Source of the DNA: Meandrina meandrites
Lineage: Eukaryota; Cnidaria; Anthozoa; Scleractinia; Meandrinidae
NCBI GenBank assembly: GCA_963693305.1
Contig: OY855905.1
Coordinates: forward strand, 5,239,201 to 5,303,200
DNA: 64,000 bases
Direction: 5' to 3'
Position 1 is the first letter of the stretch. Each line of letters begins with the position of its first letter. The position numbers were made by a program, and so were the translations under genes. Below, in pieces: positions 1 through 64,000 of this stretch. The notes beneath the pieces were generated by a model that saw only the letters and a program-made list of their open reading frames with translations, ran no database searches and was not told the DNA's origin.

Positions 1-159
1 CAATATAAAATATTTTAAGTTTAGGAAACGTTTGGTAACTTCTAACAAAAAAGGCGTATAGTTATCAAAGAACCAAAACAAGCATTAAAAACAAAAGCAT
101 TTTCTACTATTCTGTGGCTGTTTTTTACTAGAGACTTATACCCTATACAACAATGCTAG

Positions 160-190
<31 letters not shown>

Positions 191-586
191 CTCTTTTTTT
201 TCTGCGCCAAAGTTGCTAACGGATGTTCGTGGACTTCAAACTCAGCAAAGAGAAAATACAAGTTAAAGCTCACTTGAACCAGCCACTGCGCGGAACAACT
301 TATTTACCACTTCCAGCCAATCTTGCAAAAAAGAAGACAATAATTAACTTTTTGCTTTTTTCATATCCAGCAATAAAACATTTTTCGTCGCTAAATTGCA
401 ATTTATTTCTTTATATTCCCGACACATGTATTGCAGCTATTTTTACCTTTTCGGTTTGCAATAGAAACTACATTTTACACAATTTTGGTGCTTTACAAGA
501 CATCGAAATGCTTGAGTAGTTAGCCGGGTATCAAAACACCTTTAGAAACAAAACATGTTCATTATCTGCTTGTCGTTTCTTGATAG
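1..586. other. Intronic duplicate segment lacking its A-type LRR exon
   Basis: Matches the intron segments around 4824-5000 and 7130-7590. Where the other copies carry the A exon (acceptor gaatag followed by GGTATTACAATAC...), this copy has about 60 unrelated bases (roughly 285-345) between the sequence ending cacttgaacc and the one starting aactttttgc. The A exon has therefore been replaced or deleted. No gene seen; the short open frame at 223-519 is intronic. Confidence 0.7.
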
Positions 587-658
587 GCGCTTACACAATA
601 ATCAGTTAAAGAACTTGCCATCTGGAATTTTTGACAAAAATACTCGACTGCAGAAGCT
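587..658 (+). CDS. LRR exon 1 (B type)
   Basis: Acceptor gatag, donor gtaagt, 72 nt, phase 2-2. Encodes one LRR beginning [10 protein letters not shown]. Base-for-base identical to the exon at 7591-7662. Confidence 0.88.
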
Positions 659-3600
659 GTAAGTATTGTTATTAATCAGTATCAAGATCTGATCTTCAAG
701 ATCTGCTGACCATTTCTTTATAGGTTCTTAAGAAACAATCAGTTAACGAACTTGCCATCAGGAATTTTCGACAAAAATACATTTGCCGCAACCATGTTAC
801 ATTTCAGTTCTGCAGTAGAAAATATTTTAAGTTTTATACAATATTCGCAATTTAACAAGCAAAACGGGTAATCAAACAAGAAAAGAAATGGTTGGTAGCT
901 AATTAGTTGGGCTATTTTCGTTGCCAAATATAAATTGGATTCTTCTTGTTACATATTTATTAAAAAACAGTTGTAAGGTTAGCTGAGAACCAAAACACGA
1001 AAGCATTTATTATCTGCTGGGCTTTTCTTAAAAGGGACTTAATTGCAAGTGTAGCAAGTATAGCTTTTGTCTGTTTCATAAGCAGTTTCACTCGATTTCT
1101 CGTCATCAAATTTCAAGTGAAGTCTTTTTGTTCCCGATCAATTAATTTGTCGTAATCTTGTAACGTTTTTAATTCTGTAATGTAAAATAATTTAAGTTTG
1201 GGAAACGTTTGGTAACTTTTTACAAAAAAGACGTGATTAGTTATCCAAGAACCAAATTAAGCCTTAAAAAACAAAAGCTTTTTTTTTAATATTCTGTGGC
1301 TGTTTTTTACTAGAGACTTATATATGGGGCGATAAATGTAAAAATATTATTTAAGCATATTTTCCCTATATGTTTTCCTATTTAACAAATGTCATATAAG
1401 TCGTCTTGAAATTTATAAATAACACGTGAGTCGACTTGTCATTTATAAATGCGATTTATAAATCGCTAGAAATCTATCTTTGCAATTTATAAATCGTAGT
1501 CTCTGAATCTCTGTGATTTATAAATGGCAAACTTTACAACTTTGCTATTTATAAATCGCAAGATACCTAATTTTGCAATTTATAAATTGCAGAAAACCAA
1601 ACTTTGAAATTTATAAATCACAATACACCGAACTTTTGTACTTTTGCGATTTATAAATTGCACACTTTGCGATTTATAAATCGCGAATGCGTAATTCATA
1701 AATCGCAAATGTGTGATTTATAAATCACAAATGTGTGATTTATAAATCGCAAATGTGTAATTTACAAATCGCAAATGTGTGATTTATAAATCGCAAATTT
1801 GCGATTTAAATGCGAACTGTTTTCTGTAAAACCGCAAACGAAATAAACGTATGACCGCGTGCTCGTACTCCAACAGAGTAATTTGGCGGAAAAATTTAAG
1901 CGGGAAAATCTTTATCTACATTTTTCACTATGGCGGATATGGACGACTTCGCGAGGAGGCTTTCGACAGCAGTGTCTAGAGCGATCACTGAGGCCCTTGG
2001 TGCGCAGGATTCATCTCCACAAATTCAGGTAGTGATAGATCTCTACTTTGTTTCATCGATTTATTTTGATTGCTAGTGAATGGATCCGTTTTCGTTACTC
2101 TCGACCTTGAGTCGCGTGCGTCATTTTAATGGGCCTGTTTTCTTATTTGCCGGGTTCTACTCCATCGGCTATCCCGCCTACCGTTCCATGTCAGGTTTGT
2201 TTAATTGTCACTGATTTTACCGGTATTGTTCCATTCAGTAATGAAGCTGCTAGAATATTGTATACCGTATTTGTCCAGATAATGAACTCGTTAACAAGGG
2301 TCGAGATATTCGCACGTCCTCCATAAATATGCACGAGTTCAGTCTGGAATCCTTTTTTGTATATTTATTGTACCGTCTAGATATAAGATATTCACTACAT
2401 GGGTGGTAATTTCTGATAATTTAACCTAGTTCCCTTTATATTCTAAATCCGTTTAACTGCTCACTTTTTGTAGTGAGTGCCCGGCGGGGGGGGGGGGGGG
2501 GGGGGGGGCTCCCATATGAAATGGGTCGGGATGTTGTCATTTCGCTTAAAATAAATCGATGAAACAAAGTAGAGATCTATCACTACCCGAGTTTTTGGAG
2601 ATGAATCCTGTGCACCAAGGGCCTCAGTGATCGCTCTTGATACGGCTGTCGAAAGCCTCCGCGCGAAGCCGTCCCTATCCGCCATAGTGAAAAATGTAGA
2701 TAAAGATTTTCCCGCTTAAATTTTGTCGCCAAATTACTCTGTTGAACTACGAGCCCGCGGTGCGCTTTTGCGATTTATAAATCGCAAATTTTCCATTTAT
2801 AAATCACACATTTGCGATTTATAAATCAAACATTTGCGATATATAAATCAAACATTTGCGATTTGTAAATTACGCATTTGCGATTTATAAATCACACATT
2901 TGTGATTTATAAATCACACATTTGCGATTTATAAATCACACATTTGCGATTTATAAATCACACATTTGCGATTTATAAATCACACATTTGTGATTTATAA
3001 ATCACACATTTGTGATTTATAAATCACACATTTGTGATTTATAAATCACACATTTGCGATTTATAAATTACACATTTGCGATTTATGAATTACGCATTCG
3101 CGATTTATAAATAAAAGGGTGCAATTTATAAATCACAAATGTTCGGTGTATTGTGATTTATAAATTGCAAAGTTTGGTTTTCTGCAATTTATAAATTGCA
3201 AAATTAGGTATTTTCCGATTTATAAACAGCAAAGTTGTAAAGCTTGCGATTTATAAATCACAAAGATTAAGAGACTGCGATTTATAAATTGCAAAGCTAG
3301 ATTTCTAGCGATTTATAAATTGCAAAGAGCTTTAAATGTGTTATTTAGACGACTTATATGGCATTTGTTAAATTGCAAAAAATATAGGAAAAATATGCTT
3401 AAATAATATTTTAAACATCTTGCGCCCAATACTTATATTCTATAGAACAATGCTAAAACATGTTTGAAAGCTGTTTAGTTAAAAATGGTTTAAAATTGTT
3501 TTCTTCGCTGAAGTTGCTAGCTGATGTTCGTGGACTTCAAAGTCAGCAAAACGAAAATACAAGTTAGAGCTTACTTGAACCTTTAAAACAAATTTTCTGT

Positions 3601-6600
3601 TCCTGATTTTCATTTTGTTAAATCTGATTTAATTAAATATATTTTGCTGGTGTGAATAGGGTATTACAATACAATCAGTTAAAGAACTTGCCATCTGGAA
3701 TTTTCGACAACAATACTCAGCTGACGGAACTGTAAGTATAACTTTTTGCTTTTTTCATATCCAGCAATAAAACATTTTTCGTCGCTAAATTGCAATTTAT
3801 TTCTTTATATTTCCAACACATGTATCGCAGCTATTTTTCCCTTTTCGGTTTGCAATAGAAACTACATTTTACACAATGTTGGTGCTTTACATAACATCGA
3901 AATGCTTGAGTAGTTAGCCGGGTATCAAAACACCTTTAGACACAAAACATATTTATTATGTGCTTGCCGTTTCTTCATAGGTACTTACACAATAATCAGT
4001 TAAAGAACCTGCCATCTGGAATTTTTGACAAAAATACTCTACTGCAGAAGCTGTAAGTACTGTTATTGATAAGTTTCATCAGCAACATTAGTCGGGCCAT
4101 TTTCGTCGCCAAATTTCAACTGGATTCTTCGCCTTTCCGATAAATTTTTCGTAATCATTTTCTCTTTTATGTGTAGTTCTGCAGTTGAATTTTTTTAACC
4201 TTTAGGTAATTGTGATGCTTAAAAAAGGCTTGAGTAGTTAGTCTGGTGACCGTTTCTTTATAGGTTCTTAAGAAACAATCAGTTAACGAACTTGCCATCA
4301 GGAATTTTCGACAAAAATACTCAGCTGCAGATCTTGTAAGTATAACTATTTGCAAGTTTCATAACAGGAATATGCTTATTTTTCGCCATCAAATTTCAAC
4401 AGGATTCATTTTATTTCCAATAAATTTGTCGCAACCATGTTACATTTAAGTTCTGCAGTAGAGAATATTTAAAGTTTTATACAATATTCGCAATTTAGCA
4501 AGCAAAACGGGTAATAAAACACGAAAAGATATCGTTAGTCGCCATTAGTCGTGCTATTTTCGTCGCCAAATATAAATTGGATTTTTCTTGTTACATATAT
4601 ATTAAAAAAAAACAGTTGAAAGGTTAACTGAGAACCAAAACAGAAAAGCATTTATTATCTGGTAGGCTTTTCTTAAAAGGAACTTTATTACAAGTGAAAT
4701 AAGTATAGCTTTTATCTGTTTCATAACCAGATTCAGTCTATTTCTCGTCATCAAATTTCAACTGGAGTCTTTTTGTTTCCGATAAATTAATTTTCCGTAA
4801 CCTAGTTACGTTTCCAATTCTGCAATATAAAATATTTTAAGTTTAGGAAACGTTTGGTAACTTTTAACAAAAAAAGGCGTATAGTTATCAAAGAACCAAA
4901 ACAAGCCTTAAAAACAAAAGCATTTTCTATTATTCTGTGGCTGTTTTTTACTAGAGACGTATACCCTATACGACAGTGCTAAAACATGTTTAACCCTTTC
5001 AGTGCGAAAGTCGACATTTGTCGACATTTGGAGGAGTAGTCATTTAACCACTTGTGACGTCATCAGTTTAAACGTCAATCAATTTTTCAGATAAGCAACT
5101 GACACAGCGTGGATTGATCTTTCCATAGGACCATGCATTTGCTATATCGACTGCATTCTGATGGAGCTAATCGAAAAAACAGGCGGCTGCGTTTTTGGTG
5201 CAAAATCGGTGCATAAACAGGTCAACACACCTGTAATTGATCAACGTCCCCTTTTCAGGGTTTACCGATGATTTTGTCCGAACTTATCCTGCCAGAAAGT
5301 AGGAGGTGAAGAGTAGAAATTAACGAGGATAAGAAAGCAAAAAAAAAGAAGGAAAACGCGCAAGAGAAAATTTGGAACGGATTCAGCAAAGTCCAAATTT
5401 TGGCTTATGCGCATGCACCAAAGTAAAAAATTATACATTGTTACACGGAATCTCTATCAAAATGTTGCTGCGATGTAAAAAAAGTGCTTTTATAGCGAAT
5501 TTTGGGCAAAATTAGCATCATAACAACAAAAATTGGGTTAAACGGTTAAAATACCGCGTTTTTTTGGGGGGGGGGGGGAGAATTCAGCAGTGAAAGGGTT
5601 AAAAGCTGTTTAGTTAAAAGTGGTTTAGAATTGTTTTCTTCGCTGAAGTTGCTAACTGATGTTCGTAGACTTCAAAGTCAGCAAAATGAAAATACAAGTT
5701 AGAGCTTACTTGAGCCCTTAAAAAATTCTTTCTGTTTGTTTTCTGTTCCTGATTGTCATTTTGTTAAATCTGATTTAATTAAATATATTTTGCTGGTGTG
5801 AATAGGGTATTAGAATACAATCAGTTAAAGAACTTGCCATCTGGAATTTTCGACAACAATACTCAGCTTACGGAACTGTAAGTTTAACTGTTTGCTTTTT
5901 TCATATCCAGCAATAAAACATTTTTTTCGTCAGCAAATTGCAATTTATTTCTTTATATTTCCAACACATGTATTGCAGCTATTTTTCCCTTTTCCGTTTG
6001 CAATAGAAACTACATTTTACACAACTTTGGTGCTTTACAAAACATCGAAATGCTTGAGTAGTTAGCCGGGTATCAAAACACCTTTAGACACAAAACATAT
6101 TTATTATGTGCTTGCCGTTTCTTCATAGGTACTTGCACAATAATCAGTTAAAGAACTTGCCATCTGGAATTTTTGACAAAAATACTCTACTGCAGAAGCT
6201 CTAAATACTGTTATTGATAAGTTTCATCAGCAACATTAGTCGGGCCATTTTCGTCGCCAAATTCCAACTGGATTCTTCGCCTTCCGATAAATTTTTCGTA
6301 ATCATTTTTACTTTTGTATGTAGTTCTGCAGTTGAATTTTTTTAACCATTAGGTAATTGTGATGCTTAAAAAAGGCTTGAGTAGTAAGCTGAGAACAGAA
6401 ACATATATTTTCAAGATCTGGTGACCGTTTCTTTAAAGGTTCTTAAACAACAATCAGTTAACGAACTTGCCAGCAGGAATTTTCGACAAAACTATTCAGC
6501 TGCCGATCTTGTAAGTATCACTATTTGCAAGTTTCATAACAAGCATATGTTTGCTAATCAGATTGCATGCTTATAGAGTTCGACATTTCCTTTCTTTACA

Positions 6601-9600
6601 AAAGGAAGGGTGTAACGAGAGGTCGGTCATGCGAAATCTCATAAGTTATTCATTCTAGCCCATGTGCTTAGAAGGCCATGTTACATAGCGGTTAGCGGGT
6701 TCGTTGGAGTTGTTCACTTGTATGTGTTGTGTTCAATACACCTTGGGTTACAATCAAATGTTTTGTGTTGGCTGAACTACGTCTCACAAACAACCCCAAA
6801 CTTAACAATAGGAAATTTTGGTGCTTTACAGAACAACGAAATGCTTGAGTTAGCAAGTCGAATACCAAAACATCTTTATTATCTGATAACCTTTTCTTGA
6901 TAGGTACTTACACGGAAATCAATTAAAGAACTTGCCATCTGGAATTTTTGACAAAAATACTCGACTGCAGAAGCTGTAAGTATTGTTATTAATCAGTTCC
7001 ATCAGCAAAATTAGTCTGACCATTTTCGTGGCCAAATTTCAACTGGATTCTTCTCATTTCCGATAAATTTTTCGTAAACATTTTCTCTTTTGTATGGAGT
7101 TCTGTAGTGGAATTTTTTTTAACTTTTCGTGGACTTCAATCTCAGCAAAGCGAAAATACAAGTTAGAGCTTACTTGAACCTTTGAGAAATTCTGTCTGTT
7201 TGTTTTCTGTTTCTGATTTTTATTTTGTTAAATCTGATTTAATTAAATATATTTTGCTGGTGTGAATAGGGTATTACAATACAATCAGTTAAAGAACTTG
7301 CCATCTGGAATTTTCGACAACAATACTCAGCTGACGGAACTGTAAGTATAACTTTTTGTTTTTTTCATATCCAGCAATAAAAGATTTTACGTCGCTAAAT
7401 TGCAATTTATTTCTTTATATTTCCGACACATGTATTGCAGCTATTTTTACCTTTTCGGTTTGCAATAGAAACTACATTTTACACAATTTTGGTGCTTTAC
7501 AAGACATCGAAATGCTTGAGTAGTTAGCCGGGTATCAAAACACCTTTAGAAACAAAACATGTTCATTATCTGCTTGTCGTTTCTTGATAGGCGCTTACAC
7601 AATAATCAGTTAAAGAACTTGCCATCTGGAATTTTTGACAAAAATACTCGACTGCAGAAGCTGTAAGTATTGTTATTAATCAGTATCAAGATCTGATCTT
7701 CAAGATCTGCTGACCATTTCTTTATAGGTTCTTAAGAAACAATCAGTTAACGAACTTGCCATCAGGAATTTTCGACAAAAATACATTTGTCGCAACCATG
7801 TTACATTTCATTTCTGCAGTAGAAAATATTTTAAGTTTTATACAATATTCGCAATTTAACAAGCAAAACGGGTAATCAAACAAGAAAAGAAATGGTTGGT
7901 CGCTAGCTAGTCGGGCTATTTTCGTCGCCAAATATAAATTGGATTCTTCTTGTTACATATTTATTAAAAAACAGTTGTAAGGTTAACTGAGAACCAAAAC
8001 ACGAAAGCATTTATTATCTGCTGGGCTTTTCTTAAAAGGGACTTAATTGCAAGTGTAGCAAGTATAGCTTTTGTCTGTTTCATAAGCAGTTTCACTCGAT
8101 TTCTCGTCATCAAATTTCAAGTGAAGTCTTTTTGTTCCTGATCAATTAATTTGTCGTAACCTTGTTACGTTTTTAATTCTGTAATGTAAAATAATTTAAG
8201 TTTGGGAAACGTTTAGTAACTTTTAACAAAAAAGACGTGAGTAGTTATCCAAGAACCAAATTAAGCCTTAAAATCAAAAGCATTATGGGGCGCACAAGTT
8301 CTACAGACTGGACCTATACAAATAGACAAAACATTGAGATTAGAGAGACATAAAAACATGAAATATTAGGCACACAAGAATGTTTACAAAGTCAGTTATT
8401 ATCCATGTAGTTCTGTCACGAATAAAAAATATCAACGAAGACCAGCAAACGCATTGACTCGAATTTAAACTCTATTTTGAACTTCTTAGCACAATAAATC
8501 TGCGTAGTTACATCACATATGCGTTCTATATATAAAACTCTTGGTTTTTACATGTCTAGAGGACATAATAAACAGGAACAGAATGTACATGTAGAGTTTA
8601 TAGCGTGCTGGTTTGCTTGAACTTGCATCGAAGATCACACACTTCAATTTGGTTTGTTGGACTAATTTTACTATCAAATAGAATAACTTTCACTTACTTC
8701 GCTAACAGCAGACACAAACTCTCTTTCCATTGCTTCAAGGCCTTCTAAAAGATCCAAAATCGTCTCTAAATCGTCACCGAACATGAATAAACCTTCGTCG
8801 GCCATGTTGACAACACGATCTGTGCAGGGTCAGTGTCACGTGACGGGACCGTTCAACATCGGAGACGCGCTATCGTTATCGTTCTTTGAAGTTCGCCGGC
8901 TTTCATAACCAGTATCCTCTACTAACTATGTTTAAAGCCAAATTTTGAATTTTGTCTCTAATGATCAGATTAACTATTATTATAAAACAAATCATTATTT
9001 GAAGACAACCTTTTCCTAACTGCAGCAATTTCCTACAATTAGAAAAAATCCATGCATTTGAAGTTAATTTACGAGCTGCATTGTTTGTGTCTCAAGCATT
9101 GAAAGTTCGTAATTAATGCTAAAGAGCAGTTCATCGCTTCTGGAGACGTCGATGTCCTCTATTTCATCTGCGAGTGTTCTTTAGGGTTATTTCTTACCAT
9201 TTTGAACTCCATCAACAGGGCCCGCGCAGCAAGATTTTGAGGGGGGGGGGGGGGGGGGGCTAAACGTGAATGTGTAATCATTAGCCAACTTGAGGGGTTG
9301 GAGGGGTCCGGAGGCATGCTACCCTGAGAAAATTTGGGTTCTAGTTACTCTCAGGTACCGGAAGTTGGATTTAAAATTAACAAACAGTGTAAAGATACAA
9401 ACGTTCAGTGCTTAAAGCGAAATGTTTTTACAACTTGAAACAGCAAGGGGCCACAAACAACAATGCTGCTGACACGTAGGATCTACAAGAGATTATTGCA
9501 ATGTATTTGTGCTGGCCTTAGAGCTGGCGTTATTTAGATTTGCTACACCGCGCTGACAATTGCGCTGATGAGTCACAAAAAGGACGAAACAGCTGTCCGC

Positions 9601-12600
9601 GATTGCAACCCTGCTTTGTCGGTTCTGGTCGTGTTGGTGTTTCGCAAAGTTACTTTTTCACGTAGTATCAGCCTTGCTATATTATTGTAACGTTTTTACA
9701 GTATAAGTATACCAAACCTTTATAACCAGACCTATAGATTTACTATCGAATCCTGCTTGAAACAATATGATTTACTCCAAATCAGTACTACTGCCATTAG
9801 CTTTTACAAACCAGGAATCCGACGATTTTTGCTATAATTCAGCCTAATCAGAATAGAAATTAACAACGACTAAAATTTTAGTGCAAATTAGATTCTTTAA
9901 AGATGCCGAAATTTCTCTTTCTGTTATTGCTACGATCAGCAAATTCTTTAGCGATGCCAAAAAGTCATTCTTCATGACTGTTTATCATTGTCAGGTTGCT
10001 AAACCTCTCTGCCTGCGTGAAACCAGCTTCTGGAGAGGCGTTCAAATGAAATACTTTAGTAACTGTTCGTCAACAATATTTTGTTTCGTTTTTTTTTCTC
10101 TCTTTAGTTGCTTATTTACTTAAGTTCTTCTTATTTTTTCTTTTTAAGTAAAAAAGTGGGGGGGCTAAAGCCCCCCCCCCCCCCCCCCCCACCAGCCCCT
10201 CCCTCTGCGCGGGCCCTGATAAAGGTTATCTTGTTTGCACCTGGCGAGAAAAATCGTCTTGAAAATTTAGAACGGCTCGTTTCTTGAAGGTTTCATAAAA
10301 GCAAGCTGCTCATTGGATAACATTTAGCTTCTTGCAGAAAACGATCACTTATTTGGTGATTCTTGAATATTCCCGATATCTGAACCATCGATCGGTCGAA
10401 CGAACGAACGAGCCATGGATGGAACGTAGCAAAATTACTGAATGCTCCAATAATCTGCCTTCTACCAACACTAATGCTCCAGCAGTAATATTAGTTTCCT
10501 TAAAGGTCAAATGAACCAAATTTTCGACATTCTTTCTTTTGCGATTTTAAAGCAACCAAATGCTAAAAGAACTCATTATTAAGTAAACTTAGGAGGAAAT
10601 TTTGCTTTCTGAGCCTTAAAGCGCGAACTATAGCAAAATCTACGAAGATTTTCGAAGGCTTCACGAAAACGTTTCCAAAATGATCGCGCACTGGAATGGA
10701 AGGAGTGGATCGATCTTTGAATTTTGTGACGTAATAGTTTTGCGATCGAGAGGACGAATAATGTAAAGTTTGAGAGTTTGAGTCAGTCTGAGTAATTCAA
10801 GTAATTCTGAAAGGACCTACGTTTTTTTAAAAACATGGTAGTTATATTTTTTACTACACTGGAATCTAGTTTAAAAGATTAATAAGTATTAAAGCACTGA
10901 GTAAAATTGTAAGCATTGTGCGATATAGGAGGATTTCAAACACTGGATGGCTAATAAAAATCTTCAGTTCGCTCAGCTTGGTATCAAACAAAGAATTTTG
11001 TTATACACCTCAACTGAAATGCAGTTTTTTTTGGATTTGCACGCAATTATATATAATCAGGACGTGTACGGCTTGAAACCCGGATCGGTATGAGCGCGAA
11101 ATTATTCTAGGATGTGACCAAAAGCTAAGATTGTATTCACTATTTTCTTTTTCGTACTCGAGAGTCACACAAAACACACAAATAAATTGGTAGACAAAAA
11201 TTTAACTTCAATGCAAATTCGAAACCGCAAACCATCACGCAGGGTAAAACTTTCTTGAATGAATAAATTCGTGTCGTTTTCAGCCGAAAGAAAATTCAGT
11301 GGTGAATGTGAATAATAAATACAGAGCGTTTACCGACTGTCTCCGCGGACACTGTGAGGTTTGTTTCTATTACCTGTAGTGTTTATAGTCCATATTTTGG
11401 CCACAGAGACGTAAGTTCTATTACCTGGTACATATTAACATGCGTCAAAAACACGTCTCAAAAAGCGTGCACGTGGAAGCTGCATTATTCGGTGAGGATA
11501 TTGAATCGATACTGAAGTTGATATTGAAGTTGGCAATACTTGCCAAGCCAAACCAACCAAATAAAAGTGCTAATAATCATAATAAAAATACTAGCAAGCC
11601 CCAGTTATGAATATTCCTTACTTCCAACTTCCTACATTAAGCAAAAGATGAACAAACAGTTGTACGTAGTCTCTCTGTTCGTCGGCGGGCATTCTTCGCC
11701 GTATTTAATTTTCTGATCAAAAAGTAGTTGGGACTGCATCCTCTTCAAGGTTAAGTCTTAGAGACTTGAAGGTAGAACGCAGAAACCTCCTTACTGACAG
11801 ATTTTGTTTAATACAGTTTTCAGTGAAATGAGCCGCATAAATGCGTGAGTGTTTGTTTTGGTTCAAACAATTATCTTTTCATATTTACAACCCAACGTTC
11901 TCTAAATTTTGAATCTTCAGAAAACTTAAATGTACTTACTCTAGACTTTGCGGTATTATTTCAGTTTATTGCTGCTCAAAACACCATGATCTTCCGCTTT
12001 AAACGATGTCACCGACTTGGTGAACTTCAGAACTGAACGGTTTTGAATTCCCCGGAATCTTAATGTCACCAACAGTGACGTCTTAGTTGCGTTTCCGACA
12101 ATATCCCGACAATTTTTCCGACTGCTCCACGATTATGAAGGCCAAAAATAAGCACTTTTAAACTTGCAATATCTCTGCGATGCAAAGTCCAATTACTCTG
12201 AAACTTCAGAATATGTTTATTTGGCTCTTAATTAACAGATTGGGTAAAAATAAAGAAAAATCAAAATTTTGGTTCATTTGACCTTCAATAAAATGAAATT
12301 CTCTACTAATTTGTTTCGACTTATTCACTTAATGCTTTCTTCCTTGATAGGGAGTTGGGCAACAATCAGTTAAATCAATTATCACCTGGAATTTTGGATA
12401 AAAATACTCTTCTGTGGTGGCTGTAAGTATAGCTATATATTACTTTCATGACCACCATTAGTCAATATTTTGTCCCCAGATATCAATGAGATGGGTCCTT
12501 TTTCCCATAAACGTAACGTGGCCATGCCATCTTGTTAGTTCCTAGGCAATTTTGGTGCATTTTATTTCATTTTATTTTTTTAGTATAAGTAGTTCAATGA

Positions 12601-15600
12601 GAAGTTTAGTTAAAAAGACAACTTACAGATCAAATGGATAATTAATTTTTCCTCAAAATCCTTATTGACAGCATCCTCTGGAGCGTATTTCTGAGGTGCG
12701 CAAACAAGTTAGAATAAGCAGAAATTGACTTTTATAAATATAAATTTGTCGTAGCTATGCAACATACTCAGGTTCAACCTCGTTTCCAGCTTTTTTCCGT
12801 TCGCGCCCTGCGAAGAAGGGAGAACCTGGAAACGAGGTTGGCTAAGGTTTTCAGTAAAATGGTATACTACTTTACGTCTTAGCCAATTTCCGTGGTTTTA
12901 TAAAAATTATTTCAACTAGCAGAGGTAGTCTTTAGTGCCAGTACAATAACGTGAGAAAAAACAACTCTAAAATTTGAATGATATTAAGTAATCATGACGA
13001 ACCACAGCAATTTTATAAAATCGATATTCCATAATGGAAATCCAATATGATTTGTAGTATGTTTATCAAGTCAACATGAAGAGCGATAAAAGCAAGTGTT
13101 AACTGATTATCAAGTGTAATGTGGAGTTGCTTTCTTTGTGCATTACTGCGCAATGCGATTGGTTCAAAATCTTGCGTCACCCACTCGACCAATCAGCTGC
13201 AAGACTAAAAGAAATTGCGATTTGGTCGAGCTCGTTTTTCTTGTTTATCAGTTTCTAAACCAAAATTAACCAACCTTTACCGGCAGACAATAGTGAATTC
13301 TTTCCATGGAAACTTCATCCAAATAGTTTTTATTGATGTATGTAATTTCATATATTCACTATGTCATCAGTTTTTATTGGCAGTAAGGTATTGTTCCAAT
13401 TGGTTTAGTGATTTGAAGTACTGCCTTTAATTCCTGGCTGACCTTATGTCTATTTTTCATACTAAGTCCATTGCTCCAGAGGTGACTTTTATAGCGAAAA
13501 TTCATCATCATCATTGCCTGTAGCCCCGTCTGGGGCAAAGGCCACTGATAGGCACCCTCCAGTCATCACGGTCCTGGGCAAGTCGTTGCAGTTCTCCCCA
13601 CGTGTAGCCATTTCTCCTCATGTCTGCCTCAACGTCACGGCGCACATTGTTCGAACGTTCCACGTTCCGATGATAGTGGTGGCGATAATTACTTGTACAG
13701 CTTTGTTGGTTTGGAGAAATTGATTTTACATGTTGCTTATAATTAAAGTGAGATTTTACATATACATTATATAGATATTTATTTTTCTACTCAGCAAGAA
13801 CAGAGTTAATAAGTATAGTTTCCCAAACGAATCGAACCCTTAGTTAAAATTTACAACAATTTTCGATATAATTAACCCATCTCCCGTGAACATAGCTATT
13901 TTTTAAATTATCCAGGGATTTGTCCAATAATCAGTTAAAGGACTTGCCCGCTGGAATTTTCGATAAAAATACCCGACTACAGTATCTGTAAGTAGTAATA
14001 GTTCTTAAAATCCTTTTTGGCGACATCCACTATTTTTGCCCTTTCATTAAAATGCAAATTGGACGTGTTTCTGTGGTGCGCAAACAAGTTAGAATAAGCA
14101 AATTTTAACTTGAATCTCCTTATTTCCGACATATAAATAGCTATGCAACATGTTCAGGTTATAACTCGCTGTTGGTAGGGCTGTTCTCTTCATGCCCTAC
14201 CAAGAAGGGAAAACTCTGGAAACGTGGTTGGTTCAGGTTTTCAGTATAATGTTAACAAATGTCTTGCATAGAGAGCCTGAAATAAAGATGTTAACACCAA
14301 ATTGGTTGCAAGGCTGGTACTACGGCAGAAGGGCAAAATGTATTGGCCAATATTTCAAATAGCAGAGCTAGTCTCCTACAGCGCCAGAACAATAATGTTA
14401 AAATAACGGCTCTAAAATTAGAATGAGACCCAATTAGGTCGAAAACGCTGTCCAGAGTTTGCATTTTTGACTTTCAGTTGTCCCGTTAAGGTTTTTCATT
14501 TGTACGTAGTGTCAGCCTCGCAGTTTATTGTCTTTGATATTAAAGTTCCCATAACGTCAAAAAATTTATTTCTCAGCTGGTTCTATATTTCACCCAATGA
14601 ACTGCTGCGAAAAAAAATTCGATTTGTATAACACGCATTTTTATGAATTTATTAAAGACGTTTCAATTTGAGGCCATTTTGGTCCACCATTCGCACCAGT
14701 CTTCCTCAGTTTGAAGTGAGTTGTGACGTAGGTTCCGGAATACGTGGTTTGAAACGTGACTTATCTGAGTTGTAAACTACTGGAAATTTTGCTTCAGAGT
14801 CTGCATTTAGTTCAAAATGACGGAAAGGTGCGTTACCGCTCTTTGCTCTCATCAAATGTATAGTTTCTTTAACAAGATAGATATTCAACAAATCACAGAG
14901 CGTAGTGAAGCAAATACTGAAATACGTTATTTTTGGCCCACTATTCTTGTGATCAGCGGCAAGGGTCGACCGCAAGAAAAAAGAATTTCGAAATTTTTAA
15001 ATATTCATAAAAAAAAAATTGTGTTTTATCCAAATCAAAAAATTTTCGCAGAAGTTTATTGGGTGAAATGTTGAAACAGGTAAGAAATAAAAACACTTTG
15101 GCGTTATGGGCACTTTAAGTTATAATGACAATCCACAACAATATAATGAAGTCGACATTCCATAATCGAATCCAGTATGATCTATAACATATAGTTCAAA
15201 TCAACAGGAAGAGCAATAAGACCAAGTTGTAATCGAGTATCGAAAGTAATGTGGAATTGCTTTAGTTTTGCTTCACTACGCTCTGTGATTGGTTGAATAT
15301 CTATCTTGTTAAGGAAACTATTTATCAGTTTCAAAACCAAAATTACCCAATCAGTACAGGCAGACAATACTTGATTCCAAACCGTTTTTATTAACTAAAA
15401 ATAATAGTGTTCCAATTAGCTTAGAGATTTCAATTTTTCACCTTAATTCCTGGTTGACCTTATGTCTATTCGTGATACTAAATCCGATCTCTCAGAGGCG
15501 ACTTTTATGGTTTACAATTACTTATAGATCCTTGTTATAGATCTTGTTATACAGATTTTTGGTTATATTGATTTTTACATATTCCTTAAAGAGATATTTT

Positions 15601-18600
15601 ACATACACATTATATAGAAATTTGTTTTTCTAAATTTGTTCATCTCCCGTGAACATAGCTATTTTTTAATTATCCAGGTATTTGTCCAATAATCAGTTAA
15701 AGGACTTGCCCGCTGGAATTTTCGATAAAAATACCCGACTGCAGTATCTGTAAGTAGTAATAGTTCTTAAAATCCTTATTGGCGACATCCGCTATTTTTG
15801 TCCTTTCATAAAAATGCAAATTGGGTGTGTTTCTGTGGAGCGCAAACAAGTTAGAATAAGCAAATTTTAACTTGAATCTCCTTATTTCCGACTTATTAAT
15901 TTGTCGTAGCTATGAAACATGTTCAGGTTATACCTCGCTGGTTGTAGGGCTTTTCTCTTCATGCCCTACCAAGAAGGGAAAACTCTGGAGACGTGGTTGG
16001 TTCAGGTTTTCAGTATAATGTTAAAATATTTTACGTCTTGGTCAATTTCGGTGTTTAATAAAAAAATCACAACCAAACAAATGTGTTGCATAGAGAACAG
16101 GAAGTAAAGATGTTAACACCAAATTGATTGCAAGGCTGATACTACGGCAGAAGGGCAAAATGTATTGGCCAATATTTTAAATAGCAGAGCTTGTCTCCTA
16201 CAGCGCCAGAACAATAATGTTAAAATAACGGCTCTAAAATCTGAATGATATTAAAGTGCCCATAACGTCAAAGAATTTATTTCGCAGCTGATTCTATATT
16301 TCACCCGTTTCAATTTGCCGCCATTTTGGACCACCATTCGCACCAGTCTTCCTCAGTTTGAAGTGAGTTGTGACGTAGGTTCAGGAACACGTGAATTTCA
16401 ACGTAACTTATCTGTCGACCAGCGACTTGCAATAAACTGCATTACGGCGTGAAAATCAGTGCAAATGCACAAAAAACGATCGATAAACTACGCCTCTGTC
16501 AATAAATACAAAGAATACCCGCCTATTGGAGAACTTCAAGGCCATTAATTCCGTTACTAATTTAGCTTTTGAAAGAATCAATGGGGCATGTAAGCCGGCA
16601 ACTTGCAGGTAAACGCAATGGCCTGACAAACTAACGCCATAAAACTTAATTGTACAATTTGCTTTTGTCAAGAAAGAGAATGAATACTCGCCTTTTGGAG
16701 AACTCCAAGGCCTTTAGTTCCGCTGCTTACTTTTCCTTTCATATTTACAACGGTTGGTGAACAATTACATTAATGTTGGATAGCAAAACGTTCATTGGTT
16801 CGTTCGTCTCGCCGCGAAATGAAAACACAGCGAGCTAGCCGGCGGAATCGCTCCATGAGCGGGCAAGATGGAAAATTTCCGCCCGCTCCGGGAACCAATC
16901 AGATTCCAGGTTTAGTAGATAATTCCGCCCGCTCACAAGCCAAGAAAAAAAAAAGAGAAATATGTCGACTTTTTTCCGCTTTCCTTTTTCGGCCTCCTTG
17001 ATTGACAGCTGCCAAAAAATGGCATACAACTCAGATCAGAACCGTCCCATTCAGTTGTTCTTGTCTTCTGTTGCTGTGAGGATGGCGAAATGTGTTTACA
17101 TTAAGATGAACGGAAAAGTGACGAGGCCGGCAACGGTGGGAAACGTGGCTATAAGTTTCAAACTCTATGTAAATCAGGGGATTTACATTTGATATGAAGA
17201 AGAAGGAGAGATAATTATACCAGCAGAAACAGGGTTTTCGATCGTAGAAGACTGGGCTATTAGACTTACAAACTTGCTAAAATAAATTGCTGATCTCAGT
17301 GAAGTGTCCTTGTATGTTCTGCTTGCTTTAACTTGACTCTTTATTACGTCGACCGTACTTTCAAAATACTGCATAATGTAATAAGGCGCCAAATTCAAAT
17401 ACAGAGTAGATAAATGGCGCAAAAATGTACGAGTCGAGCAAGTATTTCATTTCATGACATTTTTGACAGCTGTCAATCAACGAGGCCGAACAAAGGAAGC
17501 GGAGACATTTTTCTATTTTGACGAAAACAGCGAAAAGCTGAAAAAAAACTCGAGAAATTTCTCGTTTTGAGTTTTTCGCGTTTTGTGAAATAAAAAAATA
17601 ACTTGAAAAAATTCACTTAAGCAATATCCAAGAAAAATCCTAAGGATACTCAACCTTATCTTCAGGTTTTATAAAGACGAGTGAAATAGACAAAAAAATA
17701 TTATATTGTATTTTTCGTTTTTACGTATAAATTATAAATCAAGAAGGTGATTTTTATGGAGTTCTGCAGTGTCTAGATCCAGGTTTTATTGAATAGTAGA
17801 ATTGCCGGAAGTGATCACTGATTCTAGCCCTATGTGTATTCGTGATACTAATTCCGTTTATGGTTTACATTTACTTAAACCGATTTGTTGATTATATTCA
17901 TTTTTGAATAATCCTCAAAGGAAAATTTTAAACATACATTATATAGAAATATATAGTAATCCATAAACACGCTCAAGAATGGGAGCTTAAAGTAAACACT
18001 CAACAATCTAACATCATCATATTTCGTGGAAATGCATCAAACAAGAACAAAATAGATTTCAAATACGAAAATGAAACTTTAAAAATTGTTGACATACAAA
18101 CATATCTAGGAATACATCATCTACACGTTACACATATGCAAGAGAAATTCTCAGTAAAAAGGCCACTTAAGTTATCTCGATAATTAAAAGTTTGCTTTCC
18201 AACATTGATTCATCAGCAAATGTAATAAAAAATAAACTTTTCGATACCCTTGCTCAGCCCATACTTTTGTATGGCTGTGAAATATGGGGACCTGAACTCT
18301 TATCATACAAAACCCATTTTGACAAAAGTACAATTGAGCAAGTTCACATTAAATTTTGCAAACAAGCATCAAATGTCCAATGGTATGCAGAGAACATAGC
18401 TTGCAGAGCAGAACTAGGTCGATACCCTTTATCAATAGACATAAAAGCGTCACTTTTCTGTTATTTTCAAACAAACAATCCTCTATTATATGATGCATTT
18501 CTGTATGCAAAAAATCATAGTGCATTCTTTAATAGCGGAGCTCCAGCGCGCGAAGCGCGCCAGCGGAGCACCATGGGTAAGAAAATTTGGTAAACCACCA

Positions 18601-21600
18601 AGCCGAGAAAATTTGGTAATCACGTGACCGTACGTCCGTCCGTCCGTCCGTACAGACTCTGGGGGAGGGGGAGGGGAGTCACAGAACAATTACCGCTTTG
18701 GTTACTGTTAAATCTTTGATATTGAACTTCCATGTCCTGGTCAATTGACAGCTGTCAAAACAAGGTATCCGCTGACCAGTATCACATGACCATATCGCGG
18801 GCTCAGGCGTAGAGCTAATCGAGGGGACGTCTTTTTTGGAAGTTGACCGCTGACCAGGTAATGGTTTTCCAATTGATCGCGGGCTCAAGTACTCAGTTTT
18901 TACTTAGCCTGATAATTTTATCACCGCGTAAATTCAGATTTAAATAAAGGGCAAGGTAAATAACCCGCAAGCTCTGCTTTTAGGCTTAGCTAAATCTATT
19001 TTAGAAATACAGTATTTAGTTTAGTTTTTTTCACATGTTAAATAAATGATCTGGACATTTCATTTCAACTTAAACGAAGCGATTGTTCGAAAAGGCGGTA
19101 AATCTTTGGTACGCTGTTCACCTTTAAAGCTGAATGAAAGATGCGAAGAAAGCTGCTGGCGAACATCAATTTTCGCGAGTATTTCTCGCTTTATTTACTC
19201 ATGCACATCATGGAAACTTATGCCAAATGATTTAGGACAACCTCTTAACGGGAAGATCCGAAATAATTGCCGATTTGAACATGATATACTGGATAACAAG
19301 TCAAAAAGAGCGCGATGTCCAGGGTTCGACCTGCGGCTGAGCAAGGCTGAATATCACTGAATTGAGCTCAAACAAAAGTGAATTCAGAGCCGATCAAGTT
19401 CACTGAAGTGAAGGATAAAAGACTGTTAAAGGCTACACCGATGGAAAGGAAGAAATTGTTGTTCGGTGATAATTCATATAATGAATATGTCGCTGGTGTT
19501 GGACTAAGCTTGCAACGAGACTGCCATGTTCGTGTCCGATATTATTGGGCTGGTTTGAAAGCTTTGCCCTACAGAATTTAAGAGCCTTCTTCAATAATGA
19601 GGTAACAAACGTAAATGTATGCACTAAGCATAAGCCTAATTTTATATTGAGAGAATTTATATACTTCATTAATGAATGAATTTGAAGTTGTGTAGGTTTT
19701 CAGATCTTCACGTAAATATTTATCAAGCTTGTTCATGTTTGTACATTTTACATATTTATTTTGTTTAGTAAATATTTTGTTTAGACTAATTATTTTCAGT
19801 TTTAGTTAGTGGAGTTAACTGTGATGTTCATTATTGGATTTTGAAAACAAATTATTTAGCTTCACAGATCAAAATCACGATTTCGGCTCGCTTGCATTTG
19901 TTTTGTTTCTCTTATCTCTGCTTATTAGTGAGTGTGTTGAATTTGCCGGTTTCGTTTCGAGTTACCTGTGCTAGGCTGAGTGGGTTCAGACTTAACCTAC
20001 CGCATATTTACTTACCAGAAATGAAGAAAATTCATTCAGTTCTCTACATAAAATTCTCTTAGGCATTTTAATAGCAACGCGTACGATGAAACAGAATTAG
20101 TAAATCATGCAACCAAACCGCAACGAAAAGAAGACAGTTCAAAACAGTCAAAACAACATTGTAAGCTTATTCTAAGTTAGCGTGCACCAGTTTCCAAATC
20201 ACAAACTGCCACAATTCTTACACAAAAACTGCTTTAAAATGACTTACATAACCGGCACCATCAATTTGCAGAGTTTGTTTTGCCGCCGTGATTTTCTCAG
20301 TTTGCCGTGCCGTGAGTTCATTTTGTTTACTGTGTTAAGCAGCGAGTTCACTTTGTTTTCTGTTTTTGCCTTGAGTTGATTTTCTTGCTCTGATGGTTTT
20401 GTAGTAATAAAAACAAGGTCAAGGTTCTTTTTACATTGAATAACTCATAGAGGTCCTAGAGGTGTATTACGAATTAGTGTACAGTAAACGTTGTAAAAAG
20501 TTTTACTAAGATTTGTTTTGCACCTACGTGCATACGTGAGGAACCCAATAAAGTGCACTCGTCAATTTCAATTTTAGAACCTGTCACTAAAGGCAGGAAA
20601 ATTCATACGGGTTAACCACGAAATATATTGACGTCGCTTTCGTCAACAAAATCATGAGAGGTTTTTTGTACCTATACGGGCCACCGTATAAGCTAAGAAA
20701 TATAGTGTGGTTTCTTATTTGGTAACACTGTAATTTACTCGAGCAAAAAGAAGATAAATGCATGGGAGCTCCGCTTTTAGGCCTGCCTAAATGTATATAT
20801 TATTTTAAATAATGACGAAACAATAATTAGTCTCTAATGATCAGGAGGGAGGGGGCGTCTCCAGGCAAAACGCTGGGAGACTCATCACTACCAGTGTGAC
20901 GTCACGTCATACATCAGTGATTTTCAAAATGGCGCGCATTTTTGTTGTTCGTTGTCTTCTCATAAAAATGGAAATTTCAACGGTTTGGCTAATCCAGTTC
21001 CTACATTTAATATAAATCCGGTTTCGGAAAAACGTGTAAGACATGTATGAAATGATATTCGGAGGTTAGGTAAATTCAAAAGCTTCAAATCTCGTATGAA
21101 CACACACTATCGAGCGGCTGTTATGTCGGCGCAGTGTGTTCTCCTGTGAACTTTGTTGAATGGTTCGAGCGGTGAACCGGGAATGTTTTGATCCCAGAAT
21201 AGGAGGTTTGGCAAATGATATATTGAACCTCCTGTATGCCGAGTTTCAATCCTTCAGTGTCAGTGGTTCCTCTCATCAATCCCTTCAAAGTCAATGAAGC
21301 GGTTATGGAGAAGCAACCGCTACAAAGTACTGAAGCTTCCTGAAGCTTTATACTATTGCAAGATAAGCACCAGCGGTAAGTTTTGACATTTTTGTCCGAG
21401 ATACATAGTATATATAAGATTTGTTTAAGAATTACCGTCATTATACTCTCTCTAAGTCGAAAAATTAATATGACAAAATTGAATTCAGAAGTATGGTCAC
21501 TGTTCAGATATGACTGTTGTTTTGGTTCTGGTACATTGGCTTTTTCTTGGGTATATCACAGCTTGTTGTTTAGTTTTGTTGATTTCTAACACAACACAAC

Positions 21601-24600
21601 TTATGCTTTTGGTTGCTGTGGTGGGTGAGTGTTTTAAATTCATAGATTTCATCTTTTGATAAATTTTTTTTAGAGCAGATATTTCCAACATATTTAGCTC
21701 TGTCTCCTCAGTATATGTAGGTATTGTATGTGAGACAGGTGCTTTGGAGCATGCATTTAGTTGCCAGTCGTACCTTTTTATGGCAAAACTGAGTTATCAT
21801 TAGATATTCAGTTATTGTACATAGTCACTGGCAACTCAAGACATCATAAATGAGGATGTATTGAGTTATATAAAGTAATAAATACAGAAAAAAATACAGG
21901 GGTTTCAAAAATCTTGTTTCGAAGTAGGCATCAGCAACTGGAAGAGAAGCCAGCTGAGTTAGCTTGTTTGTTGCGAGGTGATTGCTATGACCAGCTTGTT
22001 TGAAAACCCTGAAATAGCATGCATGCATAAGAAGTTTGTTTATTATGTTTATTCAATTCCATGTGTTATAGAACAGATATGTAAACAAAAATAAATTTAC
22101 GAAAAAAGAAATGGAAAAGGGCATATATTCTCAATTTTGAAGCATCAGAAAATGTCAGTGCTTTCTTAGATAAGTTTCTTTCTTGTAGTGTATCAACTTC
22201 TGTATTGTGTGTTGAAATTACAAAGTGGAATACTTTGCATGAACCATGTCTCTGATTAACATTCAGTGACAGGGTTGTGGAGGTTACACCTCCTTGTTTA
22301 GCTCTTGAAGCATTTCTTGGCATATTTGTAGTCATTCTCTAATGTAAAAAAGAAAGGCTTACATGACATACATATATAGTCTAAACTAGGACCATCATGT
22401 GATCTTTACATGATTGTGTACAAGTCAGTGTGTAAATCTGTTTCAACCAAAATGTTGCAAGGCACTGAAAGCAGGTTATTGAAAACACTTATCAATGTTA
22501 TGTTTCTTTCAGGGGATGTCACTTTTTAAGGTAAAGTCTGCACTCAAGCAAGTGGCAGGCCCATATTGCTGGAGCTTATTCCGGTTTCTGTAGCATTACA
22601 ATAGGCAACTAGGAGTATTTCTACTCCCCCTGGATGGGATGCTAGTCCATCGCAGGGTTACCCCCAGCATAAGTTTGCCCGAGAACACAACACAATGACC
22701 CCGGCCAGGACTGGAACCCAGACCATCTTGCTTTTATGTGCAACAAAATGTATTGACAAGAAGAAATAAAAGCATCAAGAAATAAAAGCATCTCCGATAT
22801 CAGCTGATCTTATGGCTCCAGTGCTGGACACAAGAGCCATAAGATCAGCTGATATCGCCAGCGACCATCACCTGGTTTGCACCAAACTGAGGTTAAAGCT
22901 AAAAGCAGCCCCTAAAAGACACGGAATCCGAAGGACGAGATATGATACTCAGAAGCTGGAGAATGATGGGTGTAGGAGGCAGTTCCGTTTGGAACTAAGG
23001 AACAGGTTTGAGATATTGCAGAGGGAGGAGCTGGAAGATGACAAAGCAGATCAACCAGAAGCTGAGCTGGGGAAGGCAAACGACATCTTAGAGAAGGCTT
23101 ACAATATGACAGCAAAGAAAGTTCTAGGATATAAGACAAAGAAAGTTAAACCATGGATCAGTAAAGAATCGTGGGACCTGATTGAACAGAGGAAAGCGAT
23201 AAAACTAAAACTTGATGGAACCAACTCTGAGAGACTGAAGGAAAAGAGGCGAGTAGAATATAAAGCCAAAGATCGAGAAGTGAAGAGGCAAATACGCAGG
23301 GACAAGAGGAATTGGACAGACGGGATAGCAAAAGAAGCAGAGGAAGCCGCGAATATGCAACACACGAAGACTCTTTATAACTTAACTAAAACGATCTGCA
23401 AACCAAGGCAAAGCACAGTAGTCAACGACAAAAATGGTAACGCCTTATCTAGCGATGAGGATAAAAGGAAGCGGTGGAGAGAGCATTTCATGGAGATACT
23501 CAATAGGGAGGAGCCAGCCTACCCGATCAATGAAGAAGATTGTGAACAGCAGGACATAGCTGACATAGACACGGGACCTGTGAGCAAAGCTGAGATAAGA
23601 AGGGCAATAAAGAGCCTCAAGAATGGTAAAGCCCCTGGTGAAGATATGATAACAGCAGAACTACTGAAGGCAGACCTTGAATTTACAATCGACAGAGTGA
23701 AAGAACTTGTGGACACGATCTGGAGTCTGGAAAAGGTCCCACGTAAATGGAAGAGGGGGCTCATCATTAAGATACCAAAGAAAGGGAACTTAAGGGAATG
23801 TAAGAACTGGCGGGGAGTGACTCTCCTACCAGTTGTTAGCAAGATATTGGGAAGAGTTGTGATTGATCGCATTTGCATGGGGATTGATTGCAGGCTTCGT
23901 AAGGAGCAGGCCGGATTTCGATCTGGTAGAGGAACGACGGAGCAAATCTTCATCCTACGCAACATATTAGAGCAAGTGAATGAATGGCAGGCAACTCTCT
24001 ATATCAATTTCGTAGACTTTGAGAAGGCGTTTGACTCAGTACACAGAAATGGCTTATGGATGATAATGAAGCAGTATGGTATCCCAGAGAAGATCATCAA
24101 CATAGTTAAAGCGCTGTACGATGGCTTTGAATGTGCTGTTGTCCAGGAAGAAGCAACCTCAGAATGGTTCGAGCTAACGACCGGTGTCAAGCAAGGATGT
24201 ACCATGTCTGGCTTTCTTTTCCTGCTCATTATAGACTGGGTAATGAGGCATACTGTGAAGGAAGTGGGAACCGGGCTGAGGTGGAAATTTACATCAAAAC
24301 TTGAGGACCTCGACTTCGCTGATGATGTAGCTTTAATTTCCTCAACACAAAGGCACGTGCAGCTGAAAACAAACAGGCTGGTGGAAAATGCAGAAAGGAC
24401 AGGCCTTCGGGTAAATGTTGAGAAGTGCAAAGTCATGAGAGTCAATGCAAGGAATATTGAAGCCATCACAGTGAATGGTCTGGCGTTGGAAGATGTAGAG
24501 AAGTTTACCTACCTAGGAGCCACAGTATGTAAACAAGGGGGCGGAGAGGAAGATATTAAGGCTAGGCTAGGGAAAGCGAGGGGAGCGTTTGTGAAGCTAA

Positions 24601-27142
24601 ACCGAGTATGGAATTCCAGCAGTGTGTCGAGGAAGACGAAGATCAGGCTATACAAAACATTGGTCAAACCAGTTCTCATGTATGGTTGCGAAACATGGAA
24701 AATGAACGAAGGTGACGCTAAGAAAATCGATGTGTTTCAGAACCGATGCCTGAGAAGGATAATGAAGATTAAATGGCAAGATAAGATTAGTAATAGAGAG
24801 CTACTGGAAAGGGCTAACGCGGAGAGGTTGAGTGAGGAGGTAAGAAGAAGGAGATGGCGATTCATTGCACACATCCTCAGACAACAACCTGACAATGACT
24901 GTGTTACAGCCCTAACATGGACCCCAGAGGGAAAGAGAAAGAGAGGCCGGCCAAAAACAACCTGGCGGCGCACAGTAGAAAAGGAGAGGTCCAAAGCAGT
25001 GTGGCAGTCCTGGGGAGAAGTGCGCACTGCAGCACAAGACAGGAATCGATGGAGAGCACATGTGGAGGCCCTATGCGCCAACTTGGCGCCAGGGGACAGG
25101 AACTAGGAATAATTTTTTGTTGTGGTGGTTTACTTAAACACTTGCACAGTTCTTTGAGACTGTGATAAGAACACATGTAAACAAGAAGGTTTCACAGCCT
25201 TGTATTTAAAAAGGGCAGTAAAAAGACACCAACACTTTTAGCCCATCCTATAATTTGACTGTGGATCACATGGCAGTGCAATGTTCCAGAGGAATGAGTT
25301 GCATTTATTTTTCTCAAAAGATGGTGAAGGGATGTGAAGAGAACATGAAAGTTTTGATAGACTTGGGAAAGAAATGACTGCCATTATAACATGGTGTGTA
25401 TGACAGCCATCACAAGATGTGCAACATAACAACAGTGTGGGCTTAAAAGCCAACTAATATCAAAAGGTAAAATAATCATAGACCAACAATGCTGCTACCA
25501 ACAATTTACACTTTTCTACATTTTTATTCATCAGGGGTTTATTTTTCTTCCAATTTTATTAACCAAATTATTCAAAATACATGGTACAAAATAACACCCT
25601 GCTGGTGAGCAAGCTATGCTCTGGGACATACAGCATGATTGGTTAAGGCCCGGGGGTTAAGGTTGATTTGTTTTGTATATCGTATATATCCCAGTGCAAT
25701 TAGCTTGCTCACCAGCAAGGTGTTAGTTTGCACAATGTGACCATAGACCATAACCTGCAAAAGAGCCCATAAGTATATTTCACATATTTATTTACTATAA
25801 TTTTCTTAAATTTATTAAACTAAATTATTTTTCACAAAGTACAATTATATAGCAATTATTTAACCCCCCCAAAAAATGCATGAGAAGACAACAAATGTTA
25901 AACAGGCATAAAACAATAACAGATTTTAGCACAGGCAATAAGCAAGCCAACAAAATTTAAACACAGACAGGCAGAAAATACAGACGAGCCAACAAATTAT
26001 AAACACAAGCAGTCAACAACAAATTGCACACAGGCAGTCAGAACACAGACAAACCAACAAATTGTAAACACAGGCGGTCAATAAGCCAACTAAATTCAAG
26101 GCAGTTTAAGTTAATGCAGGCAGGCAGTCAAGCCAACACATTTCAAACACAGCGCTAGAAAACCAGGAAGACTACAACACAAGAACTCCGACAAACTGAG
26201 TAGACTAATCCAGTCAGATTTCCCTTCAAAACCTGGGTAACTACAATTTTCAAGACAGATGTTGGTTTAAATTGGCAACGAAATCGAAAGAAGTTAACAA
26301 CACCTTCGCGGCTTTCGCACTCAAAAGGATTGATGAGCAGAATGGCTGATTCGATTAGCACGAACTAACCACAAGTTAAAACCTTTGCTATTAAAGAATA
26401 AAACGTCCTTTTATGAGTTCGATCGGTTGAAAACTTTAAGAGAAAACAGAAGATGTTTTGGGTGGACTTAAGTAGTCCCGATGTCAAGATGGCGGACTCG
26501 CCACTTGTCCCGAAGTAAATTGGTCAAAATTAGAAACAAACGGAAGTACAAAACAACAAGAGGTTAAGCACACCGACAATATTTACAACAAAGCTTGTAC
26601 ACTTACGATCAATCAGTGAACAAAAGCTGCCTAAGCTTTGGCTTTTTAGGCTTTTTGATATCACTTCAATGGCGTCCCGACGGAAAACTGAGCGAGCGAA
26701 GCGAAGCGTGAACTTGTTGCTATGTGACGTCACACTGGCAGTGATGAGTCGGTCACGGGGAAATAATGGCAAACAATAGAGTCGCCCCCTCCCTCCTGCT
26801 AATGATCAGATTAACTATTATTATAAAACAAATCATTATTTGAAGACAACCTTTTCCTAACTGCAGCAATCTCTTACAATTAGAAAAAAAATCCATGCAC
26901 TTCTCCTCTATTTCAGCTGCGAGTGTTCTTTAGGGTTATTTCTTACCATTTTGAACTCCATTTAAAGTTATCTTGTTTGCACTTGACGAGAAAAATCGTC
27001 TTGAAAATTTAGGACGACACGTTTCTTGAAGGTTTCATAAAAGCAAGCTGCTCATTGGATAACATTTAGCTTCTTGCAGAAAACGATCACTTATTAGGTG
27101 ATTCTTGAATATTACCGATATCTGAACCATCGATCGGTCGAA

Positions 27143-27173
<31 letters not shown>

Positions 27174-30100
27174 TCGATCGAACGTACCAAAATTACTGAA
27201 TGCTCCAATAATCTGCGTACTGCCAACGCTAATGCCCAACAGTAATGATAAATTCCTTAATAAAATGAAATTCTCTACTAATTTGTTCCGACTTATTCAC
27301 TTAATGCCGTAACACAAAAGGAATTTTTTTTCTTCCTTGATAGGCGCTTGGGGAACAATCAGTTAAAGAAATTGTCATCTGGAACTTTTGATAAAAATAC
27401 TCATCTGTGGTGGCTGTAAGTATAGCTTTATATTACTTTCATGACCACCATTAGTCAAAATTTTGTCCCCAGATATCAATGAGATGGGTCCTTTTTCCAA
27501 TAAACTTAACGTGGCCATGCCATCTACTTAGTTCTTAGGCAATTTTGGTATATTTTATTTTATTTTATTTTTTTAGTATACTAGTTCAATGAGAAGTTTA
27601 GTTAAAAGGACAACTTGCAGATCAACTGGATAATTCGTTTTTTCCTCAAAATCCGTATTGATAGCATCCCCTTGGGCGTATTTCTGGGGTGCGCAAACAA
27701 ATTAAGTTAAATGGTACAATACTTTACGTCTTAGCCAATTTCGGAGGTTTTATAAAACTTATTTCAACTAGCAGTGGTAGTGAGAAAAGCGGCTCTAAAA
27801 TTTGAATGATATTAAGTATTAATACGAACCACAGCAATTTATTGAAATCGATATTCCATAATCGAAATCCAATATGATTTGTGGTATATTTATCAAGTCA
27901 ACATGAAGGGCGATAAGAGCAAGTGTTAACTGATTATCAAGTGTAATGTGGAGTTGCTTTCTTTGTGCATTACTGCGCACTGCGATTGGTTCAAAATCTT
28001 TTGCCACCCACTCGACCAATCAGCTGCAAGACTAAAAGAAATTGCGATTTGGCCGAGCTCGTTTTTCTTGTTTATCAGTTTCTAAACTTAAATTAACCAA
28101 CCTTAACCGGCAGACAATAGTGAATTATTTCCATGCAAACTTCATCCAAATAGTTTTTATTGATGAATGTCATTTCATATATTCACTATGTCATCAGTTT
28201 TTATTGGCAGTAAGTTATTGTTCCAATTGGTTTAGTGATTTGAAGTATTGGCTTTAATTCCTGGCTGACCTTATGTCTATTTTTCATACTAAATCCATTG
28301 CTCCAGAGGCGACTTTTATGGCGACAATTACTTGTACAGATTTGTTGCTTTGGAGAAATTGATTTTTGCATGTTGCTTATAATTAAAATGAGATTTTACA
28401 TTATATAGAAATTTATATTTCTACTCAGCAATAACAAAGTTAATAAGTATAGTTTCCCAAACGAATCGAACCTTAGTTAAAATTTACAACAATTTTCGAT
28501 ATAATTAACCCATCTCCCGTGAACATAGCTATTTCTTAATTATCCAGGTATTTGTCCAATAGTCAGTTAAAGGACTTGCGCGCTGGAATTTTCGATAAAA
28601 ATACCCGACTGCGGAATCTGTAAGTAGTAATAGTTCTTAGAGCCAGTACAATAATATGAAAATAACGGCTCTAAAATTTCAAAGATATTAAGTAATAATG
28701 ATAAATCACACCAATGTAATGAAATCGATATTGCATGATCGAATCCAATATGACTAATGATATATTCCAAATCAACATAAAAAACAATAAGGAAAAGTTG
28801 AAATCGAGAATCAAAGGCCAGATGTCGAATTGTTTTGGTATTGCTTCCCTGTGTTCTGTGATTGGTTCAAAATCTCGCGCCACCCACTCGACTATTCAGA
28901 TGCAACACTTAAAGAAATTGCGATTTGGTCGAGCACGTTTTTCCTGTAATAAAAACCATTTTTCAGTTTCAAAACCAAAATTACCCAACCTATACAGCAG
29001 ACAATAGTTGATTGTTCCCATGGAAACTTCAACCAAACAGTTTTTATTGACTAACACATTATTGTTCCAATTCTTTCAGAGATTTGAAGTATTGACCTTA
29101 ATTCATGGCTGGTCTTATGTCTATTCGTGATACTAATTCCGATGTCTCAGAGGCGACCTTTATAGTTTATATTTACTTATACAAATTTGTTGATTATATT
29201 GATTTTTACATATTCTTCAAAGATTTTACATACACATTATATAGAAATTTATTTTCTATTCAACAAGAACAAAGTTAATAAGTCTAGTTTCTCAAAAGAA
29301 TCGAATCCTTTGTTACAATTTACAACAATTTTCGGTATAATAACCCTTCGCCTCTTTAAATTAATTATCCAGGTGTTTGTCCAATAATCAGTTAAAGGAC
29401 TTGTCCCCAGGAATGTTCAATACAAATACTCAACTAGAGAGTCTGTAGGTGGGAAATCTGCACATTTTCAGAAGTCACCCACCTACACCCAAACATTAAC
29501 TTCGACATATTACAAATGACCCTAACTATTATTAACATATCACTCTTTTACACACAGGTTCAAGATTTAATTATTTAACTAACGCTGCGAGAATAAGGAA
29601 TATTAGTACTTAAGAAATAAAACGATCCAACCTAAAGTCAGGGACGCACTTTTATCAAATAGCCAATTAAAAAAGGAAGACTGACTGTACTGTTGGGCTG
29701 ATAGGCTTCAATTTCCATTATTTCGCCAGGCACGGCCTGACTTCTTTCGGAATGAACTTAGGCTCATTCCGCGAAGAATACCCTCATTCATTCATTCATT
29801 CATTCATTCTCCGCCTAAGCTAATTCCCATTTTATCCCGCGTTTTTACAAATATTTAAGTTTTTACACAACGCCACTTCTAAAATGTAAACATTGAATTA
29901 CAAATACAAAAAAAACATTAAAACGTAAAAATATTATTTAAATAAGCACTTCATTTGCTTTTAGAAGCAAATAACTTTCGAATTCCTCGAGTGCGGGTAC
30001 ACACGCATGCATACTTTTCCAGGCCCAATTAGTCTCAATTGATCCGATAAACTGTTGTTATGAAATAGATCATCATTTACTTTATTTACTACAGCGATTT

Positions 30101-30458
30101 CCTCCGTTTTGAAAAAATCCGTGCATTTGAAATTGATTAACGAGCTGCACTGTTTGTGTCTCAAGAATTGAAATTTCTTAATTAATTAATGCTAAATAGC
30201 TGTTCAACGCTTCTGGAGACGTCGATATCCTCCATTAAGGTGTTGCTTGGCGAGAAAAATCGTCTTGCAAATTTAGAAGGGCACCGTGCGAGACGCCATT
30301 ATACGTTCCTTGAAGGAATTGTAAAAGCAAGCCGCTGATTAGATAATATTTAGCTTCTTATAGAAAACGATCGTTTATTGGATGCTTCTTGAATATTCCA
30401 GATACCCGAAACATCCATCGATAGATCGATCGAGCGAACGAACGAACGAACGAACGAA

Positions 30459-30489
<31 letters not shown>

Positions 30490-33400
30490 TCGATCGAACG
30501 TACCAAAATTCCTGAACGCCCCACGAATATAAAGAATATGAAATCCTTCACTAATTTAAATCCACTTGTTCCCTTAAGAGTCTCTGACTGAGTAATCCGG
30601 ACAAAATCAAAACATGCCGGAAGAAGGGGTTCGGCCGATCTCCACCATATTTATGTTGCATACAGGTCTTACCCAACTAGTAACCATGGCAACATTTTTT
30701 TTGTTGATTGACTTCATTGTTTCGGAGATCAGACCACCCCCCAAAAAATTGCCCCAGTGGCGTGATTTTGGGCCAACTTTAGCAGTGTGTATCCCTGAAC
30801 TTTTTCAAGCAACAGATTTAATTTTACATCAACATAACACTTATCATTTGGTGGTTTAAATGCATACAAGAACAAATGTTTACTATACATCATTCAAGTT
30901 CTGAATGCAATCTTAGAAGGCATATACTTCGCGACGTTTTCAAAAATCGCGAAACTTGGCATTTTAAAATTCCTGTTTCTCGAGGGTCCGGGAAGATACA
31001 AATATCAAACTAATTGCAAGTTACTCACCGGATATAGGAGAATGTTTTAAGCCAGTGCTAAAATTGGGCCAGCGAATTTGAATTCTTTTAACGGTTCACT
31101 GTTTTACCACTTCGACGACTTTCATTAACCCAAGCAAATCCTGCTACTCTCGATCGGTTGATCCGGATTTGGCCATGTAAACGTCCCCTAACAGCTGTAA
31201 ACAATCTGCAACTTTTTTTCCTGTCTTGCTATTTTTGTTTACCCCGTAAAACATATTTATTTTGATCGAGAGACAAAAATGCTGAAAAAGTACGGCTATT
31301 ACGATTATGCTGGTGATTGCGTGACAACAGTTGAACACGAAGCTTTCAGCGTGGCCATCAAGGACATCAAGCCAAAGCAAAATGTTTCCCGTTGATTAGA
31401 AGAATGCTTTCTTTTATCCCTGAATACTTGATCTTGATTCCTAAAAAGCTTTCAAACATCCATAAATGGGCTGTATGGGTCGCTAGAAAGTAGGCACGGA
31501 ACAAACTGACACCGCTGATGTCATGTTCATAAGTTTGTTAAATGTTCGGCTATTCCCAGTGACTTCTGTCGTCTCGAGGCTTAGTTATGGTCCGATTATT
31601 CGTCAGACAAGGCCATGGAACTAAGTTGCAGAGGCGAATGATGTTTGCTTGGTAAATTCTGACATAAAACTGCATAGTGCTTAGTAACCTGGCATGGCTT
31701 TAAGAAACCCATCAGGAATGGACTTGCGGAAAACCCCTGGAATCCGGGTAACGATTGGCCCGATCTCCATCCGTTCTTGGAGTCCGGTGTGTCATTCTCC
31801 TCCCAAGGAACGCGGAATTACAAAACGGCTGGAAATCAAGCCTTGGGTAACGAACGATCAGATTGGATTGTCAGTACATTGTCAATTGGATTGGTCATTA
31901 CAAAACACAGACTGTGGAATAAGGACTGTGCAGAAAAATGTATTATTATTTTTATGCAAATGTATTTCAATGCACGATGTCTTTCAAATTCTCACGTGCC
32001 TATCGCGCGAGCCAGACATGATGAAATCAACATCAGGCAGTCACTAACAAGCACGCATAAAGCAGCACGATGGGGCTCAGGGAATCCTAGACTTACCAGT
32101 GGAGCAGCATTGAAATATTCGCTTCAGAAATGGAAATTTGAAGCGAAGAAAAAAAATCAATTTGCCTGTTCCTCACTCTTGGAAAGAAACTTTCGGCTGT
32201 TTTGACTGAAAGACAATCTTACTTTGCCGAGTTACCTCGGAATTTTAACAGCCTTGGTTATCATTTTATACTCAGCTCGCGTTAATTCGCAGCCAGTACT
32301 CATTTTAATATCCTATCCGTATTTTATACCCCAGACCGTATAACATGCATAGTCAGATACATAGTCCGATCCGCAGTCCGTAGTCCACGTTTTATACCTC
32401 AGTTAATGCTTTATACACAGTGAGTAGTCCGCAGACGAGTGCGCCTTCATACTTGCCGTTTCGAAAACCAACGTTTATATATAATGGTATCTAAACTGAG
32501 TGGAGTGCCATTTGGTCTGAAATCATACTCGTGATCTCAAAATCGAACGAGTGCACAGCGCATGACACGAAGTTCAATAAATTACATGCATTTTGAAATG
32601 CACAACTTAATTGTCCAAATACAGGATTTTAGTTAGTGCCAATATTTTAGTGATCCAGTAAACTAAAAAGATGCGATTTTGACCAAACAAGACTTGATAG
32701 GTTGTTTTGTTTCAGTGTTTCTTTCTCATTGCTGAGAAAAAGATGCGATCTCGAACAAAAATTAGAGCGATTCGTGAATAAATCGCACTACTGAGAGCCA
32801 ATCAGATTACAAGGATCACCAGTGATTTCAAAATGAATGTAATAAACAGTTTTATTATGTAAACTAGAGTGAATTACCAGGATTTCTCTTGCTGAGAAAA
32901 ATCACATCTTCACATGCGAGATATCATATCATTCACGTGTGAAGATATCGATTTCGTTCCGTTTGCTGACGAGAATTTGCCATGTTTCAATGGTGAATGA
33001 GCCAAAGTTAATCGATATTAGTCGAAACATCTTCGGACTTTCCTCGGCAATCTTCGGCAATCTTCGGAAATTTTCGGAAAAGTTTGGAAATTGTTAGGAA
33101 ACATTCGTATGACCACCAGAGAACATTTTGAAAATCACCGGAAATCTTCGGAAAATGGTCGGAAATCTTCGGAAAATCATTAAAACCTCGTTATAAGTGT
33201 TATTAGTAGGTTTATAAAATAAACAAAATAATACATGGTTGCTTGAAAATGAAATTTCTCTTCTCGTGTTCAACCCGATATCTCACAGTTGAACACTCGA
33301 AGATAAATTTCGCAACCAAGTAGTATCCTCTATTAGTTGAAGCTCATTTGAGCGCACAACAAAAATATTTCCATTGTAACTTGCAAACCAATGCAATGAT

Positions 33401-36400
33401 GTTTCAATCGGTGTGATTTAGCGACTAGCAAGGACAGCAGATTCCGGCGGAATAATAATTTTTTTACACCCGTAACAATATAATAATAAGACATAAACCC
33501 CATAAAAGGGGTCGAGGAGTGTCCTTGATCGACCTTTTTGGTAGGGAGGGTAGCGACTAGTAGTCACGCTTTTTCCTTCGATCCCACGCCCTGGATTCAT
33601 TTGTCAATTTTAAAATCAAGGGAAAGCGATATCTAAGCGATATCTATCTCTTATACTTCCACCCTCCGTTTTCTGATACATCACTTTCTTTAGCGCAATA
33701 GGAAAAAAAAAAACAGAAAAAAGCAGAAGAAAAACTAAACCACAAAACAAAAAACAACAGTTGGGGACTACAAAAACCCTTGGTTGTATTTACAAGGCAG
33801 TGGAATGAATAGATTTTGTAGATAAGGAATAAATGTACGGATATGCAGACATCAACCATGATAGGAAGGTTAATGGAATTTCTTAGTCGTTGTATGCAAA
33901 CAGACCAAATCAAATTACAGACAGAGGATGTTACCGGGTGGGTTATGTTCTAGTGGAAAAAATAACATCTCACGAGTCAGACGAGTGAGATATTGTTTTT
34001 GCCATGAGAACATAAAATTCATATCTTAGCCAACGTGCAATTTTATTTTTATTATATAGACAAACACTAGAGAAGCGAGTTGAAAGCACAACCTTTAATA
34101 CGTAAACTCTTGCAACTCGGTGGCTGGAATTTCTTAAATATCTCACCCTTGGTCCACTTTGCAAGAAACAGTCCTTGAATTGTTTCAAGTCGTGAAGTTT
34201 CCTTCTTCATGTTTGTATGTTCCTGCACCTTAGTGAACAATTTTATGTCAGCTTTGTTTCATCAACACGCCATTTCGGAGCACAAAACAACAACTTTATT
34301 TAATGCTAATTTATGCATACATGATGGCCTGGGGCGAGGCGCATAATAAATCTCGTAAAATCTCCCCTCGCAACAAAACGACAAGTTAATAATAATTAGC
34401 AACAAGTTCAATGTCCATTTGAGAAAGTACTTCAGTCTAAAACTCGTAACAACAACGTCAGGAACATTCATGAAGAGTAATGTCCATATCAGAAATGTCC
34501 ATAAATCAAAAGTTCTTAATATAGTCTCTGGAACTAGGATGATCAATGTCCATAGCTCGAATGTCCAAGATCGCACAGTTCTTAACAAACAAAGTCTCTG
34601 TAACGTTCCGGTAGTCTAACCGTCCGAGTTCTGGTCTGTCGCAGTGGCTCCACTACATCGGGTTCATCCAGGACTGATAAACCAGGTTCTTTAGGGGTTG
34701 AAGGTAATGGAGGGGCTCTCAGTCCCATTTCTGGTTCCGGTGTATCTGGAGTGCTCAGTTTCACTGTATCAGGCTCTTCCTGGACTGGTTCCAGAGTGGT
34801 TCTTAGAAACTTCCTGTTCCGTCTGTATTCACGCCCACTAACATCAACAATGTAGGATCGTGGAGCAACTTGTTGCACACATGTACCCAGTCGCCATTTG
34901 TTCTCTCTCTGTGGTGGTGATGGTTTTACTCGCACAGACTGCCCAATTTTCAACTCTGGCAGCTCCTTTGAGCCTCTGTAGTAGTAGTGCTTTGCTTTCT
35001 GACGCCGCACCTTGATCTTTTCTGCTACTCCTTCTACAACTTGTGGTCGCAGAAGTCGGTTTGCGGGTGGCAGAAGGGTGCGTGTGCGACGAGACATCAA
35101 GCGTTGCGCCGGGCTGCTACCCATGTTCTCTGTTGGGGTGTTTCGCCAATCCAGGATTGCTTTCCAGACATCTTCTCCGCTTCTCTTAGCTTTCTTTATT
35201 ATCTTCTTGGCAATTTTGACGGCTGATTCTACCTTGCCATTTGACTGACTATGATACGGCGAGGTTGTAATGTGTTCAAACTCCCAGTCGCGGGCAAAGT
35301 TTGTGAATTGTTCACTCGCAAACTGTCCACCGTTGTCGCTTATTACAGCTTCTGGTACTCGATACCGGCTGAAGAGTGCTTTGCTCCGTTCTATGACTGT
35401 CTCTGATGTCATGTTTGGCAAAGTGTCAACCTCCCAGAGATCGGAGTAGAAATCAACTGTGATGAGGTAGTCTTCACCATCCAGGGTGAAAATGTCCATC
35501 GCTACACGGCTCCATGGGCATTCTGGGATCTCGTGAGTCATCAGAGGTTCCTTACACTGTGACTGTTGGTACTCATTACATGCACTGCACTGTCCGACCA
35601 TGTCCCGTACTTCATTGCTCAAGTTTGGCCAGTAAAGGACATCTCGGGCCTTACGCAAGCATGCTTCGGCTCCCAAGTGGCTTGAATGTATGCGGACCAA
35701 CATCTCTGGACGCATGGACTTGGGGATAACAATTCTTGATCCCTTGAACAGAACTCCATTTTGGGCTGTCAGCTCATCCCGGTATGCCCAGTATTCTCTA
35801 ACGATCACTGGCACTTCCTCCTTGGTCTCTGGCCAGCCTGATAGGATGGTGGACTTCAAGACTTGCAGGGCTGTGTCTTGTACTGTCTGCTGCTGTATCT
35901 GCTTGTCTGTGACTTTCAGGAAGTCCGTTTGGTTGATGCTTTCAATCTCCTCCTCAAATTCGGTCTGCCCACAGATGTTGAAGATCTGGTCACCAGGTGT
36001 AGCGTCACTGGTCACACAAGTGCAGCAACATGCGTTGTAGTCGTCGGGGTGCAGTGAGCAGAGACTTCCTAAAGATGATTTCCAGTGGCTTATGATCTGT
36101 TCTGACATTAACACTCGCTCTGCCATGAATGTACTGGTCGAAACGCTCACATGAGAATACTATGGCCAAGCATTCCTTTTCTATCTGGACATAGCGGCGT
36201 TCTGTGCTTGACAACGACCTTGAGTCGATGGCCACCGGCTGTCCATTCTGGAGCAGTGCTGCCCCGAGGCCAACTTCACTGGCGTCACATTGTATGGTCA
36301 CCTCTTCTTTGACATCGTAGTACCGGAGTATAGGCTGGGCCGTCACTAACTTCTTGATGTTTTCCATGGCTTCATTATGCTGTGATTGCCAACACCACAC

Positions 36401-39400
36401 ACTGTCTTTGTCGGTAAGACAGCGAAGTGGCTCACTTACGCCTGAAATGTGAGGCAGAAACTTGGATAAATAATTGACGAAGCCGAGGAAACGCTGTACG
36501 GCTTTTATTCCATCCGGGTTTGGCATGTCGATAACCGCTTGTACTTTCTGAGGATCAGGGCGAAGGCCATCGGAGGTGAGCAAGTGTCCCATATAGGGCA
36601 CCTCAGTCAAGCGCAGTTTCAGTTTCTGCTTGTTTAGCTTCAGGTTACACAGTCAAGCTCTTTCCAGCAAACCAATTAAGTTGCGGTCGTGATCTAGGTC
36701 TGCTTGCTCCTTGGTATCTCCTGATCCATAGACCAGAATATCATCAGCAATCACTTCCACTCCAGGCAGACCTTCCAGTACCTCGTGCTGCCGCCTCCGG
36801 AACTCTTCGGGTGCTGTAGATATGCCAAACGGCATTCGCAGCCAGCGGAATCGGCCAAAGGGGGTCCAGAAGGTTGTAAGGTAGCTGCTTTCTTCTTGGA
36901 GCTTCACTTGCCAGAAGCCATCCTTTGCGTCTAAGACTGAAAACACCTTGGCATTTGATAGGCGTGGCAGCACCTCGATAGTGGGCATAGGGTAGTGAGA
37001 GCGCTTCAGGGCCTGGTTGAGGTCCTTGGGATCAATACATATCCGCAATTTGCCTGAAGGTTTTCGAATTGCCACCATGCTGCTGATCCAATCAGAGGGT
37101 TTGGTAACTTTAGCCAGCACCTGCTTCTGCTCTAGTTCTTCAATCTTCTTTTTCAATTCTGACTTCAGGGGCACAGCTACTCTGCGAGGTTGGTGCTGCA
37201 CTGGTTTGATGCTCTTGTCGATCTCGATGCAGTATTCACCTGGTAGACATCCTAATCCTGAGAACACATCACCATAGTTTGCTACTATGTACTCGAGAGT
37301 TATAGGGCTTGTTGGTACTCGTGCTTCAACTGGGTTTCTTTGCGGCCCCGCGTCCTCAACAGCGTGAACTCTCTCATCCAGATTAACTGTTAACAGACCG
37401 AGTTCCTCACATGTTGTTGCTGACAGCAAGGGCTTCTGATCAATATCAACCACTTGGAAGTCTAGCAGTTGCTCTTTTCCCTGTCGACTGCAATGTAAAG
37501 TACATGTTCCTTTTGGTACTATAACTGACCCATCGTACAAACGTAGATTGGCATTTGATTTCTGCAGCTTAGGGTCTCCATCTTGAGTAATCCTGCAGTA
37601 GTCAGCATAGCTAATGAGGTTGCATGTAGAGCCACAGTCCATCTGGCACGGTATGTCACATGGAGTCTTTCCATTGACACTCAAAGAACGTGTTGCAAAC
37701 CACTTTTCGCCTGAAGCTTTAACCGAGCCCACGGTGTGTTCCATGTTGTAAACTGACTCATCTGATGATGAATCTGACTCATCTGAAGGCGCATCAAGCA
37801 TGTTTACATTGTTGGGCTTCTTGGGTTGTTTGCAGACTTTGACGAAGTGATGCATCTTCTTGCAGTTTGTACAAGTTACACCATATGCTGGGCAGTGCTT
37901 TCCCTGTTTTGGATGTTTTCCACCACAATATGTACAAGCGTGGGGCGTTTCGTTTCTCGCGTTTTCTGACCCATGATGCTTTGGGGGCGTGCCTTTCGGT
38001 TTCTTTCCTTTCTTGTCGTTCTTGACAAATTTTACTTCCGATACCTTATCGTTGTTCAGATTTCGTAGCTGTAAACTCGTGATTTCGCTGTTTCTACACA
38101 TGTCGGTCGCCTTTTGTAGGGTTAGCTTGGGTTCTCGAAGCATTCTGGCCCGTGCACTCGCGTCTATGGTACCTAACACCAACCGATCTCGAATCAAGTC
38201 GTTCTCGAGAGTACCAAACTCGCATGTTGATGCCAACTGCCGAAGTTTTGTGATGTACTGTGCGAATGTTTCACCTTGGCTCTGTTCACAAGTGTTGAAC
38301 TTGTAGCGCTCGTAAATGACATTTCGGGTTGGTTCGAAATGCGCCTGTAGCGCTTGCAAAATTGGGTCGATCTTTTTCTTGTCACCATCCGCCATTTCGA
38401 TGTGTATAAATACTCGGAAACACTCTTTGCCCATGACGGATAACAGCGTAGCGACTCGGATTGCTTCATCTTTTTTATCCAGACCGACAGCAATCTCGTA
38501 ATTCTCAAACTGGGATTGGAAAAACGACCAATTGTGCGCGAGGTCCCCTTTCATGTCCATCGGTGCTGGAGTCGGGAAGTTGCTCGCGGCCATCATATAA
38601 TCCTTTCGAATCCTCGATTCACAGAACCATCCAGGCTTTGTAGCTTTCTTTACTGTATACTGGATGTTCAGGGATGTGTTTTCCGGCGTGTGGGTCGGTC
38701 TCGAAACTCGCGGAGGCTTTCTTACTCAACGAGAGACGTACGCACTTCTGACACCATGTTTCATCAACACGCCATTTTGGAGCACAAAACAACAACTTTA
38801 ATTAATGCTAATTTATGCATACATGATGGCCTGGGGCGAGGCGCATAATAAATCTCGTAACAAGCTTTAGTGAACTTAATTTTTCTATCGATCGCCATCT
38901 TTCAACCGGCGTTTGACAACATTTGGCAGCAGTACAATGGCGCGAAATGATGTCATTGATATCCTCACTAGTGAGGATATGGAAAATACGCCACTACGGT
39001 TCCGCATGTAATTTCGTATAAATTTTATTAGTGGTCTATTTTCCAGTAAGACTCTCGCATCTATGTAATAATAAAGTGTACTTCTTTTAAAAGCCTCATG
39101 CGTGTCGCGTGCGCGCTCCACTGGGCCAAATGAACGCAAATACAGTGTACCACTAACGTTTTCCTTGCAGCTGAAGAGAGGAATTGAAACCGCATTCCTG
39201 TTATCTGTTTTGACACCTCCACGGATCTGGAGTCAGCTCAGAGTGAACCACCACAGAAAATCAGCAAGCCCTCTCTACGTTACTGACTACCCGCTGCCTT
39301 CCGTTAGATGGAAAACGTAACCAATTGAAGTAACGAAACAGAGCGGCGAAATTTGGAGTGACGCAAAGCAAAGAACAATGAACCTCGAAACAATAAGAGT

Positions 39401-42400
39401 AGGAAAACAGAGAAAAATGTCACAGGTTTTTACACCCAAGTATGAAACCCGATCAGGGACGAATGTGAACTTTGATATAATATTTTATTCCATTTTTTAA
39501 GTAAAGTAAATACGGTACAATAACTTGCATTCGCGTTGTGAGCGACAGCTGTTGTAAACACGGTGCTTACCTGACTTGTTGCTCATGTGTCAACTCCATG
39601 AAGGAAATTAGTTTTTTGTTAATAAAGTTCATCAGACGATTGTCAGGCGTCAAAGCGGCATTCATGTTTCTACTAAACGCCAAGAAGCCAAAAATATTCT
39701 ACAAACTATAAGGATAAACAAATTAAAAAAACACTTTTCCAACTTGTTAACACCTGTACTTTGCTTTATTATTTGCTTTGAAGCCTGACAAAATGTCTTA
39801 TTCCCACGATGAAATATACATGCTTTTCTGAATTTAAGTAATTGAATTATCACTCAATCAGCGAAGGTTGCGAAGCAGTTAGATGGTGGCAAAAACAAAA
39901 GAAGGTTTACCATCGCTCGCAAATATTAGGGTAGCCCCACACGTACTAAAAATCCCTGAAAAATAGCTAGGTATCGCCGTGTGTAAAGTCAGGACTTTGT
40001 ACAAAACTCTTCCTATACTAGAGTTCTTCGTAACAATGAAACGGACTGGGATCTGACTACGATGCATGGCGAGCGAATCAAAGACGTGTGCAGAAGAAAA
40101 ACAAGATAAACAACAGAACACGAATTTTCGAAAACGTTAGAAATTGTTATTGTTATTAGAATTTTTCCTAACAAGCCTCCCTCCGCCCAAAAAAAGGACT
40201 AAAACCAAGCCTCAAAAGGTGACGAAAGTCAGTGGAAATGTCCGTACATTTTACATACCAACGACAGTCTTACACGGAGATCAACATTATTTTATCTGCT
40301 GTCTACTGGATCTGGAACTCGCTTATAGGATAATTATCTGAAAGCTATTTATGAGTTTGGATCACGTATTCAAGAAGAAAAGATAGCATTCTGTTCATCT
40401 ACGTGGACGCTTTGGCTTTGGTGGCCACGCTGAAGGAAACGTACCCCGGGATACGTACGCGTGTTGATCTGCTGTCACGCAATCCCCAGTATACATTTAC
40501 TTGGCTATCGTTTGAAATAAATGTGTTCTTCAGCGAAATCATAAATAATATGACAAGACGCAAAAGCTGTTGGTAATTCATACCTGTCAGTGACGCTTGC
40601 AAGGCGAAATTCGTATAGTACGATCGACAGCAGGAATTTCCAGACCCACTACCTTCACCGTAATAAACCCTCAAATAAATTAATTGAAGCACTTTGAATA
40701 GTCCTTGTGCGCCATGGGCTTATTCTTAGAATTTTATGGTATTTGGCACGCTTAATTTTTCTACAGATTGAAGTTATTTTGAACATAAAGTATTTAAATT
40801 GTCCAAATTGATTATCTAGTGGCTATTTCTTGAAAGGTATTTGTCCAATAATCAGTTAACGGACTTGCCATCTGGAATTTTCATCAGAAATACTGGACTG
40901 TCCCATCTGTAAGTAACGAGCATGTTAAGAAGTCAGCCACCAACATCAAATCACTCGTTTGACGTCTAATAGTACCCCTCGATTATTTTCTTCTACTTAT
41001 TTTTAGATACTTGAGACTTCAATTTAATAAAACATATTATACACATAAGCTTACATTTTATTGTTATTTTATCTGTAGGCTTCTAGACCAAAACACATTC
41101 CAAAACTTCTCTGAAAGTATTTTCGAGCAAAATACACAGCTTATCTGGTTGTAAGTGAGACCTCTTTTAATGCTGAAAACTAAAAACGAAATTCTATCTT
41201 GCTTTTGCTACTTCTATGACAACAACTATGCTGTAACAAAAAAACACTTTGACTGTGACTGACACTGTGCTGGCTAACTCTGACGGACTCGGACTGACGC
41301 TGACTGTGACTAGCTGCGGCTGCGACTTGGACGCGACCGCGACCGCGACCGCGACCGCGACCGCGACCGCGACCGCGACCGCGACCGCGACCGCGACCGC
41401 GACCGCGACCGCGACCGCGACCGCGACCGCGACCGCGACCGCGACTGCGACTGCGACTGCGACCGCGACTGCTACTATGTATGTGACTTACAGTAACTGT
41501 CGCTGCGTCTGCTATGGCAATGACTGTCACTTTGACAGCAAATGTGACTATGACTGTGACTGTGACTGTGACTGTGACTGTGACTGTGACTTTGACTGTG
41601 ACTGCGACTGCGACTGCGACTGCGACTGCGACTGCGACTGCGACTGCGACTGCGACTGCGACTGCGACTGCGACTGCGACTGCGACTGTGACTGTGACTG
41701 TGACTGTGACTGCGACTATGACTTTTACTTTAACCATAACTTATAAATTATTACCACTGCGACTACTAATGCTGCTACTGCTGTTTCTGTTTCTGCTTCA
41801 GCTTCAGCTACTTATACCACAGTCTACTATGAATATAGTGATCTACTCTTAATATAATTATATTTGTAGGTGTTTGAACCATAACCAATTGAAATATTTG
41901 CCTCAAAATATTTTCAAGAAAAATACGAAACTTAAGTGGCTGTAAGTACGATCGTTTTGAATGATGATGAAACTATTCTATGTTTGTTATTGTGGATTGA
42001 AGTATGCTTAATGGTGTTTGAACCTAGATCGGAGACTAACTACATTGAGAAGTTTTTTTACGAGAAATGAGTTAATTTGAAATGCTGGGACATTATGTGC
42101 GTTCTAACACGGTTGTGGCTGCTTGGTTTTACTTTGTAATACTACCAAAAATGTCGTGAGAATGTGATTAACAGATTTTATCGAAGTGAATTAAAACACA
42201 GATGTAGTTTTGTCGTGTACTGTTTGACTGCGGCGGAGAGAGGTTCGATCAGGTTAATACTTCGTGTTATACATTACATAAGGTTTGTGATTGAGTTCAA
42301 AGGAGTAAGAAACAATTTACTAGAAATTTAGGTAATTCACAATGATATTAGTATATACTTTGGTGATGTGATTGTTGTAATACAGTTTTTCTATTTTTTG

Positions 42401-45400
42401 TCTCGTGTTACGTGAGGTACGTCACGGAACACGAGAATATGGTGTGGGTAGCTTTGGCGCAGGGTAGTACCTCGTGTAAGACCTCACGTAAGGTAGCAAA
42501 GTGATAAGGTCACGAGGTAACAAAATAAATACTATTTATTGTAAATTGGCGGGACAATATATGTGTTCTTTCTCCAACAAATGTTAATAACAATTGATTC
42601 TAAACAATGTTTGTGGGTATTTTTTAAACGCTGGGGACATCATTTGTTCTCTTTACACGATCAAGGCTCCTTAGTTTTCCTTTGTAAGACCGGCAAAAAA
42701 ATGCAATCAACAGATTTTATCGATGTGAATAAAAAAGCAAATGTCAATCTAGTTGTCTCCTGTTACGTTTGTGATTGTAAGCGCTAGAGGGTTTCTATCT
42801 TACATTCTGAACGAGAAGAACTAAACGAAATATTAAAGTGATAAAACAGCAAATGAAAAGAGTATGGAGATAATAGTCCTTTTTCTGAACACATGGAATC
42901 AAGAACAAGATTGTCCGAAGATTGATCGCAGAACTGAGTAAATCAAGTTATGAATGTCCCGAAGCAATTATAATGCAACTATTATCAAGCGACAATTTGT
43001 TTTTACATAAATTGAGTTCTAAAGAGGAATAATGTACTGGAGGTGAAGAGTTTTCTTTAGGACATATGGAATTTTCTTTTTCATAATCCATCGCAGCGTT
43101 TCAGGTTAATTAAAATCTTTGGAAGAGCGGCAAGTATATCTTGTTTTTGAATCACACTACAATATATATAACGCAACTTTTATAGAGCGACAAGAACAGT
43201 TTTAATTTTACTTTTTAGTGAATGAATGAAATCCTAATGGGGATTAGTGTATTTGAGGTGAAAAGTATAAATGTTTCTTTAAATTAGGTAAGGTAAAGTC
43301 TGTATACGAACCTAGTGGCCCATCAGGCCGGAGCTTATCCCGGTTTCCGTAGCATGAAGCGACTAGGAGTATCTCTACTTCCCCCTGGATGGGATGCTAG
43401 TCCATCGCAGGGTTACCCCCAGCAGCAAATTCGCCGGTGCCCATTTATACACCTGGGTGGAGAGAGGCACTATGCGAGTAAACTATCTTGCCCAAGAACA
43501 CAACGCAGTGCCCCAGCCAGGGCTCGAACCCGGACCGTCCGATCCGGAGTCCAACGCACTAACCATTAGGTCGCTGCGCCTCCCACTTTTTTTCTTTAAA
43601 TTAGATGTACGCTTTTCAATTTTCCATAGCCTGGCACCGAGTACAATGCAACCAGCAAGGTCGCCAGCCGGCAAGCAATAAAGAATAAGAAGACACAGAA
43701 AGCTTTAAATTTTTAAACAACACCAGACATGGAGCCCGACGGGCCTTTGATATTGAAATTATACAATGAACTTGAAGCAATTATAACAACCAAATGTAAA
43801 TCAATGACGTTTTAAATTATGCTCATTACGCAGATATCTGCACAATAACAATCTTGTGGAATTAAACGGAAGTGTGTTCCATGGTCTGAAGGACTTAAAA
43901 AAACTGTGAGTAGGCGTGTTGTTACTAACTACTTGTTCCTACAATTCCAACTGTTATTGAAGTTTGGCCATTGCTAGCAGGTTTTGATAAGAGTAAATAT
44001 ATAGACGTTCGGTTCTTGTTTTCTACCTACTTAAAAGAACGTCGGTTCTAGTGACAGTGTAGCCTTCTTGGGTGAAAGCACAACTTAAAGCATGGGACCG
44101 CAAACGAAAATGCTGCTAACGTAGGATCCAACAAGGGATCTGATCAGCATAAAAATAATAAATGACAAACAATACTTCAAGGTTGATCATACTACGAGAA
44201 AAAGGAAACTCTGTGACACACCACCACGACTAGAACCGATATAGCAGGATTGCATGCGCAACCGTGGACAGCTGTTTCGTTCTTATTGGAACTCATCAGC
44301 ACAGTGTAGCTCTCTAAGGGCGCGTTCGTTTGGGAATATTCTGGAATATATTCCGGTTATTCTGCTCCTGGGAGCAGAATAGCCGGAATGGAAATCCAAG
44401 TATTCCGGAATAGGAAGAGCAGCCAAACGAACTCTAACTTGCATTATTCCAATTATTCTTATTCCGGATTGATCCCAAAACGAACGCGCCCTAAATGAAG
44501 ATTGCCCAATAACCCGTACACAAAATCAAGCTACGTACTTTGAACTAAGTGGTCCCCCGAATCACGCACTGCCACATTACGTGTTTCGGGGGACAAGAAG
44601 ACCAAAGTGTCACGATGATGTCTCACAAAGCGAAATGTCCTAAAGCTTTGGAATCGCCAGAGATAGTGAACATTAACTGGCATATCTAATAGAACTTGCC
44701 CTCGTAGCGCCATACTAAAAAGCTGTTTCGTGGATAATTTAAATAACAACCATTGATAAAAAGGTAAAAAAGTTCATTGGTTATACTTGTGGTGAGATCT
44801 TCAAGTTGCTTTAAACCACTCAAATTTTCAAGTAACTTTTAAATTGATTGTGGCTCTTCTAATATGATCGTCCTGTTTTTACCTGAACGCAGGTGGTTAC
44901 AGGACAACAACATCAACAAACTGCTTCCAAATGTTTTAATAGATCTGATCAGCTTGAATGAGCTGTGAGTACTGTTCTATAAATAACTACATTTTAGTCT
45001 TGAAAAAGGGAAATCAATAACAGAAACAGGTACGTAGCAGCGACGCGTGTAGTTATACTGTCCTCAAGAGGGTTAGAGCGCTGGACTTGTAATCTGAAGG
45101 TCCCCGGGGTTCAAATCCTCCTCCCTGCCAATACATGGATTTGTCTTCGGTGGCCCCGAATTCAACTCTCCCGCGCTTTGTAAATAGCCAGCCAGTCATC
45201 CTACCAGTTTGGACTTTTAACAAATTTCTGTTCTATTTGTAATATTTCTTTGGTTATTTACAGTGTCCACAATTAGTACAACAATGTTAAATACTCTGAC
45301 ACTGTGGTTCTGTCGCTGCTGCATTTTGCAACTACCTTTTGCGCAACACGTCCCAATTATGTCAGCACCAGTTAGATTCCTCTGAATTCCTCTGATAAAA

Positions 45401-48400
45401 AATGCACTTCGCACATTGGCGCAATAGTTTAGTTTATTTTCTTGGTCGCACAAATTTACATTTACAAAAAAAAAAACATTTAATAGCAAGAAAAAGAAAC
45501 AAAAAACCGTGCGACAGGAGGCAGAAACAGGGCAAAGCCCCAATAGTCACGTTGAAATCGTTGAGAAATTATGAATGAGGCCCTATTGGCCTCATGGACT
45601 AGTATCGGGTGAAGGAAATTTTAGGATAACGTTAACTTTATGATGATCAGCATGATTTCCTAACATTCAAGACCATTGTGTTATTCTGGTGTAACTCATA
45701 GACGGCTTTTCCTTGTTCTATCTTTTATAAATCACTAAAAAAATACTTCACTGTAGTAGGCAAATTAATTATTAATTCAAACTCTGTCGAAAGGACTTAG
45801 TGGAGATAAACCGACGTTTACCGTAAAACACTGAAAACTGCCGAAGATTGAAACATGTCGTTTCATTTCCAAAAGCAAACCAAAAATTTAAGATTGTATA
45901 GCATTCACTTTGAAGCGAATATTCTGAATCTGCGTTGCATAACATCATTTGATTGTTACCCAGCGCCAAAATAAGAATTATTAAATATGGAGTAGATTTA
46001 TCTGAAGGGTCTAAGCAAATAACTGCCGATTTTATCATTACAAACACTTTCTCAGATAGTCAGATACATGCTCATGCCTCTAATTTGAATGGTTTCTTTA
46101 AATCCTGAAAACTCGTATATTCTTTTCAGAGATCTGTCTAATAACCAACTGAAGATTTTACCACCAGGACTTTTTAGTAGCCTCAAAACACTCACGAAGC
46201 TGTAAGTAGAGCTGAATAAGACGACAAACAAATATACAGGTCACCAACTGAGGAAAAATGTGTGACCGATCTGGTTTAATCCTATTTTCTTTCAGTGCTT
46301 CACAAGTTGTTAATAATTCTTATTTTACCAAAAATCGCAAAACAAAGTCCAGAACTGCAAAACAAACAAAAGAGTAACTCATTATTTAACGCTCAAGTTT
46401 TATTATAGTTGCAGCCCAATAGTAACAATGGTAACTATTTTTTGGTGTTTATTGATAATCGCAAAACTTCAAATGCAGTTTTCAAGATTTTAATTATTTG
46501 AAGCTCTCTAGGTAGTGAAACTATTCAGAAACATTTTGTGAAAACCAGACCACCGTTATTGCCCCGAAATACACCATGCAACGACCACGATCTGCAGTAA
46601 TTCTGAGTGCTTAATTTCATGATCGAAACCACAAATGTTAATAAAATCAAAGATAAGCTCTGCTTTCTAAACGTCTTGCATACCTTCTTCAATGCTAGGC
46701 TTTTGCTCAATAATAAAATTGAGGATTTACCAGCAGAGATCTTTGCTAACCTAACCGCGCTAAAGACACTGTAAGTGAGACCACCAATAAGGACAACTAA
46801 AAAGAAAAAATTAATTTAATTTCAATGTTTTCGTATGTCAGGTCTATTCGAAATGTGTCTGTACGATTTTCTTGTTTTGTTACAGTCAAACAGGGTGTTT
46901 TGTGCGCTGAATTTTACAATGTCTCTGCGTGATGTCCTGATATTGATTGACAATTTGCTCGAAGCAACATGCAACGTTCAGTTGCAAATTTCCTCCAACA
47001 CGTTGCCAAGCTCCGTTCAAACTTCGGGCCTGTACCGCTTTCATTTCTCCGCAGTATGAGAAAATCAACTAAAGCCAGAACATCTGGCGTTAGTTTAATT
47101 TGTTAAAACAAACATGGCTACTGATCTCGAGGTCAATCTCTTTCTACATTATGTAGGAATAACAAAATGTCAATCGCTTGGTTCATCATGCATAAGGAAT
47201 GAACTGTGTGTCGCGAACCTGAACTAGAACGATTAATACAACACGTATGAAAATAACACCTTCGTTGCAGAGAGAGAAAATAATTTTACTGTTGACTGTT
47301 TATCAACAGGCTGCCAGAACATAACGACAGGTTGAGCTCAAATAGCAAACCCCTGATTGAAATTGAGAACATAAGCCGCAACTTACGGAGCAAATTTGAA
47401 TTTTGACTGTTATAACTATTTACCAGACACTTTTAATTAAATTGGTTAGGAGACTGGACCAAAATAAACTCAAGAAGCTCCATCACAAACAGTTTCATGG
47501 ATTGGTGAACTTATATGATCTGTAAGCAAAGTCCTCTTTTGTAAGCCTTGACTGTTGCCTCTAGAGATTAGATAACCAAATAATCAAACTTAACAGTTTT
47601 CAAATTATTTCAATCTCCCCAACGTCAACTCTTTTTTGGAATCATAATGCCACAATATCATTATAGAAGAATCTCGGCGATCCGGTCAACAACTCACCTA
47701 AAAAATCTGACCTTTTTAAACAGGGTGGCCGCATTGAGTGGCCAATGAAGTGGCCGTGATAACAATCGAGATGACTCTCCTTAAGACCATTGGGCGGGTT
47801 TCCAAGGCATTAGAGTTCATTCACCTTTCTGTCTGTCTGTCTGTCTGTCTGTCTGCCTGCCTGTTTGCCAGTCTGCCTTTCTGTCTTAATTTTTCTGTCT
47901 GTCTGTCTATCTGTCTGTTTGTCTGCCTGCCTGCCCTCCTGCCCTCCTGCCCTCCTGCCTCCTGCCCTCCTGCAGGCAGGCAGGCGCCTGCCTGCCTTCA
48001 TGTCAGTCTGTTTGTCTCTCTGTCTGTTTAGCCCTTTCTATTCATTTTATCATGGTCTGCAGCAGAGCTATAATTCGTGTTGCCGAGTATTTCATTAATT
48101 AATTTATTTTTTTCTGTTTGTTTAAGCTACCTTTCCGATAACAAACTTCAGAAATTGCCACGAAGAATTTTTAAAGGCCTCAAGAGCCTTTTGTCAATGT
48201 GAGTACATTTCTTTTATTCTCGTTGGAGAACACGTGCTACTGAATTTACTTAACAGTAGTCCAAACACTAGTTTCACCAATCTTCTACCAAACAGCAAGT
48301 GATCAAAAGTAGTAGGCTTAACCTCTGTCGCATTTTTATCTTTGTTCCCCTCTATTTGTCGCAGCAACATGTTTAGCAATAAACTGAGCAGTGTTTCCAC

Positions 48401-51400
48401 TCAAACGTTTAATGACATACCTGATTTACGGTTTCTGTGAGTATAAAAAAGATCATTACCACATACATCTTTTCGATTTTCTTTATATTCCATTTAGTTA
48501 TGAAGTATATTACGAGTTTAGGGATTTTAAAAGGATTAGACTATTTCCAATAGTGATTATGTTCACCAGATGTGGTTATAACGGTGAATGTATGTATATT
48601 ATACTTATTGGGTTAGGGAGGTAATAATACACATACACAAATTTCAGCAAGCTCATTGGTTGAGAGCACGTCAATTAATCCCAAACAGTGCAGAAATTTG
48701 AAATTGAGTGCAGAAAGTTGAAATTAAGTAGATAAGTTGATTGACAGGGAAGCCGCGAAAGTGCGCAAAACAAAATGGCGGCCGCTGTCGGAGGGTTTGG
48801 AGAGAACAAAAACAACCAATTAATGCAAAGTTAGACCGATTTAACGGAAATTATCAGTGTATAAACTAATATACTAGCAACTGGACATTTGTACAGCACA
48901 AAATAGGCTCTACGAAACTACCAACGAGGATTTTCTTTCGCGACAACTCGTAAAGAAGGAAGATTACAAGCCTGAATTGAAGTTGCACATTTCAGCTTAT
49001 TCCCATGTAACTGAATGAGGATAAAAGCACCTGATAATGCATGACAGAGCTTTAAAATTCTGTAGCAGTATTGGATTTACAAAGCTTGGCAACTCCGTAA
49101 TGTTTTAACAACGATTCGGAAAGGTAAGTGACCGAACACGCCATATTTATTTATCATCCACTTCCAGACCACAGAGAAATTTTTGTATGTGTATTATTAA
49201 CAAGTAATCACATGATTTTTCTCGTACAATTTGGGATAAATCAGCACTCGTAAATTTTTCAGGCTCGTACAATTTGGTTAGCCTTTGAAAAATTTACTCG
49301 TGCTGTTTTATCCCAAATTGCACTCGAAATCATGTGATTACCTATACGAACACATCTTGTTCACCCACTTCTTCATCCACTTACAGAGAAATTTTTGTAT
49401 GTGTATTATTTTTCTCGTGCAATTTGGAATAAATCAGCACTCGTAAATTTTTCGGGCTCGTGCAATTTGGTTAGTCTTGGAAAAATTTACTCGTGCTGAT
49501 TTATCACAAATTGCACTCGAAATCATGTGATTACCTATACTAATAGTGCAGGTGATAACATGGAACCAAGTAAAATTACGGATTAATATCACACGTGTTT
49601 TTAGAAGTTTTAGAAATTTCTAAAACTTCTGTAAGCACAAGCGATATTAATCCTGAATTTTACGAGGAAAGATGTAATTACATTTTTGTGACATAAATAA
49701 CGTTCATATAAAAATTTCAAGGCGTGAAGCTAAATTTAGCCGTCGGAACGAGAACATTCCTTTCTAAAATCACACAGAAAAACAGCATGATCCAGCAAAT
49801 TCTTACGTTAAGAACAGGATAGGGTTGGTAGCTATATAATCATTAGAACGAGCATCAGCAAATATCACCGGGGGCGCGCAAAATGAAAAAAGTCAGAAAT
49901 TCTCAAATTTTGCCAGAATACTGTTTAGTAGAACTATTTTTAAAACAAATGTTTTAAAGTGGCTTGCTACAGTTTTGACGGGGTAAATGAGCTTCAGAAA
50001 AGTTTTAGCTTTCACTTATCACCGTTTGTTGCATCCAACGACCAATATTTGCGAGCAATATAGATGCCAATAAATAGGCAAAATGAATATCCGAGGGCTT
50101 AAGGGGAGACTGGGCAGTAGTAATTTCAGGGGTGTTTTTAATTAAAATCATCCCCTACGACTTTACCTCAAAGATTCTGAAATTAGATATTGGATCAGAT
50201 GAAACATTCATGCAAAATTAATTAAAACATCAGTAAGACAGATTTTTTTTGCAAAATACGAAAATTTTCCCGATTAAAAAAAAAATAGGTCAAAATCTGT
50301 TTTACAGATTTTTTAAAAATTTTGGCTGTGGACGCGATTCAGTCCAAAAAATAATTGTGAAAGTTAAATTATGAGATGTACGGTAGGTTTTTTGATCATT
50401 TTTAAGCCGAAATCAGGTATTTACGACCTCCAACGAGAATCGACTAGCGTATGCATTTTTATTTGAGCGCGCGCTTCTATGACGCCACATGATATGTGCG
50501 ATGAAAAAAGCAGCAAATAAGAAGTCCTTGTTCGGTTGTTTATCTACCTATTTTTAGTATTTTTTCGTCCTATGACATGTCTAAAAGCATTTTGAAACTT
50601 TTAACTTTTGAATGAAGAGCTCAAACTTGTTTTCGTTTCTTTTATTGTTGCTACCTAAAGTTTTCCGCTCGCGAGCAATATTGACGTCAGGCAGCCGAAT
50701 CGTAGCGCGCGCTCTTGCCTTGTAAAACTGTAGTAAGCCACCTTAAATCAACCACACACAAAAGTGACTCTGAAGTTGGGCAAAGTAATACAAAGGATTC
50801 TCTTTTGCTCAATCAGAAGCCAGCATTCGAAGAGCCGTTTGGAAATGGTCCAGAGAGACTCGTTTTCCAGGGGCTCATTCCACTTTTATAGAAAACTTTC
50901 TCCGCTACGATTTCTGTTTACTTCGTTTTGCCCCGAGTTATTGCCCCTGGGTCTCCGAGGATGACGACATCTGAGAGCTTAGCTCTCTAAGGGCGCTTTC
51001 GTTTGGGAATATTCTGGAATAAGAACATATTCTGCTCCTGGGAGCAGAATAGCCGGAATGGAAATCCAAGTATTCCGGAATAGGAAGACCAGCCAAACGA
51101 ACGCTAACTTGCATTATTCCAATTATTCTTATCCCGGATCTATCCCAAACGAACGCGCCCTAATATTCTAATCACAAAGTTTTAGTGGCTCACGCAGAGG
51201 AAGACCTTCAAGAACCTGCGGATGCCTTCACTCGTGACTACGATGTGCTAAGCCTCGCATTTAATGCTCCGAAGATACAAGTTCTATTCCAGCCATCACC
51301 TCCCCACATGCTGAGATAAAATAGCTAGAGATCACAGTTGGATAGCAATGCCTAAATCAAATGGTACAACAGACGAACCAACAGTAGTCTTTTGGAGGGG

Positions 51401-54400
51401 GCTTATGTCACAAGTATCCAATCCTTCATTACAGGAGCCAACTTTGTTGGGGTGATATAAAAACGAAAACCCTTTAAAAATAATCTGAAACGCAACCCGA
51501 GGCAATGCGGTACTAACACCGGCAACTTGGAGCACCAGGCCACCGACAGACCTGGCTTGGGAAATGCTATCCATACTGGCATAGCGCACGATGAGCAACA
51601 GAAAGAGGAACACAGTGAGAGACTCCGTTTAGCGAAAAGGAGAGGAAACAAGCTCCCAGCACAGCTACACCTTCTACAAACTTCAGATGCCTCGTATGTC
51701 TGCGAATTTTCGTTTCGAGAAACGGATTGCCCCGTCACCAACGAATTCATAAGCTGAGCACTGCCAAGAAGACATTTTACTCGTAATCGAGCGATTGCCA
51801 ACGAGGGCGATACAACGCATGAGTCAGGAATTACCACAAATGAACAAAAAGTCACAGTGAAACAATTAACACATCATTGAAAAGAGGACAAATTGCTTAA
51901 CAATTTAAACGGTACATGAAAAAGGTGACATCAAACATAACATTTTCAGGATTTTTAGGGGATATTTCGTGCCGTTCTCAGCACATCAAAAAATGGCGAA
52001 TTTTAGAGCGAAACAACTCAACTTGATGCATGGCGCGGTGTTATAAAAAAACATATATCCCATCGAAAGATCAGCACATTTTCTTCAAATAAGTGCAATA
52101 ATTTTTTTTGTGCTACTGCGAAATGCGCGAGATGCAAGCAGGTACAGAGCTCGAAAATTGTTATTTCCTGAACGGTATGAATCTGTTAAGTTGACAGTTA
52201 AAAATCGCACTTTGGTTCGCGATCTAGTGTTAAGAAAATATTACCCAGCGAAAGAGGAGAATTTTTCCTTGAAATGCAGCAAATGGGAAAATACTTTTGG
52301 GCCACTAAAACAAAAAAACATAGTACCAAGTGGGTACATGAGTCTAATGCGTCACGGCTTGTTAGTGCGGTTGAAATATGTATTTACAGCATAGAGCAAG
52401 AGGTGTATCAGAGGTTTGGTAGTAAGAGTGGTTCAGAAGAAGTCGATAATATTTGTTCTCTTAAGTATATATATTTATATATATTTATTCATGTTAAAAG
52501 ATTAGTGCGTTGTAGACCACAGGAAGATCGTACAGATTTAGAAGGGGGGGGGGGATCATGAAAAATTTGTTTGCAAAAGCAAAAAAAGCCCAACTAAATT
52601 TTTTGCAGGCATAAAAAAATTGTCTGCAGGAAGATGACACCGGAAAAAATGTTTTCACAGACAACGATACAGAAAAAAATTGTTGCTTGGAAAAATTTTC
52701 ATCCCCCTACTTCCAAAAAAATAATGGTCCGCCCCATAGATAGACAAGATACAGCCACTTATTTAGTATTCTAAATATCCTAAATCACGTCAAAATAAGC
52801 CAAAATATATTTTTTTTCAATTCCTTTGCAATTTATGCAATACTGCTCAACAAAGATTTCAATTACCTTTAACGTTTTGACACAGGGGAGCAAAGAAAAC
52901 ATTGCGTGCAGAATGTAATTTAATTAAGCGAAATATTTTCACGTCTATTAAACACTACAAGCAGTTGAATGAAAGAGTTTCGTTTTCATGACTGAGAGCA
53001 GCTTCCAAATAGTCAATACATGGAAATAACAATCAGATCGGAATTCAATAACTATTAAAGCGAGTTTTCATTCCGCCTTAACTACTTTTTTGCAAGTTTC
53101 AATATTTGTGCAAATTTTGCGCGAAATGTAATTTGATTACACTGTCTTGTTTTTAAGCTCTAGATTGAATCTTGAATGGTGAAGAAAAAACTCTTTTTAA
53201 TGAAAGTTGCATTCTGTGAATGAAATCCTGCTTCAGTTGAATTGAACAATCAATTGCTGACTACAATTTTATTTAATTTTCCACTTTTTTTAAAGTTATT
53301 TTTTGTTTATGATCGACACAATTGTCACTTCCGGAATTTTTTCATCAAAAGATGTCGATTTCACGTTGCGTTTCCCACGGATTATAAAAAAACATGCAGC
53401 TGGAAGGAGAACATTTTCAGTGGCTTCACACTTGAAAACGAGGATTCATATTTTTTTGCACTGTAAAACATTTATTCCAATTACATACATGACAATTTCT
53501 TTTACAAGTGCGTGTCGTGCTCGAGCTCCGTTCGACCGTTGCTTCGTTAACAACGTCCTTGCTTCCTGATCACCGCACCAAGCCCGCAATGAGGCGGGAT
53601 ATTGTTTAAGCACAATTACACCGGACGATTATCGATCCCGAACCATTCCCTTGGGATTGCTAACATAGAGTCTACATAGAGTCTAAAGCGCATGCGCATT
53701 AGACTCAAAAATTGATAGGATTATATGTAGGTGTTACTGAGTCCCAAAAATCCTTGCACATCAAATTGCGTGACACATCTTTAAAGCGAAAGCCCAGATA
53801 TTGATACCTTTTCATCAAATAACTCGGGAAACTGAAGTCAAATTCCAGAGCGAAGTAAACGCGAGCGCTGTATTTGAAACTATTGCCCAAAACCCGGCCG
53901 TTAAGAAGCCAAATAAGTGCAGCGCGTTCAGCGAGTAAGAAACGAGCAATTTTCCTGCCCGTCCAATCCGAATCAAGTAATTTTGCCACCTGTAGACAAA
54001 AAATTAACGAAAATACCCTCTGTCTCAGCCAATTAGCATTTAGTAATTATGCTCACTATTCAATAAATAAATAGATTTAGGTATATTTAATCGGCAACCA
54101 TATGTGTATTCTTGCTAAGTAGGCTTTGGGCAGAATAACATATTTACTAATACGTACCCGGTATATCATTTACATTACCTACAAACGTCAGTTTTGCTTG
54201 CGTTCGTTTAATTTGCAGATTTATGCATTACAACGAGATGTACGAGCTACCAAAAGGCTTTTTCAAGGAGTTAAAGCAGATAATGAGAGTGTAAGATAAA
54301 CAATTGATCACGATTTGACCAATAAGATGTCTAACATAACCAGTAAAGTCGTAAAATGAATTAAGAAGTAAATATTTCACATGCGCGTGAATCGCTTTTG

Positions 54401-57400
54401 TGGCGTCCGCATTTCTTTTTCACTTAAAGTAGTTGATAAATTAATTATTTTTAAATTAAGTTTTGATGAATGTCAACATCAACTTTCTACAAAGTAAGGC
54501 ATATGAAAAAATACAAAAGGTATCAAACTAACACGTTTTCTGGTAAAAATTATTAGCTATAACATTGCAAAATTTATGTCACGAAACACGTATCTTCAAC
54601 ATAACGAATATGTTCATGTTTTAATGAATGCACCTGGAGAAAAAGATGGCACGCGTAAAGCTAAACACTTTCCCAGGTCTGCGCTTTGGCTTCCGTGCTT
54701 CTCTTTTGCTTCACCGCCTTTCCGCGTTCATCCATTACTCAGGAAAAGAACACTGAAAAATGAAAACTACGAGCTCAACAACGTAACTAGGAGTATACTG
54801 TGTGTGAAGATCTGGTGATGGATAATTATGAAATAGCGCTTGCTGACTGTTTATATTTATCGTAATGCATGCATTTTGTGCATTCCAGGACCCTGGACAC
54901 TAATCTGATGTGCTGCCATATGCACAAGGAGGACGCTGACTGTACCTTTCCGTACGACGACAACTTTGCTGATTGTGAGAGCATGTTCAGGAATTCAGCT
55001 CCTAGGAAGAGTATCTGGGCTATCGGAGCTTTGTCGATTGTTGGTTCTGTGTTTGTTCTTACCTGGCGAACAATCTTCAAGGAAAAGAACGTGGTGCAGA
55101 CCATTATGCTAATGCATTTGGCGGTGTCTGATGGCTTGATGGGCATATACCTGATCACAGTGGGCGCCAAAGATTTGTTGTGGTCAGGAGAGTACTATCT
55201 GCATGACTTTAAGTGGCGCACTGGAATGCTTTGCCAGATAATTGGAGCTATCTCTTTGTTGTCTAGTGAGGTGTCTTTAATGGTGATGTCTCTTATCTCC
55301 GCTGACCGGCTGAAAAACATCGTCTTTCCCTACCAAGGCAGTGCTCTTACCCGAAAAATGACCCATGTTGTCTGCTTCATTATATGGTGTGTTGGCTTCC
55401 TGATTGCATTCATTCCGATGTTTGGCATTGGTTATTTTGATGACCCCTTCAGGTATCACACGTACTACGGACGATCTGTGGTGTGCCTGCCACTTCAGCT
55501 CACTTCTGATAAGCCCGCGGGTTGGGAGTACTCTGTGGGTGTCTTTGTTGGTTATAATTTTGGCTTGTCTCTCTTTATCATGGTGGCCTATGTTATGATA
55601 TTCTTCAAATCCTATTTGTCAAGCAGGCGTATGGCCCGCCAGGGTACTGAAAGAGAGATCCAAGCGAGGTCCCAAGCAGCCAATAACAAAAGGGAAGCTG
55701 CACTTGCTAGGCGGGTGTTTTTCATTATTCTCACTGATTGTTTGTGCTGGATGCCCGTGATTGTCATCGGACTCAGGTCCACCTTGGAAAAGTCTTTTAC
55801 TGCTCCAGGAGACCTTGCAGTGTGGATCGCTGTGTTTGCTCTCCCGATTAACTCGGCCTTGAACCCTATCCTGTATACATTGTCAACACCACAGGTATGA
55901 GACAATTTCTCTTTTCCGTATTAATTACTTATATTTGATTAAATTAGATAGAAAAACTATTAGTATAATTGAAAGCGAAAGCACCATAAGTTCTATCGCG
56001 AAGCCAGGTCAGTAGGTCGGTTTTTTTCTGCGTGATTATTCAAGACAAGACAAACCATAAAATGGAAATGCTTTTCTTTTATGTTTTGGTTTAAGCTAGA
56101 TTTAAGTGTGAGTCAACATCACTACACTAAAAGTTAAAAAATAGTACCTAAACTGCACCCAATTGTATGATCGATGACACAGTCTTGATAGGCGAACTTT
56201 ATCGTTAAACTTCCTTATATATCTTTCACACAGGTTCGAGGGATCTTAAGAGACAAAATAGCAGTTCTGTGGGGATACTTGAAGAGCATTTTCTTTTGTT
56301 GCCCTCAACACAAGGAAGGTTAAGTGCTATGCTCCTACTGTTGTTCTAATTTCTTACGACCTTAATTTTATAGTGAACTATAAGTTATAACCCATATTGA
56401 ATGTATTAATATGAAATAATTGAGGCTTTGCTTAAGATTTTTTGACATAATACAAGGGATGCTAACCTGCATACACTACAAGCCGTTCAGAACTTCGCAT
56501 GTGGTATCGTGAGTGGCGCTATAAGAAATTCGAGCGCGTAACGCGCGTATGGTGTGTAAACGTACGACTTGAAATTAAATTCAAACTATTTGGAAATACC
56601 ACTATTCAAGACGGTAACTGGTCAAAGAACGTTCCATTATCGAGCCACCAAAACATGGAACGTGCTTTGATCTGCAGTTACTGCATTGCAATACTATTGT
56701 TGCCTTCAAGAGACATGTTAAGATTAAACTTTTAAATTAATTTTTTTGTAAATATTCTTTTTTTTTTAGCTGTTAATTTTTAATCACTAAGGATTTCTTT
56801 AATTAACAACAGATGTTTATAATGTAGATGTACCTATATACCGTCCGGGGGGTACTCTCATAAATTTGGGATAGGGGTGTGCCGCGAAGGTTCTTAAACC
56901 CTGACCCTATTTAAGGATAAAGAAAACGAAAATTGGTACCCTTTTTAAGGCTCAAACCAGAAAAATGACAACCTATTCAAGGAAAGGAAAAGCGTTGGGT
57001 GACGATCCAAATAACGGCTAACCGCACACGGCAAAACACAAATCTTCTTTTTTTTTTTTAATTTGTTACGTTTAGTTAGGCATTTATTTTAGCTGATAGA
57101 ATTTAGGTACCCTATCTAAGGATAACACCGGGAACATAATGTCAAAAGGAGCAAAAATGATACCCTATTTAAGGACCGAGAACCTCAAAAACCATACCCT
57201 ATCCCGCGGCACATACCTATATAGCCCATATATGGGGGTACCCCCCCCCCCGGTATACCGTTCCTGAAAAACCCCTATGGGAGGTTAAGTGAAGTATACA
57301 GTATACAGTACATAAATCAGGCTTGCTAAATGTTGGACTACATTCATTATATTGCGAATCAACACGTCGCCATGGACAAGTTTCATTCCAATACTGAATA

Positions 57401-60400
57401 TGGAGCAGCTTCTGTCTGTCATTTGCAGAAACGATAAATGAAACGAAGTCTACATAAGATAAGTTACCAAAACAGCGTCTTTCATAAAACTAACCGTTAA
57501 GTTCAATTGACCGCAACAGTTATTTTCTTATACTTGTTTGTTGCAGAGGAAAGTGGAGAAGGACAACAGAACCAGCAGGGAATAGAGGATAATGCACAAC
57601 GTGACGCAGAAGAAGACGAAGGAGGTCCTTTCTTTATTTATGTTATTTATGTCATTAGCTGCTTCTGTTAGATATAAAAGAGAACTTCTCTTAACGTGTC
57701 TTTTTTATTTTATTTTTATCTTTTATTCATTTGTGTTGTAATTGAATCATTTATTTATTACTTGTTTGTTTGCTTGTTTATTTACTTTAAGCTTAAGTTG
57801 AGTGAAGGATGATATAATTAGTTGCTATTTGTTTGGCTCGTCCAGACCTCCTGAAAAACGCTTGTTTAGTGCGACTAATACATTTCATGAATGCCTTAGC
57901 TAAAACATCTAAATTTTATCTTGGTGGAGAGGAAGTTTCTAGCATAGGGTAGGATTGGGTAGGGTAGGGACGTTTTGTCCGCCTCTGCAGCGAATGGTAC
58001 AAAATATCCCTGGAATGGGGCATGGGATCTGTACAGTACCTGCAAATGATCCCTAAAGATGATCGCAAATGATACCAGAACCGGAAATGATCCCCAAAAT
58101 TGGACTGCAAAATTTGCAAATGATCCCAGGACCGTAAATGAAAGCCTCCCTATATAGGACGGAACTCACGAATTTGGAGAGTGGATTTAAAGTGAACCTA
58201 AAATTACATAATCCACAGCAATTTTAATACAACAGTTATTATAAGTTAGACAGGCAAAAGGTACAGTATTTGAACGATTTGAATCTAAATGTCCCAACTT
58301 CAAAAATGCTTGGAAACTAATACCCAGCGTCTGGGATTACAATTAAACTGGAAAATAAAAATATTTTTATCTTCCTTGTGTTATTATAGCGCCTCAATAT
58401 GCACCGATTAATTGAAAAGGTAAATTTATTTCAAAATGTGCTCTTTTTCATATAAATATCATCTACGACGCAAAATCAATCCGAAATCAGCAATATTTGG
58501 CGTGAAAAGTGATTTGGGAAATTTTAGTTAGTGATCTAAAGCAAGAAATAAAGTTTCAACAGTCTGACCAAAAACGTTGACGGGAACAGATCTTTGTGAT
58601 AAATAACCCAACGATAACGAAAAGTCCAAAACTGAGTTTTTATCAATCAATGCATCTTTTGAGAAATAAAAACACACAAGAAAAATGACAACGGGAAAAT
58701 ACTAGAATTTCAACTCAAATGAGTCTTTCTGAAGAAATATTAAGCATGATATATAATAAATATATAAAAGCTGAAAAACGCGGAAAAAACCGAGTTTTTC
58801 AGTTTATGCAAAATTAATCATGCTTAAAATTTCAACACAGCTCAGTAAAATTAGAACACGGAAACCAGAACAACCAAAATTTCCCACGAAAAAAGAATGT
58901 GGTTTTAAACGCTCGCCACACTACGTCTGCAACGCGCGTGTCACCACACTCTTCTTTTTATAAGAACGTCTAATTTTGGGGCTGACGCTGAAGTTTCTTA
59001 TTTCGTTAATGATTTGAGACTGAAAACGGTCTAAAGACATTCTTTAGCTTCATGTTACAGTATTTCAATCAATGTGGACGTGACCAGGAAACGTATCAAA
59101 GAGCACTGTTCGCCGAATGTGGTAAATCAAGTTGCTCTCGACAGACTTGCGCGGCCTGTATTGAGTTAATTATACGGTCAGGTCACATGTTTTATTTATA
59201 CTGCTCATTAAAACAAGAAATTAACAAATTACAATTGTGTCATATCTCCGGATGTAGAAATCTTTTGCGTTTCCCCGTGGAAGCCAGTGTGTGCAAAGGA
59301 AGCAACTAGTCCAAGTAGTGTGCAAGGAAAAATTTTGATGGTTTGTAATTACACAGCAGAGGCATCTTTGAAGACTTCTGTTCCTTTTTTATCACTTGCA
59401 GGAGTCATTCCCGGTCCTGAAATTATTTGCCGTCCAATTTAGGGATCATTTACGGGCCTGTACAGATCGATCTTTTTTCAATATTATTTTAACATACTTA
59501 TCGGCCGCATTTACTGACACGCAAAACAATAGTTCAACAATGTGTTCTCATTTGTGTTCGGTACCCGAAGTATTTCCCAAATCGTTCAATGATAGTTTAG
59601 TGCTAAAACAACTTTCAACTAGCTTTATGTTTACCTTTCTAAACTTTACTAGTACTCCCACTACATAAGTGGCTTCATCTGCTCTGACGGAGAGCAAAGA
59701 GATAAAAAGAAAAACAATCAAAACAAGCTGCTTAGTCACTTTTCTCTTTTTATGCAGAACAAGAAGGAAAAGAGACTCGAATTGAGATGTCTGTTATGCC
59801 AGGTAATGAGAGAAAGTCCCAGCTAATAGTAAACCACCCACATTTAAACGCGGGTGTTTAAATAGTTAAATAGTAACTTATATTAATCTATAAATTTTCC
59901 TAAAACGTTACTCACCAAAATATCTTTCGAACACAGTTGTTGTCTTTTTGTTTTGCCTCTTATCAGGGGGTCTGCGCAAACGAACTTCGATTCGTCGTGC
60001 ATTGGCAGCTGTGCCGTCTGGTAAGTGGCATTTATGTCTCCATTGCTCTTTAATTGAAATGCTAGCAATAAATCATCGTGACGCGAAGAACGGTCACCGC
60101 AGCCGCAATGACCTATGCGTTAACCACACACTAGACAATCTTTCCCCCAGATTAGTTGCACAGTTGTGTTGAACGCTACTGAAAGTTCTAGCATCACAGA
60201 GTAAATCCCATTACAATGATATTCAATAAACCTTGGGGGTGGGAGGAAGGGGGGGAGAGAAAGGGTGGCAACCACCCAACCCGACTTCTACGCCCGAGGG
60301 TTAAGTAAATCAATGCCTATATATCGGGTAATAGGTTATGTTACTGTATTAATTAACAGACGAAAGAAGAGAGAGCTCTGAAGAACGAATTGTTCAGCCT

Positions 60401-60999
60401 GTCTTGTCAACAGAGGAAGGTAACTGATGAATGCTCCTTTTAAGTGTATTGTAATATCATCCTGCAACTGTCACGAATGCTATTGCTTAACGACATTAAA
60501 AAAGCTCTCGAAAACCCTATCAAGATATTTACAATGAATGAAGAATGGAAGGAAGGAAGGAAGGAAGGAAGGAAGGAAGGGAGGGAGGGAGGGAGGGAGG
60601 GAGGGAGGGAGGGAGGGAGGGAGGGAGGGAGGAAGGAAGGAAGGAAGGAAGGAAGGAAGGAAGGAAGGAAGGAAGGAAGGAAGGAAGGAAGGAAGGAAGG
60701 AAGGAAGGAAGGAAGGAAGGAAGGAAGGAAGGAAGGAAGGAAGGAAGGAAGAAGGAAGGAAGGAAGGATTTCTTGTTTCATACGTTTGATTGTTTCTTTT
60801 TAATTCGTTGCTCATTCAAGTGAGCGAGTGATTGGTAAACTGATTTTTGTTCATTTTTCTGCGTAAACCAGGGCCAAAGCAAGACGAAGGCCTTGCGAGT
60901 AGCGAAAGCCCGTCTGCCACAGATGAGGCATCGTCATGTCTTTCTAAAGCCCCGCTTGGACAAGAAAACTTTGATGATGAATATGAAACAGCATTGTAA
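587..60999 (+). CDS. RXFP/LGR-like GPCR, multi-exon gene (5' end outside window)
   Basis: Assembled from exons listed separately. The ectodomain is an array of single-LRR exons (72 nt, phase 2 at both ends, so CT|G or CT|A restores the Leu codon at most junctions). One long exon then encodes a short Cys cluster (CCHM...DC...DC) and seven TM helices, followed by a phase-1 exon chain for the cytoplasmic tail. The 7TM exon carries RXFP-like features: SDGLMGIYL in TM2, SGEYYLHD in loop 1, a conserved loop-1 Cys, LSSEVSL in TM3, and [16 protein letters not shown] in TM7. Known RXFPs have about ten LRRs plus an LDLa module; here at least 25 intact LRR exons are visible and no LDLa, which should lie upstream. 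It should act at the plasma membrane; the ligand is unknown. Exon usage is inferred, and the 5'-most array could belong to a partial duplicate gene. Introns of 11.6 kb and 11.4 kb are swollen by transposons. Confidence 0.9.
724..783 (+). pseudogene. Truncated LRR exon 2 (C type, 3' end deleted)
   Basis: Acceptor tatag is intact and the exon reads [10 protein letters not shown] like the complete copy at 4264-4335. After ...GACAAAAATAC it jumps to sequence that in the intact copy lies about 110 nt downstream in the intron (tttgycgcaaccatg), so the last part of the LRR and the splice donor are gone. The frame stays open to TAA at 869-871. The copy at 7728 has the same deletion. Confidence 0.85.
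784..1323. other. Intron, duplicate of 7785-8284
   Basis: Near-identical to 7785-8284 (tttaagttttatacaatattcgcaa..., ttctcgtcatcaaatttcaag...). No exon or other gene seen. It ends in the target duplication of the element starting at 1324. Confidence 0.7.
1640..1810. repeat. 22-bp tandem repeats, left arm
   Basis: Units of about 22 bp with the core GATTTATAAATC and spacer CGCAAATGTGT. The core is itself palindromic, so each unit can form a hairpin. Confidence 0.8.
1930..2028 (+). other. Candidate first exon inside left arm of the fold-back element
   Basis: ATG at 1930 opens a 33-codon frame ([10 protein letters not shown]..., [11 protein letters not shown]) that runs to CAG followed by gtagtg, a plausible donor. 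The same exon appears reversed in the other arm. It is unlike any LRR exon and ends in phase 0, so it would not join LRR exons in frame. Probably the 5' exon of the element's original gene or a captured host exon; no function assigned. Confidence 0.45.
2586..2685 (-). other. Mirror copy of the candidate first exon, right arm
   Basis: On the minus strand ATG at 2685-2683 opens [20 protein letters not shown]..., the inverted counterpart of 1930-2028 with a few substitutions. It is followed by GGGTAGTG at the same donor position. Confidence 0.45.
2765..3115. repeat. 22-bp tandem repeats, right arm
   Basis: About fifteen units of CACACATTTGCGATTTATAAAT with minor variants. It is the inverted counterpart of the array at 1640-1810 but has more units. 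Confidence 0.85.
3660..3731 (+). CDS. LRR exon 3 (A type)
   Basis: Acceptor gaatag, donor gtaagt, phase 2-2. Begins [10 protein letters not shown] and contains DNNTQ, an N-glycosylation sequon. Identical to 7270-7341. Confidence 0.88.
3981..4052 (+). CDS. LRR exon 4 (B type)
   Basis: Acceptor catag, donor gtaagt, 72 nt phase 2-2. Begins [10 protein letters not shown]. Confidence 0.88.
4264..4335 (+). CDS. LRR exon 5 (C type, intact)
   Basis: Acceptor tatag, donor gtaagt, 72 nt phase 2-2. Begins [10 protein letters not shown]. Reference for the truncated C copies at 724 and 7728. Confidence 0.88.
4336..4993. other. Intron
   Basis: Repeats the cassette intron sequence seen at 784-1300 and 1-170. 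No exon seen. Ends in the TTAA used by the MITE at 4994. Confidence 0.65.
4994..5598. mobile_element. piggyBac-type MITE with TTAA target
   Basis: Termini CCCTTTCAGTGC and GCAGTGAAAGGG are inverted repeats with one mismatch. TTAA flanks both ends (4990-4993, 5599-5602). The paralogous empty site at about 165 reads acatgTTTAAaagctg. TTAA targeting and CCC ends match piggyBac. No coding capacity seen; a G tract lies near the right end. Confidence 0.85.
5806..5877 (+). CDS. LRR exon 6 (A type)
   Basis: Acceptor gaatag, donor gtaagt, phase 2-2. Begins [10 protein letters not shown] (Q to E relative to the other A exons). Confidence 0.87.
6129..6200 (+). pseudogene. LRR exon 7 (B type) with destroyed splice donor
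   Basis: The LRR frame is intact ([10 protein letters not shown]...), but the donor reads ctaaat instead of gtaagt. Read-through gives CTC TAA, an in-frame stop at 6202-6204 directly after the last Leu. The exon must be skipped, or acts as a terminal exon. Confidence 0.85.
6439..6510 (+). CDS. LRR exon 8 (C type)
   Basis: Acceptor aaag, donor gtaagt, phase 2-2. Begins [13 protein letters not shown]; the tail reads DKTIQL, diverged from the other C copies. Confidence 0.85.
6611..6751. repeat. Inserted repeat with TGTAAC...GTTACA ends
   Basis: Non-homologous to the surrounding cassette introns (foreign sequence about 6545-6815). The inner segment starts TGTAACG and ends GGGTTACA, like a short solo LTR. 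I see no convincing target duplication. Confidence 0.35.
6904..6975 (+). CDS. LRR exon 9 (B type)
   Basis: Acceptor gatag, donor gtaagt, phase 2-2. Begins [10 protein letters not shown]. Confidence 0.87.
7270..7341 (+). CDS. LRR exon 10 (A type)
   Basis: Acceptor gaatag, donor gtaagt, phase 2-2. Identical to 3660-3731 over all 72 bases. Confidence 0.88.
7591..7662 (+). CDS. LRR exon 11 (B type)
   Basis: Acceptor gatag, donor gtaagt, phase 2-2. Identical to 587-658 over all 72 bases. Confidence 0.88.
7728..7787 (+). pseudogene. Truncated LRR exon 12 (C type)
   Basis: Same 3' deletion junction as 724-783 (AAAAATAC joined to ATTTGTCGCAACC), so the two derive from one broken ancestor copied with its flanks. 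The frame stays open and ends at the same TAA position as the first copy. Confidence 0.85.
7788..8284. other. Intron, duplicate of 784-1300
   Basis: Continues the duplicated cassette up to caaaagcatt, where homology stops abruptly at ATGGGGCG. No gene seen. Confidence 0.65.
8285..8930. mobile_element. Fragment of an unclassified element beginning ATGGGGCG
   Basis: Homology to the cassette introns breaks at 8285, where the sequence starts ATGGGGCG, like the end of the 1324-3430 element. Beyond the ends the two do not match. No matching right end or target duplication was found, so this is probably truncated. It contains a minus-strand candidate exon. Confidence 0.35.
8698..8805 (-). other. 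Candidate first exon [12 protein letters not shown]...
   Basis: On the minus strand ATG at 8805-8803 opens a 36-codon frame ([20 protein letters not shown], later [10 protein letters not shown]) ending at a good donor (GAA followed by gtaagtg). Acidic and Leu-rich. GC-richer sequence with a CACGTGAC motif lies just upstream on that strand. I recognise no family. It may be the 5' exon of a transposon gene or an antisense host gene whose remaining exons are not visible. Confidence 0.45.
9216..10218. mobile_element. CAGGG-ended DNA element (hAT-like MITE) containing a hammerhead ribozyme
   Basis: Perfect 14-bp inverted ends CAGGGCCCGCGCAG and CTGCGCGGGCCCTG, with G/C homopolymer tracts just inside both ends. 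The paralogous site in block II (about 26950) lacks it. CAGGG ends suggest hAT, but no clean 8-bp duplication is visible. An 80-codon frame at 9881-10123 has no recognisable domain. Hammerhead at 9557-9605. Confidence 0.75.
9557..9605 (+). ncRNA. Type I hammerhead ribozyme, copy 1
   Basis: Core motifs in order: stem I strand CAATTGCG, CTGATGA (9565-9571), stem II GTC/GAC closing an 8-nt loop, GAAA (9586-9589), minimal palindromic stem III CAGCTG, TC with cleavage expected after C9597, then CGCGATTG pairing with the first strand (8 bp, one G-U). This tiny stem III is typical of hammerheads in Penelope-like elements and metazoan retrozymes, which act as dimers. Confidence 0.85.
10398..10412. 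repeat. Short (CGAA)n microsatellite, block I
   Basis: About three CGAA units; paralogous to the longer tracts at 27138-27169 and 30433-30485. Confidence 0.8.
10504..12284. mobile_element. TTAA-targeting DNA element, 1.78 kb, non-autonomous
   Basis: Inverted ends AGGTCAAATGAACCAAATTTT and its complement (one A indel). Flanked by TTAA at 10500-10503 and TCAA at 12285-12288, the second reading as a TTAA with one substitution. The empty paralogue in block II at about 27250 reads aattccTTAAtaaaatg. A 63-codon frame at 11845-12036 shows no domain. Kolobok- or piggyBac-like by target only. Confidence 0.75.
12351..12422 (+). CDS. LRR exon 13 (E type)
   Basis: Acceptor gatag, donor gtaagt, phase 2-2. 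Begins [10 protein letters not shown] and ends LLWWL. Paralogue of 27344-27415. Confidence 0.85.
12775..12840. repeat. Small fold-back repeat (AACCTCGTTTCCAG)
   Basis: Perfect 15-bp arms CAACCTCGTTTCCAG at 12775-12789 and the complement at 12826-12840. Degenerate relatives occur in the introns at about 14155-14230 and 15925-16000. Confidence 0.75.
13501..13680 (-). pseudogene. 5'-truncated LINE tail fragment
   Basis: On the minus strand the frame reads [18 protein letters not shown] then GLCPRRGYR, matching the C-terminal pattern of the LINE at 22812-25106 ([16 protein letters not shown]...EALCA). It ends in an ATG/ATC triplet tail. Flanks AGCGAAAATT and GGCGATAATT look like a diverged target duplication, and block II has the uninserted site (tatggcgacaattac). 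Confidence 0.75.
13916..13987 (+). CDS. LRR exon 14 (D type)
   Basis: Acceptor ccag, donor gtaagt, phase 2-2. Begins [13 protein letters not shown]. Confidence 0.87.
13988..14539. other. Intron, paralogous to 15750-16247
   Basis: Shares attttaacttgaatctccttatttccgac and caagaagggaaaactctgga with the next intron, showing a D exon plus intron duplication. No gene seen. Confidence 0.65.
14544..15114. mobile_element. TTAA-targeting MITE with ~130-bp inverted repeats
   Basis: Ends AGTTCCCATAACGTC and GGCGTTATGGGCACT. The arms continue (ttcacccaatraactkctgcgaaaa...) for about 130 bp. TTAA flanks both sides (14540-14543, 15115-15118). Paralogous empty sites at about 12986 and 28688 read gatattaagtaat. 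The open frames inside are not recognisable. Confidence 0.8.
15678..15749 (+). CDS. LRR exon 15 (D type)
   Basis: Acceptor ccag, donor gtaagt, phase 2-2. Begins [13 protein letters not shown]. Confidence 0.87.
15750..17940. other. First part of an 11.6-kb intron
   Basis: 15750-16247 is paralogous to 13988-14539. At 16248 a left end AAAGTGCCCATAACGTC of the 14544 MITE family begins and continues to about 16410 without a matching right end (truncated copy). 16970-17035 and 17455-17510 are inverted repeats (TCGGCCTC.TTGATTGACAGCTG), a fold-back repeat of about 540 bp. No host exon seen. Confidence 0.6.
17955..18535 (+). pseudogene. Degenerate LINE reverse-transcriptase C-terminal fragment
   Basis: The readable frame at 18192-18533 has [28 protein letters not shown] and [12 protein letters not shown], the post-RT region of a non-LTR element. 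Upstream in-frame pieces (WELKVN, YLGIHH) are separated by stops and frameshifts. It stops abruptly at the GCGGAGCTCC sequence at 18536. Different clade from 22812-25106. Confidence 0.75.
18534..20777. mobile_element. Possible element bounded by GCGGAGCTCC inverted ends
   Basis: Starts AGCGGAGCTCC followed by the palindrome GCGCGCGAAGCGCGC; GGAGCTCCGCTTTT at about 20767-20780 is the inverted match. It interrupts the LINE fragment. Contains a (CCGT)n tract at 18626-18650 and a G-rich tract. Open frames at 19046-19360 (104 aa) and 19378-19581 (67 aa) have no family I recognise. Boundaries are tentative. Confidence 0.4.
22530..22733 (-). mobile_element. SINE fragment (tail part)
   Basis: Matches the SINE at 43287-43590 (gatgggatgctagtccatcgcagggttacccccagc) but lacks the tRNA-like head. 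It lies just upstream of the LINE. Confidence 0.75.
22761..22792. repeat. Perfect 16-bp direct repeat
   Basis: AAGAAATAAAAGCATC twice in tandem, immediately before the LINE 5' junction. Confidence 0.9.
22796..22856. repeat. Perfect 23-bp inverted repeat at LINE 5' junction
   Basis: Arms at 22796-22818 and 22834-22856 are exact complements around a 15-nt spacer. The right arm is native LINE coding sequence, so the left arm is an inverted copy added at the 5' end. Confidence 0.92.
22812..25106 (+). CDS. LINE ORF2 fragment: end of endonuclease plus reverse transcriptase
   Basis: Uninterrupted 764 codons. It starts at the last endonuclease motif (ASDHHLV, residues 16-22). Reverse transcriptase follows: [14 protein letters not shown] (272-285), AGFRSGRGT (367-375), catalytic FVDFEKAFD (400-408) and FADD (502-505), then YGCETW and a C-terminal [13 protein letters not shown] and [10 protein letters not shown] region typical of RTE/CR1-L2-like elements. 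Most of the endonuclease and any ORF1 are missing (5' truncation). The ATG used here lies in the inverted arm and is not the native start. The absence of stops suggests a fairly recent insertion. Clade assignment is approximate. Confidence 0.9.
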   Translation: MAPVLDTRAIRSADIASDHHLVCTKLRLKLKAAPKRHGIRRTRYDTQKLENDGCRRQFRLELRNRFEILQREELEDDKADQPEAELGKANDILEKAYNMTAKKVLGYKTKKVKPWISKESWDLIEQRKAIKLKLDGTNSERLKEKRRVEYKAKDREVKRQIRRDKRNWTDGIAKEAEEAANMQHTKTLYNLTKTICKPRQSTVVNDKNGNALSSDEDKRKRWREHFMEILNREEPAYPINEEDCEQQDIADIDTGPVSKAEIRRAIKSLKNGKAPGEDMITAELLKADLEFTIDRVKELVDTIWSLEKVPRKWKRGLIIKIPKKGNLRECKNWRGVTLLPVVSKILGRVVIDRICMGIDCRLRKEQAGFRSGRGTTEQIFILRNILEQVNEWQATLYINFVDFEKAFDSVHRNGLWMIMKQYGIPEKIINIVKALYDGFECAVVQEEATSEWFELTTGVKQGCTMSGFLFLLIIDWVMRHTVKEVGTGLRWKFTSKLEDLDFADDVALISSTQRHVQLKTNRLVENAERTGLRVNVEKCKVMRVNARNIEAITVNGLALEDVEKFTYLGATVCKQGGGEEDIKARLGKARGAFVKLNRVWNSSSVSRKTKIRLYKTLVKPVLMYGCETWKMNEGDAKKIDVFQNRCLRRIMKIKWQDKISNRELLERANAERLSEEVRRRRWRFIAHILRQQPDNDCVTALTWTPEGKRKRGRPKTTWRRTVEKERSKAVWQSWGEVRTAAQDRNRWRAHVEALCANLAPGDRN
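25592..25725. mobile_element. Small MITE-like inverted repeat (TAACACC ends)
   Basis: 25-bp arms (TAACACCctGCTGGTGAGCAAGCTA and complement, few mismatches) enclosing about 84 bp. No coding capacity. Confidence 0.6.
25905..26150. repeat. Degenerate tandem repeat, roughly 35-40 bp unit
   Basis: Repeated phrase of the type cacaggcagtca.....agccaacaaattnaaacacag, six or so diverged units. Confidence 0.65.
27138..27169. repeat. (CGAA)n microsatellite, block II
   Basis: About seven to eight units, intermediate between the paralogous tracts at 10398 and 30433. Confidence 0.85.
27344..27415 (+). CDS. LRR exon 16 (E type)
   Basis: Acceptor gatag, donor gtaagt, phase 2-2. Begins [10 protein letters not shown] and ends HLWWL. 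Confidence 0.86.
27416..28547. other. Intron, paralogous to 12423-13915
   Basis: Colinear with block I apart from insertions and deletions. No gene seen. Confidence 0.65.
28548..28619 (+). CDS. LRR exon 17 (D type)
   Basis: Acceptor ccag, donor gtaagt, phase 2-2. Begins [13 protein letters not shown]: the consensus LRR Asn is Ser and the Pro after it is Arg, suggesting relaxed constraint. Confidence 0.85.
28620..29372. other. Intron
   Basis: Another diverged copy of the D-type intron (caaaaccaaaattacccaacc, attcgtgatactaattccgat). No gene seen. Confidence 0.6.
29373..29444 (+). CDS. LRR exon 18 (D type)
   Basis: Acceptor ccag, donor gtaggt, phase 2-2. Begins [13 protein letters not shown]. 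Confidence 0.84.
30070..30560. repeat. Partial segmental duplication block III
   Basis: Third copy of the gagaaaaatcgtcttg... / cagcttctt / CGAA region, more diverged than blocks I and II. No LRR exon follows it. Confidence 0.75.
30433..30485. repeat. (CGAA)n microsatellite, block III
   Basis: About thirteen units; longest of the three paralogous tracts. Confidence 0.9.
34255..34360 (-). repeat. 3' LTR of gypsy element
   Basis: Direct repeat of 38757-38862 with three differences. Confidence 0.9.
34582..36150 (-). CDS. Gypsy integrase region
   Basis: 522 codons. The first ~55 residues are a shadow frame over the RNase H end; genuine coding begins near residue 60. Zinc-binding HHCC: H155/H158, C188, C191. 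Catalytic triad D219 (AMDI), D272 (SDNGG), E308 (GKVES), with the DD35E spacing. The C-terminus is basic and Pro-rich. Continuous with the RNase H frame except for a frameshift near 36010. Confidence 0.9.
   Translation of the reverse strand: MSVSTSTFMAERVLMSEQIISHWKSSLGSLCSLHPDDYNACCCTCVTSDATPGDQIFNICGQTEFEEEIESINQTDFLKVTDKQIQQQTVQDTALQVLKSTILSGWPETKEEVPVIVREYWAYRDELTAQNGVLFKGSRIVIPKSMRPEMLVRIHSSHLGAEACLRKARDVLYWPNLSNEVRDMVGQCSACNEYQQSQCKEPLMTHEIPECPWSRVAMDIFTLDGEDYLITVDFYSDLWEVDTLPNMTSETVIERSKALFSRYRVPEAVISDNGGQFASEQFTNFARDWEFEHITTSPYHSQSNGKVESAVKIAKKIIKKAKRSGEDVWKAILDWRNTPTENMGSSPAQRLMSRRTRTLLPPANRLLRPQVVEGVAEKIKVRRQKAKHYYYRGSKELPELKIGQSVRVKPSPPQRENKWRLGTCVQQVAPRSYIVDVSGREYRRNRKFLRTTLEPVQEEPDTVKLSTPDTPEPEMGLRAPPLPSTPKEPGLSVLDEPDVVEPLRQTRTRTVRLPERYRDFVC
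36005..36610 (-). CDS. Gypsy RT thumb and RNase H region
   Basis: Begins [13 protein letters not shown], the segment after the RT palm, then [13 protein letters not shown] and RNase H motifs [13 protein letters not shown] and RTDHKPLE. Same frame as 36653-38596, separated only by a TGA. It ends early after RRLQRM, where the expected RNase H end is deleted and the frame shifts into the integrase. Confidence 0.9.
   Translation of the reverse strand: MTEVPYMGHLLTSDGLRPDPQKVQAVIDMPNPDGIKAVQRFLGFVNYLSKFLPHISGVSEPLRCLTDKDSVWCWQSQHNEAMENIKKLVTAQPILRYYDVKEEVTIQCDASEVGLGAALLQNGQPVAIDSRSLSSTERRYVQIEKECLAIVFSCERFDQYIHGRASVNVRTDHKPLEIIFRKSLLTAPRRLQRMLLHLCDQ
36653..38596 (-). CDS. Gypsy gag-protease-RT
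   Basis: 647 codons. Gag-like N-terminal part (1-200), two zinc knuckles (C221..C235 and C242..C255), protease active-site-like MDCGS at 319-323 (Cys where Thr or Ser is usual), RT palm with [10 protein letters not shown] (553-562) and IADDI (616-620). Ends at TGA 36655-36653, the only change interrupting the RT frame here. Confidence 0.92.
   Translation of the reverse strand: MMAASNFPTPAPMDMKGDLAHNWSFFQSQFENYEIAVGLDKKDEAIRVATLLSVMGKECFRVFIHIEMADGDKKKIDPILQALQAHFEPTRNVIYERYKFNTCEQSQGETFAQYITKLRQLASTCEFGTLENDLIRDRLVLGTIDASARARMLREPKLTLQKATDMCRNSEITSLQLRNLNNDKVSEVKFVKNDKKGKKPKGTPPKHHGSENARNETPHACTYCGGKHPKQGKHCPAYGVTCTNCKKMHHFVKVCKQPKKPNNVNMLDAPSDESDSSSDESVYNMEHTVGSVKASGEKWFATRSLSVNGKTPCDIPCQMDCGSTCNLISYADYCRITQDGDPKLQKSNANLRLYDGSVIVPKGTCTLHCSRQGKEQLLDFQVVDIDQKPLLSATTCEELGLLTVNLDERVHAVEDAGPQRNPVEARVPTSPITLEYIVANYGDVFSGLGCLPGEYCIEIDKSIKPVQHQPRRVAVPLKSELKKKIEELEQKQVLAKVTKPSDWISSMVAIRKPSGKLRICIDPKDLNQALKRSHYPMPTIEVLPRLSNAKVFSVLDAKDGFWQVKLQEESSYLTTFWTPFGRFRWLRMPFGISTAPEEFRRRQHEVLEGLPGVEVIADDILVYGSGDTKEQADLDHDRNLIGLLERA
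38757..38862 (-). repeat. 5' LTR of gypsy element
   Basis: TG...CA-type ends TGTT/AACA; next to the putative tRNA-Leu primer site on its left. Confidence 0.9.
38863..40836. other. Last part of the 11.4-kb intron
   Basis: Contains a perfect 22-bp palindrome ATATCCTCACTAGTGAGGATAT at 38959-38980. No exon or gene supported. Confidence 0.6.
40837..40908 (+). CDS. LRR exon 19 (D type)
   Basis: Acceptor aaag, donor gtaagt, phase 2-2. Begins [13 protein letters not shown]. Confidence 0.87.
41079..41150 (+). CDS. LRR exon 20 (diverged)
   Basis: Acceptor gtag, donor gtaagt, phase 2-2. Begins [15 protein letters not shown]; the Phe replacements still fit the LRR pattern. Confidence 0.85.
41327..41474. 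repeat. (GACCGC)n hexanucleotide minisatellite
   Basis: Near-perfect CGACCG units passing into CGACTG at the right end. All six frames stay open here (Thr-Ala, Asp-Cys-like and Arg-Gly repeats), so long ORFs in this interval are artefacts. Confidence 0.95.
41547..41726. repeat. (GACTGT/GACTGC)n hexanucleotide minisatellite
   Basis: Blocks of GACTGT, then GACTGC, then GACTGT. A sister tract to 41327-41474 in the same intron. Confidence 0.95.
41870..41941 (+). CDS. LRR exon 21
   Basis: Acceptor gtag, donor gtaagt, phase 2-2. Begins [13 protein letters not shown]. Confidence 0.86.
41942..43273. other. Intron
   Basis: Imperfect inverted phrases near 42400-42530 (ctcgtgttacgtgaggt / cacgaggtaac). 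No exon or gene seen. Confidence 0.6.
43287..43590 (-). mobile_element. tRNA-derived SINE with 13-bp target duplication
   Basis: On the minus strand the head has A-box-like TAATGGTTAGTGCG and B-box GGTTCGAGCCC, followed by a body containing GATGGACTAGCATCCCATCC. TTTCTTTAAATTA flanks both sides (43274-43286, 43591-43603). Confidence 0.88.
44261..44305 (-). ncRNA. Type I hammerhead ribozyme, copy 2
   Basis: Minus-strand order: ACTGTG, CTGATGA, GTTC-CAATAA-GAAC (stem II, 4 bp), GAAA, palindromic stem III CAGCTG, TC, CACGGT. Stem I is 6 bp with one G-U. Stems I and II differ in sequence from copy 1 yet still pair. Flanking sequence after the ribozyme (cctgctatatcggttctagtcgtggtgg) matches copy 1. 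Confidence 0.85.
44318..44491. mobile_element. PIF/Harbinger-like MITE, copy 1
   Basis: Inverted ends GGGCGCGTTCGTTTGGG and CCCAAAACGAACGCGCCC with TAA on both sides. Internal palindrome ctgctcctgggagcag. Closely matches 51001-51160. Confidence 0.85.
44893..44964 (+). CDS. LRR exon 22
   Basis: Acceptor gcag, donor gtgagt, phase 2-2. Begins [13 protein letters not shown]; clearly diverged from the upstream array. Confidence 0.85.
45061..45225 (+). mobile_element. tRNA-derived SINE (head looks like a tRNA with TGT in the loop)
   Basis: A-box-like GGTTAGAGCGC (45071), ACTTGTAAT in the anticodon region, B-box GGTTCAAATCC (45108-45118), acceptor-like CTCCCTGCC with no matching 5' strand. It is followed by a non-tRNA body (cttcggtggccccgaattcaactctcc). 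Not a functional tRNA gene. Confidence 0.7.
45226..46129. other. Intron
   Basis: No exon, element or gene I can support. Confidence 0.55.
46130..46201 (+). CDS. LRR exon 23
   Basis: Acceptor tcag, donor gtaagt, phase 2-2. Begins [13 protein letters not shown]; first base A gives CTA for the junction Leu. Confidence 0.88.
46699..46770 (+). CDS. LRR exon 24
   Basis: Acceptor ctag, donor gtaagt, phase 2-2. Begins [16 protein letters not shown] glycosylation sequon near the end. Confidence 0.88.
46771..47449. other. Intron
   Basis: Nothing beyond intronic sequence seen; the short open frames show no domain. Confidence 0.55.
47450..47521 (+). CDS. LRR exon 25
   Basis: Acceptor ttag, donor gtaagc, phase 2-2. 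Begins [13 protein letters not shown]. Confidence 0.87.
47825..48030. repeat. (TCTG)/(CCTG) low-complexity tract
   Basis: TCTG units, then CTGCCCTC units and a CCTGCAGGCAGGCAGGCGCC palindromic stretch. ORFs across it on either strand are artefacts. Confidence 0.9.
48127..48198 (+). CDS. LRR exon 26
   Basis: Acceptor taag, donor gtgagt, phase 2-2. Begins [13 protein letters not shown]. The junction codon to the next exon is AT|C (Ile) instead of Leu. Confidence 0.87.
48365..48436 (+). CDS. LRR exon 27
   Basis: Acceptor gcag, donor gtgagt, phase 2-2. Begins [13 protein letters not shown]. Confidence 0.87.
49208..49535. repeat. Tandem pair of fold-back repeats
   Basis: Each unit has GTAATCACATGATTT...CAATTTGGGATAAATCAGCACTCGTAAATTTTTC followed by its inverted complement. 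The second unit (about 49395-49535) is a slightly shorter duplicate. Confidence 0.8.
51001..51160. mobile_element. PIF/Harbinger-like MITE, copy 2
   Basis: Ends GGGCGCTTTCGTTTGGG and CCCAAACGAACGCGCCC with TAA on both sides; slightly shorter relative of 44318-44491. Confidence 0.85.
54219..54290 (+). CDS. LRR exon 28 (last LRR)
   Basis: Acceptor gcag, donor gtaaga, phase 2-2. Begins [13 protein letters not shown]; the terminal GT joins G of the 7TM exon to give Val. Confidence 0.88.
54889..55894 (+). CDS. 7TM exon of RXFP/LGR-like receptor
   Basis: 1006 nt: one base completing Val, then 335 codons, ending in phase 0 at CAG followed by gtatga. Exon residues: [18 protein letters not shown] juxtamembrane Cys cluster; TM1 [21 protein letters not shown]2 with [13 protein letters not shown]; loop 1 [13 protein letters not shown]3 [19 protein letters not shown] (DR-type switch); TM4 [18 protein letters not shown]5 [19 protein letters not shown]; a basic loop 3 with many Ala/Arg; TM6 [20 protein letters not shown]7 with [16 protein letters not shown] (NPxxY). 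An intronless 7TM region is common in rhodopsin-type LGRs. Intron retention would end the protein at PQV. Confidence 0.95.
56234..56318 (+). CDS. Tail exon 1 (helix 8)
   Basis: Acceptor acag, donor gttaag, 85 nt, phase 0 to 1. Encodes [18 protein letters not shown] then FFCCPQHK: an amphipathic helix 8 followed by two Cys, likely palmitoylation sites. Confidence 0.85.
56839..57255. mobile_element. MITE with TACCG..GGGGTAC inverted ends
   Basis: Left end TACCGTCCGGGGGGTAC, right end GTACCCCCCCCCCCCGGTA. Inside are repeated phrases of the type taccctatttaaggan. No coding capacity. Confidence 0.7.
57547..57624 (+). CDS. Tail exon 2 (acidic)
   Basis: Acceptor gcag, 78 nt, phase 1-1. Encodes [20 protein letters not shown] then EEDEG. 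Donor gtcctt is weak, so the 3' end is the least certain of the tail exons. Confidence 0.65.
57625..59757. other. Intron
   Basis: Contains imperfect copies of gcaaatgatccc... at 58030-58140 and is otherwise unremarkable. Frames at 59052-59309 and 59396-59668 have no domain. Confidence 0.55.
59758..59802 (+). CDS. Tail exon 3
   Basis: Acceptor gcag, donor gtaatg, 45 nt, phase 1-1. Encodes [14 protein letters not shown]. Confidence 0.75.
59967..60020 (+). CDS. Tail exon 4 (basic)
   Basis: Acceptor tcag, donor gtaagt, 54 nt, phase 1-1. Encodes [17 protein letters not shown], with RKRTS and RRAL resembling basophilic kinase sites. Confidence 0.8.
60360..60419 (+). CDS. Tail exon 5
   Basis: Acceptor acag, donor gtaact, 60 nt, phase 1-1. 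Encodes [19 protein letters not shown]. Confidence 0.8.
60545..60769. repeat. (GGAA)/(GGGA) microsatellite
   Basis: GGAA, then about ten GGGA units, then a long GGAA run, all in the intron before the last exon. Polypurine on the + strand; the open frames (Lys-Glu-Gly-Arg or Pro-Ser-Phe-Leu repeats) are artefacts. Confidence 0.97.
60872..60999 (+). CDS. Terminal exon with PDZ ligand
   Basis: Acceptor ccag. Encodes [20 protein letters not shown] ... [13 protein letters not shown] and stops at TAA 60997-60999. Rich in Ser/Asp/Glu. C-terminal ETAL is a class I PDZ-binding motif (T at -2, L at 0). Confidence 0.87.
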
Positions 61000-63900
61000 T
61001 CAGTTATTAAACTGAAGCACCAGATGAGATAAGTACCAATGCAATCGGTATGCATTCGCTAAGTAAACATGCGAAGACAAGAAATTGTAGTTACCTATTG
61101 TAGGAATTGAAACAATGCTCCATTGCAGATATTTAGGACGTCTGTGCGTGCATGCGTATACAGAGTTTATGCAATTTTTACATATAATGGGCGATTGTTT
61201 GACTTATCTTTCATCAATGGTAACCTTTATTTACTAGATGCGGTCAACGGTGTATAAGTACATCACTGTTCTCGTCTGAACAACCCGCGTTCCATTTGGT
61301 CTGCGCGAAAGATCTAGACCTCTAGCCTGATCCAACGTAAGCAGAGAGATCGTCCTGTATTTTCAGCCAATCAGATTTGTGAGATTTGACAACGAGTCAG
61401 TAAATCCCAGCGGTATTGATCCTTAACACAGACCAAATGGATTGCAGTCTCTGGAGACGACTAAAAATATAGTAAGAGTTAATTGAGTACATAATATATA
61501 TCACTGTAGCTTTTCAAGGACCATTTCGTGTGCTAAAGGTCTTTGTATATGTTGCATAGAATTCTTATGGTCTTCAGTTAATGCGAGACTTCGCTCATGG
61601 TTTGGGTGTTTCGATGAAGTTCTGAGAAACACGCCGTATAATTGGACAGGGAAAGACAGTTAATAAACCATTTCATGAAGTGATAAACCACCAAATTTAT
61701 GGGAACGGTAACAGATTTTCGGTCGGGCAGCTGGTCTCAACAAGTGTCACATGAGTAGCTCACCGCCCTTCGACAAAATATTTAACAAACAACGGGGACA
61801 ATACCTCTAACGATAGTTACTACCCTAGATGCTATGTATAGTTACAAGCTAACAAGAACTGCTACACTACTGAAGATTCGGCAGTATATGCACATTGGTC
61901 TAGAAATGAGAACATTGAAAAAATTCCTTGAATATTGCCAGCATGTTTGAAGTAAGAGTTTTGTTTAGTATTATAATGAGTAGGTTGAGGCTCAAATCTA
62001 AAACTAACTTGTATGATCAGGATGCAAGGCCAATTTCCAAGAAAAATCATTGATGTGAACTTCGTCAGTCAGAGTTATATGGCTTATGTAGTTGCAACAG
62101 AAACGTGAACCAGCATAAGATCATAAGGGGTTACTTGACGAGTTCCGACCAGCACAGATGCAGTTATTGAATGGCTTCCTGTTTCATCCGGGAATCTGAT
62201 TAGCGCAACTGGCAGAATCACATGATAAGCCAAGAAACAGATATAACGCAGGAGGGGTGGTCGAGACTTTCACTAATTTGGCCCAGCATTCCGTTTGTAA
62301 TAATTTTTAATTGATGCCTTAGATTACTAGTTTTGATCCATTATTTCCATTTTTGCAGAGAACAGATAAAGCATGCTATCTGGCTCTATTAATTACTTAA
62401 TTATTTAAGAACTCTCTCGTCGTAAAATAAGTAAAAAATCGAGTGTCTACTTAAAACAAAAAGAGAAAATTGAAACATCCTAGTTTGAACGTATAAATGT
62501 CGATTAAAAGTGATACGATATACTCTTTTTAAGGACTATTTAGCAACTGAAGTGCATTTGATACACATTTATTACATAGAGATATGTACACATATCAAGC
62601 AAAGTAGCGTTCTGTACACGATTTAATAATAATAAGAAACTGTATTGAAAACAATTCAAAATAAACAGACTGGAGAGACTACGTACGTGTCGGTTTCTGT
62701 CGTTATGGTAATATTGCATATTTCTTACTTTTATAATCGGTTTCGTATTTTAACTAAGGATGTGGGGGTGGTTGTCGTGTGAGTGGTCTCTGATAACTCT
62801 CCAAATAAATGCGTCAGCTGTTTTAGGTAATCGTACGGGTTCAAGTACAACATGCATTTCTAAACTTACCGTCCTCGAAGTACATCTTTGCAATTACTTG
62901 TTTATCACATACAGGGCAACATTAGCTAAGGAATATCTCGCACTGCACTATTCCTTTGGCCGTCTGTCTGGCCTTGGCACTTTTTTAAAAGTTGATCGTT
63001 TTGGTAATAATTTATGCTTATTTTTTTGTCCGTGGAGGAGGCTATACCCCCCTGCTACCAAGCGTGGTAAAGTGCCATGAGATACACCTTTCACGGGGGA
63101 TCAAGCTTAATGATAATATTCATCTTGACAATATAAACATTTGCCAATAATGTCTCGACAATAAGGCCCGACAACCTTGTTTTTATTGGCATCTCTCTCA
63201 TTATCAAAACTATAAATTAAATAAATTAAATAAAAAAACGATAAAAATTAACTGGGGCTTCCCGTGTTTATGTATGCCAGGGGTTAAATCTTTGTTTGCG
63301 GGAAGAGTTCAAAGCTCTACGCAGCTGTAATGTAAGATATTTGTGGTATGAAAGTATGCGAAATTGGAAGTAAGACGAAAGGGTCTCTGGTGAAAGGCTA
63401 ATGCACAGTAAAACCGAAAAGCTCTCAACGCTTAAACTAAACAGATCACGTAAAGCGCTTGTTGATATACGCAATCAGCAATTTGGTGAAAGTACCCTTT
63501 CACCAAAGAAACACCCTCCTCGGGTGTCTGTTGTTTTTTTAGAAAGGTGTCCTTTTTAGGAGAATTTTGTATGGCTTGATGGATTAAGGGGGGTGACTCT
63601 TAACTACCAATTTGAGTCTAAGGCAGGTTCCTAATTGCTACATTTTGGAAACAAAACCTCATACAAATAAGCTTTTTGTACACGTTTTTTCTAAGAGTTT
63701 TTTCCAAGAGTTTCAGGTCACGGTCATATTTAATGCGTCACGTGACCAGAACAGAAAAAACTAAAACTGAAACGGCAGATAGATTTTAATAGATAAAGAA
63801 CGTCCACATGCGTAATGTGACGTATTGTTTTTGTGAAATTCGCATTATTATAAGAGTTATGGCGTAAATAATCACTCATATTTACAGACATTCATCAGAA

Positions 63901-64000
63901 GCGTTTCCTTTTTACGTGTAAACGGTAAAAGAATACGTCAGATTATAAAGACGGCTACCTTATCTCTGATTCCTAAAATAAATCGGAACTTCACCTTGTT
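61000..64000. other. 3' flank, no gene supported
   Basis: An AATAAA at 61662-61667 is a candidate polyadenylation signal for the receptor. A 13-bp inverted repeat TCCATTTGGTCTG lies at 61291-61303 and 61429-61441. A 106-codon frame at 62760-63080 and others show no domain or codon pattern I trust. Confidence 0.5.

Follow-up and report, generated by a model that had tools for sequence, protein, structure and literature searches.

Among LRR receptors, diversification through exchanged repeat modules is known best from the VLRs of lampreys and from plant resistance genes, and the RXFP genes of vertebrates have a structure in which single-LRR exons stand before one large 7TM exon.

Among LGRs, the LDLa module is described as distinctive of type C in the available part of one source (PMC11863921), and the available part of another puts the number of LRRs in RXFPs at about 7-9 (PMC9545775). 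The same partial text already has on record a receptor class in which CUB domains and very high numbers of LRRs occur, that of the placozoan Tadh-LGR-15 with its 34 LRRs, so that an oversized array is in itself no novelty among LGRs; a cluster in which a constant end is combined with a variable LRR array is, however, not described in that text as available (PMC9545775). A further comparison is offered by SudRes2 of Biomphalaria sudanica, for which the accessible sections link resistance to schistosomes with 12 GRL101-like genes, with structural differences between haplotypes (PMC12297450). Like the coral genes analysed here, these lie clustered and encode LRR-7TM receptors whose ectodomains bear additional binding domains, but in the accessible account those of the SudRes2 proteins are LDL and C-type lectin domains, whereas the coral genes carry CUB and Ig domains and vary in LRR exon number. 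A literature search in which subscription papers and preprints were scarcely covered found no coral LGR cluster with a variable number of LRR exons.

Architecture of the coral gene

The window (the whole stretch of 64,000 nucleotides of Meandrina meandrites DNA) contains 29 LRR-type exons, 26 of them intact, upstream of a single RXFP-like 7TM exon (Table 1). An earlier, sequence-only reading had counted 28 and 25; its description of these exons as 72 nt long and phase 2-2, followed by one 7TM exon, holds for all those counted here, every one on the + strand, and the identity that it had noticed within the pairs 587/7591 and 3660/7270 extends over 72 of 72 nt in each. On the reverse strand, the same scan across 264 kb gave no LRR exon scoring 7 or more.

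Table 1 Exons of the receptor gene in the window
Feature	Positions	Strand	Remark
Array LRR exon	587..658	+	intact; identical to 7591
Array LRR exon	724..795	+	damaged; 3' end replaced, runs to downstream stop
Array LRR exon	3660..3731	+	intact; identical to 7270
Array LRR exon	3981..4052	+	intact
Array LRR exon	4264..4335	+	intact
Array LRR exon	5806..5877	+	intact
Array LRR exon	6129..6200	+	damaged; donor GT changed to CT
Array LRR exon	6439..6510	+	intact
Array LRR exon	6904..6975	+	intact
Array LRR exon	7270..7341	+	intact; identical to 3660
Array LRR exon	7591..7662	+	intact; identical to 587
Array LRR exon	7728..7799	+	damaged; 3' end replaced, like 724
Array LRR exon	12351..12422	+	intact
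Array LRR exon	13916..13987	+	intact
Array LRR exon	15678..15749	+	intact
Array LRR exon	27344..27415	+	intact
Array LRR exon	28548..28619	+	intact
Array LRR exon	29373..29444	+	intact; last of the variable array
Constant-block LRR exon 1/11	40837..40908	+	
Constant-block LRR exon 2/11	41079..41150	+	
Constant-block LRR exon 3/11	41870..41941	+	
Constant-block LRR exon 4/11	43834..43905	+	
Constant-block LRR exon 5/11	44893..44964	+	
Constant-block LRR exon 6/11	46130..46201	+	
Constant-block LRR exon 7/11	46699..46770	+	
Constant-block LRR exon 8/11	47450..47521	+	
Constant-block LRR exon 9/11	48127..48198	+	
Constant-block LRR exon 10/11	48365..48436	+	
Constant-block LRR exon 11/11	54219..54290	+	
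Hinge (exon start) and 7TM exon	54889..55894	+	phase 2 in, phase 0 out; Pfam 7tm_1
Cytoplasmic-tail exon 1	56234..56318	+	45-48% identity to Pocillopora tails
Cytoplasmic-tail exon 2	57547..57624	+	acidic; matched by eye to Pocillopora tail

Two of the three damaged exons in the window, 724 and 7728, were excluded manually, as the intactness rule passed both on a chance GT directly 3'. Together with exon 155123 of gene 4 and a copy in gene 5 of the tandem series described below, they read on for 24-38 residues beyond the repeat and then reach a stop; these four could be alternative terminal exons, which is unproven, and were counted as damaged. An exon at -3590, upstream of the window, has a GC donor and an open frame; it was scored as damaged and could still be usable.

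The array had been taken to start at position 587. Its start lies farther upstream, because another 8 intact and 4 damaged LRR exons belonging to this gene reach up to 6.9 kb 5' of the window; CUB, Ig and LRRNT exons are also found upstream, and the gene has 34 intact LRR exons in all. In Pfam searches the CUB domain scored 22.0, barely above its cut-off of 21.4, and Ig_2 and LRRNT fell under theirs. No convincing signal-peptide exon was identified, the one weak candidate being present in genes 2 and 3. At its other end, the gene continues past 55894 into the tail exons.

An LDLa domain had been suggested as something to look for upstream, where we found CUB and Ig instead. There was no LDLa match in 7,828 ORFs of at least 25 aa on both strands of 314 kb, a search that could miss an LDLa divided between two exons. 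A model built from three LDLa segments gave a best E of 0.084, on the minus strand; one built from 14 segments gave 0.96 at best, as against 1.5e-22, 1e-10 and 8e-8 for three left-out proteins, and a regular expression for LDLa run over 264 kb returned nothing. Nor did these searches find the multiple LDLa repeats of GRL101 (type C2).

The earlier assignment of the gene to the RXFP type needs correction: strictly taken, this is not an RXFP. Among solved structures, RXFP1 is the best match to the 7TM exon (E 4.5e-54, compared with 5.4e-24 for the thyrotropin receptor), and the gene resembles RXFP1 and RXFP2 (type C1, relaxin receptors) both in 7TM sequence and in its layout of one LRR per exon ahead of a single large 7TM exon. 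It differs from them in having CUB and Ig domains, in that no LDLa was found, in its 34 intact LRR exons and in a 5' array that is variable among paralogs; the figure of about ten LRRs, earlier quoted for RXFP/type C receptors, fits only the constant block of 11. Furthermore, in a 7TM tree of 28 hand-picked proteins out of 120 listed, plus five rows from the coral genome, an anthozoan clade (support 100/99) is sister to, and outside, the bilaterian RXFPs (96/98), the two joining at 85/70. The LDLa-bearing cnidarian rows P0040 and P0043 fall elsewhere in this tree.

The closest database proteins are frequently named GRL101-like. The three nearest, P0001-P0003 of Pocillopora (P0001 representing 19 member sequences), are 78-79% identical in the 7TM. 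In head type, the coral gene model fits a CUB-Ig-LRRNT-LRR-7TM group of pocilloporid corals (P0009, P0010, P0013 and P0045), with the domains in the same order, tblastn identities of 31-53% in CUB/Ig and 7TM identities of 63-64% to P0010 and P0013. A homolog search with the gene's own head matched 0 of 900 candidates; this negative is uninformative, because the Pocillopora head does match the gene by tblastn. The LRR region is the only place where two entries named isoform X5 and X10 in a Pocillopora relative differ, by 168 (7 x 24) and 28 residues.

Variable arrays before a constant end in a series of tandem genes

Five genes lie in tandem, with five CUB heads and five 7TM exons, and the window covers the greater part of one of them. 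Each of the five units has a same-strand CUB exon upstream of its array, and Ig and LRRNT exons are present in all four units examined for them. Read from head to 7TM, genes 1-4 possess 21, 34, 23 and 32 intact LRR exons, in each case divided into an array (10, 23, 12 and 21) and a constant block formed by the last 11. The donor reads GTAAGT in 61 of the 66 intact array exons. All exons of the constant block, as well as the 7TM exon, match one-to-one across these four genes, and the differences in LRR number are confined to the 5' array, which also contains damaged exons (at least 4, 5, 2 and 5 in genes 1-4, with three truncated exons besides).

Recent duplications were found in all four arrays: 2.6 kb at 99.1% identity in gene 1, 0.93 kb at 97.9% in gene 2, two 1.5-kb units at 99.0% in gene 3, and three 1,516-bp units at 99.7-100%, two of them identical, in gene 4. 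The 1,516-bp cassette is common to genes 3 and 4 (99.2-99.7%), so that its first doubling was probably common to both, and the third unit occurs only in gene 4. In addition, the copies are mosaics. The CUB-Ig stretch of gene 4 is 100% identical to that of gene 2 and its mid-array is 99.1-99.7% identical to gene 3; the first 6.6 kb read of gene 5 are 99.5% identical to gene 3, and its 7TM is 78% identical to that in the window. The proposal of an oversized and still-duplicating array is thereby borne out by 34 intact exons and by these duplications, and that of a variable repeat number by the counts in neighbouring paralogs.

Constraint on the array and its predicted concave face

Codon change was measured against flanking introns, with genealogy taken into account, at three cut-offs and for a predicted concave face. 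Relative to introns, array codons off this face changed at rates of 0.53, 0.29 and 0.32 and are under purifying selection, whereas array concave codons changed at 1.79, 1.28 and 1.08, and those of the constant block at 0.97, 0.41 and 0.31. The concave excess over introns gave P values of 0.04, 0.15 and 0.38 at the three cut-offs and does not establish positive selection. An exon-only test had pointed to it (16 N and 0 S on the concave face, 11 and 12 elsewhere), but the intron yardstick did not sustain the result; we therefore claim only that constraint on the array concave codons is relaxed, with none detectable. The N:S comparison of array and constant part gave P 0.011 for genes 2 and 3, and 0.23 and 0.31 for the other two pairs.

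Entropy was 2.56 bits at the five concave positions, compared with 1.06 at the other non-framework positions (3 of 6188 in an exact permutation). The four most variable positions are all concave; the fifth concave one, position 4, ranks below position 8. Variability in VLRC is likewise concentrated on the concave face in the available text of the source (PMC3900441), in the coral array on the predicted one. The array repeats match lamprey VLR modules well (VLRA, E 1.6e-41), with LRRTM, Toll-like and other LRR chains scoring higher. Unlike lamprey VLRs, the coral array consists of intact germline exons bearing splice sites, and its effector is a 7TM domain; such complete exons in germline sequence speak against a need for somatic assembly of the VLR kind, in which a deaminase puts germline cassettes together.

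Readings of the locus

With slightly better than even confidence, we read these genes as CUB-Ig-LRR-7TM receptors in which a constant LRR block and 7TM follow a 5' array whose exchangeable LRR exons vary both in content and in number, which likely diversifies binding; the best reading is that of a constant signalling end combined with a germline-variable recognition arm. All intact LRR exons would be spliced together. Because each measures 72 nt and has phase 2 on either side, the frame would survive if an exon were gained, lost or skipped, and the protein would become longer or shorter by exactly one 24-residue repeat. Variants likely stem from unequal crossing-over and gene conversion between array cassettes, and binding of any kind would be relayed by the constant LRR block and the 7TM to one and the same G protein. 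By analogy, mainly with the snail GRL101 cluster linked to parasite resistance, we favour external or microbial ligands.

A possible though unlikely account is that of a hormone-type receptor whose LRR stalk tolerates any number of repeats, their number drifting by unequal crossing-over with little meaning. Tandem similar exons recombine spontaneously, damaged exons are tolerated in the arrays, the array concave codons lie near the intron rate and not clearly above it, and the available description of the placozoan LGR with 34 LRRs makes no mention of variability (PMC9545775). Yet the variation is limited to one part of the ectodomain, the other part corresponding 1:1 in four genes; the freed positions are those of the predicted concave face and not random ones, and concave positions in the constant block are constrained at two of the three cut-offs. 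The working receptor might instead comprise no more than the 8-11 LRR exons nearest the 7TM, with an inert or rarely spliced 5' array. This would agree with P0001-P0003, in which 8-9 LRRs stand directly before the 7TM with no CUB or Ig (the eight of P0001 being constant-block exons 4-11), and with the large retrotransposon-bearing introns in the array and in the gap between array and constant block (29.4-40.8 kb). However, P0001-P0003 start inside the LRRs and show no signal peptide by eye, whereas P0010 and P0013 are annotated from CUB-Ig through about 16 and about 14 LRRs to the 7TM (counted by regular expression, excluding a match inside the 7TM). As CUB exons also lie 5' of the array in every unit, with Ig and LRRNT wherever examined, and off-concave array codons are under purifying selection, we give this account little credence.

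The idea that the 5' array belongs to a separate dead gene was rejected on the off-concave constraint and the conserved splice sites, and the CUB heads upstream argue against it as well. Very improbably, the assembly is at fault, with unmerged haplotypes or mis-joined repeats having produced the tandem copies and the differences between arrays. Most copies are 90-100% identical and a 2,500-base run of N separates genes 3 and 4, but four near-identical 7TM copies and a fifth at 78%, all along a single line, are more than two haplotypes could supply, identity differs from segment to segment, array copies are separated by many substitutions, and diverged relatives with the same type of head are located elsewhere.

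Returning to the germline-variable recognition arm, a bolder extension, which we consider distinctly doubtful, is combinatorial GPCR recognition: cells or colonies would carry differing LRR arrays before one constant signalling end, owing to cassette turnover in the germline and to splicing that picks among LRR exons without disturbing the frame, and the coral would sense shifting microbial, algal or allogeneic ligands via G proteins. Even without this extension, a GPCR that joins a constant end to a germline-variable LRR arm would represent a different route to a recognition repertoire in an early-branching animal. It would make testable the question of whether corals discriminate ligands, symbionts or kin via arrays that differ between neighbouring genes and between colonies, and the adjacent copies provide a natural experiment in which an LRR binding surface would have grown by single-exon steps.

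Architecture of a tandem receptor cluster

The window (C3:5239201-5303200, C3 being its contig in a genome of 551 Mb and 56 contigs) was read within a continuous stretch of 314 kb (C3:5119201-5433200), together with 10 kb of a fifth gene; coordinates without the C3 prefix are those of the window, negative values lying upstream of it. LRR exons were identified by scanning for 72 nt with AG/GT borders and an LRR frame, after which the intact exons were used as probes. Since these probes were intact exons, mostly from genes 1-3, older wrecks may escape the count, and numbers of damaged exons are lower bounds. Within the window, scan and probe search together recovered 29 LRR-type exons, 26 of them intact, all on the plus strand and all in phase 2-2, while the same scan of the reverse strand over 264 kb yielded no LRR exon scoring 7 or more. 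The sequence-only reading had the phase and size right but counted 28 and 25; the exon pairs that it called identical (587/7591 and 3660/7270) match over all 72 nt.

Missing gene ends were traced via protein relatives, by matching to the locus the heads of P0010 and P0013, proteins from Pocillopora and Stylophora with CUB and Ig domains N-terminal to their LRRs. The proposed extent of 587 to 55894 was correct for the end of the 7TM exon, but the window's gene (gene 2) continues beyond both ends, with further domains and LRR exons upstream and tail exons downstream. The joined model, running from the CUB exon to tail exon 2 with 34 LRR exons, is stop-free over 1,442 residues. Its CUB domain falls just above the Pfam cut-off, with Ig_2 and LRRNT below theirs; neither a signal-peptide exon nor a final tail exon was found.

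Features of gene 2 traced outside the LRR exons of the window (window coordinates)
Feature	Position	Basis
CUB	-9576..-9235	match to P0010/P0013 head; splice sites and phases fit
Ig	-9128..-8880	match to P0010/P0013 head; splice sites and phases fit
LRRNT	-8122..-8002	match to P0010/P0013 head; splice sites and phases fit
8 intact LRR exons	between -6933 and -550	upstream of window, gene 2
7TM exon	54889-55894	Pfam 7tm_1; best solved relative RXFP1
Tail exon 1	56234-56318	
Tail exon 2	57547-57624	

Four 7TM exons at 99-100% identity lie at C3:5214742, 5294069 (the window's), 5347777 and 5431477, and a fifth, 78% identical to the window's, at C3:5503093. Each is preceded by one CUB head (C3:5138738, 5229626, 5306668, 5364247 and 5444071), and a run of 2,500 N separates genes 3 and 4. 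Gene 5 was read over its head and the first part of its array, so that exon counts cover genes 1-4. Read from head to 7TM exon, these contain 21, 34, 23 and 32 intact LRR exons, the last 11 of which correspond one-to-one and form a constant block, preceded by a variable array of 10, 23, 12 and 21 intact exons. There are also at least 4, 5, 2 and 5 damaged exons, with 3 more truncated; two damaged exons that have lost their donors and mostly carry stops are old, since each of the five genes has a counterpart of both.

RXFP-like receptors are broadly expanded genome-wide. Beyond the tandem five, the matches listed include six full-length 7TM exons that are 72-94% identical and 14 that are 42-48% identical, spread over contigs C3, C5, C2, C4, C8 and C10. 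Among the 7TM matches listed, none lies within 200 kb of five CUB heads that are 68-74% identical to that of gene 2 (C3:6793785, 7556336, 8617317, 9050857 and 10395033); these heads perhaps belong to receptors with another end or to secreted LRR proteins.

Relationship to RXFP and to other cnidarian receptors

The nearest proteins, from Pocillopora, are 78-79% identical in the 7TM domain. A tree was built from 33 7TM domains, 28 hand-picked from 120 listed proteins plus five rows from M. meandrites. It places the window's domain in a 10-row clade (100/100) that comprises corals and one row of unnamed source, nested in a 19-row clade (100/99) of anthozoans and two such rows; the sister group of this larger clade consists of seven bilaterian RXFP-like rows (85/70). 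One account calls LDLa distinctive of type C receptors (PMC11863921); Pfam, profile and regex searches found none at the locus, including upstream, where the sequence-only reading had suggested looking and where CUB and Ig lie instead. Given this and the tree position, we file the receptor, on its sequence, as a coral CUB-Ig-LRR-7TM type related to RXFP and not RXFP itself: the earlier RXFP-type label fits as kinship but not as RXFP in the strict sense.

Of the 115 proteins listed in a homologue search with the P0010 head, four reach at least 95% coverage; these come from Pocillopora verrucosa or Stylophora pistillata, and no other exceeds 51%. The closest proteins (P0001-P0003, Pocillopora) have only 8 or 9 LRRs, which counts against a long-array model; as they begin inside an LRR with no apparent signal peptide, we judge them to be truncated models. 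Large LRR numbers (34) and CUB domains are known from published accounts of placozoan and anemone LGRs (PMC9545775), and type C1-like receptors have been described in cnidarians (PMC4079206). Our literature search found no receptor cluster in which the signalling end is constant while the LRR-exon array differs between the genes. The nearest, indirect hint that LRR number varies among transcripts comes from the P. verrucosa receptor entries isoform X5 and X10, which differ only by blocks of 168 (7 x 24) and 28 residues in the LRR region; their identity elsewhere suggests a single locus, the rest of their names being different.

Duplication and exchange in the arrays

The LRR arrays are still duplicating. 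Internal copies are found in gene 1 (2.6 kb, 99.1%), gene 2 (0.93 kb, 97.9%) and gene 3 (1.5 kb, 99.0%), and gene 4 has three units of 1,516 bp, two of them 100% identical; every duplicated segment contains LRR exons, at three distinct locations in total. Because genes 3 and 4 share a duplicated cassette (99.2-99.7% between them), the first doubling probably preceded their split or was passed by exchange; the third 1,516-bp unit is confined to gene 4. Segments have also been swapped between the tandem genes: the first 6.6 kb read of gene 5 is 99.5% identical to gene 3, though its 7TM exon is the divergent one, while gene 4 matches gene 2 at 100% over CUB-Ig and gene 3 at 99.1% in mid-array, where genes 3 and 2 are 95.9% identical.

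Several other elements were noted. Satellite-like arrays with units of 22 and 31 bp (1450-3327, between LRR exons 724 and 3660) could possibly help unequal exchange. A gene 1 intron (C3:5151049-5164879; window -88151 to -74321) contains several units at ~2,755-bp spacing, 99.86-100% identical. A retrotransposon with a 764-aa RVT_1 open frame (22812-25106, plus strand) sits in the intron running from array exon 15678 to 27344, and an LTR-type element (34255-38860, minus strand), with 104-bp stretches at 34255 and 38757 that are 98% identical and two open frames with reverse transcriptase and integrase domains, separates array and constant block. A GAAG repeat (60444-60803, 58.5 copies) has open frames on both strands, and no gene is expected there. 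Four LRR exon copies (724, 7728, gene 4 at 155123 and gene 5 at L034:8983) have the same substitute 3' end, through which the frame stays open as far as a stop; this may be an alternative last exon of a soluble form.

Constraint on the array and its possible function

A separate dead gene, which the sequence-only reading had considered for the 5' array, is an unlikely reading: 61 of 66 intact array exons have GTAAGT donors, and codons off the concave face are constrained. The concave face was taken to comprise positions 1, 3, 4, 22 and 23 of the 24-residue repeat, which we assigned by the LxxLxLxxN rule that LRR structures generally follow. Divergence of flanking introns served as the neutral yardstick, with exons paired by the similarity of those introns (three cut-offs, giving 45, 55 and 62 pairs). 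At these cut-offs, array codons off the concave face evolved at 0.53, 0.29 and 0.32 times the rate of the introns (P 1e-2, 4e-10 and 7e-16) and concave codons at 1.79, 1.28 and 1.08 times that rate (excess at P 0.04, 0.15 and 0.38); the constant block gave 0.48, 0.28 and 0.21 off the concave face and 0.97, 0.41 and 0.31 on it. The array therefore retains the LRR framework and frees its predicted binding face, and the constant block retains both codon classes at two of the three cut-offs. A simpler count had pointed to strong positive selection on the concave face, which we do not assert; the intron yardstick gave no firm excess.

Pooled dN/dS across 40 distinct array exons was 0.26-0.52 above 15% divergence and 0.44-0.74 below. 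Entropy in the array agrees with this, with 2.56 bits at the five concave positions versus 1.06 at the remaining non-framework ones, a contrast as extreme in 3 of 6188 arrangements; four of the five were the most variable of all, position 4 ranking below position 8. In the 11 constant exons, which are old, the two classes were close (2.80 and 2.44). N:S differed between array and constant part for genes 2-3 (P 0.011), with no significant difference for pairs 1-2 and 1-3 (P 0.23 and 0.31).

With every further array exon, the LRR arm would lengthen by one turn of 24 residues and the frame would stay unaffected. Given the fresh duplications and mosaics seen in the arrays, variation likely arises through unequal exchange among cassettes, while the conserved 11-LRR block and 7TM domain would hold signalling constant. 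We lean towards external or microbial ligands on three indirect grounds: the predicted concave face is the part freed from constraint, an account of a snail describes 12 GRL101-like LRR-GPCR genes clustered in a region associated with schistosome resistance (PMC12297450), and one of Exaiptasia reports a gene annotated RXFP2 rising under Vibrio challenge (PMC6662555).
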